Notes: generated by a model not told the origin, from the sequence alone. Counted from the stretch's first letter, positions 1 to 31,786 are shown. The stretch is 31,786 nucleotides of DNA from a virus (IMGVR_UViG_3300050821_006660:1-31786); one strand, 5' to 3'. Numbers and translations are program-made.

Positions 1-50
1 CGTCGCTCCAACTCGCACCACACCACCCGCCGGCGCCGTCGCCACAATGC
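1..50. repeat. Terminal direct repeat, left copy (circular closure)
   Basis: These 50 bases are identical to the last 50 bases of the window (31737-31786). A coding frame continues through the repeat from the right end into the left end without interruption. This shows that the molecule, or its assembly, is circular or circularly permuted, and that unique length is 31,736 bp. The repeat itself is most likely assembly overlap rather than a biological terminal repeat, because it lies inside a gene. Confidence 0.9.
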
Positions 51-633
51 GTCGCACTCCCGGCGTCGCGTCCACACCCGCACGGCCCGCCGGCGGAACG
101 CCTACCCGATCGCCTTGAACCGGAGGCGCCACGGCCGCAAGCGCCGCCGGAACCCCGGGCTCCTCTCGTCCGGGAAGGGGCTGGTCAAGGGCGTACTCCG
201 CACCGCAGTGGATGGCGCGGTCGATTCGCTCTACGGCGCGGGCGGGTGGCTCGCCGCGCAGGCGGGGGCGCACTACATCCCGCTCACGGATTCGGCGTCG
301 ACCGAAATCCTCGGGCTGCAGCCGCTCGATACGCTCAAGCGGCTCGGGACGAGCGTCGCCTTGGGGTTCCTCGCCAGCAAGATGCGCGTGAGTCCGATCC
401 ACGTCCGGATGCTCGTCATGGGCGGATTCTTGAACACGACGCTCTCGGTCGTCGAGAGCTTGATCCCAACGTCACTCGCCGGCGGCTTGGGGCTCTACCC
501 GGGGCAGCCGCATCTCGCGGGGATGGGCGATGCGTTCGTCGCGCAAGGATTCTTCCCGCCGCTCCCGGGCGGCACGCACGGCGACTATCACGGCGACCCC
601 GCGTTCATGGGCGCCTACCCCGGCCGCTCGTAG
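1..633 (+). CDS. Arg-rich membrane-associated virion protein, C-terminal part (gene spans the contig ends)
   Basis: This is the 3' portion of a gene that starts at 31377, runs off the right end and re-enters here in frame; the joined product is 330 aa. Roughly the first half is extremely Arg-rich and protamine-like, with many RRR runs and RRNP and RRNAYP motifs, suggesting DNA binding or condensation. The second half is hydrophobic, with two candidate membrane segments around the stretches LKRLGTSVALGFLASK and VRMLVMGGFLNTTLSVVESL. It ends in FMGAYPGRS, a motif shared with neighbouring virion-type proteins. A role as an internal DNA- and membrane-binding virion protein is inferred from composition and from its place between membrane proteins and capsid candidates. 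An internal TTG at 115 could be an alternative start, but the frame is open throughout. Confidence 0.8.
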   Translation, partial: RRSNSHHTTRRRRRHNASHSRRRVHTRTARRRNAYPIALNRRRHGRKRRRNPGLLSSGKGLVKGVLRTAVDGAVDSLYGAGGWLAAQAGAHYIPLTDSASTEILGLQPLDTLKRLGTSVALGFLASKMRVSPIHVRMLVMGGFLNTTLSVVESLIPTSLAGGLGLYPGQPHLAGMGDAFVAQGFFPPLPGGTHGDYHGDPAFMGAYPGRS

Positions 634-692
634 GCCGGGCCTGACCTCAATCGGATACTGACTCCCTCTCTCACTCAGACTCTTAGACCCCT

Positions 693-1337
693 ATGTCACT
701 CCGCATCGTTGTTCAGGCCCTGCCGCAGGCGGTCCTCGTTGGCCGATCGACACCTCTGTTCAGTGCACAGGGTGAGACGATCCCGTGGGTGTTCTACGAC
801 ACCATCAATTACCCCGCGGCCGGCACCGTCTCCAACCTCAACTACTTCCAGACCGTCCAGAGCGACAAGACGCTCGGCAATCTGGACCAGGGCGGGCAGC
901 TCCCGGCTGGGTTCTTCCACCAGATCAACAGCTTCCAGTTCGACCCGTTGTCCGTCCCGGCGATCGCGGCCGCGGGCGCGGCGGGCACGACACTGGCCGG
1001 CCCGGCCCAGGACTTGGCGATCTTGTTCTCGACGGCTCGCGCACTCTTTCAGTTCACGATCTCGAGCAAGCTGTACGTGCAGGTGCCGTTGACCTACCTG
1101 CACGCTTCCGGCTATCCGGTCGCGGTGCTGGCCGGTGCGTTCACGGCGGCGACCCAGGCCCAGTTCGTGGGCAACTCGTTCCCGGATGGGGATTACTACA
1201 TCGGGAACAACATCATCATCCCGCCGCAGCAGGCGTTCCTGGCGAGCATCATCTTCGCCGGCGCGCCGAACGCGATCAACGTCGCGACGCTGCTCCGGAT
1301 CGGGATGCCGGGCGCGTTGACCCGCCGCGTGTTGTAA
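693..1337 (+). CDS. Putative capsid-type structural protein (214 aa)
   Basis: The protein is 214 aa, rich in beta-forming residues and small residues, with few charges, as expected of a capsid subunit. Recognisable stretches are KTLGNLDQGGQLPAGFF near residue 55 and a hydrophobic, Ala-rich centre followed by FTISSKLYVQVPL. It opens a block of three similar-sized proteins, and its start is preceded by a pyrimidine-rich leader ending GACCCCTATG with no Shine-Dalgarno sequence. I cannot assign a known fold from sequence alone. A jelly-roll major capsid protein is plausible by size, composition and position. It lacks any HK97-type signature that I can see. Confidence 0.6.
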   Translation: MSLRIVVQALPQAVLVGRSTPLFSAQGETIPWVFYDTINYPAAGTVSNLNYFQTVQSDKTLGNLDQGGQLPAGFFHQINSFQFDPLSVPAIAAAGAAGTTLAGPAQDLAILFSTARALFQFTISSKLYVQVPLTYLHASGYPVAVLAGAFTAATQAQFVGNSFPDGDYYIGNNIIIPPQQAFLASIIFAGAPNAINVATLLRIGMPGALTRRVL

Positions 1338-1351
1338 TCGCGCGGTACGTA

Positions 1352-1389
1352 CACGACGTGCACGGGCCCGAAGTCTCGTGCACGTCGTG
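1352..1389. terminator. 13-bp perfect inverted repeat between structural genes
   Basis: CACGACGTGCACG at 1352-1364 is exactly complementary to 1377-1389, with a 12-base loop. It lies 15 bases past the stop of the first capsid candidate. There is no T-run after it, so it is either a factor-dependent or leaky terminator, an mRNA-stabilising hairpin, or a protein-binding dyad. A GC-rich 13-bp stem would certainly fold in RNA. Confidence 0.55.
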
Positions 1390-1421
1390 GTCGGGCTCCT
1401 ACTTCGAGAGTTGCACTCGCG

Positions 1422-1449
1422 GTCGATCCGTTCATGGTCCACCCCTGAT
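1422..1449 (-). repeat. Dispersed dyad repeat, copy A (diverged)
   Basis: This minus-oriented copy has one extra base compared with the others but keeps ATGGTCCACCCCTGAT exactly. It is the only copy inside the structural block and lies 34 bases before the second capsid candidate. Confidence 0.6.
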
Positions 1450-1483
1450 CCGTCTTTCTCTCGCGCTCGAGCGCTGACCCCTT

Positions 1484-2077
1484 ATGCCGCAACCGCCCGC
1501 CAACGGGATGAGCTATCCGCAGACGATCTCCGATCTGCTGTTGCCGGGGAACCCGTTCCTCGGCACGCTCCCGCGCAAATACTGGTTCTGCTTGAAGAAG
1601 GCGTTCGCCTACGGGGTGGACTATCTGCCCTTGACCGCGGGCGCCTCGGGCGTGCAGCAGTCCATCACGATCGACAGTGACAGTGACTTCGTGCTCATGC
1701 TGCCGCAGATGATCGTCACCGACTCGACGAACTTGATCCAGAAGTCGTTCGCGCCGGCGCTCATCAATCTCAGTAGCTCGCTCAACAACCAGTTCATGTT
1801 CCAGACAGCGCGGCACGTGATGACGTTCGCGTCGATCCCCGGGGTGGTGACGCCGCAGTATCTGCCGATGGCGTACATCTACCCGAAGGGCACGGTCCTC
1901 AACACGCTCTTGTCGAACTTGGACCTCGTGAACACCTACAACTACCGGTTTACGTACTGGGGATTCAAGGCGTACACGCAGGTGCCCGCGGACGGCGGGG
2001 ACGGGAGCTCGTCACCGAGCGATGGCACGACGGGCGGCATGGGCGCCTACCCGCATCGCGGCTTCGTGCGCCGGTAA
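1484..2077 (+). CDS. Putative capsid-type structural protein (197 aa) ending in MGAYP
   Basis: The 197 aa product has an N-terminal region containing YPQTISDLLLPGNPFLG, a central beta-rich region (SITIDSDSDFVL, INLSSSLNNQFMF) and an aromatic stretch YNYRFTYWGFKAY near residue 160. It ends with a Gly/Ser-rich linker and the motif GGMGAYPHRGFVRR. Composition and neighbours suggest a second major or minor capsid subunit. The start has no Shine-Dalgarno sequence and is preceded by GACCCCTT, as at the previous gene. Family membership cannot be confirmed by eye. Confidence 0.6.
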   Translation: MPQPPANGMSYPQTISDLLLPGNPFLGTLPRKYWFCLKKAFAYGVDYLPLTAGASGVQQSITIDSDSDFVLMLPQMIVTDSTNLIQKSFAPALINLSSSLNNQFMFQTARHVMTFASIPGVVTPQYLPMAYIYPKGTVLNTLLSNLDLVNTYNYRFTYWGFKAYTQVPADGGDGSSSPSDGTTGGMGAYPHRGFVRR

Positions 2078-2091
2078 CGCGAGAAACTTTC

Positions 2092-2793
2092 GTGGCCTTC
2101 CAGCGGAGCCGGGGCGGGATCTACAAGCGGGTCCGGATGCCGGGCAACATGGTGCCGGTCATCCCGGGCCCGCGGCCGGGTGGCGCGGCGTCGGACCCGT
2201 CCGCGTATCTCGACGTCGAGATGTACCACGCCGAGGTGGATGGGGTCTCGGCGCCGTACTTGGCGGGCGACCCCGGCGGGCCACCCAACGCGATCCCCGC
2301 GGTGCAGGTGCACCCGGTGTGGGAGTTCCCGCCCAGTAACGCGTTCCAGTTCTACCAGAACATCACGAGCACGCAGTCGATCGGGCTGACGCTGCCGCCG
2401 CCGCTCACGACGACGGCGCAGCTCCCGGCCGTGGCGGGCGCGACGCTCTTGCTCCCGGAGCTCGTGTATGTGCCGCCCGCGAACATGTTCACGGTGTTGC
2501 GGCTGGCGAGCATCTTCATCGACAACCCGACAGCGGCCGAGAACGTCACCTATATCATCCGGATCAACCAAGCCCCGGTCTCGGGGTTTACGTTCCGGTT
2601 CTTCCCCCGGATCGCGGCCAACGAGTCGACCGACTTCGAGTTCGTCTTACGCGATATCCCACAGGGCGCCACGGTCGACATGCTGATCCAGAACAATGCG
2701 AACACGGGCCCATGGACGGTGGGCGGCGCCTTGTCGGGATGGAGCTATCTCAAGAGCGACGAGATCGCCTTGTACGGGAACGTGAGGGTCTAG
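2092..2793 (+). CDS. Putative virion structural protein (233 aa)
   Basis: The gene starts at GTG, 14 bases after the previous stop. The N-terminus is basic (SRGGIYKRVRMPGNM), followed by a Pro-rich linker and a C-terminal half that looks like a beta-sandwich. Landmarks there include VYVPPANMFTVLRLASIFI, FRFFPRIAANESTDFEF and PWTVGGALSGWSYLKSDE. This layout fits a capsid-associated or vertex protein with a DNA- or membrane-facing basic tail. The order of three comparable proteins in a row suggests they build one shell together. Function is inferred from context only. Confidence 0.55.
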   Translation: MAFQRSRGGIYKRVRMPGNMVPVIPGPRPGGAASDPSAYLDVEMYHAEVDGVSAPYLAGDPGGPPNAIPAVQVHPVWEFPPSNAFQFYQNITSTQSIGLTLPPPLTTTAQLPAVAGATLLLPELVYVPPANMFTVLRLASIFIDNPTAAENVTYIIRINQAPVSGFTFRFFPRIAANESTDFEFVLRDIPQGATVDMLIQNNANTGPWTVGGALSGWSYLKSDEIALYGNVRV

Positions 2794-2797
2794 CGTC

Positions 2798-3085
2798 GTG
2801 GACTATCTCGTCATCGCCCAGGCGTGGGGCGGGTTCGACGAGCCGATCGCCATGCGCGCGCGGTCGATACGCGCAGTTCGCCGGATCCACGACACGCTCG
2901 ACGCGCGGCCGCTCCCGGATCGCGCCACGCATTGGTCAATCGACATCTTAGGACGCGCGAAGGGCAGTGATATCTATCGCGCGATCGGAGAGAGAGAGTG
3001 GGCCGCCATCTTCCCAGAGCAGGCGGCGGCTGACGCGCAAGCACTCGCCGAGGCAATAGCCGACCCGAAGATCCGGAAGCGCTAA
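2798..3085 (+). CDS. Small protein of unknown function (95 aa)
   Basis: It begins at GTG five bases after the previous stop and ends in TAATG, sharing a base with the next start, so it is translationally coupled to the fibre gene. The product is mixed-charge, alpha/beta-like and soluble, with no membrane segment. The sequence MDYLVIAQAWGGFDEPIAM looks like the start of a small folded domain. No function can be assigned. Its position between capsid and fibre genes suggests a virion or assembly role. Confidence 0.7.
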   Translation: MDYLVIAQAWGGFDEPIAMRARSIRAVRRIHDTLDARPLPDRATHWSIDILGRAKGSDIYRAIGEREWAAIFPEQAAADAQALAEAIADPKIRKR

Positions 3086-4389
3086 TGGCCTTCGGCACCC
3101 AGTCCGTCATCCTCTCGAACGGGATTCAGGCTGGTCCCTCGTTCGCGCTCGCTCAGGGGCTCTTTGTCTCCGTCGTCTCGCCGGCGACTGCCTCGAGCTC
3201 GCCGTCCCTTCGCCTGACGGCCGGGCCGCCCGACCAGATCGAAGTCGGCCCGAGTACGACGCCGCACTCCACCGTCATCGGGTTCGGCGCCGTCGTCCCC
3301 GTGGGAGGCGCTGGCAACCAGGTCGTCATCGGCACGGGCGCGAACACGACCGCGACGCAAGACGATGTCGTCATCGGCCACTTGGCGAACGCCGGCGTCG
3401 TCAGTGCAGCACTGGGCGCGGTCGCGATCGGGGTCAGTGCGAGCGTTGGCGGTGCCGGATCCAACGCCGGGGGCGGCGTCGCGATCGGGAACGCGGCCTT
3501 AGCGAACAACGGGATCGCGGTCGGGGTCGGGGCCACGTGCCTCTTAGGGATGGTGGCGATCGGGGTCAACGCGGTCGCCAAGAACTTCGGGATCGCGATC
3601 GGCAACGGCGCGGATGCGGAGTTCGGCGGTGGGCACGGGAACGGTGCGATCGCGATCGGCCGCAGTGCGGCGGCGCTCGAGTCCACCGACATCGTGATCG
3701 GGACCGGGAACGGCGGCACGGCGGCTGCGGCGGGCGGCAATGTTCTCTTGGCGTCGGGCGTCGGCGGCTCCGGCGTACAGGCCTCGAATTGCATCGTCAT
3801 CGGGTCCAGCTCGAATTTCGGCGGGGCGTCGAATCTCCCGGCCTCGGCCGCAGCGGGCGCCACGTTCTCGACCGTCATCGGTGGGAATAGCCAAGCGCAG
3901 CACGCGGGCGCGCGGCTCTTAGGGCGAGGGCTCGTCTCGACCGCCGCGAATCAGACGCTGATCGGTGGGACCGACGATCCGGCCGCGACGGTCATCTTCG
4001 GTAATGGGGCAGTCGCGGCCATCCCGCAGAACGTCATCGTCGGGGTGACCGGCGGATCTGGGGCGAACACGCCCGGCGCGAGCCACACGATCGCCGGCGG
4101 CCAGTCGACGGGCAACGTCGGGGGCGGGTCCATCATCTTCCAAACGAGTCCCGCGGGCGGCGCCGGATCCGGCGTCAATGCGTTGGTGACGGCACTCACG
4201 ATCGACTCGACGCAGACCGTCACGTTCGCGGTGGCACCAAAGATCACGGCGACAGTGGCGACCGGTGCGGTGACTCTGGGCGCGTTGACGAATGCGCCGG
4301 GCACAGCGACGGCGGCATCCCCGCCGCAGGCGTGGGGGGCCATCTTTATTGGCGCCACGCGCTTCGTAATGCCGTTGTGGACGGCGTAA
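3085..4389 (+). CDS. Fibre-like protein with YadA-head-type repeats
   Basis: The 434 aa protein carries many degenerate repeats centred on AIG or VIG followed by a small-residue turn (VVIGTGANTTATQDD, AVAIGVSASVG, GVAIGNAALANNG, GIAIGNGADAE, AIAIGRSAAALE). This is the left-handed parallel beta-roll pattern of trimeric adhesin heads and of some phage fibres. The C-terminal part (from about residue 365) is a different, Thr/Ala-rich beta region ending in FVMPLWTA. Likely role: a trimeric host-recognition fibre or vertex spike on the virion. It sits between capsid candidates and spike paralogues, which supports this. The absence of a membrane anchor domain argues against a bacterial autotransporter. 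Confidence 0.75.
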   Translation: MAFGTQSVILSNGIQAGPSFALAQGLFVSVVSPATASSSPSLRLTAGPPDQIEVGPSTTPHSTVIGFGAVVPVGGAGNQVVIGTGANTTATQDDVVIGHLANAGVVSAALGAVAIGVSASVGGAGSNAGGGVAIGNAALANNGIAVGVGATCLLGMVAIGVNAVAKNFGIAIGNGADAEFGGGHGNGAIAIGRSAAALESTDIVIGTGNGGTAAAAGGNVLLASGVGGSGVQASNCIVIGSSSNFGGASNLPASAAAGATFSTVIGGNSQAQHAGARLLGRGLVSTAANQTLIGGTDDPAATVIFGNGAVAAIPQNVIVGVTGGSGANTPGASHTIAGGQSTGNVGGGSIIFQTSPAGGAGSGVNALVTALTIDSTQTVTFAVAPKITATVATGAVTLGALTNAPGTATAASPPQAWGAIFIGATRFVMPLWTA

Positions 4390-4410
4390 CTCATCGTACT
4401 TGGAGATCCC

Positions 4411-4827
4411 ATGTCCATCGTTGTCGCAAAGTCCGCCCTGTTCAAGCAAACCGCTCTGGCAGGGCTAGTCTTGCCGTTTCAGTCGGTTCTCGGCGGCCAC
4501 TACCGGCTGTCGGTCTTCCTGTCTGTGAATGCGAACGCCGGAGCACTGGGCACGATCTACCCGGCGGCAACGTGGAGCGACGCGTATGGGGCGCAATCGC
4601 TTGCGACGGTACTAGAGCCCGCGCGTGTCGGCGTGCCCTATGCGTCCGGCGGCATCGTGTCGTGGTCGTCTGTCGTGTACGTCGCGCCATCGGGACTCAG
4701 TGGCGGGGCAGACGTGCTCTTGGGCGCCGATCGCACACTCTCTGATCCGGTCCCCGCCGGCTCTGAGTATGACCTTCACTGTCTGATCGAAGAACTATCG
4801 GCACCGCTCATCGTGAGCCAGGGCTAA
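4411..4827 (+). CDS. Putative virion protein, beta-rich (138 aa)
   Basis: The start is supported by GGAG seven bases upstream. The product is nearly free of charged residues in its middle and rich in Gly, Ala, Ser and Val (YRLSVFLSVNANAGALGTIY), a profile typical of fibre-tip or receptor-binding domains. It follows the fibre gene directly and precedes the spike paralogues, so a fibre accessory, chaperone or tip subunit is likely. I do not recognise the family. Confidence 0.65.
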   Translation: MSIVVAKSALFKQTALAGLVLPFQSVLGGHYRLSVFLSVNANAGALGTIYPAATWSDAYGAQSLATVLEPARVGVPYASGGIVSWSSVVYVAPSGLSGGADVLLGADRTLSDPVPAGSEYDLHCLIEELSAPLIVSQG

Positions 4828-4831
4828 TCCC

Positions 4832-5626
4832 ATGACCCCACCGATCCGTATCCCCAAGTTCGTCACCGCGAGCTACACGATGCAGAAGACGGACGGGTGG
4901 ATCATCGTCCAACCGAGCGTCACCTCCCCGGCGCAGATCGTGATTCAGTTGCCGTTCGATCCCGACTTGGATGCGGACTATCTCGTCACACGCGCCTATG
5001 GCTACGAGGAGCCCTCGACGGTCGACGTCGTCGTCGTCGGGAACGTGGGCGGCGGCTCGGCGGGCGACACGCTCTACTCGATCCCGGCCACCGCTGGCGG
5101 CTACCACCTGGGCCGCATCAATGGGAGCGCGCGGTTCGCCGTCAGCTCCCAGCAGCAAGGCGCGATCCCGCGCCCCTATACGGACTGGCTCGTGTCGTCG
5201 AGTCTCGATCTCGAGACCTTCGCGTCGCCATTCATCCCGAACTTGGCGGGGACGGTCATTGTGCCGCTCGCCGGGTTCGCGCCGGGCAACGGGGGTGGCG
5301 ACGGCGGACACCCGCGGAGCCTGTACGGGCTGTCGCTCGCGGTGAGTCCTCCGCTCACGACCGGGAAGCTCACGCTGTCCCCGCGGTTCAACGGCGTGGC
5401 GCTCTCGCCCGATGTCGTGGATTTGACGCCGGCGACGCAACCGGCGGCCTCGCGCGTGACCGCAGCCAGTCCGATCGCCGGGCCCGGCGTCGGGTTCTTC
5501 ACGCCCGAGGGCGGGTGCTTCCTGTTCGCCGCACCCTCAGCCGGCGGGATCTTGGATGTGGCCGTGATCGCGTCCGGGGGCGCGGCCGGGCCGACGCAAG
5601 GGATCGTGACCGCGAGCATCTTCTAG
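4832..5626 (+). CDS. Spike-like structural protein, paralogue 1
   Basis: The 264 aa protein is clearly homologous to the next gene product along its whole length. Shared blocks include PSTVDVVVV, DTLYSI, GGYH, PYTDW, VIVPLAGFAPGNG and the long stretch from GGHPRSLYGLS to the C-terminus, including SRVTAASPIAGPGVGFF. The pattern is a Gly-rich, beta-rich secreted-type fold with no membrane segment. A tandem duplication inside the structural operon suggests two related spikes or receptor-binding subunits with divergent N-terminal halves. The start follows a stop by four bases. Confidence 0.7.
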   Translation: MTPPIRIPKFVTASYTMQKTDGWIIVQPSVTSPAQIVIQLPFDPDLDADYLVTRAYGYEEPSTVDVVVVGNVGGGSAGDTLYSIPATAGGYHLGRINGSARFAVSSQQQGAIPRPYTDWLVSSSLDLETFASPFIPNLAGTVIVPLAGFAPGNGGGDGGHPRSLYGLSLAVSPPLTTGKLTLSPRFNGVALSPDVVDLTPATQPAASRVTAASPIAGPGVGFFTPEGGCFLFAAPSAGGILDVAVIASGGAAGPTQGIVTASIF

Positions 5627-5642
5627 GAAGGGGGGGTCCACC

Positions 5643-6494
5643 ATGCCCGATCCCGCCCGCCAGCAGATCGCGACGCTTATCAACCCGTTGCCGTTGAACG
5701 GCGGCCGTGCCCCGACCATCGTGACCGGCAACTACGGGATGCGGAAAGATGACGGGTGGGTGGTGGTCGTGCCGGCCCTCGCCTCGGGACAGGTGGTCAT
5801 CACCCTCCCGGCCGATCCGGACCCCGGCTCGACCTACTTCGTCACGCGTGCGCTCGGCGCCGTTGATCCCTCGACCGTGGATGTCGTGGTCGTCGCCAGC
5901 CCGCAGCAGTCGGCGACCGGGGGGTACGACACCCTGTACTCGATCGGAGCGAACAACGGCGGCTACCACATCAGCCGTTTTAACGAGACCATCGGATTCG
6001 GGGTGTCGTCGCAGCAGCCGAATTTCGCCCCGCACCCCTACACCGACTGGTTCGCGTTCACCTTCGGGGGGTTGGGGTTGGAGACGTATAGCGCGGCGTT
6101 TGTGCCGAACTTGGCTGGCTCGGTCATCGTGCCGTTGGCGGGGTTCGCGCCTGGGAACGGGGCGGGCGATGGCGGCCATCCGCGGAGCCTCTATGGGCTC
6201 TCGATCGCGGTCACGCCGCCTTTGAGCGCCGGAAATCTCCGATTGGCGCCCCGATTCAACGGGGTCGCCCTCTCGGCGGATGTGCTGGACCTTTCATCTG
6301 CTACGCAGCCGTCGGCATCGCGGGTGACGGCGGCCTCACCGATCGCGGGGCCCGGCGTCGGGTTCTTTACCGGGGCGGGGGGCTGCTTTCTCTTTTCCCC
6401 GCCGACGGCCGGGGCCATTCTCGATGTGCAGATCACCGGCTCAGGCGGCGCGACGGGCCCGACGGCCGGCATAGTGTCGGCATTCGTCTTTTAG
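5643..6494 (+). CDS. Spike-like structural protein, paralogue 2
   Basis: This 283 aa protein is the second member of the tandem pair. Its N-terminus is about 20 residues longer than that of paralogue 1. The C-terminal ~120 residues are most conserved, and divergence concentrates in the regions around residues 1-45 and 85-130. Such a pattern fits a conserved virion-attachment module with a variable recognition region, but this is inference. A strong ribosome site (GGAAGGGGGG) precedes the start. Confidence 0.7.
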   Translation: MPDPARQQIATLINPLPLNGGRAPTIVTGNYGMRKDDGWVVVVPALASGQVVITLPADPDPGSTYFVTRALGAVDPSTVDVVVVASPQQSATGGYDTLYSIGANNGGYHISRFNETIGFGVSSQQPNFAPHPYTDWFAFTFGGLGLETYSAAFVPNLAGSVIVPLAGFAPGNGAGDGGHPRSLYGLSIAVTPPLSAGNLRLAPRFNGVALSADVLDLSSATQPSASRVTAASPIAGPGVGFFTGAGGCFLFSPPTAGAILDVQITGSGGATGPTAGIVSAFVF

Positions 6495-6509
6495 GGATAT
6501 ACTGGTGAC

Positions 6510-6749
6510 ATGACCAACGACGAGCAGGTCGTCATCGATGTCTTGGAGCACCACGCCAAAACGTGGGATGCAACCGATCCGCAGCAGGCACAGACGTTCC
6601 GTGATGCCATCGCGGTGTTGACGGCGCCGCAGACGAGCGGCGTGCTCCTCCCGGAGGCGACCCCACCGGCGGGTCCGCTCTCGGTCGACCCCGCGGTGCT
6701 CGTCCACCACCCCGTGAACCCCGACGCGGAGACACCTGTCAATGGGTAA
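6510..6749 (+). CDS. Small protein of unknown function (79 aa)
   Basis: The N-terminal half is helical (TNDEQVVIDVLEHHAKTWD) and the C-terminal half is Pro-rich and probably disordered. The gene overlaps the next start by eight bases. It belongs to the structural operon by position, but no function can be read from the sequence. Confidence 0.7.
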   Translation: MTNDEQVVIDVLEHHAKTWDATDPQQAQTFRDAIAVLTAPQTSGVLLPEATPPAGPLSVDPAVLVHHPVNPDAETPVNG

Positions 6750-7200
6750 CCTCGCTCAGGTTCAGACGTCCGAGATCGTCTCCACGGTCGCGACGCCTGC
6801 GACCATCCCTAATTCCCTCGCCACGACCGAGCCGCAGGACCAGCCATTCAACAACTACCGGGCCTTCACGGTCCCGAACGTTGCGAGCGTCTTCACCCCG
6901 GACCTCTCCCAGGGCTCAGGCCAGTTCATCACGGGCATCGCCGGCGCCTCGACGATCGCCAACCCCATCAACCCGCCGGCCCAGAATGCCAATAGCGGGT
7001 TCGAGATGATCGTCTGCATCATCAACGCCTCGGGCGGGGCGCTGGGCGCGATCACCGCGGGCACCCAGTACAAGCTCGTGGGCGGGGCCTTTCCTATCGT
7101 CGCGAACGGGACCCGGGTCTATGTCTCGTTTACGAACATCGGGACGCAGGCGGCACCGGTGTACAGCGAGACGGGGCGGGGCGCGGGCACGGCCAACTGA
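6742..7200 (+). CDS. Putative virion-associated protein (152 aa)
   Basis: The protein has a Thr/Ser/Pro-rich N-terminus and a Gly/Ala/Asn-rich beta-type C-terminus with the stretch YKLVGGAFPIVANGTRVYVSF. It has very few charges and no membrane segment. This fits a minor capsid or spike protein, and it closes the run of spike-type genes. Start ATG overlaps the preceding gene. Confidence 0.6.
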   Translation: MGNLAQVQTSEIVSTVATPATIPNSLATTEPQDQPFNNYRAFTVPNVASVFTPDLSQGSGQFITGIAGASTIANPINPPAQNANSGFEMIVCIINASGGALGAITAGTQYKLVGGAFPIVANGTRVYVSFTNIGTQAAPVYSETGRGAGTAN

Positions 7201-7203
7201 TCG

Positions 7204-7560
7204 ATGCCGAAGCGCGCCGCCATGGAACTGACCCACTATCAGGCCAAACGGCGGCGCGGCAATCCGCAGACATCGCGGGCGTCGGTCATCGACGAAACCG
7301 AGCGGGCCCTCGAAGCCTTCGTCAAGCTCGAAGACATCCTTCGCGAGTTCGGCGAACACATCGAAGCGGCCGATGATGAAGCTGAAGGGCTCGCCCGCCA
7401 GATCGGACCCGCGATGGCCGACCTACTGTACGGGATCGTCAACGCACTCCGCGTCGCCGAGGCAATGCGCACAGCGCCCAAGGCCACCATTCTTCGTCTG
7501 GAAGATGATCCCGAGTACGGCACGAGCTTGGACGACATGATCGAACAACTGGAGGCGTGA
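7204..7560 (+). CDS. Basic-tailed helical protein of unknown function (118 aa)
   Basis: The N-terminus is basic (YQAKRRRGNPQTSR) and the rest is acidic and helical (ALEAFVKLEDILREFGEHI, ADLLYGIVNALRV). The RRRGNP segment resembles the Arg-Asn-Pro motifs in other virion candidates here. A scaffold or internal virion role is possible but not demonstrated. Alternative start ATG at 7222 would remove six residues. Confidence 0.65.
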   Translation: MPKRAAMELTHYQAKRRRGNPQTSRASVIDETERALEAFVKLEDILREFGEHIEAADDEAEGLARQIGPAMADLLYGIVNALRVAEAMRTAPKATILRLEDDPEYGTSLDDMIEQLEA

Positions 7561-7561
7561 C

Positions 7562-7690
7562 GTGAGCGGCATTCAGAAACCCGTCATCACCCGCGTCTGG
7601 GTCGTGAAGACCGCCATCTTGTACGTGGGCTTTCTGGCGGTCGTGTGGTACTTGGGGTGGAAATATCTCGGGAGCGGGATGACCCACTGA
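7562..7690 (+). CDS. Single-pass membrane microprotein (42 aa)
   Basis: The start is GTG one base after the previous stop, and the stop TGA overlaps the ATG of the next gene. A single hydrophobic helix (WVVKTAILYVGFLAVVWYLGW) fills most of the protein. The basic residues before it predict an N-inside or dual topology. Position just before the endolysin suggests either a small virion membrane protein or a lysis-related protein; neither can be proven. Confidence 0.65.
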   Translation: MSGIQKPVITRVWVVKTAILYVGFLAVVWYLGWKYLGSGMTH

Positions 7691-7941
7691 TGAAAAACCC
7701 ATCAGGGGTGGACCAAGAACGGTCAACGACCGAGAAGCCGCGCGACTTCGGGTCGGACTTTTGCCTGCCGGCGCTCTCGGGGCTCAACCGCAAAGAAGCG
7801 GCGCGCGTGGCGCTCGCGCTCGATGCCGCGATCCTGTTCGGCGTGCTCGAATACGCTGAGGGCAACACGTCGTTGCAGGACCTGGGCGCGGTTCGGAAGC
7901 GGTACGCCGAGAAGGTGGCTCGCTTGAACGGCGCGCACTGA
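7690..7941 (+). CDS. Small protein with repeat-encoded N-terminus (83 aa)
   Basis: Residues 5-13 (SGVDQERST) are encoded by dispersed repeat copy B and are shared with three unrelated proteins encoded at 24115, 24664 and (as GVDQERST) 13563. The remainder is helical (EAARVALALDAAILFGVLEYAE) with a basic C-terminus. An in-frame GTG inside the repeat could serve as an alternative start. Function unknown. It is coupled to the microprotein upstream by ATGA and lies one base before the endolysin. Confidence 0.7.
   Translation: MKNPSGVDQERSTTEKPRDFGSDFCLPALSGLNRKEAARVALALDAAILFGVLEYAEGNTSLQDLGAVRKRYAEKVARLNGAH
7701..7731 (+). repeat. Dispersed dyad repeat, copy B
   Basis: This is a complete plus-oriented copy beginning ATCAGGGGTGGACC, with spacer AAGAAC and right arm GGTCAACGACC. 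It lies in frame within the first codons of the 83 aa gene. Confidence 0.9.
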
Positions 7942-7942
7942 G

Positions 7943-8608
7943 ATGGCAAAGGGCATCGACATCGCCGGCGACGTGCGCCCCCATCTCGACAAGCTGAAAG
8001 CCGCAGGCGTCGAGTTCATCTTCCGCTACTACGCGCGCCACACGCACATCCCCGGCAAGATCCTCACGTTGGACGAAGCGCAGGCGATCAGTGCCGCGGG
8101 GTTCAAGCTCGGCGCCGTGTACGAGAACGGATTCCCGACGACGGCCGAGTACTTCACGAGCGAGCAGGGGAAGGCGGACGCCGCTTCGGCGCTCAACCAA
8201 GCGCTGATGATCGGCCAGCCCGCCGAGACGCCGATCTACTTCGCGGTCGACTGCGATCTCTCGTATGACGCGATCAGCACGCGGCTCTTTAACTACTTCG
8301 TCGGCATTCGCAACACGTGGGACGTCCCCGGCCATCCACGACTCCCGTACGCTGTCGGCGTCTACGGCTCCGGGCTCGTCTGCGAGAAGATGACGGACTG
8401 GGTGCTGGCGAATTACTCATGGCTCGCCGGCGCGAAAGGATGGCAGGGCTACGAAGCATTCCTCCCCCGCGCCACCATCGTCCAAGCGCCGTTCCCGGAA
8501 AGCTTCCCTCGCGATCTCCACGATTTCCCCTACTCCGACAGCGACTGGGACACGACGTCGACGGAAGACTACGGGGGGTTTCAGGTGCCGGTCGCGCCGA
8601 CGGCGTGA
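7943..8608 (+). CDS. Endolysin candidate: DUF1906-type glycoside hydrolase
   Basis: The 221 aa protein matches the TIM-barrel glycoside-hydrolase-like family typified by DUF1906 (Rv2525c-like). Landmarks are GIDIAGD at the N-terminus, FIFRYY near residue 26, AGFKLGAVYENG near 52, IYFAVDCDLS near 98 with paired acidic residues, YAVGVYGSG near 136, and a terminal DSDWDTT. It spans essentially only the catalytic domain, with no obvious cell-wall-binding module and no signal peptide. Export would need a holin or another route. It most likely cleaves peptidoglycan glycan chains during lysis or entry. Neighbouring holin-type genes support the lysis role. Confidence 0.8.
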   Translation: MAKGIDIAGDVRPHLDKLKAAGVEFIFRYYARHTHIPGKILTLDEAQAISAAGFKLGAVYENGFPTTAEYFTSEQGKADAASALNQALMIGQPAETPIYFAVDCDLSYDAISTRLFNYFVGIRNTWDVPGHPRLPYAVGVYGSGLVCEKMTDWVLANYSWLAGAKGWQGYEAFLPRATIVQAPFPESFPRDLHDFPYSDSDWDTTSTEDYGGFQVPVAPTA

Positions 8609-8611
8609 GCG

Positions 8612-8776
8612 ATGATCGCGCTACCGGGTGAGGTGAGCGTCGCCGTGGTGTACGCCGGTGCCGTATACGACCGGGTCGTCACACGTTGGGTGCGCTGCCG
8701 CGTGTGCCACAAGCCGCTCGAACCGCGCGACTTCTGCGCCGGCTTCTCCGTCTGCGACGATTGTCCGATCGAATGA
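8612..8776 (+). CDS. Zinc-ribbon microprotein (54 aa)
   Basis: This short frame starts with ATG three bases after the endolysin stop. It has two Cys pairs, CRVC at residues 29-32 and CDDC near 48-51, plus another Cys between them, as in treble-clef or zinc-ribbon knuckles. The gap between neighbouring genes is exactly filled. Function unknown. Confidence 0.6.
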   Translation: MIALPGEVSVAVVYAGAVYDRVVTRWVRCRVCHKPLEPRDFCAGFSVCDDCPIE

Positions 8777-8777
8777 T

Positions 8778-8975
8778 ATGTCCACGGTCTGCACCGTCGC
8801 GATCGACGTCGAGATCACCGATGAGGAGCGTCATATTCTCGGCCGAGTCCTCGCCCGACAGCGCATCGGCTCCAAAGGGCAGCACAACCCTTACGCGAAC
8901 CGGGCCGAGATCAAGGCGTGGGCCCGCCAAGTGCTCGCCGCCGAGATAAAGCGTCTCGGCACGCGTAACTTGTAA
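8778..8975 (+). CDS. Small protein of unknown function (65 aa)
   Basis: The product begins with a beta-like segment (TVCTVAIDVEI) and then a helical, basic segment (ILGRVLARQRIGSKGQ, IKAWARQVLAAEIKRL). Its start follows the zinc-ribbon gene stop by one base. No family recognised. Confidence 0.65.
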   Translation: MSTVCTVAIDVEITDEERHILGRVLARQRIGSKGQHNPYANRAEIKAWARQVLAAEIKRLGTRNL

Positions 8976-9002
8976 GCCTCTCTCACGCCCGGAGCCCTGA
9001 CC

Positions 9003-9356
9003 ATGCTCTCGCAACCCCTCATCTGCATCATCCTCGGGTTTGCCATCTCGCTGGCCGTGAACGCGCTCAAGTCGCTGCCCTTCGTGAAGAACAACCCGGT
9101 CGTCGTGGCCAGCGTGGTGTCGATCTTGCTCTCGCTGTTGCAGCAGGTCCATCTCACGGGCGGCATCTTCTCCGCGTTCAACCCGATCGATCTCGTCGTC
9201 TGCTTTCTGACGCAGCTCTCCGCGGCAGTGGCCACGCATGAAATCGCGATCAAGCCGGCCGCGCAGCGGTTGGTGAACGTGAATCCGCCCGCCGTCCAGT
9301 TGCCCCCCGTGACGAACGCGGGGCTGACGACCACGCCCGGCTCGCTTCTCAAGTAG
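9003..9356 (+). CDS. Holin candidate, multi-pass membrane protein (117 aa)
   Basis: Two clear hydrophobic helices occur near residues 6-22 and 32-51, and a third weaker one near 61-83. The C-terminal tail is Pro/Thr-rich and soluble. GGAG precedes the ATG by eight bases. Size, topology and position just downstream of the endolysin gene fit a phage holin. An alternative is a virion membrane protein. The hypothesis rests on topology, not on a recognised holin family signature. Confidence 0.6.
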   Translation: MLSQPLICIILGFAISLAVNALKSLPFVKNNPVVVASVVSILLSLLQQVHLTGGIFSAFNPIDLVVCFLTQLSAAVATHEIAIKPAAQRLVNVNPPAVQLPPVTNAGLTTTPGSLLK

Positions 9357-9363
9357 GTTCCCC

Positions 9364-10005
9364 ATGGAACTCACCATCCATCTCCATATCCACGATCATC
9401 GCTCTCCCCATTCAGAGGACCGCTTTATGTCTGCACTCGACGATCTCACTAGTGCCATCAACTCCCTCGGCACGGCCCTGACGAACATCGCCACGGCGGT
9501 GGCCAACCTCCCGGCCGCGGGCGGCGCCACCCCGGCCCAGCTCAACGCGCTCAAGACCGCTGTCCAGGCCGAGCTCGCGACCGCCCAGAGCGTGCTCGCG
9601 GCGCTGACCCCGACCGGCGGGACCCCGACCGCCCAGATCGCCACGGCGCTGACCGGCGTCTCGAGCGCGGTCTCGGCGCTTCCCACCGCGGGCGATGCCA
9701 CGGATGCCCAGGTCGCGACGGTCGTCTCGGCGGTGACCCCGCTCTTGGCCTCGGCCCAGACGGCGCTCGCCACGATCACGCCGGCCACCGCGGCGACATC
9801 GGCCGTGGGCGCGGCCTTGAGCAACATTCAGAACGCCGTGGCGGCGATCCCCGCCCCGACCGGCGTCGGGCTGCCGGCCGCGCAGGTTCAGGCGTTCGTA
9901 GCGACGGTCACCACGCAGGTGACGGCGGCGCAGACGGCGCTGGCCACGATCCCCGCGCCGGCGGCCCCGGCTCCGGGCGCTACGGCGAGCGCGTTCAAGC
10001 GGTAA
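9364..10005 (+). CDS. Ala-rich internal-repeat protein (213 aa)
   Basis: The N-terminus MELTIHLHIHDH resembles the start of small coiled-coil proteins commonly found near phage lysis genes. From about residue 22 the protein consists of Ala/Thr/Val heptad-like helices. They form about three ~50-residue units, each containing a block like AQxxLAxxTP followed by a small-residue linker. An internal ATG at 9427 (MSALDDLTSAI) is an alternative start. The elongated helical repeat architecture suggests a fibrous or spacer function. The actual role is unknown. Confidence 0.65.
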   Translation: MELTIHLHIHDHRSPHSEDRFMSALDDLTSAINSLGTALTNIATAVANLPAAGGATPAQLNALKTAVQAELATAQSVLAALTPTGGTPTAQIATALTGVSSAVSALPTAGDATDAQVATVVSAVTPLLASAQTALATITPATAATSAVGAALSNIQNAVAAIPAPTGVGLPAAQVQAFVATVTTQVTAAQTALATIPAPAAPAPGATASAFKR

Positions 10006-10027
10006 GACCGGTAAGTTCTGGCGGATC

Positions 10028-10513
10028 ATGCCCGTTGATGATCCGAGCCCAAGCGATGCGCTCCGTGTCCATCTGGATGCGGAGCGCAGTCGTTTGTACG
10101 AGAAACTGTACGATGAGCGGGACCGCTGGTACCGAGAACGCCATGACGCGCAACGCGAGCTGGCGGCCGAGCGGGATCACCGGTATACCGAGCGGTTCAA
10201 TGCCCAGGAAGAGGCCCTACGGGTAGCTCGCGAGTCGTGGAAGCGGGAGCTGGCCGGCGTCAACGAGCTTCGGGGCCAGTTGAACGACGTCATCGACACG
10301 AAAGCCGAGAAAGGCGAGACCAATATCCGGGTCGATGCCGTGGACAAGAAAGTCGACGACTTGACGACGACGGTGGCGGCACTGACGGCCACGGTCGCGA
10401 AAGGCGGGGGCCGGTCAGCGGGGCTCAACGCGGGCTGGGGCTATCTGCTAGGCGCCATCGGGGCGTTGGCCATATTGTACAGCATCCTTTCGCATCTCGG
10501 GACCAAGCCATGA
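10028..10513 (+). CDS. Coiled-coil protein with C-terminal membrane anchor
   Basis: The 161 aa product has a long charged coiled coil (residues ~13-110, very rich in Glu, Arg and Asp), a Gly-rich hinge, and one hydrophobic segment near residues 135-153 (GWGYLLGAIGALAILYSIL). Such tail-anchored coiled coils are common in phage lysis or membrane modules. A spanin-like or membrane-tethering role is possible, but the orientation (anchor at the C-terminus) is not that of a classic i-spanin. Confidence 0.65.
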   Translation: MPVDDPSPSDALRVHLDAERSRLYEKLYDERDRWYRERHDAQRELAAERDHRYTERFNAQEEALRVARESWKRELAGVNELRGQLNDVIDTKAEKGETNIRVDAVDKKVDDLTTTVAALTATVAKGGGRSAGLNAGWGYLLGAIGALAILYSILSHLGTKP

Positions 10514-10520
10514 GGAACCC

Positions 10521-11057
10521 ATGAGCCCCCTCACCTCTCGCCAGTGGGTCCAGCTCGCCATCACCACCGCCGTCCTGGTAGCGGCCGGGCTGGGTGGGGT
10601 ACTGGCCACCAGGGCCACCGCCCCGAAACTCGCTCCTGCGGTCAGCCAGCCCCCCGCAGCGGGCATTTCAGCTCCCGTCACGCCAAGTGCGCCGAGCCCG
10701 ATAACGGCCTTTGACACCGCCCATGAAGTGTCCAACTCGGCGCCCCTGGCCGTTCCACCGGTGAGCGCCCCCGATGCTGGGGCCGTGCTCGCCTGGCAGG
10801 GCATCATCGCCGTCAACGACACGACCGGGAATCTCCGGTCCGATCTCGGGTGGCGGCCGGCGACCCAGGGAGAGTCGGTATTAGGGGTGCTTCGATGCGC
10901 CGTCGCCACCGAAGTCAAGCCCCGGCCGCGGCGGGTTCTCGTGGCGCCGAACAGCCCCATCGCGGCACCGACGTACGTCTGGACCGTGTGCTCGAGAGGG
11001 TTCGCCCAGTGGGACTCGCTCGAGGCGGCATCTGGGGGCAGGTGGCCGAAGCCGTAA
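10521..11057 (+). CDS. Membrane-anchored protein with Pro-rich stalk (178 aa)
   Basis: A single hydrophobic helix near residues 10-27 (QLAITTAVLVAAGLGGVLA) is followed by a Pro/Ala/Ser-rich stalk to about residue 90. A soluble domain with two Cys follows. The layout is that of an N-in, C-out envelope protein. It closes the lysis cluster, so an outer-envelope disruption role is conceivable. I recognise no family. Confidence 0.6.
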   Translation: MSPLTSRQWVQLAITTAVLVAAGLGGVLATRATAPKLAPAVSQPPAAGISAPVTPSAPSPITAFDTAHEVSNSAPLAVPPVSAPDAGAVLAWQGIIAVNDTTGNLRSDLGWRPATQGESVLGVLRCAVATEVKPRPRRVLVAPNSPIAAPTYVWTVCSRGFAQWDSLEAASGGRWPKP

Positions 11058-11088
11058 CCGTTGTATTATTGGCAGTATTCGGCCCGTG

Positions 11089-11126
11089 CGGGGTTCAACT
11101 CCCCGACATGCAGAACCCGCTGCATG
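11089..11126. terminator. Two tandem hairpins after the lysis cluster
   Basis: A 5-bp stem with loop TTCAACT is followed after one base by a perfect 7-bp stem with a 6-base loop. No T-run follows. Position just past the last gene of the lysis cluster supports a terminator or RNA-stability role. Confidence 0.4.
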
Positions 11127-11211
11127 GTTGCCATCCACTGGGGATGCTCCGGTCGCCGACAGTCCTCGGCTGGGGCTCAATACGGGAATGCTCCGGCCGA
11201 GGGCGCTCCGG

Positions 11212-11240
11212 CCGTTGATCGTTCTTGGTCCATCCCTGAT
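11212..11240 (-). repeat. Dispersed dyad repeat, copy C
   Basis: This minus-oriented copy has core TTGATC-GTTCTT-GGTCCA followed by TCCCTGAT. It lies upstream of the first gene of the accessory operon. Confidence 0.85.
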
Positions 11241-11244
11241 GTGG

Positions 11245-11261
11245 CTTCTCGGTCCATCCCA
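11245..11261 (-). repeat. Half copy of the dispersed dyad repeat
   Basis: CTTCTCGGTCCATCCC repeats the spacer and distal arm of the element only four bases after copy C. It looks like a remnant of a tandem copy. Confidence 0.55.
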
Positions 11262-11311
11262 AAAAGTCTGTAGTCTTGTGCTCCACGGTGGAGATCAGTA
11301 ACCGTTCCGGT

Positions 11312-11539
11312 ATGACGGTAGCTGATGTCATCTCCGCGCTCTCCAGTCTCCCGTCCGATCGCGTCGTCGTGATGCAGATGGGTGTCGCGATCGAGCACGT
11401 GCGCGGCGTCGACGAACTTCCCAATATGTGTCTTATCTCGACACCCATGGCCGGCCAGTTCTGGACCAAAGCCTGGGCCGGCGAGCGTGTTGACATGGGG
11501 TACGCGCCGGAGTCCCAGACCCTCGCGGTGATTCGATGA
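11312..11539 (+). CDS. Small conserved-type phage protein (75 aa)
   Basis: The ATG at 11312 is preferred because the protein then starts directly with the folded-looking sequence MTVADVISALSSLPSDRVV. A GTG at 11276 would add 12 residues. The pattern of a helix, a beta strand (VVVMQMG) and LISTPM is often seen in short phage accessory proteins. No function known. It overlaps the next ATG by four bases. Confidence 0.65.
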   Translation: MTVADVISALSSLPSDRVVVMQMGVAIEHVRGVDELPNMCLISTPMAGQFWTKAWAGERVDMGYAPESQTLAVIR

Positions 11540-11793
11540 AGACCGATGGCATCCGGTCCCTCGTGCGAACGCTCGCCCGCACGGTCGGGGCGGCCCGATT
11601 CATTGAACGAGATTTAGAGCCGAAGATCCGGCGCGCCGCCCAGGCAAAACTCGATGAGTTCGAGCGGACCGTGGATGAGACGCACCAACTACTAGCCGAG
11701 ACGTATCGCGCCGGCGGGATGAGCGAGAGTATGATCTCCGACCTAGAGAGGCATCGCCGCGAGAACGATCAACGACGGGTGCGCGAGAGATGA
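11536..11793 (+). CDS. Charged helical protein (85 aa)
   Basis: The protein is almost entirely helical and highly charged (KIRRAAQAKLDEFERTVDE and the C-terminal ERHRRENDQRRVRER), consistent with a coiled coil or nucleic-acid-binding helix. Starts and stops overlap both neighbours. Function unknown. Confidence 0.7.
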   Translation: MKTDGIRSLVRTLARTVGAARFIERDLEPKIRRAAQAKLDEFERTVDETHQLLAETYRAGGMSESMISDLERHRRENDQRRVRER

Positions 11794-11996
11794 GGCGACT
11801 CATCCTGGCAGTCGAGACTGTGCTCAAGGCGCGACAACAGCGATGTGACGAAGCGGAGACGCGCATGGATCAGTGGACGCGCGAAGAATATCTGTACTGG
11901 TATCGAGAACGCACCGAATTGATCGACTTGTGGCAACAGCAGCGCGACGATTGCTTGGCCGAAATGCAGCGCCGGTTCCCGGACACACCGCCATGA
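11790..11996 (+). CDS. Charged helical protein (68 aa)
   Basis: This short helical protein is rich in Arg, Glu, Gln and aromatic residues (TREEYLYWYRERTELIDLW). It is coupled to both neighbours by four-base overlaps. No family recognised. Confidence 0.65.
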   Translation: MRRLILAVETVLKARQQRCDEAETRMDQWTREEYLYWYRERTELIDLWQQQRDDCLAEMQRRFPDTPP

Positions 11997-12232
11997 GCCG
12001 CCTTCGCCCAGGCGAGTTCTACGTCGCCGAAGACGAGGAAACCCGCCGCACGCGCCGCGCGGATGGGTCGGTCTTCACATGGTATAAGGACAAGGCCGCC
12101 CGACGCCAGCAAGTGTTTGACCTGCGCATGAACGATCGGCTTGAGCCTGACGAAATTGCGCTCCGACTTGGCATTTCGACGCGAACCGTGTATCGAGACC
12201 TCGCGGCGTGCTTCGCCAGGATGCACCGTTAA
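11993..12232 (+). CDS. Helix-turn-helix regulator (79 aa)
   Basis: The C-terminal part contains an evident helix-turn-helix: LEPDEIALRLGISTRTVYRDLAA, with the turn at LGIS and a recognition helix TRTVYRDL, resembling DeoR, sigma-region-4 or resolvase-type HTHs. The N-terminus is basic and soluble. A perfect 19-bp inverted repeat begins five bases after its stop, a likely operator for it or a terminator. I infer a transcription regulator of the accessory operon. Confidence 0.75.
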   Translation: MSRLRPGEFYVAEDEETRRTRRADGSVFTWYKDKAARRQQVFDLRMNDRLEPDEIALRLGISTRTVYRDLAACFARMHR

Positions 12233-12236
12233 CGTT

Positions 12237-12284
12237 ACTGACAAAGTGCTGACACGGCGGGCAGGGTGTCAGCACTTTGTCAGT
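12237..12284. promoter_or_regulatory. 19-bp perfect inverted repeat (operator or terminator)
   Basis: ACTGACAAAGTGCTGACAC at 12237-12255 pairs perfectly with 12266-12284 across a 10-base GC-rich loop. Each arm contains two CTGACA motifs, so the dyad looks like a clustered protein-binding site. It fills the gap between the HTH gene and the next gene, leaving only 21 bases to the next start. No T-tract follows, favouring operator over intrinsic terminator. Confidence 0.7.
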
Positions 12285-12305
12285 GGATCATTTAGGGGAA
12301 CAGCC

Positions 12306-12734
12306 ATGGCGGAACCGCTTGCGGTAATGATCGAAAAGGCCCGGAACTATCTCCGTACCGTCGGCAGCGGCCTCACTCGCCAACAGATTTCCGACGCCCT
12401 CTTCCGTCAGTTCAAGGATCTCAAGGACGCGCTCATCCCGATACTGCTCACGCGGTGGGTCTGGGAGCAGATGCGCGCGCTCAAGAGCGACGACCGGATT
12501 CCCCTGTTCGGCGTCTTCGCACGCGAAAGAGAGATTGCGGTTACGGCCGAGCGCGCACCGGTCGTTCGGGAGGTGGACTGGACGGAGTCGCAGTATGTAG
12601 AACAGGCGCGGCGATACAAACACTCCATCGATGCCCAGCAGCGAAAACTGGATGCTCTAGCGGTCCGGTATCAGAGCCGATTCAAAAAGCCCTTGCAGCT
12701 CGACCTGTTCGAGAAACCCCCGAGAACCGAGTGA
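12306..12734 (+). CDS. Protein of unknown function (142 aa)
   Basis: The ATG is preceded by AGGGGAA eight bases upstream. Residues 1-70 look like helices with a possible DNA-binding fold (LTRQQISDALFRQFKDLKDAL), and the C-terminal part is basic and helical. It is the first gene after the 19-bp dyad and so may be the regulated target. Function not recognised. Confidence 0.7.
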   Translation: MAEPLAVMIEKARNYLRTVGSGLTRQQISDALFRQFKDLKDALIPILLTRWVWEQMRALKSDDRIPLFGVFAREREIAVTAERAPVVREVDWTESQYVEQARRYKHSIDAQQRKLDALAVRYQSRFKKPLQLDLFEKPPRTE

Positions 12735-13033
12735 CCAACCGCAAAGCCAACCGGGCCGCTCTCTCCCGCGCAGCGGAAACGCTCGCCAACTACCCGAAGG
12801 TTCCCGAGCCCGCGACGTCTCCCGTCTGTGATGCCACGAGAGCGGTCCTCATGGGAATGCAGCTCCAAGCGCAGACGATCCAAGAAGCGCAGAACGCCAT
12901 CAACCGGGTGGTCTCCGCGTACAACTCGACGATGCAGGCCATCGGCGCCTTGGCCGCACGAGCGGAGAACGTGAACATCGAAACCCACCAGTTAGACGTC
13001 GACCGGATGGTGTGGGTGGAGCGAAAGAAATGA
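12731..13033 (+). CDS. Helical protein of unknown function (100 aa)
   Basis: The start is GTG overlapping the upstream stop (GTGA). The product is mainly helical, with a basic N-terminus (TNRKANRAALSRAAETLANY) and an Asn/Gln-rich amphipathic helix (IQEAQNAINRVVSAYNSTM). No membrane segment. Function unknown. Confidence 0.65.
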   Translation: MTNRKANRAALSRAAETLANYPKVPEPATSPVCDATRAVLMGMQLQAQTIQEAQNAINRVVSAYNSTMQAIGALAARAENVNIETHQLDVDRMVWVERKK

Positions 13034-13034
13034 C

Positions 13035-13065
13035 ATCAGGGGTGGACCGAGAAGGGTCAACGACC
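13035..13065 (+). repeat. Dispersed dyad repeat, copy D
   Basis: This full plus-oriented copy has spacer GAGAAG. It exactly fills the gap between a stop codon and the next ATG. Twenty-four bases are identical in inverted orientation to copy E at the other end of the following gene. Confidence 0.9.
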
Positions 13066-13066
13066 A

Positions 13067-13333
13067 ATGCTGCGCGACTGTAGCCCGCCGAAAGACGGCG
13101 AGCCGTATTACTATCGACTCACGATCGCGCTCGTCCGCGTCGACCACGCGAGCGGCGACGAGTGCGACGAGCGGTTCACGATGACGGCTCGGCTCGGCGG
13201 CTACGTGCCCGCCTTGTACGAGCGGCTCATATCGGAAGTCGAGATGTGGGACATGCTCGCGCGCGGCGGGTTCATCTCGCCAAAGGATCGGGCCCTCGCG
13301 GTTGACCCTTCTCGGTCCACCCCTAGTCTTTGA
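13067..13333 (+). CDS. Small protein bracketed by inverted dyad copies (88 aa)
   Basis: The ATG comes right after copy D. The end of the protein (VDPSRSTPSL) is encoded by copy E. The body is mixed alpha/beta, with the strand YYYRLTIALVRV and acidic patches. The gene plus its two repeats forms a roughly 290-base cassette-like unit. No function recognised. Confidence 0.65.
   Translation: MLRDCSPPKDGEPYYYRLTIALVRVDHASGDECDERFTMTARLGGYVPALYERLISEVEMWDMLARGGFISPKDRALAVDPSRSTPSL
13299..13327 (-). repeat. Dispersed dyad repeat, copy E
   Basis: This minus-oriented copy carries the same GAGAAG-type spacer as copy D, and AGGGGTGGACC through GGTCAAC is identical after reverse complementing. It encodes the C-terminus of one gene and ends 10 bases before the next start. 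Confidence 0.9.
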
Positions 13334-13337
13334 ATTT

Positions 13338-13559
13338 ATGATCGCCGAAGGCCGCTACATAGAATCCCACGTCCGGCGCGGGACCGCCAAAGGGAAATGG
13401 CGTCTCGTCGGTCGATCGTACGGCGGGCAAGAGGTCATCTGGTTGACCCCGCAGCCCGATGGTAACTATCTCGTGGGGACCAAGCTCCACTCGCCCAAGC
13501 CGATCCACATCGATTTACTCTGTCATCTCATGTACGGCGCCACCCAGGAAAGTGACTGA
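13338..13559 (+). CDS. Small protein of unknown function (73 aa)
   Basis: The sequence suggests a small beta domain (KGKWRLVGRSYGGQEVIWL, GNYLVGTKL) ending in a helix. The ATG lies 10 bases after repeat copy E. No family recognised. Confidence 0.6.
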   Translation: MIAEGRYIESHVRRGTAKGKWRLVGRSYGGQEVIWLTPQPDGNYLVGTKLHSPKPIHIDLLCHLMYGATQESD

Positions 13560-13562
13560 ACG

Positions 13563-13856
13563 ATGGACAGATTAGGGGTGGACCAAGAACGGTCAACGGC
13601 GGAACCCGTGCTCGATGCGGAAGGTCTAGGTGTCGACGCGGTCACGGCGCAAATCATCGTCGACGATCACATGACAGAGGCGTCCGTCGTTCGTGCATTC
13701 GCCGCGCGCATGCTGGCGCGTTACGACACGATGGACCTGCCTCAGCGGTACGAGGCGGCCGCGAAGAACTTGCAGGACGTTGCGCGCATTCTAGAGCGCG
13801 GTGCCTGCAATGCGGCGCGCCGGTTCTTTGTTGACCGTTCTCGGTCCACCCCATGA
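13563..13856 (+). CDS. Small protein with repeat-encoded N- and C-termini (97 aa)
   Basis: Residues 5-12 (GVDQERST) come from dyad copy F, and the last residues (VDRSRSTP) come from the inverted copy G, so the gene is bracketed by the element within its own coding frame. The core is helical (ASVVRAFAARMLARY, YEAAAKNLQDVARIL). No function known. It overlaps the next ATG. Confidence 0.65.
   Translation: MDRLGVDQERSTAEPVLDAEGLGVDAVTAQIIVDDHMTEASVVRAFAARMLARYDTMDLPQRYEAAAKNLQDVARILERGACNAARRFFVDRSRSTP
13571..13600 (+). repeat. Dispersed dyad repeat, copy F
   Basis: Plus-oriented copy with left end TTAGGGGTGGACC, spacer AAGAAC and right arm GGTCAACGGC. It lies in frame at codons 4-13 of the 97 aa gene. 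Confidence 0.9.
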
Positions 13857-13857
13857 T
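13830..13857 (-). repeat. Dispersed dyad repeat, copy G
   Basis: Minus-oriented copy, GTTGACC-GTTCTC-GGTCCACCCC, ending in the ATGATG start of the next gene. It is the inverted partner of copy F. Confidence 0.9.
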
Positions 13858-14134
13858 GATCTTGCTCTCCGACGTCGACCCGGAAGACGACGACCTCGAC
13901 GACGATTTGGACTTCGACGATGACGAGATGGAGGACGAGGACGGGGGGCCCGAGGATGACCTCGATGCGAACACCGAAGGGGACCTCGACCTGGACGAAG
14001 ACGACGACGATCTCGATGACGAGGATGATCTCGAGGACGACGACGAAACCTGCGAGCACGGCAAGACGCTCGACGAGCACTGCCCCGAGTGCGATGGCGA
14101 CGACGACGAGGACGAGGATGACAGAGAAGGCTGA
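13853..14134 (+). CDS. Polyacidic protein with zinc-knuckle motif (93 aa)
   Basis: Asp and Glu make up well over half of the residues, in runs such as DDDLDDDLDFDDDEME, and basic residues are nearly absent. Near the C-terminus, CEHGKTLDEHCPEC gives a Cys-x-His-Gly ... Cys-x2-Cys zinc-knuckle-like motif. The charge pattern resembles DNA-mimic or histone-chaperone-like proteins, and a role countering DNA-binding host proteins is conceivable. The low-complexity GAC/GAG composition also allows a neutral origin. The start is one of two adjacent ATGs right after dyad copy G. Confidence 0.6.
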   Translation: MMILLSDVDPEDDDLDDDLDFDDDEMEDEDGGPEDDLDANTEGDLDLDEDDDDLDDEDDLEDDDETCEHGKTLDEHCPECDGDDDEDEDDREG

Positions 14135-14387
14135 GGAGTCTGAGGCGGTCGGCCGCCACATCGCAACGAACGACGCTGATCTCGTCGCGGAGATACGGGC
14201 GCTGCATCTGCAATGCGTCCGCCTGGGGCTTCGCGGCGTGATGGTGCTACAGGGCGATGACTGCTGGCGCGTGCAGCCGCTCGGCAACGTCATGCCGCTC
14301 GACAGTCTCGGGCTGATGTCGGCTGGTGCGGCACTCGAGCGTGTTCGGCTAGCGGAGGTCTACCTTGCCGACCGAAGAGATGGCTGA
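14118..14387 (+). CDS. Small protein of unknown function (89 aa)
   Basis: It starts inside the end of the polyacidic gene in another frame. The product is an alpha/beta protein with LVAEIRALHLQCVRLGLRG and VMVLQGDDCWRVQPLG, the latter looking like a short beta hairpin. No family recognised. Confidence 0.65.
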   Translation: MTEKAEESEAVGRHIATNDADLVAEIRALHLQCVRLGLRGVMVLQGDDCWRVQPLGNVMPLDSLGLMSAGAALERVRLAEVYLADRRDG

Positions 14388-14634
14388 CGAGCCCGAGACC
14401 GTCGCCGGCTATTGGGTGCAGATGCGCCACGCCGAGTCGGGCGGGATCGTCTTGTCGGATGCGGTCGTGACCGAATGGGCGGACGTGGCCTTACGGAAAG
14501 CGCTCGACCACCTCGACGCGATCACGCACCCGATCGGCACGCACCTGCGCGGCGCGTTCGTGCTGCATCTCACACCGACCGAGTTTGTCGTTGATCGTTC
14601 TCGGTCCACCCCTGATGGTGATTTGCATGCCTGA
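14380..14634 (+). CDS. Small protein with repeat-encoded C-terminus (84 aa)
   Basis: The ATG at 14380 overlaps the upstream stop; a TTG at 14365 would add five residues. The body is alpha/beta (GYWVQMRHAESGGIVLSD). The tail VDRSRSTPDGDLHA is encoded by dyad copy H. Function unknown. Confidence 0.6.
   Translation: MADEPETVAGYWVQMRHAESGGIVLSDAVVTEWADVALRKALDHLDAITHPIGTHLRGAFVLHLTPTEFVVDRSRSTPDGDLHA
14587..14616 (-). repeat. Dispersed dyad repeat, copy H
   Basis: Minus-oriented copy, TTGATC-GTTCTC-GGTCCACCCCTGAT. It covers the end of one gene and stops 10 bases before the ATG of the next. Confidence 0.9.
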
Positions 14635-14938
14635 CGACGTCGAAGTCCCACTCCCCGGCACGAGCGAGATGGCCCCCGAGCACGACGATGAGGACATCGA
14701 GTCCAACCTCGACCCCGAGACCGCCTACTGCTTAGCCAATCTCATCGATGCCGCCAAAGCCCACGGCCTCTACCCGTTCGGCCTTACGCGACAGGCGTTG
14801 AAAATCGACGAGACGGCAAGCGATGACGCGGGTTCACTCCGGGACTTCCGGGACTCGTTGCGCGAGCAGCCGGGGGTGAAGCGGGTGACGAAAGAGCGCT
14901 TGGCCGCGATGGGGGTTGGACTCGGGAGCGGGACGTGA
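14627..14938 (+). CDS. Acidic protein of unknown function (103 aa)
   Basis: The N-terminal half is acidic and likely disordered, and the C-terminal half is helical (YCLANLIDAAKAHGLYPFG, FRDSLREQPGVKRVTKERL). An ATG at 14615 inside the repeat is an alternative start. The stop overlaps the next GTG. Function unknown. Confidence 0.6.
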   Translation: MPDDVEVPLPGTSEMAPEHDDEDIESNLDPETAYCLANLIDAAKAHGLYPFGLTRQALKIDETASDDAGSLRDFRDSLREQPGVKRVTKERLAAMGVGLGSGT

Positions 14939-15132
14939 GCGATGATGAATTAACGACCGGACGTCCGTACACGTTCTGGCGATGCACGCGATGCGGGGTG
15001 GTGCGGACTGTTCCGGTCGACGCCGATCTCCCCGCCGAGCAGTGCATGCTATCATCCCCCCTCGGCCACTGCGGCGGGCGGGTTGTGCAGTATGCGGGGC
15101 CGGCCCGGCGGCGCGACGGGAGCGGGGCGTGA
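14935..15132 (+). CDS. Zinc-ribbon-like small protein (65 aa)
   Basis: GTG start in a GTGA overlap. The sequence WRCTRCGVVRTVPV gives a CxxCG knuckle, and a second Cys pair (CMLSSPLGHCGG) completes a probable zinc ribbon. Such microproteins are frequent in phage accessory operons. No specific role visible. Confidence 0.6.
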   Translation: MSDDELTTGRPYTFWRCTRCGVVRTVPVDADLPAEQCMLSSPLGHCGGRVVQYAGPARRRDGSGA

Positions 15133-15350
15133 ACAGCAAGCGGTGCGTGTTTTTGCTCACGCTGGACGAACTGGCGCCGGGGTCGACGCAGTTCGAGGGC
15201 GATTTCCTGCGATGCCTCTCGACGGACACCCGCCCCGTCCGCGTCGGGGACTCGACGATGCTGTTGTGTGAGGCCCACGAACGGGAAGCCCTAGGCGAGA
15301 CCGACATCGCCGGCTACGAGGGTGACACCTCGCGATACGGCGCGCCGTGA
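15129..15350 (+). CDS. Small Cys-containing protein (73 aa)
   Basis: GTG start coupled to the preceding gene. It has Cys residues at 6, 29 and 47, plus a His at 50 (CEAH), which may bind metal, and an acidic C-terminus. No family recognised. Confidence 0.55.
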   Translation: MNSKRCVFLLTLDELAPGSTQFEGDFLRCLSTDTRPVRVGDSTMLLCEAHEREALGETDIAGYEGDTSRYGAP

Positions 15351-15580
15351 ACCTGACGTGCCAGTGGCCCGCGTGCCGGGAAGCAGCGAAGGCCCCGCTC
15401 GAGAATCCCGTGGCCTGTCGCTCGCACTGGTGGCATCTCGCGCCAGTCACCCGCCGCTGGCTCGTCAAACAGTACAGCATGAGCGAGCTCCGGCCCGTCG
15501 GGAGCTACGAGCGGGCGCTCTGTCTCTTGCGACACGACGATAAGGGGCTGGCGAAACTACTTGGGGCGGAATGGTCGTAG
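15347..15580 (+). CDS. Zinc-finger-like small protein (77 aa)
   Basis: GTG start in a GTGA overlap. The motif CQWPAC followed by CRSHWWHL resembles short phage zinc-finger proteins of the CxxxxC...CxxH type. The C-terminus is basic and helical (YERALCLLRHDDKGLAKLL). It closes the accessory operon before the recombinase. Confidence 0.6.
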   Translation: MNLTCQWPACREAAKAPLENPVACRSHWWHLAPVTRRWLVKQYSMSELRPVGSYERALCLLRHDDKGLAKLLGAEWS

Positions 15581-15588
15581 TCCGTCGC

Positions 15589-15616
15589 GTTTGACCGTTC
15601 TCGGTCCACCCCTGAT
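15589..15616 (-). repeat. Dispersed dyad repeat, copy I
   Basis: Minus-oriented copy, TTTGACC-GTTCTC-GGTCCACCCCTGAT, starting eight bases past a stop codon. It does not overlap a gene. Confidence 0.9.
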
Positions 15617-15639
15617 CTGTCAAGCCCTTAAATAGCCAA

Positions 15640-15679
15640 CCGCCCATCAGGCGGATGCGGCAGCGTCCGTGATGGGCGG
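15640..15679. promoter_or_regulatory. Long imperfect hairpin before the recombinase
   Basis: The outer arms CCGCCCATCA and TGATGGGCGG pair perfectly over 10 bp. After a two-base bulge, an inner 7-bp stem (CGGATGC with GCGTCCG, one G-T pair) closes on a GGCA loop. It could be a terminator of the upstream operon, an RNA element or a recombinase subsite. The absence of a T-run argues against a simple intrinsic terminator. Confidence 0.55.
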
Positions 15680-15705
15680 GGAGAGCGAGCAAGCACCAGA
15701 TGGCG

Positions 15706-15834
15706 GTGTGATAGGTACACACGCGGACGATGCGCGTCAAGTCGTGCACAGAAGTTAGACGTTTCGAGCGGGGCGTCCCTTCGGTTGCGGAACGGGTGTG
15801 GATGGGTATCTTGACCGCCCCCAACCTATCACAC
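15706..15834. repeat. 11-bp inverted repeat pair flanking the recombinase leader
   Basis: GTGTGATAGGT at 15706-15716 is the exact reverse complement of ACCTATCACAC at 15824-15834. The second arm lies 23 bases before the recombinase start. A pair at this spacing could be operator half-sites or recombinase accessory sites. Confidence 0.5.
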
Positions 15835-15857
15835 ATCCTTTTCGCCCTGAACCCTCG

Positions 15858-16508
15858 ATGCTCGTTGGTTACGCGCGCATCTCGACCGCCGACCAACACC
15901 ACGCGCTGCAGCATGATGCGCTCGAGGCGGCCGGATGCGAGAAGATCTTCACCGATACGATCTCGGGCGTCAAGGCCCAGCGGCCCGGGCTCGATGACGC
16001 GCTCAAGTTCGTGCGCTCGGGTGATGTCCTCACCGTCTGGCGTTTGGATCGGCTCGGCCGGTCCCTCCCCCATCTCCTAGGGCTGACCCGGGACCTCGCG
16101 GACCGCGGGGTGGAGCTCCGGTCCCTCACGGAATCGATCGACACTCGCACCGCGGCCGGTCGGCTCGTGTTTCACGTCTTTGCTGCGCTGGCCGAATTTG
16201 AGCGCGATCTGACCCACGAACGGGTCGCATTGGGCCGAGCTGCAGCGCGCGCCCGGGGGCAGTTAGGCGGACGTCCGCCTGTCCTCACCCGCGAACAGGA
16301 AAGGGCCGTAGCAGCCCTCGTAGACGCCGGGCACATGTCGATCGCCGGCATCTCCCGGATGTTCAAGTGCTCCCGTATGACCGTCCACCGGGCGCGCGCA
16401 CGCACCACCCGTTCACCCTCCCACCCAGATGGCGGCAATGGCACATCACCCGAAGGACATGAACCAGGACACCACCCGGTTGGTCGACTGGACCACGCTG
16501 GACCCTGA
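15858..16508 (+). CDS. Serine recombinase, resolvase/invertase family
   Basis: The 216 aa protein has the small serine recombinase layout: YARIST at residues 5-10 with nucleophile Ser9 and Arg7, WRLDRLGRS at 61-69 with the active-site arginines, the AEFERDL segment and long E helix at about 101-135, and a C-terminal helix-turn-helix at 143-182 (MSIAGISRMFKCSRMTVHRA). The last ~30 residues are disordered. Start ATG is chosen because the next residues match the family N-terminus. It would catalyse resolution, inversion or integration at dyad sites. On a circular genome, multimer resolution is the simplest role, and action on the dispersed dyads is a speculative alternative. Confidence 0.92.
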   Translation: MLVGYARISTADQHHALQHDALEAAGCEKIFTDTISGVKAQRPGLDDALKFVRSGDVLTVWRLDRLGRSLPHLLGLTRDLADRGVELRSLTESIDTRTAAGRLVFHVFAALAEFERDLTHERVALGRAAARARGQLGGRPPVLTREQERAVAALVDAGHMSIAGISRMFKCSRMTVHRARARTTRSPSHPDGGNGTSPEGHEPGHHPVGRLDHAGP

Positions 16509-16800
16509 CGAGCTCCACGCGTTGGGCTCGCTCGCCCGGACGGTCGGATTCGAGGATACGAGCCGACCGCACGTCTTGATCGATCGCGATCTCTCGGACC
16601 CGCTCATGAAAGCCGCGGCCGAGTGGCTATTACTCCACAGGCGGTTTCCCAAAGAGCGCGAGCCCTATTTCTCGCTCATCTGCCGGGCGCTCACGTGGAC
16701 CGACAACGAGACGTCCGAGGATGATGAGCGCGCGCTCATGCGGATCGCCACGAAGCGCAAAGCCGCGTTGCCGTTGGTGCCCCCCACGCCCGAGGGCTAA
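16459..16800 (+). CDS. Protein of unknown function upstream of helicase (113 aa)
   Basis: The gene overlaps the 3' end of the recombinase by about 50 bases. ATG 16429 would add 10 residues; neither start has a well-placed ribosome site. The protein is soluble and mixed alpha/beta, with PHVLIDRDLSDPLMKAAAEWLLLHRRF in its middle. Position just before the helicase-like gene suggests a replication accessory role. Confidence 0.6.
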   Translation: MNQDTTRLVDWTTLDPDELHALGSLARTVGFEDTSRPHVLIDRDLSDPLMKAAAEWLLLHRRFPKEREPYFSLICRALTWTDNETSEDDERALMRIATKRKAALPLVPPTPEG

Positions 16801-16803
16801 CCC

Positions 16804-18114
16804 GTGGCGGCAGGGAACGGCAAACGGCCGGACATCTACGAAGCCAATCGGCGCTACCGGGAAGAACAAGAGCAACGGGACGACAGCACCGAAGACCCGA
16901 TGCCGGGGTGGCCCGAGCCGCTGGGCGAGGCCGCGTTCCGCGGGTTGGCGGGGACCGTGGTCGAGACGATCGCCCCGTACTCCGAAGCGGATCCGGCGGC
17001 GATCCTGTTGCACTTCCTGGTGATCGCGGGGGCGCTGGTCGGCCGGCGGCGCTATATGCCGATCGAAGGGAATCGGCACTGCGGGAACCTCTTTCTTTTG
17101 ATCGTCGGCGACACCTCGAGCGGCCGCAAGGGCACGGCGTACGGGCAAGTCCGGCGCATTATGGCCGAGGCGTTCCCCGAGTTCATGCGCAAGAATGTCG
17201 CGATGGGACTGGCCTCGGGCGAAGGGTTGATCAACGCGGTCCGGGACGCCACCCAGGAAGATCCGGGAGTGATCGACAAGCGGCTTCTGTGCGTCGAGAC
17301 CGAGTTTGCGAGCGTGCTCCGGGCATTGGACCGCGACGGCAATACGCTGTCGGCCCGGCTGCGACAGGCGTTCGACTCCGGGGATTTCCGGACGATGACC
17401 AAGGCGACGCCCCTGATCGCCAGCGATGCGCACGTGGCGCTGATCGGGCACATCACCCCGTCCGAGCTCCGCGTCCGGTTGCAGAAGACGGAGATATCGA
17501 ACGGACTCCTGAATCGCTTCTGTCTCGCCTGTAGCCGACGATCGAAGCGCCGGCCGCACGGCGGCGTGGTCCCCGAGCGCGAAGTCTACGACTTGGGGGT
17601 GGTGATCCGGGAAATGCTCAATGCGAGTATGATGGCCCCGGTCGAGATGGCGCGAGACGCCGAAGCCAATGCGCTTTGGGAAACGCTCTACGACGAGCTA
17701 ACGGATGGGTACGCCGGCGAGCTCGGGGAAGTGTTGAGCCGGGCGACCGCCCAGGTCGTTCGCTTGTCGATCATCTATGCCACGTTGGATCGGGAGACAT
17801 CGATCCGAGTCCCGCACCTCGAGGCGGCGATGGCCGTCTGGCACTACGTGGTGCAGTCCGTGGAGTACCTCTTTACTACTCTCAATCAAGTAGACAGAAG
17901 GGCGGACGAATTACTGGAAACGATACGGGGGGCGGGAAAGCCAGGGATTACCAGGAACACACTCAGAGATGCAATCGGGCACAGAGTGACGTCGGCTGAA
18001 ATGGAGCAGGCGTTGAGGAGTTTAGAGGCTCGCGCCCTCGCGAGCCGCATTTTCGCGAAAACAAAAGGCCGACCCGTCGAAACATGGGCCGTACGAGAAC
18101 TGTCCGAAAAATGA
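16804..18114 (+). CDS. DUF3987-type AAA ATPase, helicase/primase-like replication protein
   Basis: The 436 aa protein has a Walker A-like loop GDTSSGRKGT at 102-111, a Walker B-like strand LLCVETEF at 161-168, a sensor-type strand VALIGHIT at 211-218 and a conserved NGLLNRF at 233-239. These are the hallmarks of DUF3987-type ATPases found in phage and plasmid replication modules. The C-terminal ~70 residues look like a winged helix (PGITRNTLRDAIGHRVTSAEMEQ). From about 17880 the codon use shifts to AGA/AGG and more A/T, hinting that the C-terminal domain was exchanged. The adjacent iteron region supports a role in replication initiation or as replicative helicase. Start is GTG. Confidence 0.85.
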   Translation: MAAGNGKRPDIYEANRRYREEQEQRDDSTEDPMPGWPEPLGEAAFRGLAGTVVETIAPYSEADPAAILLHFLVIAGALVGRRRYMPIEGNRHCGNLFLLIVGDTSSGRKGTAYGQVRRIMAEAFPEFMRKNVAMGLASGEGLINAVRDATQEDPGVIDKRLLCVETEFASVLRALDRDGNTLSARLRQAFDSGDFRTMTKATPLIASDAHVALIGHITPSELRVRLQKTEISNGLLNRFCLACSRRSKRRPHGGVVPEREVYDLGVVIREMLNASMMAPVEMARDAEANALWETLYDELTDGYAGELGEVLSRATAQVVRLSIIYATLDRETSIRVPHLEAAMAVWHYVVQSVEYLFTTLNQVDRRADELLETIRGAGKPGITRNTLRDAIGHRVTSAEMEQALRSLEARALASRIFAKTKGRPVETWAVRELSEK

Positions 18115-18483
18115 GAATAGATATGGTGGCGGAAAGTGCGGAAAGGCGGAAAGGTCCTAAGTCTATACGTGACATAGACATCTTTCCGCCACATTTTCGG
18201 GCGGAAAGTGGGCGGTAAGCCCTATACCCCCCGGGGGTCCCCCCCCTTTCCGCCCACATCTCAACTGTTCCCGGGGCGGAAAGATCTCCTAGGGGAATAA
18301 GGACTTAGATGGCTTATCGGTTACCGCACTTTCCGCCCCGGTATACCTTATCGCCCCGCACTGTTAGAGTATCATTTTGGGGGTTCGTTACCGACAAACA
18401 TCATATCCGTTTATCACTTTCATGACTTCGGTCATCTTTGCTGACAGTTGCTAAACCGTGCATACCGTGTAGACTGGGAGCCC
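18115..18483. other. Iteron-rich region, probable replication origin
   Basis: At least nine copies of GGCGGAAAG or close variants occur. Forward copies lie at 18128, 18138, 18145, 18200, 18211 (GGTAAG variant) and 18275; reverse copies lie at 18182, 18246 and 18329. The copies at 18182 and 18200 form a dyad, and GTCTAT-N7-ATAGAC lies at 18161-18179. Downstream, 18285-18450 is visibly richer in A/T, as expected of an unwinding element. It lies between the helicase-like gene and a small HTH gene and contains no gene of its own. An origin with initiator-binding iterons is the best reading; a multi-site operator is the alternative. Confidence 0.75.
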
Positions 18484-18723
18484 ATGACGGGAACCGAACG
18501 CCGGTTGTTGTTCAAGGCGAGCTGTAAGGGCAAACGGGAAACGCAGGCGGCGCTCTGTCGGCGGTGGGACTTTTCGGTGACGCACATCACGGATGTCCTC
18601 TTAGGGAAACGGCCGGGGAGTGCAGGGCTCAGAGATCGGCTGGCGCAGTACTGCGGGGTGCCGATGGGAGAGTTCTGGGGGAGTGGAGAATCGACCAACA
18701 ACGGAGAGTCCGGTGGCGTTTGA
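18484..18723 (+). CDS. Small helix-turn-helix protein (79 aa)
   Basis: Residues ~17-62 form an XRE-like helix-turn-helix (TQAALCRRWDFSVTHITDVL followed by LRDRLAQYCGVPMGEFW). The ATG is chosen over an upstream TTG at 18448 because GGGAG sits just before it and the TTG lies in the presumed origin. It is directly downstream of the iterons, so it may bind them as repressor or initiator. The C-terminal tail is Gly/Asn/Ser-rich and disordered. Confidence 0.7.
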   Translation: MTGTERRLLFKASCKGKRETQAALCRRWDFSVTHITDVLLGKRPGSAGLRDRLAQYCGVPMGEFWGSGESTNNGESGGV

Positions 18724-18967
18724 AATCGTGGTTCTGGATCGCGGGTTTGTCTATGTCGGCGATGTGGAGTCGGAAGGCGATACGCTCGTCATCTCGGGCG
18801 CGAAGAACATTCGCTACTGGGGGACGACGAAAGGACTGGGAGAATTGGCGCTTGGCGGGCCGACCCCGAACACGAAGCTCGACGAGGTGGGGACCGTGCG
18901 CGCCCCGTCGCGGGCCGTGATCCACCGCATTGACACGGACAAGTCGAAGTGGCCGCCGAAGCGCTAA
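18713..18967 (+). CDS. DUF6948-type conserved phage protein (84 aa)
   Basis: The sequence FEIVVLDRGFVYVGDVESEG, then NIRYWGTTKGLGELALGGPT and TKLDEVG, matches the widespread DUF6948 phage family from my knowledge of it. GTG at 18713 is the natural start, since the conserved domain begins at once; it overlaps the upstream gene by 11 bases. Function of the family is unknown. It is followed by a Gly-Tyr repeat gene, an association I recall from other phages. Confidence 0.75.
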   Translation: MAFEIVVLDRGFVYVGDVESEGDTLVISGAKNIRYWGTTKGLGELALGGPTPNTKLDEVGTVRAPSRAVIHRIDTDKSKWPPKR

Positions 18968-19119
18968 TCGTCACCCTTGACGGCTCCGGCTACGGCTACG
19001 GCTCCGGCGACGGCTACGGCTCCGGCTCCGGCTCCGGCTCCGGCGACGGCTACGGCTACGGCGACGGCTACGGCTACGGCTACGGCTACGGCGACGGCTA
19101 CGGCGACGGCTACGGCTGA
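18949..19119 (+). CDS. Gly-Tyr/Ser/Asp repeat protein (56 aa)
   Basis: From a GTG overlapping the previous gene, the frame reads a short lead (VAAEALIVTLDGSG) and then about 23 alternating Gly-X dipeptides with X = Tyr, Ser or Asp, ending GYGDGYG and stop. This frame is preferred over the Ala-Thr-Pro and Ser-Arg alternatives because of the LVTLDGSG-type lead and the translational coupling. Low-complexity Gly-Tyr repeats are prone to condensate or fibril formation. The role is unknown. Codons are TAC, TCC, GAC and GGC only, so the DNA is a six-base tandem repeat. Confidence 0.65.
   Translation: MAAEALIVTLDGSGYGYGSGDGYGSGSGSGSGDGYGYGDGYGYGYGYGDGYGDGYG
18979..19118. repeat. Hexanucleotide tandem repeat (GGCTAC/GGCTCC/GGCGAC)
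   Basis: About 23 consecutive six-base units differ only at positions 4-6 (TAC, TCC or GAC). The substitutions change the encoded residue only between Tyr, Ser and Asp. Repeat number is likely to vary between related genomes by slippage. Confidence 0.9.
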
Positions 19120-19387
19120 GAGAGGCGCTGCAGTTTCGTTTGTTTTTCGGGGTTGTGTTACCAGACGGGCGGCGGGTCGTCTGTAGAGCAGCGGGATGGA
19201 CCAAGAACGATCAACGGCGAAGGCAACAACTGAGTCTCGGCGCGGCGGTGTTACGGCACCTTGAGCGGAAGGGCAACGGCTAATTCCGCCACTCGTTAGG
19301 CCGTGACTGCGAGGACAGACGCGATCTCAGGCTAGGGGGCCGAGCAACCCCAACGCCCACTCACCACCCAGATGCGAGGATGCGGCG
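19120..19387. other. Non-coding gap with dyad copy J
   Basis: The 268-base gap contains short inverted repeats (CAGACG at 19162 with CGTCTG at 19178; GCGGAA at 19265 with TTCCGC at 19284) and dyad copy J. A 22-codon frame beginning MDQERST at 19196 runs from the repeat but has no other support. I see no credible gene or tRNA. It separates the replication module from the next operon, so a promoter or terminator function is likely. Confidence 0.5.
19193..19218 (+). repeat. Dispersed dyad repeat, copy J
   Basis: Plus-oriented copy, GGGATGGACC-AAGAAC-GATCAACGGC, with one changed base in the right arm. It is intergenic. Confidence 0.8.
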
Positions 19388-19711
19388 ATGCAGAATACGA
19401 CCAGTGAATGCGACCATGGCGTGGCGCTCGACAAGACGTGCGAGAGATGCTGCGAAGCCCTTTGCAACGTGTTGGTTCCTGAGTCCTACCCCCACTCCCC
19501 CGAGCGCTACGCGGCGGACATCCAGAGAGCCGAGTCGTACCTCGCCCGGAACGGGGAGACTATCAAGCTCTCACCCGAGCGCATCGAGATGATCCGAGCA
19601 CATCTGCGCGGGGATGAGACCTTCACGGCAGGGACGATCTACGCAGGCGGGACGCCGACCGGCTCTAGCGTCTGTGCGGGCGGTGGCGTCAGCACCGGGA
19701 CTGGCACATGA
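19388..19711 (+). CDS. Zinc-knuckle small protein (107 aa)
   Basis: Near the N-terminus CDHGVALDKTCERCC repeats the CxHG(x)LDxxCxxC motif seen in the polyacidic protein at 13853. A helical middle (YAADIQRAESYLARNGETI) is followed by a Gly/Thr/Ser-rich tail. Overlaps the next ATG by four bases. Function unknown. Confidence 0.65.
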   Translation: MQNTTSECDHGVALDKTCERCCEALCNVLVPESYPHSPERYAADIQRAESYLARNGETIKLSPERIEMIRAHLRGDETFTAGTIYAGGTPTGSSVCAGGGVSTGTGT

Positions 19712-20028
19712 GCAGCACCGCAACGCCAGTCATCCACAAGTACGAGGGCCAGTACGGTCTCGTCGTCTGGCCTGCCGATGCGAAACGGTGGCGCGGACGT
19801 GAGAATGCCCCGCCAGCTCAGGAGTGCGTGACCATCCGCTGGGAGTCGTTGCCGCCAACCGCCGGCGCGCGCTATCGGCCGCGGGGCCGCTACATCATCC
19901 GGTTTCATCTCGATGGGCTAGAGATGCGCATGCACCCGGGAGCGCTTGCGGGTTGGCTTGAGGCACGGGAAGGGCGACGGATGGATACGATGTCTGTGGG
20001 CGGCGCGACCGCTGGGGTGGGGACCTGA
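19708..20028 (+). CDS. Protein of unknown function (106 aa)
   Basis: A beta-rich small domain (YGLVVWPADAKRWRG, YIIRFHLDGLEMRMHPG) is followed by a Gly-rich tail ending VGGATAGVGT, similar in style to the tail of the preceding protein. Translationally coupled on both sides. No family recognised. Confidence 0.6.
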   Translation: MSSTATPVIHKYEGQYGLVVWPADAKRWRGRENAPPAQECVTIRWESLPPTAGARYRPRGRYIIRFHLDGLEMRMHPGALAGWLEAREGRRMDTMSVGGATAGVGT

Positions 20029-20441
20029 TGTGTAAGGCCACGGGGCCGTGCGACTGTGACGTCTGCACGAAGGAACGTGCGGGCGCGACGGTGACCGCAG
20101 CTCTCGATCGTGTGAAACGCGGAGAGTCCGGGCTCGTCGAGACGCTGGATGCACTGGCAGGGGACGCCATCGAGCGGGGAGCCGAAGAGATCGGGCGCCA
20201 GACGGGAGCGGCCATCAAACACGCGGACCTCGGTGCCGCGGGCCGGTTCGCCTTCGCGGTACTCATCCAGCACGGAGAGAGCGACGAGCCGATACGTGAC
20301 ATGATGGCGACCGACCTTGATGAGGCGATTCGCCGCGCGTGCACGTGGGCCCGAACGTGGGGAAAGACCGCCTACGTCTACCATCTCTTAACGATCGCCG
20401 AGCCGTCGTACCACCTGACGGACCTGAGAGAGAAGGCCTGA
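20028..20441 (+). CDS. Protein with N-terminal Cys cluster (137 aa)
   Basis: The N-terminus has CKATGPCDCDVC, four Cys that could bind a metal. The rest is helical and mixed-charge (VETLDALAGDAIERGAEEI, LDEAIRRACTWARTW). Shares one base with the previous stop (TGATG). Function unknown. Confidence 0.65.
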   Translation: MCKATGPCDCDVCTKERAGATVTAALDRVKRGESGLVETLDALAGDAIERGAEEIGRQTGAAIKHADLGAAGRFAFAVLIQHGESDEPIRDMMATDLDEAIRRACTWARTWGKTAYVYHLLTIAEPSYHLTDLREKA

Positions 20442-20443
20442 AA

Positions 20444-21079
20444 ATGGGGCTCGACGTATATCTCAGTCGCCGAACAGGCACCCATGACGACGGGAGCTTC
20501 GTGGGCGACTCGATCGAACAGCGGAGCACCATCGCACCCGATCATCTCTTTAAGATCGGATATTTTCGGTCGAGCTATAACGATGCCGGGATCAACAGCA
20601 CACTCCGTCGCTGGGACATACCGGACCTGTACGCGATCTTCGAGCCCGGGGAGCGATACGAGTTCGTGCCCGACTGGAAGGCGGCGCGCGATCGTTGCGA
20701 CAAGAGCATCGCGTTACTCGTGGAGTTCCTGTCATCGTTCATGGGCAAATACGATTGCATGGCCGTCTCGGGCTTCGATGCCGTGCCAAGCGAAGAGACC
20801 GCGCTCGCGATCTTCGCCAAGCAATCCGCAGCGGCCGGGCGGGGCGAATGGGGCGGGGGGTTCAGTAACAGGGAAGGGGTTTTCTATCTCCAGGGCATTA
20901 AAGCATTCGCGTTTATCGATGGCAGCCGATTTAACCAACGCTGCACGTACGTTATTTACGAGCGCCCGCCTGAGGATGGCCAGCACTACCTCACGTCACT
21001 GCGCATTGTACGCGAGACCATCGACTATGTGCTGGCGGAACCCGAGCCGACGCAGTTCTATCTGTCGTGGAGTTCGTGA
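20444..21079 (+). CDS. Conserved-type phage protein of unknown function (211 aa)
   Basis: The N-terminus MGLDVYLSRR and the later YFRSSYNDAGINSTLRRW fit a conserved group of phage and prophage proteins that I recall without a known function. The protein is soluble alpha/beta. The start is supported by AGAAGG 10 bases upstream and by the family-like N-terminus. The sequence AFIDGSRF and a Trp-rich C-terminus are visible but not diagnostic. Confidence 0.65.
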   Translation: MGLDVYLSRRTGTHDDGSFVGDSIEQRSTIAPDHLFKIGYFRSSYNDAGINSTLRRWDIPDLYAIFEPGERYEFVPDWKAARDRCDKSIALLVEFLSSFMGKYDCMAVSGFDAVPSEETALAIFAKQSAAAGRGEWGGGFSNREGVFYLQGIKAFAFIDGSRFNQRCTYVIYERPPEDGQHYLTSLRIVRETIDYVLAEPEPTQFYLSWSS

Positions 21080-21082
21080 ACG

Positions 21083-21427
21083 ATGCGAAGCACCCCTCTC
21101 CGTCCCTCTCTCAAGCCCATCCCCCGCTACACGGCATTACGGCCCGTGGGGCCGGCGAAAGCAAAGCGCGATGCCAAGTACAAGAAGTACATGGCGAGCG
21201 CGGCGTGGAAGAAAAAGCGCGATGCCGTCATCGCACGAGCGGCGGGCAACTGCGAGCGGTGCGGGACTCCGTTCGCCGACCAGGGCGTGACGACCTGTCA
21301 CCATGTGACGTATGTCCGATTTGGGCATGAGCGACTGACGGATCTCATCGCGATCTGCTGGGCCTGTAATGAGGACTTCCACGGGAACGCGTACTGGCGA
21401 TCACGGCATCGGAGAATCACATCATGA
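21083..21427 (+). CDS. HNH endonuclease (114 aa)
   Basis: The basic N-terminal half is followed by a complete HNH core: CERC at 57-60, CHH at 72-74 with the catalytic-type His, and a second Cys pair CWAC at 92-95 followed by His100. Zinc-bound HNH nucleases of this size nick or cut DNA. In tailed phages they often sit beside terminase, but here none is visible, so a free-standing homing or replication-related nuclease is likely. Confidence 0.85.
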   Translation: MRSTPLRPSLKPIPRYTALRPVGPAKAKRDAKYKKYMASAAWKKKRDAVIARAAGNCERCGTPFADQGVTTCHHVTYVRFGHERLTDLIAICWACNEDFHGNAYWRSRHRRITS

Positions 21428-21651
21428 GACGCCCCATCGATTTCGGTGTGGTCGGCGCCTTCGCCTTCTTCGGTCTCGTCTGCGGGATCTGCGGCTATGC
21501 GATCGGATGGGATCAAGCGTGCGTTCCAACATCACCAGTAAGGACATCCGGGATAGACCACGAACGGTCAACGGCCAGTGCCATCTGCGTGCAAGAGTCG
21601 GCGTGGCGGGACGGGCTGACGGTCGCGTGTGCGCGAGAGCTAGATCGATGA
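21424..21651 (+). CDS. Membrane microprotein interrupted by dyad copy K (75 aa)
   Basis: One hydrophobic helix spans residues ~7-28 (FGVVGAFAFFGLVCGICGYA). The segment TSGIDHERSTAS near residues 41-52 is encoded by dyad copy K in frame, acting as linker between the membrane helix and a short Cys-containing tail. Coupled on both sides by ATGA. Function unknown. Confidence 0.65.
   Translation: MRRPIDFGVVGAFAFFGLVCGICGYAIGWDQACVPTSPVRTSGIDHERSTASAICVQESAWRDGLTVACARELDR
21546..21576 (+). repeat. Dispersed dyad repeat, copy K
   Basis: Plus-oriented copy with variant left arm (ATCCGGGATAGACC), spacer ACGAAC and right arm GGTCAACGGCC. It is the only copy well inside a gene. Confidence 0.8.
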
Positions 21652-21794
21652 TCCGCGATGCGCTCTGGGCGTATATACTCGTCCGCGCGGCACTCCTCGT
21701 CAGCCTCGTGACGTCCGGCGTGTTGCTGCGCCTCAACGGCCGGCTGATGCGCGAATTGGCCGAGTGTCGCTCCGCGAAGCGAGTCGCGCGATGA
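21648..21794 (+). CDS. Membrane microprotein (48 aa)
   Basis: A hydrophobic helix (AYILVRAALLVSLVTSGVLL) precedes a basic tail. It is coupled to both neighbours by four-base overlaps and is the second membrane microprotein in a row. No function recognised. Confidence 0.6.
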   Translation: MIRDALWAYILVRAALLVSLVTSGVLLRLNGRLMRELAECRSAKRVAR

Positions 21795-22333
21795 CATCGT
21801 ACGCGAACACGCAGTACGACGACCAGGGGCGCGCTCGGGGGTTCGGCGAGTTCGATGTCGTCTGGGATCCGGCCACGAGGACCAACCGCGTATTAACTGA
21901 GGGAGACCTACGACCGATGCGCAACCTGCAAGGCCACGGCTTCATCGTCGTCTCGACGGATGGCCAGTTGATCTCCGAAGAATTGGCGACGTACGACGAC
22001 GCGCTGGACAAGGCGGCCGAGTTCTTGGACGCTCCGAAGCCCGGCGTCGTGATCTACGAAGCCCTGGGGCTCATCCGGCCGCGGCGGGATGTGGTGGCAC
22101 GGATGACGAAACGCGGGGCCGAGCTCGAAGCGCAGCGGACGACCAAGTCATTGCCGATCCCGAGAGACTACGAAGGGGAAGCGCAAGACGAAGTCGACGA
22201 GATCGCGCCAGCGAGCGACGAACCAAAGCCCGCCGAGCGTACAGGGCACGAGGTCGCAGGCACGGCATACGATGCTGGCGCGGCCGCTCACGAACTGGTG
22301 GGGCGCGACAAGAAGCCGCGCCGAGAACTGTGA
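21791..22333 (+). CDS. Acidic protein of unknown function (180 aa)
   Basis: The N-terminal ~100 residues look like a folded alpha/beta domain (HGFIVVSTDGQLISEELATY). The C-terminal ~60 residues are charged, Ala/Glu/Pro-rich and probably disordered. Start ATG overlaps the upstream stop. No family recognised. Confidence 0.65.
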   Translation: MTSYANTQYDDQGRARGFGEFDVVWDPATRTNRVLTEGDLRPMRNLQGHGFIVVSTDGQLISEELATYDDALDKAAEFLDAPKPGVVIYEALGLIRPRRDVVARMTKRGAELEAQRTTKSLPIPRDYEGEAQDEVDEIAPASDEPKPAERTGHEVAGTAYDAGAAAHELVGRDKKPRREL

Positions 22334-22533
22334 CGGTCCGCGCCTACCTCTGCATTTTGATCCCGCTCGCGAGCGGGTTGTTGTGTCATTGGAGGTACCG
22401 GCAGTTGTCAGGGATGCCAACGAATTCCATGCCCATCCATCGCCGGCAACAGGCGCTTTTCCGTACGGCGTGGTTCTGCTACGGGATGGCTGCGTGCAGC
22501 CTCGTGTTGTTCGTGACCTGGGCGGTGACGTGA
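22330..22533 (+). CDS. Two-pass membrane microprotein (67 aa)
   Basis: GTG start in a GTGA overlap. Hydrophobic segments lie near residues 4-18 and 45-65 with a basic loop between, so both ends face the same side. Topology would suit a small holin-like or envelope-modifying protein, but this is not specific. Confidence 0.6.
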   Translation: MTVRAYLCILIPLASGLLCHWRYRQLSGMPTNSMPIHRRQQALFRTAWFCYGMAACSLVLFVTWAVT

Positions 22534-22874
22534 GCGATCGCATGGCGTTGGTACTCAGATGCCTCGCGGCCGGCCTTTGGGGCGGGTTCTTCCTGCAAGC
22601 GTGCGAAGCGCGGGTCGCCGTCTCCTCGCATGCGGCCGACTCGGCGCGCGCCGAAGGGGAGTCCCTCCCCCGGATGCGGGCCACGCACATCTCTGACCCT
22701 GAACCCGGACCCATCGAGCACGTGAAGGGCTATCGTATCTTTCAGGCGGGAGACTGTACCGTCTGGCGGTTCCAAGACTCAGTCGGGATACACTACCTGG
22801 CGGAAGGGCGGAACACATCGTTTAGCCCAGCCAATCACGCGCAAAACGCGCTCGCGTGTTCTGTGGCGCGATGA
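22530..22874 (+). CDS. Putative lipoprotein (114 aa)
   Basis: GTG start in a GTGA overlap. The N-terminus MALVLRCLAAGLWGGFFLQAC, counted from the internal Met, resembles a signal peptide ending in a lipobox-like LQAC. The soluble domain has GYRIFQAGDCTVWRFQDSVG, which looks like a small beta domain. An envelope-exposed lipoprotein could act in superinfection exclusion or lysis; this is inferred from the signal alone. Confidence 0.55.
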   Translation: MSDRMALVLRCLAAGLWGGFFLQACEARVAVSSHAADSARAEGESLPRMRATHISDPEPGPIEHVKGYRIFQAGDCTVWRFQDSVGIHYLAEGRNTSFSPANHAQNALACSVAR

Positions 22875-23080
22875 GCGGAGAGAAGCAAGTCATGGCGATA
22901 TTTCGCCGCCGAGAAGCCCTGGGCGGGATGGATGAGGTGCGGGTCTACTCATTCCCTGGCGATTTCTACTGTTTCGCGCAACGGGTCGGCGATACGTCGA
23001 GCTCTACTCCCAAGCTCGACTTCCTGTCGTTGGCTGATATGCTGACGTTCTGTGGGTATGTGCGAGGGGATTCACCATGA
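22871..23080 (+). CDS. Small protein of unknown function (69 aa)
   Basis: The start overlaps the upstream stop. It has two short beta-like segments (EVRVYSFPGDFYCFAQRV) and a hydrophobic helix near LSLADMLTFCGYV. No family recognised. Confidence 0.6.
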   Translation: MSGEKQVMAIFRRREALGGMDEVRVYSFPGDFYCFAQRVGDTSSSTPKLDFLSLADMLTFCGYVRGDSP

Positions 23081-23394
23081 GCAAACTACGCCCCGAGTGC
23101 ACGACGGGTACGAAACCGGCAATCCCTGACGATACCGCGCTCTTTCTCATCCGCGATGCGGTAGCAAGGCGCAAGTCGCTCATCTACGGGAAGCTTCACG
23201 ATGGGAAGGGCCACCATTGCGCTATCGGCGCGTTCTGGGACGACAACCCGAATGCGACGCTGACGTTTCGGCTGATCGACGAGGTGGCGACGGTGAATGA
23301 TTCGGTAGGCCCGACTGCCACGGCGCGAGAGCGGTGGCAAAAGGTCAACGAGTGGTTGCGCTGGAAGATCAAACGCCTAGCCGGAGCAACGTGA
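23077..23394 (+). CDS. Phage accessory protein with CAIGAF motif (105 aa)
   Basis: The arrangement of an N-terminal helix (ALFLIRDAVARRK), a central CAIGAF after a Gly-His-His stretch, and VNDSV near residue 73 recalls small phage proteins of the DUF6197-like kind. I cannot confirm membership by eye. Overlaps both neighbours. Confidence 0.55.
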   Translation: MSKLRPECTTGTKPAIPDDTALFLIRDAVARRKSLIYGKLHDGKGHHCAIGAFWDDNPNATLTFRLIDEVATVNDSVGPTATARERWQKVNEWLRWKIKRLAGAT

Positions 23395-24125
23395 AACCGA
23401 AGCCCAGGGGTGGACCGAGAACGGTCAAGCGCAAGGTCCAACGTGAGCGCGACGCGATTGCCGAGCGACTGACCACAGCGGACCTCGATGCGCTGGCCGG
23501 CCGGACAGACCCCGTCAACATCGCCGGCCCTTACGAAGAAGCGACAGGCCTCGACAACATCGTCGACGGCCAACCCATCCCGCCTCCGACTGCCGTGCCC
23601 TTCTCGCCCCAGCCCGCCCCCTGGTCCTGCCAGTGCGGCGTCGATCGCAACAGCGCCTTGGTCGACGAGTGTCCCGTCTGTCACACCAAACGCCCCTACG
23701 AGTACACAGCGCCTAAACCGGTACTGGCTGTGCCATCGGACTATCCCCAACCGGGAGAGTCGATGGCAGACTACGCGGCACGGATGCAGCAGGGGAAACT
23801 CGCCGATACGACGAAAGACGTGACAGTCGAAGGCGGCATCCAGACGGCCGACCCCGGCCGCGCCCGCGAGCTGCCCGACCCGAAAGGCATGCTGGCCAAA
23901 GGCTACGCGAGCCCCATCCAGTTCGCCGGCCCCGTCGGCTCGGTCGACGTGGACCCGTTGGTCTTACAGATGGCGCTCGACGTCGCGAACAAAGCCGCAC
24001 AGACAGGCGTCGTGCAGTCGGTGACGGTGGGACTCAAGAACCCATCGCAGGCGAGATGCATCGTCCGGTTTGATCTCGATGTCGCATCGGTCCCGTGGCC
24101 GAGAGGAGTAAAAGATGAGGGCTAG
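23391..24125 (+). CDS. Zinc-ribbon protein of unknown function (244 aa)
   Basis: GTG start in a GTGA overlap. Residues ~5-14 come from dyad copy L read in a different frame (PRGGPRTVKR), giving a basic N-terminus. Around residue 80, WSCQCGVDRNSALVDECPVC matches the W-C-x-C ... C-x2-C pattern of RanBP2-like zinc ribbons. The C-terminal domain is soluble and beta-rich (VQSVTVGLKNPSQARCIVRF). Function unknown. Confidence 0.65.
   Translation: MKPKPRGGPRTVKRKVQRERDAIAERLTTADLDALAGRTDPVNIAGPYEEATGLDNIVDGQPIPPPTAVPFSPQPAPWSCQCGVDRNSALVDECPVCHTKRPYEYTAPKPVLAVPSDYPQPGESMADYAARMQQGKLADTTKDVTVEGGIQTADPGRARELPDPKGMLAKGYASPIQFAGPVGSVDVDPLVLQMALDVANKAAQTGVVQSVTVGLKNPSQARCIVRFDLDVASVPWPRGVKDEG
23405..23430 (+). 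repeat. Dispersed dyad repeat, copy L
   Basis: Plus-oriented copy, CAGGGGTGGACC-GAGAAC-GGTCAAGC. It is translated in a frame different from copies B, F, M and N, so the protein sequence is not what is conserved. Confidence 0.85.
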
Positions 24126-24435
24126 CGGGGTGGACCAAGAACGGTCAACGGCCAGTTCACGGACATGGGATCTCACGCTGCCGGGGACGGGCGTCGTCGA
24201 CTACGCGTTCTCTCCGAAAGACAAGGGCCAGCGCGCGACGATCACGCTGTTCACTGTAGGCGGTCGACTACCGCAGCCCGGCGATGCCGTGATCATCCCA
24301 CACCACAAGGACCGCCGACCCGGCGCCGAGACGGCGCGTTATCGCGTAGTCGCGACGCGTCGACCATCCGATCCGGGAGACATGGGATTTTGCGATCTCG
24401 AGTTCTGGCCGCGAAAGGCAAACGTCGATGCCTAG
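24115..24435 (+). CDS. Beta-rich small protein with repeat-encoded N-terminus (106 aa)
   Basis: The start overlaps the upstream gene by 11 bases. SGVDQERSTAS at residues 4-14 is encoded by dyad copy M. The remainder is beta-rich (ATITLFTVGGRLPQPGDAVI, ARYRVVATRR), resembling a small OB- or SH3-like barrel. No family recognised. Confidence 0.65.
   Translation: MRASGVDQERSTASSRTWDLTLPGTGVVDYAFSPKDKGQRATITLFTVGGRLPQPGDAVIIPHHKDRRPGAETARYRVVATRRPSDPGDMGFCDLEFWPRKANVDA
24126..24153 (+). repeat. Dispersed dyad repeat, copy M
   Basis: Plus-oriented copy, CGGGGTGGACC-AAGAAC-GGTCAACGGCC, in frame at codons 4-13. Confidence 0.9.
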
Positions 24436-24667
24436 GCACCTCGCCACGATCGGCCGGCTGACGGTCTGGCTCAACGAGCAAGTGCCATCGAGCATGGAAG
24501 ACACGGTCTCTGTGCAACTCGTCCCCGATTCCAAGTACGGCGCTACGCTGGATCTCGATGAGTCCGTCGAGTTAGCCCGGCTCTTGATCAAGACGGCGGC
24601 GCAACACGGATGGGGGGCGGATGAAGATCGACAAAGAGTCATCGCGTGGGCACAGGTGAAGAAATGA
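24428..24667 (+). CDS. Small protein of unknown function (79 aa)
   Basis: A strand-like start (IGRLTVWLNEQV) is followed by an acidic middle and a helix (ESVELARLLIKTAAQHGWG). It overlaps the preceding gene by eight bases and the next by four. Function unknown. Confidence 0.6.
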   Translation: MPRHLATIGRLTVWLNEQVPSSMEDTVSVQLVPDSKYGATLDLDESVELARLLIKTAAQHGWGADEDRQRVIAWAQVKK

Positions 24668-24945
24668 GCGAGGCATCAGGGGTGGACCAAGAACGGTCAA
24701 CGACGGTGCCGCCGCATTGGTGGCTCGCGCGGCTAGAAATGACCGAGTCCGTCCGCCTGGGCGAGCACGACGCCGTGCGGCTCAGTAGCGCCGAGCGGGC
24801 CGTCGAGGGCATCAACATGGCCGATGCGCTCAACGTGGCGGTCTCTTTACTGCGCGATCAGATCCGCCCGTGTCGGTCCATTCTTCTCCGCATCGATGGC
24901 CCCGTTGACAGTTCGTGGCTTGACCCGCAGGCGAAGAAGTCGTGA
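24664..24945 (+). CDS. Small protein with repeat-encoded N-terminus (93 aa)
   Basis: MSEA is followed by SGVDQERSTT encoded by dyad copy N, nearly identical in layout to the start of the unrelated gene at 7690. The rest is alpha/beta (LSSAERAVEGINMADALNVA). Start overlaps the upstream stop (ATGA). Function unknown. Confidence 0.65.
   Translation: MSEASGVDQERSTTVPPHWWLARLEMTESVRLGEHDAVRLSSAERAVEGINMADALNVAVSLLRDQIRPCRSILLRIDGPVDSSWLDPQAKKS
24675..24704 (+). repeat. Dispersed dyad repeat, copy N
   Basis: Plus-oriented copy matching copy B over ATCAGGGG through GGTCAACGAC without a change. Confidence 0.9.
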
Positions 24946-25190
24946 TCGTGCTCGCGGCGTGCATCGCGTTGGTCGTCGGTCTCGGGGTGGGCGCCGGCGC
25001 CGAGCGGTACCTCTTTCGCCGCAAGCACAGTCGCGCCATCTCGGCGCTCGGCCGGATGATCGGAGGGCCCAAAGGGCGCGTGACCTATTCGTATCAGCAT
25101 CCGAGCGGGAAGGGTGAAGCGGACATCTTGAACTTGATCCCGCCCGAGGACCGGACCTCGCTCATGGATCTATGGAGGGACGCGCGGTGA
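24942..25190 (+). CDS. Membrane-anchored small protein (82 aa)
   Basis: GTG start in a GTGA overlap. An N-terminal hydrophobic helix (IVLAACIALVVGLGVGAGA) is followed by a basic stretch and an acidic C-terminus. It pairs with the next gene, whose product has the same layout. Function unknown. Confidence 0.6.
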   Translation: MIVLAACIALVVGLGVGAGAERYLFRRKHSRAISALGRMIGGPKGRVTYSYQHPSGKGEADILNLIPPEDRTSLMDLWRDAR

Positions 25191-25444
25191 TCACGCTCGC
25201 CGTCATCGGCGTCGCCCTCGGCCTGCTGGGCGCAGGATTCGGGCTCGGCGGTCTCCACGCCAACCGGAGATGGCGGAAGTACATCGACAGCCGGCGGGTG
25301 CACGGCTCACGCTCGGTCCAGTGGATCCGAGATACGATCGCGCATCTGCCAGAGCACGAGACCGTTTACCTCGGGCTCTCAGACGAAGAAGCCCGCGCGC
25401 GGTACGGACGTCGTCTTAATTTCCCGTTCTCGGTCAAGCTATGA
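25187..25444 (+). CDS. Membrane-anchored small protein (85 aa)
   Basis: GTG start in a GTGA overlap. An N-terminal Gly-rich hydrophobic helix (VITLAVIGVALGLLGAGFGL) precedes a basic juxtamembrane segment (NRRWRKYIDSRRVHG) and a soluble tail. No family recognised. Confidence 0.6.
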   Translation: MITLAVIGVALGLLGAGFGLGGLHANRRWRKYIDSRRVHGSRSVQWIRDTIAHLPEHETVYLGLSDEEARARYGRRLNFPFSVKL

Positions 25445-25446
25445 TG
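25424..25446 (-). repeat. Possible eroded dyad copy
   Basis: CCCGTTCTCGGTCAAGC followed by ATGATG matches copy G around the spacer and at the downstream start, but both arms are damaged. It could be coincidence. Confidence 0.3.
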
Positions 25447-25608
25447 TTGCCGGACGGGAGATCGCACGAGGAGTTTGACCGCGACCGTAAGGCGTTCGAG
25501 GATCATCTCGACAAGTGCGAGCAGTGCGAGAACCACCCGTTCGCGATGTGTCCGATCGGTATCATGAAGCTTCGCGTCGCGGCACTGGGCGCGAGCCCCC
25601 GCCGTTGA
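25441..25608 (+). CDS. Zinc-finger-like microprotein (55 aa)
   Basis: The ATG overlaps the upstream stop (ATGATG). FEDHLDKCEQCENHPFAMCP has the His-x3-Cys-x2-Cys layout of small phage zinc-binding proteins, reminiscent of anti-sigma zinc fingers. The stop lies inside dyad copy O. A regulatory role is possible but unproven. Confidence 0.65.
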   Translation: MMLPDGRSHEEFDRDRKAFEDHLDKCEQCENHPFAMCPIGIMKLRVAALGASPRR

Positions 25609-25631
25609 TCGTTCTCGGTCTATCCCATGAG
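25602..25631 (-). repeat. Dispersed dyad repeat, copy O
   Basis: Minus-oriented copy, CGTTGATC-GTTCTC-GGTCTATCCCATGA. It contains the stop of one gene and lies nine bases before the preferred start of the next. Confidence 0.85.
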
Positions 25632-25640
25632 GTGGTATTT

Positions 25641-25823
25641 GTGAAGTACCGCGCCACGCTCACCATCGAACTGGAAATACCGGACGACTATTCGGGCCTC
25701 GCCTCGCAAGCGCTTGACGGGATCATCGACCGGATGCAGTACGACTATTACGGCAACCGCATCACGCGCGTCAGCTATACCGATCTCGCCCCCGTCGTTG
25801 ACCCTTCTCGGTCTATCCCATAG
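25641..25823 (+). CDS. Small protein with repeat-encoded C-terminus (60 aa)
   Basis: GTG 25641 is preferred because GAGG lies eight bases upstream; in-frame GTG 25632 is an alternative. The product has a beta strand (YRATLTIELEIP), a helix and a second strand (NRITRVSY), and ends VVDPSRSIP from dyad copy P, whose last bases are the stop codon. Function unknown. Confidence 0.6.
   Translation: MKYRATLTIELEIPDDYSGLASQALDGIIDRMQYDYYGNRITRVSYTDLAPVVDPSRSIP
25794..25823 (-). repeat. Dispersed dyad repeat, copy P
   Basis: Minus-oriented copy, CGTTGACC-CTTCTC-GGTCTATCCCATAG. It ends exactly with a stop codon, 13 bases before the next ATG. It is the last copy before the virion region. Confidence 0.9.
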
Positions 25824-25836
25824 CCTTGATTTTCTC

Positions 25837-26112
25837 ATGCCCCAGCCCCCCGCATTGCCCGACGCGGTCGCCTTCCGCGAGATGTGCTTAAAAGCGAACG
25901 ACCGAAGCCAGCAGGCGCAGTTGATGATGGAAATCTCAGATGAGAAAGCCGGCTACTTCATCGCCCAGTTGCCGAACAAGTTCGCGTTAAAGCCGGTGGT
26001 CGTCTTCTTGGATGCCCAGGCGTTAGAACTGGCGTGCGCCAGCTGGCTCATCACCAGAAACAAGCTCGCGCAGCAGATGGAAGCCACGCTCGGACAAGCG
26101 GTGAAGGAATAG
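25837..26112 (+). CDS. Helical protein of unknown function (91 aa)
   Basis: A helical soluble protein (VAFREMCLKANDRSQQAQLM, LACASWLITRNKLAQQMEAT). The ATG is chosen because it lies just past copy P and the upstream frame has no support. It precedes the two genes leading into the 451 aa protein and may work with them. Function unknown. Confidence 0.6.
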   Translation: MPQPPALPDAVAFREMCLKANDRSQQAQLMMEISDEKAGYFIAQLPNKFALKPVVVFLDAQALELACASWLITRNKLAQQMEATLGQAVKE

Positions 26113-26113
26113 C

Positions 26114-26344
26114 ATGCCACTCGATCCGCACGCGGCGCGCACGGACCTCACCACGCGCGAGTGCGCCAAGATCATCGGCGGCACCCTCGGCGGCCTCGTC
26201 GGGATGACGCAAGACGCCGAGGTCCGCGACGCGATCCGGTGGTGGGCGTCCCTCTCTGATGAGCAGTGGGCCGAAGTGATCAAGATGATGCGTTCCGCCG
26301 CGCAGGGCACATCGACGTTCATCGGCAAGAAGGGGCTGCACTAA
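26114..26344 (+). CDS. Helical small protein (76 aa)
   Basis: It starts one base after the previous stop and ends in TAATG, shared with the next start. The product is helical (ECAKIIGGTLGGLVGMTQD, IRWWASLSDEQWAEVIKMM). No function recognised. Confidence 0.65.
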   Translation: MPLDPHAARTDLTTRECAKIIGGTLGGLVGMTQDAEVRDAIRWWASLSDEQWAEVIKMMRSAAQGTSTFIGKKGLH

Positions 26345-27699
26345 TGCCACGGAAACGGGCGGTCAAAGTGGGGTCGGTGCCTGACGGGGGCGGGGTGACG
26401 GTCACTGTTACGCCTGAAACAGAGCCGCACCCGGAGATCCCCAGCGACGAGCAAAAGGCGGCGGACGCCGAGCTGGCGACGCTCGAGACGGAGAACCCGC
26501 GCGGATCTCATGTCGTGCTCTGGCGCGTGCACCGGATGACAGGGCAGAAAAGCCGGCTGGGAAAATTCACCACGAACATCGTCGACGGCGATTGGGTGGC
26601 CGACCAGTTTGGCGGCGGGAAGTTCACCGGGCAGAAGTTCCGTCCGAAAAAGTCGGGCGGATTCGAGTACGCGGGCGTGATCGAGTTTGACATCGACGAG
26701 GCTCTGTTTCCGCCCAAGGTGCCATCGTGGGCGCCGGGAGCCGCGAAGCCCGCCACCGGACCCGTGTCGAATGGCGACGGCACCGCCGCGGGTGTGCGTG
26801 TTGGCGGTGCTGATCTCATCGAAGCCGGCATCTTGCAGCTCTTCCAAGCCTCGCAGGGCATGCAGCAGATGCAGACGCAGATGATGATGGCGTTCATCGA
26901 GAAGATGTCCCACACGCCGGAGCGGAAAGAGACGGACCTCATGCCGCTCATCGTGGCGCTCATCGAGAAGCGCAAAGACCCGATGGAGATCGCGCGCGAG
27001 CTGTTCGAGACGACGAGCAAGGCGAACGCACGCGCACCTGAACCGCCCTCGGCGATGGTCGATGCGTTGGCGCTCATGGACCGGTTCGAGGCCCGCGCGC
27101 GACGGAACGCGGGCGCCGCCGCCGATCCCGCGGATGACACGTGGCTCGGCTACTTGAAGACCGCGACCCCAGAAGTCGTAGGGCTGTTCAAAGAGTTCCT
27201 GTCGACGCGCGCCGACTTGGCTCGCCGCGGGATCGATCCGGCGACCGGCCTCCCCGTCAATGGGGCGGGTGCTGTCGCCGGAGCTCCGGCCGCACCGCCG
27301 TCGCTACCTCCCCCCGCTCCCGCGCCCACGGCCTACATGCCACCCGAAGCGGTGGCCGCAGCGGCGGGCGTCACCCCGTCTGTCGTCGTCTCAGGGCCCG
27401 TCACCGATCCCTCTATGCCGTTCTGGGCGCCGTTCTTAAAGCCCTTCGTGGCCGAGTTCCTAGACTATGCCAAACGAGGGAAAGACCCGAAGGCATGCGC
27501 CGACTTACTCCTCACCCGGCTTGAGCTCAACGACCAGCTCGAGTTAGCCGCGCCACTCATCGACGACTCGACGTTCGGGGCGCAGTTCGTGAAAGCGTTC
27601 CCGGAGTTTCAGCCGTATGCGGTGTGGGTGGAGATGATGCTCCAGGCGGGACGAGAGGACTTGAGCCAGAGCGATGACGGGGAGAGCGACACGGAGTGA
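26344..27699 (+). CDS. Large protein of unknown function, possible assembly or scaffold protein (451 aa)
   Basis: Residues ~50-130 form a small beta domain with HVVLWRVHRMTGQKSRLGKF and DWVADQFGGGKFTGQKFRP. Then come Met/Gln-rich helices (LQLFQASQGMQQMQTQMMMA), a charged helical region, a Pro/Ala-rich linker near 320-345, and an acidic helical C-terminus. I see no ATPase, protease or nuclease motif, so it is not a recognisable terminase or packaging ATPase. The helical, Gln/Met-rich and linker-rich design fits an assembly scaffold or a large internal virion protein. It is translationally coupled to the methylase gene. Confidence 0.6.
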   Translation: MPRKRAVKVGSVPDGGGVTVTVTPETEPHPEIPSDEQKAADAELATLETENPRGSHVVLWRVHRMTGQKSRLGKFTTNIVDGDWVADQFGGGKFTGQKFRPKKSGGFEYAGVIEFDIDEALFPPKVPSWAPGAAKPATGPVSNGDGTAAGVRVGGADLIEAGILQLFQASQGMQQMQTQMMMAFIEKMSHTPERKETDLMPLIVALIEKRKDPMEIARELFETTSKANARAPEPPSAMVDALALMDRFEARARRNAGAAADPADDTWLGYLKTATPEVVGLFKEFLSTRADLARRGIDPATGLPVNGAGAVAGAPAAPPSLPPPAPAPTAYMPPEAVAAAAGVTPSVVVSGPVTDPSMPFWAPFLKPFVAEFLDYAKRGKDPKACADLLLTRLELNDQLELAAPLIDDSTFGAQFVKAFPEFQPYAVWVEMMLQAGREDLSQSDDGESDTE

Positions 27700-28565
27700 C
27701 GGCGCCTACACGGCCGGTCATGCGTTATCACGGGGGCAAATGGCGGCTCGCGCCCTGGATCATCTCGTTTTTCCCGCCGCATCGCGTGTACGTCGAGCCG
27801 TTCGGTGGCGCGGCCTCAGTGCTCATGCAAAAGCCGAGCAGCTACGCGGAAGTCTATAACGATTCGTGGGCTACGGTCGTCAACGTGTTTCGGGTATTGA
27901 GGGATCCGGCGCAAGCGGTCGAGCTGTGCCGATTAGTGCGGCTCACCCCGTACGCCCGCGATGAGTTTATCGAGGCATATCCGGACACCAGCGACCCAAT
28001 CGAGAACGCTCGCCGTACGCTACTCCGGTCGTTCGCGGGGTTCGGCAGCGCGTCGACCAACGGCGAATACGTCACGGGGTTCCGCGCGAGCAGCCATCGC
28101 TCGCACACAACCCCAGCTCACGACTGGGCGCATTATCCCGACGAGATAGCGGCGTTTGTGGTGCGGCTGCAAGGCGTGACGATCGAAAACCGGCCCGCCG
28201 GCGATGTGATTGTGCAGCACGATAGCCGCGATACTCTGTTTTATGTCGACCCGCCCTATCCTCACAGTACCCGCAACATGCGACGGGGGAACGCGGCCTA
28301 CGCGCACGAGATGGGAGACGATGACCATCGTCGTTTGGCGGCGCTATTGCACGCGGTGCGGGGGATGGTGGTGCTCTCCGGGTACCCCTGCGACCTCTAC
28401 GACCGCGAGCTACTCCCCGAATGGGAAAGGTTCGAACGCCCGCACATGGCCGATGGCGCGCGGCCCCGCACTGAAGTGGTGTGGCTCAACGCGGCCTGCA
28501 GCGCGGCCCTGGTTCGCGCTCGCTCCCAACTCAGCTTACTTGACGCCGAGCCCGTAGCCCCCTGA
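27696..28565 (+). CDS. DNA adenine-N6 methyltransferase, Dam/D12 class
   Basis: The 289 aa protein has the D12-class layout: YHGGKWRLAPWI near residues 11-22 with the SAM-binding motif, VEPFGGAASVLMQK at 33-46, YNDSW near 54, and the catalytic DPPY at 185-188. Length is typical. It transfers a methyl group from SAM to adenine N6, probably protecting the genome from host restriction or marking it. GTG 27696 in a GTGA overlap is the preferred start, with ATG 27720 possible. No partner endonuclease is adjacent, so it is an orphan methylase. Target sequence cannot be read from the protein. Confidence 0.92.
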   Translation: MTAPTRPVMRYHGGKWRLAPWIISFFPPHRVYVEPFGGAASVLMQKPSSYAEVYNDSWATVVNVFRVLRDPAQAVELCRLVRLTPYARDEFIEAYPDTSDPIENARRTLLRSFAGFGSASTNGEYVTGFRASSHRSHTTPAHDWAHYPDEIAAFVVRLQGVTIENRPAGDVIVQHDSRDTLFYVDPPYPHSTRNMRRGNAAYAHEMGDDDHRRLAALLHAVRGMVVLSGYPCDLYDRELLPEWERFERPHMADGARPRTEVVWLNAACSAALVRARSQLSLLDAEPVAP

Positions 28566-28575
28566 TTGTCCGGAT

Positions 28576-29106
28576 GTGCCCGCCCCCCGCGTTCTCTCCC
28601 ACGACTGGATCGGCGATGACGACTTGGGACGGATGCGGACGCTGGGGAAGATGCGGAGTCTCGTCCGGTCCGGCTCAGCGAACCGGTATGTGCGAGCTGT
28701 CGGGGCGCTGGTCTGCCAGACGCATCGCACACGATCGCCGATTGAACTTCGCCTGCGCGCACAGCTCATCCGCGCCTGGTGCGAACGATCGATCGACTTC
28801 GAAAACGACCCCGCCGGCGTAGAGCTTTTATACGCTCCGGAGTACCTGGCGCGGCTCGCCTTGGCCGGCATCCGCATCCGCTGTGACTGCGATGACGTGG
28901 CCACGTTCTCCGGTGCGATAGCCTATTCGGTAGGACTATCTGTCCAGTTCCGCGCTGTCAGCTTCCTTGACAGGCGTGCCCCCTACGCACATGTATTCAC
29001 GGAATTAGACCCTGGCGGCGGCGGCCAGTTGGTCGACGTGGACATCACGCGAGCACAACAGGGGTTGCCGCCGTGCATCTCGAGGGAGATGGTCATCAAG
29101 GTGTAG
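28576..29106 (+). CDS. Transglutaminase-like cysteine protease domain protein (176 aa)
   Basis: The C-terminal half has the transglutaminase-like triad layout: CDCDDVATFSGAIAY with candidate nucleophile Cys105, HVFTEL with His139, and VDVDIT with Asp154 or Asp156. The N-terminal half is basic and helical. Such domains act as peptidases or in crosslinking. Its place directly before the membrane and Arg-rich virion proteins suggests a maturation protease or a virion cell-wall enzyme. GTG start assumed. Fold assignment is from motif spacing only. Confidence 0.75.
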   Translation: MPAPRVLSHDWIGDDDLGRMRTLGKMRSLVRSGSANRYVRAVGALVCQTHRTRSPIELRLRAQLIRAWCERSIDFENDPAGVELLYAPEYLARLALAGIRIRCDCDDVATFSGAIAYSVGLSVQFRAVSFLDRRAPYAHVFTELDPGGGGQLVDVDITRAQQGLPPCISREMVIKV

Positions 29107-29140
29107 ACTCGCGAGCGTACAACCGCCCTGAGCGGGCCGT

Positions 29141-29698
29141 GTGCCGCTAGTCGCGCGGCGGACCTACCGATCCCGCGGCATGGGTGCCAGCGTGGCCTTT
29201 CAGGCCCCGGTCACGATGCAGGTCCGCCCAGCGCCGCCCCCGCCCCGGAGTACGACCGGGACGCCGAGTAAGCCCCCGACGTCGATCTTCTCCGTGCCTG
29301 GGTTCCCCGGCGTTCCGATCTTTCAGGTGCCGCGGACGATCATCCAGGGGATCGTCAAGCAGTCGGGGCTCCCGACCCGGATTCGTCCGGCGTCGCTCCC
29401 GCCGACGCCCTACGACCCTACGAGTCCGTATCCGCCCCCGCCGCAGCCGACGTTCCTGCCCTCGGGTGGGAATGTGCCCTCGATCACTGGGGTGCTGACG
29501 GCGCCCGTGCAAGGGCCGGGGATCTCGGACACGGGCGGCGCGCCGCCGCTCCCGCCGTCGATCGCTGCGGGTGGTGGTGGTGGTGGCGATGGCAGTGGTG
29601 GCGGTGGAGCTGGCGGCGTGACCGTCTCGGGCTCCGCGCAAATCCCGTGGCTCACGCTCGCCTTGATCGCCGGCGGCCTCTACCTCGTGACGCGATGA
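29141..29698 (+). CDS. Pro/Gly-rich protein with C-terminal membrane anchor (185 aa)
   Basis: A basic N-terminus (VARRTYRSRGMG) is followed by a long Pro-rich region, a Gly run near residues 145-160, and a terminal hydrophobic helix (IPWLTLALIAGGLYLVTR). GTG start assumed. This elongated, tail-anchored layout suggests a membrane-tethered virion or stalk protein. It begins the run of similarly anchored genes. Confidence 0.65.
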   Translation: MPLVARRTYRSRGMGASVAFQAPVTMQVRPAPPPPRSTTGTPSKPPTSIFSVPGFPGVPIFQVPRTIIQGIVKQSGLPTRIRPASLPPTPYDPTSPYPPPPQPTFLPSGGNVPSITGVLTAPVQGPGISDTGGAPPLPPSIAAGGGGGGDGSGGGGAGGVTVSGSAQIPWLTLALIAGGLYLVTR

Positions 29699-29705
29699 GG
29701 GCCCT

Positions 29706-30476
29706 ATGACGATGCACATGGTGTCCTACGCGCAGAACGTCTCGCGGCGCGGGATGCTGCGCGGCCGGCACATGGGCGCCTACCCCACGCGATCGGGCAT
29801 GGGCCAAGGGTTCGACTTCTCACAAATCTTCGGCGGCTCCTCGTCGGGCGGATCGAATCAGACGCTGACGACCGCGGGCAACGTCGTCGGCGCCGCGGTC
29901 GGTATCCCCGGCGCCGGATCGATCGCGTCAGGGGTGGTCTCCACCGTCCAGTCGATCTTTGGCGGCAACGCCGCCACCGGGAAAGACGCCGAGCGGCAAG
30001 CCCACGTGTACTCGATCTACGAGACCGCGATGACGGCCCCAGGGTCCGCGCCATCCGTCGACGCCGTGATCGAACTCTACGCGATCGCGACGCAGCAGAC
30101 GGACCCGGTGACGGGCGTCGTCGAGAACAACCCGCAAGCGACCAGGACGTACGCGCAGCAGGCATTGCTCACGCTCGCGACGCAGGGCTGGCAGAATGTG
30201 AACTCGATGCAACCCCGGTTCACGGGCGTGCCAGCGTCGGGCGTCGTGTACGGGAGTGATCCGACGACGGGACAAGCGGTGATCGTCGGGCAGCGGCCGA
30301 TTCAAGGGGCGGGGCTCGCGGGGATGTCACTCACGACGTTGCTCGTGCTGGGCGGGATCGCGTACGTCGTCTTAGGCCGCGGCTCGCGCGCGACAGCCAC
30401 CGTGCATCACGCGTCGAGCAATCCGCGCCGGCGGCATAACCGGAAACGCAGTCGTCGCCGGAGAGCCAGCCGATGA
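29706..30476 (+). CDS. Membrane protein with MGAYP motif and Arg-rich tail, paralogue 1 (256 aa)
   Basis: Near the N-terminus, residues 23-34 read MGAYPTRSGMGQ. A Gly/Ser-rich hydrophobic stretch follows, then a soluble helical centre, a membrane helix (MSLTTLLVLGGIAYVVLG) and the tail NPRRRHNRKRSRRRRASR. The next gene shares the MxAYPxxSGMGQ motif at the same residue position and the membrane-helix-plus-Arg-tail ending. The topology places a basic tail on one face of a membrane, consistent with holding DNA inside a membrane-lined virion. This is inference. Confidence 0.65.
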   Translation: MTMHMVSYAQNVSRRGMLRGRHMGAYPTRSGMGQGFDFSQIFGGSSSGGSNQTLTTAGNVVGAAVGIPGAGSIASGVVSTVQSIFGGNAATGKDAERQAHVYSIYETAMTAPGSAPSVDAVIELYAIATQQTDPVTGVVENNPQATRTYAQQALLTLATQGWQNVNSMQPRFTGVPASGVVYGSDPTTGQAVIVGQRPIQGAGLAGMSLTTLLVLGGIAYVVLGRGSRATATVHHASSNPRRRHNRKRSRRRRASR

Positions 30477-30916
30477 CGATGGTGGCGCCGTACACGACGG
30501 GAGCCCTCGCGGGTTTTGGACGTCGACGTCGGGCGCTCATGCGCGCGTACCCGCGCAACTCCGGCATGGGCCAGCACTGGTACGATGGGCTCGTCAACTG
30601 GGCGCAGAACGTGGCGGGAGGACTGCCCGCGGACGCGCCAGAGGCGGGCGGCGGGTCCGTGACGGTGAACGGCGTGACGACCTACGTCGACTCGTCCGGG
30701 AACCCGTCGTCGACTTACGACCCGAATGCGGGAACGACGCCATCGATCATCCCGCCCGGCGTATTGCCCACGATCCCGACGTGGGTCTGGTGGGCGCTCG
30801 GCGCGACCGCGGTCGCACTGCTCCTCGGGTTCTCCGGCGTCGGGAAGCTCATCCCGCGCGCGAACCCGATCCATCGCCGGCGTCATACTCGTCGGCGTTC
30901 CCGGTCGAGGCGCTGA
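30473..30916 (+). CDS. Membrane protein with MRAYP motif and Arg-rich tail, paralogue 2 (147 aa)
   Basis: Residues 23-34 read MRAYPRNSGMGQ, aligned with the preceding protein. After a Gly/Thr-rich region, a membrane helix (WVWWALGATAVALLLGF) leads to ANPIHRRRHTRRRSRSRR at the end. It overlaps the preceding gene by four bases. It is probably a shorter paralogue with a shared membrane- and DNA-binding role in the virion. Confidence 0.65.
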   Translation: MTMVAPYTTGALAGFGRRRRALMRAYPRNSGMGQHWYDGLVNWAQNVAGGLPADAPEAGGGSVTVNGVTTYVDSSGNPSSTYDPNAGTTPSIIPPGVLPTIPTWVWWALGATAVALLLGFSGVGKLIPRANPIHRRRHTRRRSRSRR

Positions 30917-30919
30917 CGT

Positions 30920-31375
30920 GTGCCTCGCGCGATGCGCTTCGAGGACCTCTCAGTCGGCGATGACTTCACGTTCGCAGACTGCGGACCACGCCCACGTCTC
31001 TATTTCAAATCTGGGGCGCGAGACGCGGCGGAATCGCACGACTCCGGTTCGCGCCCAGGCTTCACGCCCGTCGACGGAGACCGTCTCGTGCATCGCGCGA
31101 ACGGCCGCACCCGCAATCCCGCGCTCGTGGTCGTCGGCAATCCGCCGCGCGGCAAGGGCATCGTCATCTCGCATAACGTGCAAGCGCTCCTCTATCTCCG
31201 CGATGATGACGGCGTCCCCTACGTCCACGCCTTCGGCTACGGCGAAGATGAAGAGCCGCCCGAACCGAAAGAACGCGGGGACACGCTGATGTTGCGCGGG
31301 CTGAAAGACTCGACGGGCGTCGAAGCCGTGCTGCTCTCGGACGGCTCCATCCTCTTGCGTGGACCGGTGAGATGA
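30920..31375 (+). CDS. Small protein with NPALVVVGN motif (151 aa)
   Basis: The GTG start is three bases after the previous stop; ATG 30932 is an alternative. Residues 66-75 read NPALVVVGNP, a peptide found again at residues 20-28 of the next gene product. The C-terminal half is an acidic alpha/beta domain (DTLMLRGLKDSTGVEAVLL). Function unknown. The motif suggests a common interaction surface or short shared exon-like block. Confidence 0.65.
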   Translation: MPRAMRFEDLSVGDDFTFADCGPRPRLYFKSGARDAAESHDSGSRPGFTPVDGDRLVHRANGRTRNPALVVVGNPPRGKGIVISHNVQALLYLRDDDGVPYVHAFGYGEDEEPPEPKERGDTLMLRGLKDSTGVEAVLLSDGSILLRGPVR

Positions 31376-31376
31376 C

Positions 31377-31786
31377 ATGGCTCGACGTGTCCCTCTCTGG
31401 CTCACCGATGCAACCGGCCGCTCCTGGGTCAACAACCCCGCGCTCGTGGTTGTCGGCAACCGTCCGCGCAAAAAGTCCCGTTCACCTTCCCGCTCGAGAT
31501 CTCTAATGGCCAAACGCGCCCGTAAGCGCAGAAAGCTCCACGGCGCCGCGCTCGCCGCCCACCAGCGGAAGGCGAACCGTGGCAAGCGCCGTCGCACGAA
31601 CCGCCGTCGCGCCCATGCGCGGACATCGGCGCGCACCGCGCCGGCCCGTCGCTCCAATCGCCGCCGCGCCACCGCGCGTCGCCGCTCCAACGTCTCTCAC
31701 TCCCGCCGGAGGGTTTCCGTGGCTACCCGTCGCCGCCGTCGCTCCAACTCGCACCACACCACCCGCCGGCGCCGTCGCCACAATGC
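31377..31786 (+). CDS. Arg-rich membrane-associated virion protein, N-terminal part (gene spans the contig ends)
   Basis: This is the 5' part of the 330 aa gene that continues at the left end of the window. It encodes an N-terminal NNPALVVVGNRPRKKSR and then a long basic region with many RRR runs and Ser/Ala/Asn spacers, similar in composition to protamines and to viral core basic proteins. The ATG lies one base past the previous stop. An internal ATG at 31506 (MAKRARKRRK) is a possible second start. The gene crosses the assembly junction without a frameshift. Confidence 0.8.
   Translation, partial: MARRVPLWLTDATGRSWVNNPALVVVGNRPRKKSRSPSRSRSLMAKRARKRRKLHGAALAAHQRKANRGKRRRTNRRRAHARTSARTAPARRSNRRRATARRRSNVSHSRRRVSVATRRRRRSNSHHTTRRRRRHN
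31737..31786. repeat. Terminal direct repeat, right copy (circular closure)
   Basis: Exact 50-base copy of the left end, in the same reading frame of the junction-spanning gene. One copy should be removed when the circle is closed. Confidence 0.9.

Follow-up and report, generated by a model that had tools for sequence, protein, structure and literature searches.

Short oriented tags at accessory-gene ends look like joining points for gaining or swapping single genes in a virus

How can a phage gain or swap a single gene without wrecking the operon around it? The usual answer is random illegitimate recombination followed by selection. A virus record in which one short dyad recurs at the ends of accessory genes raises the question of what such a sequence does there. 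We analyzed the whole record (IMGVR_UViG_3300050821_006660, 31,786 bp, ~65% G+C; hereafter the window), which is probably circular because the same 50 bases open and close it. The plus strand carries nearly all of its predicted genes, and they encode, among others, a DUF3987 helicase/primase-like protein, a serine recombinase of the invertase group, a D12 methyltransferase, an HNH protein, an Rv2525c-like glycosidase, a Cro/C1-like HTH protein (18484-18723) and a further HTH protein (11993-12232). For all but the conserved genes, the models were produced by a codon-usage script with hand correction and are approximate. A tRNA search found none. A conserved protein (693-1337) had no match in INPHARED, and its AlphaFold model was uninformative (pLDDT 30). 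Relatives sought via the conserved proteins were limited to two: a close sister (IMGVR_UViG_3300037452_000283; 30,196 bp; 70-90% nucleotide identity over the common parts) and a distant relative, G007 (IMGVR_UViG_3300027905_000003; 58,945 bp).

The element is an imperfect dyad of ~27-36 bp, CATCAGGGRTRGACCRAGAASGRTCAACRRC, with 15 strong copies in the window (Table 1) and the full consensus (CATC)AGGGRTRGACCRAGAASGRTCAACRRC. Its arms read GGGRTRGACC and GRTCAACRRC, the half-sites RTNGAYC form the dyad, and the 6-bp centre (RAGAAS) is nearly invariant. A position-weight scan recovered exactly these 15 copies, eight on the plus and seven on the minus strand, all within 7704-25820 and with 30-mer scores of 39-47 bits. 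Below them came a diverged copy at 25420 (23 bits) and a half copy at 11239 (11 bits), and ten dinucleotide-preserving shuffles of the window held no site of 8 bits or more. The scan thus bears out the 15 dispersed accessory-region copies of a preliminary description; its sixteenth, near 1424, scored -0.4 and is half an element. Composition shuffles, the control proposed there, gave 0-2 matches to the core TGGACC-N6-GGTCAA (at most one mismatch), where the window has 14 strand hits and its sister 12; a looser scan with three mismatches (41 versus 27 +/- 6) is unconvincing by itself. Five positions (0, 2, 7, 12 and 14) are dimorphic and almost unlinked, with 20 haplotypes in 45 copies. The central GA is present in 45 of 45, GA having belonged to the search pattern for carriers other than the window. 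TTGACC was considered as a promoter and rejected, a check by eye finding no -10-like partner at 17 bp.

Table 1. Copies of the element in the window, with partial copies and the recombinase gene
Feature	Coordinates	Strand	Context
Element copy (A)	7704..7730	+	First codons of gene 7690-7941
Element copy (B)	11211..11237	-	Intergenic; joined to middle of older copy
Outer half of older B copy, truncated at centre	11235..11261	-	Intact in sister at 2776
Element copy (A)	13038..13064	+	Left boundary of swapped gene 13067-13333
Element copy (B)	13298..13324	-	Last codons of gene 13067-13333 (..AVDPSRSTPSL, then stop)
Element copy (A)	13574..13600	+	First codons of gene 13563-13856 (MDRLGVDQERST..)
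Element copy (B)	13827..13853	-	Last codons of gene 13563-13856 (..FVDRSRSTP, then stop)
Element copy (B)	14587..14613	-	C-terminus of gene 14380-14634; sister homologue without copy
Element copy (B)	15587..15613	-	Just past stop of gene 15347-15580
Element copy (A)	19192..19218	+	~27-bp insertion; sister without it
Element copy (A)	21549..21575	+	Within gene 21424-21651; sister has same site
Element copy (A)	23406..23432	+	First codons of gene 23394-24125; kept in sister; deviating frame (..PRGGPRTVK..)
Element copy (A)	24126..24152	+	First codons of gene 24115-24435
Element copy (A)	24678..24704	+	First codons of gene 24656-24945 (MSEASGVDQERST..)
Element copy (B)	25601..25627	-	Gene end near 25608
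Element copy (B)	25794..25820	-	Last codons of gene 25641-25823; also in sister and G007
Diverged copy	25416..25442	-	3' end of gene 25187-25444
Half/degenerate copy	1420..1446	-	Intergenic gap 1338-1483; sister without it
Decayed copy, right half only	11750..11776	+	Fuller in sister at 3633
Serine recombinase (Resolvase/DNA invertase family)	15858..16508	+	Candidate, putative cognate enzyme

Of the 15 copies, 12 are no more than 40 bp away from a start or stop codon of the gene models, compared with 29% of positions in the region (p = 6e-5), in agreement with the preliminary description, which had placed most copies there. Both orientations do occur, as it had also stated, but which of them is used depends on the gene end. 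In the window, orientation A, whose GGG points to the start codon, is that of all six gene-start copies; orientation B, with the GGG end towards the stop, is that of all six gene-end copies, so that the GGG end faces outward from the gene. Its further claim of copies being read in varying frames was mostly wrong: one frame dominates in each orientation. A copies sit 9-21 nt downstream of the start codon and usually code for ..GVD(Q/R)ERST; B copies at gene ends code for ..VD(R/P)SRSTP and then a stop, and many B copies lie 0-18 nt upstream of the next start codon. The same frames, GVDxExST at starts and VDxSxST(P) at ends, recur in unrelated contigs (G002, G003, G004, G007, G008 and L089). Deviating frames were found at 23411 and its orthologue, at 19197, at 1039 in G005 and at 41495 in G007, and at 13043 the window gene starts downstream, out of frame with the element. 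Deviating positions comprise a mid-gene copy (21554) with conserved sequence on both sides, an A copy close to a C-terminus in L089, and intergenic copies at 11215 and in contigs of metagenome-assembled genomes (MAGs). The copy at 15587..15613, which is kept in the sister (7449), lies upstream of the serine recombinase gene.

Conservation acts on the DNA, as the preliminary description had proposed. Coding copies use codons that are rare in the core genes (TCA 7% and TCT 4% of serine codons, GTT 6% of valine codons), and the retention of these codons argues for constraint on DNA and not on the peptide. Across eight orthologous pairs of copies in window and sister, 2 of 128 non-dimorphic positions differ, where ~25-26 would be expected at 20% divergence (P = 2e-10), while the five dimorphic positions differ at 6 of 40, about the neutral rate. 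This count takes recognisable copies, so that the decayed pair at 11749 and sister 3633 is excluded; including it would leave the conclusion as it is. The copy that ends gene 25641-25823 differs in G007 by one dimorphic base, the protein being only ~62% identical. Purifying selection is one explanation for the frozen positions, and concerted evolution through recombination between copies may be another.

The sister holds 13 copies, and besides it the element was found in at least seven further viral contigs with 1-4 copies each: four in G003, three in G007, two each in G002 and G005, and one each in G004, G008, G009 and L089. Three Gemmatimonadota MAG contigs also hold 1-4 copies each. Copies in the other carriers have a 3' extension in common, CAGCAAGWWC, which indicates that the family is wider than the window's clade and that the matches did not arise by chance; the search pattern itself enforces part of the invariance at the searched positions in these carriers. 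Three of 395 Gemmatimonadota genomes have the element, in single copy, which ruled out a host repeat family (host REP). The preliminary description had not recognised the sequence, and indeed an Rfam search returned no match and a 46-bp search of INPHARED phages and PLSDB plasmids gave nothing above chance. A broad scan with GACC..TCAACRGC was dropped after returning mostly unrelated AT-rich phage genes. A Pfam scan of element-flanked genes gave just a weak HD-domain match, in G005.

Comparison of the window with the sister revealed gain, loss and exchange at the element. In the window, 36 in-frame bp that the sister lacks follow directly on the start codon at 7709, in a gene otherwise conserved between the two phages, and the copies at 14591 and 19197 are missing from homologous sister sequence. 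The preliminary description had set against its own proposal the case of relatives with the same gene order and no element; this was found in part, at these three places, while the sister keeps the element at eight others common to both phages. At locus 13043-13302, the neighbours on the left (12731-13033) and right (13338-13559) are homologous in the sister and both phages have two inward-facing copies, but the enclosed genes are unrelated. Elsewhere the sister carries a ~380-bp gene between an A copy (16738) and a B copy (17065), where the window has a bare junction (27684-27696). Facing A..B pairs likewise enclose one gene in G002 (3327/3777) and G005 (1039/1505), contigs that are otherwise unrelated. 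Homology between window and sister gives out on the inner side of the copies at 13043, 13579, 15591 and 24131, and at 11215/11239 a complete copy is joined to an older one exactly at the latter's middle. Junctions that bear the element are non-syntenic in 12 of 14 cases in the window and 11 of 12 in the sister, compared with 29 of 40 and 22 of 32 junctions without it, an excess of mosaic breaks that is not significant (p = 0.27 and 0.12, respectively). No recombinase family common to all carriers was found: PF00239 is present in 3 of 11 (window, sister and G007), some records being perhaps fragments, and PF00589 in G003 and G007 only.

Judged by their sequence, these 30-letter tags look like joining points for gaining or swapping single genes. 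We put at about 0.4 the probability that the element is a frame-preserving recombination or cassette-boundary site in the accessory region. It would then mark the outer edges of exchangeable single-gene units among the accessory genes and provide the common joining sequence by which genes enter or get swapped, the unit's gene having an inward-facing copy over its first codons and an inverted one over its last. Since almost every copy is read through in one and the same frame, a gene body joined at the site would continue the frame set by the resident start codon, or would acquire a harmless hydrophilic tail before its stop. We infer that the exchange is caused by recombination at the element, which might proceed by homologous annealing at the ~30-bp identity or by enzyme cleavage, with the resident serine recombinase as a putative enzyme in this clade only. 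The observed base of this reading comprises copy number, constraint on DNA, the orientation rule, the dominant frame and the presence or absence of copies, together with the one locus that encloses a different gene and the one element-flanked gene gained or lost. The nearly unlinked dimorphic positions are what reshuffling between copies would give, but they can also be read as a degenerate protein-binding consensus. Against the reading, the whole region is mosaic, and its weak point is the control, junctions that lack the element being often non-syntenic too. Many copies are solitary, the one at 21554 lies mid-gene, and the carriers do not all have a recombinase family in common. Moreover, where the outer side of a junction is conserved and the inner side replaced, the core remains in full on the outer flank, which gives no pointer to strand exchange at the centre. 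That the element belongs to a phage gene-cassette system, with a palindromic site, a universal frame and outward orientation, in which gene bodies are exchanged between viruses and expressed from the resident start, seems to us possible but doubtful. If true, a site that fixes both joining point and frame would be a concrete alternative to random illegitimate recombination, and would offer a sequence handle for accessory-gene islands in viruses of Gemmatimonadota and soil bacteria that lack cultured relatives.

A live alternative that we regard as less likely is a regulatory or architectural site, similar to a stoperator, at which a phage protein such as the Cro/C1-like one silences or insulates the accessory genes. 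The frozen positions interspersed with five near-neutral two-letter ones resemble a degenerate protein-recognition consensus, the half-sites are arranged as a dyad, the C-terminal element is retained in G007 despite the divergence of the protein, and the rare codons TCA, GTT and TCT place the constraint on DNA instead of peptide. Such a consensus accounts for the freezing equally well as a cassette boundary does; what it does not predict is a shared frame, or that copies at either end of a gene strictly face outward. In addition, the central AGAA is almost invariant, although this is usually the tolerant part of dimer sites, the element is near-absent from hosts, and at E 1e-5 no DNA-binding protein recurs in every carrier.

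Palindromic inserts of a comparable kind are known as REP sequences and MITEs. A selfish miniature insert of this type, spreading in Gemmatimonadota viruses and surviving where it is harmless, at in-frame gene ends and between genes, is a live rival as well, though to us less probable again. It would explain the frame, the clean presence or absence at 7709, 14591 and 19197 and the lone copies in unrelated contigs and MAG contigs, and in-frame peptide insertion is also a trait of Rickettsia palindromic elements (RPEs; PMC10969869). Old orthologous copies, however, show no decay at non-degenerate positions, and the orientation to the gene end is strict even though harmless insertion would be open to both orientations. 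No target duplication was seen, and neither a transposase nor a RAYT-like partner was noticed among the scanned window proteins.

We consider it very unlikely that the element acts as an RNA hairpin at gene junctions, governing translation start or mRNA processing. The distances of A copies past starts (9-21 nt) and of many B copies before the next start (0-18 nt) would suit such a role, and one B copy folds above shuffles (z -3.1), but z is about -1 in most copies and Rfam holds no match. The two orientations would yield different RNAs (loops AGAA and UUCU) that are conserved alike, variants in the A orientation give rise to C-A mismatches, and compensatory changes are seemingly absent. A protein-level tag for sorting or scaffolding (VDQERST / VDRSRSTP), to which the dominant frame and the preference of window and sister B copies for arginine over tryptophan would point, is highly improbable given synonymous positions frozen on rare codons, intergenic copies (11215; MAG contigs) and the other frames used at 23411, 19197 and G005 1039.

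Neither stoperators nor PeSLs, pdif modules or RPEs are a home for the element. At stoperators, the immunity repressor stops elongation. Those of cluster A mycobacteriophages are asymmetric, lie mostly in one orientation to transcription and are bound by the immunity repressor (PMC6550527, PMC9283540). The likeness to them drawn in the preliminary description holds for dispersal, with many near-identical sites per phage genome (15 and 13 here) and few degenerate positions. The kinship is otherwise weak: the element is a dyad in both orientations (8/7) on genes that are nearly all on the plus strand, its orientation follows the gene end, its coding frame is fixed, and it occurs in unrelated viruses too. 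The PeSLs of T4-type phages, which Arbiol in 2010 and Comeau in 2014 reportedly described, are said to be mobile regulatory cassettes that combine a terminator stem-loop with an early promoter. The earlier comparison with T-even stem-loops stands insofar as a short conserved boundary sequence is tied to the shuffling of gene modules, and fails in that the RNA hairpins are weak and the stem, short and imperfect, is followed by no T-run. In contrast to PeSLs, no promoter or terminator was recognised in the element, which lies inside coding ends and in both orientations.

The pdif modules of Acinetobacter are genes between inversely oriented imperfect dyads, dif being 11 + 6 + 11 bp (PMC12907356). 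Inversely oriented flanking sites are likewise found at 16738/17065 in the sister, at 13579/13831 in the window and in G002 and G005, but the arms of the element differ from the XerC/XerD arms CATAA/TTATG, its 6-bp centre is nearly invariant and its carriers have no tyrosine recombinase in common. RPEs are bacterial, ~150 bp long and inserted in-frame within unrelated genes (PMC10969869). The element is also palindromic and, at 7709, an in-frame insertion absent from the sister; unlike RPEs, it measures ~27-36 bp, lies mostly at gene ends, is oriented and is frozen between orthologues. The hix sites of Hin/Gin-type serine invertases are imperfect dyads of ~26 bp with a 2-bp centre. Although the sequence differs, no inversion was seen at the element and the serine recombinase was rejected as a general cognate binder, being absent from most carriers, the element is like hix an imperfect dyad with an invariant 2-bp centre, and window and sister both encode an enzyme of this family.

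The conserved protein of the window is retained at 97% in the sister virus IMGVR_UViG_3300037452_000283 and at 38% in the distant relative IMGVR_UViG_3300027905_000003, and it has no match among the phages of INPHARED. The virus probably represents a group that has yet to be described.

In a Gemmatimonadota MAG contig (L025), a gene whose product resembles, by eye, a TraF-like signal peptidase contains the element in frame, which suggests that conjugative elements also carry it. In the window, the reading frame of one gene continues past its TAG stop at 15578 with SVAFDRSRSTPDLSSP and a further stop, as if an element-encoded tail had formerly ended this gene. An extremely Asp/Glu-rich small protein, possibly a DNA mimic, is encoded immediately 3' of an element-flanked gene.

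Relative to the sister, a ~500-bp insertion containing a short gene of GYG/GSG/GDG repeats takes the place of the Cro/C1-like gene's C-terminus. Segments of two tandem paralogous genes match at 74% over 300 bp.

Coordinates of the features discussed
Sequence	Positions	Feature
Window	693-1337	Conserved protein
Window	4832-5626, 5643-6494	Tandem paralogues
Window	5226-5525, 6094-6393	Segments compared
Window	13853-14134	Asp/Glu-rich protein
Window	15347-15620	Gene with in-frame continuation
Window	18949-19119	Repeat gene
L025	6794-7315	Element-containing gene
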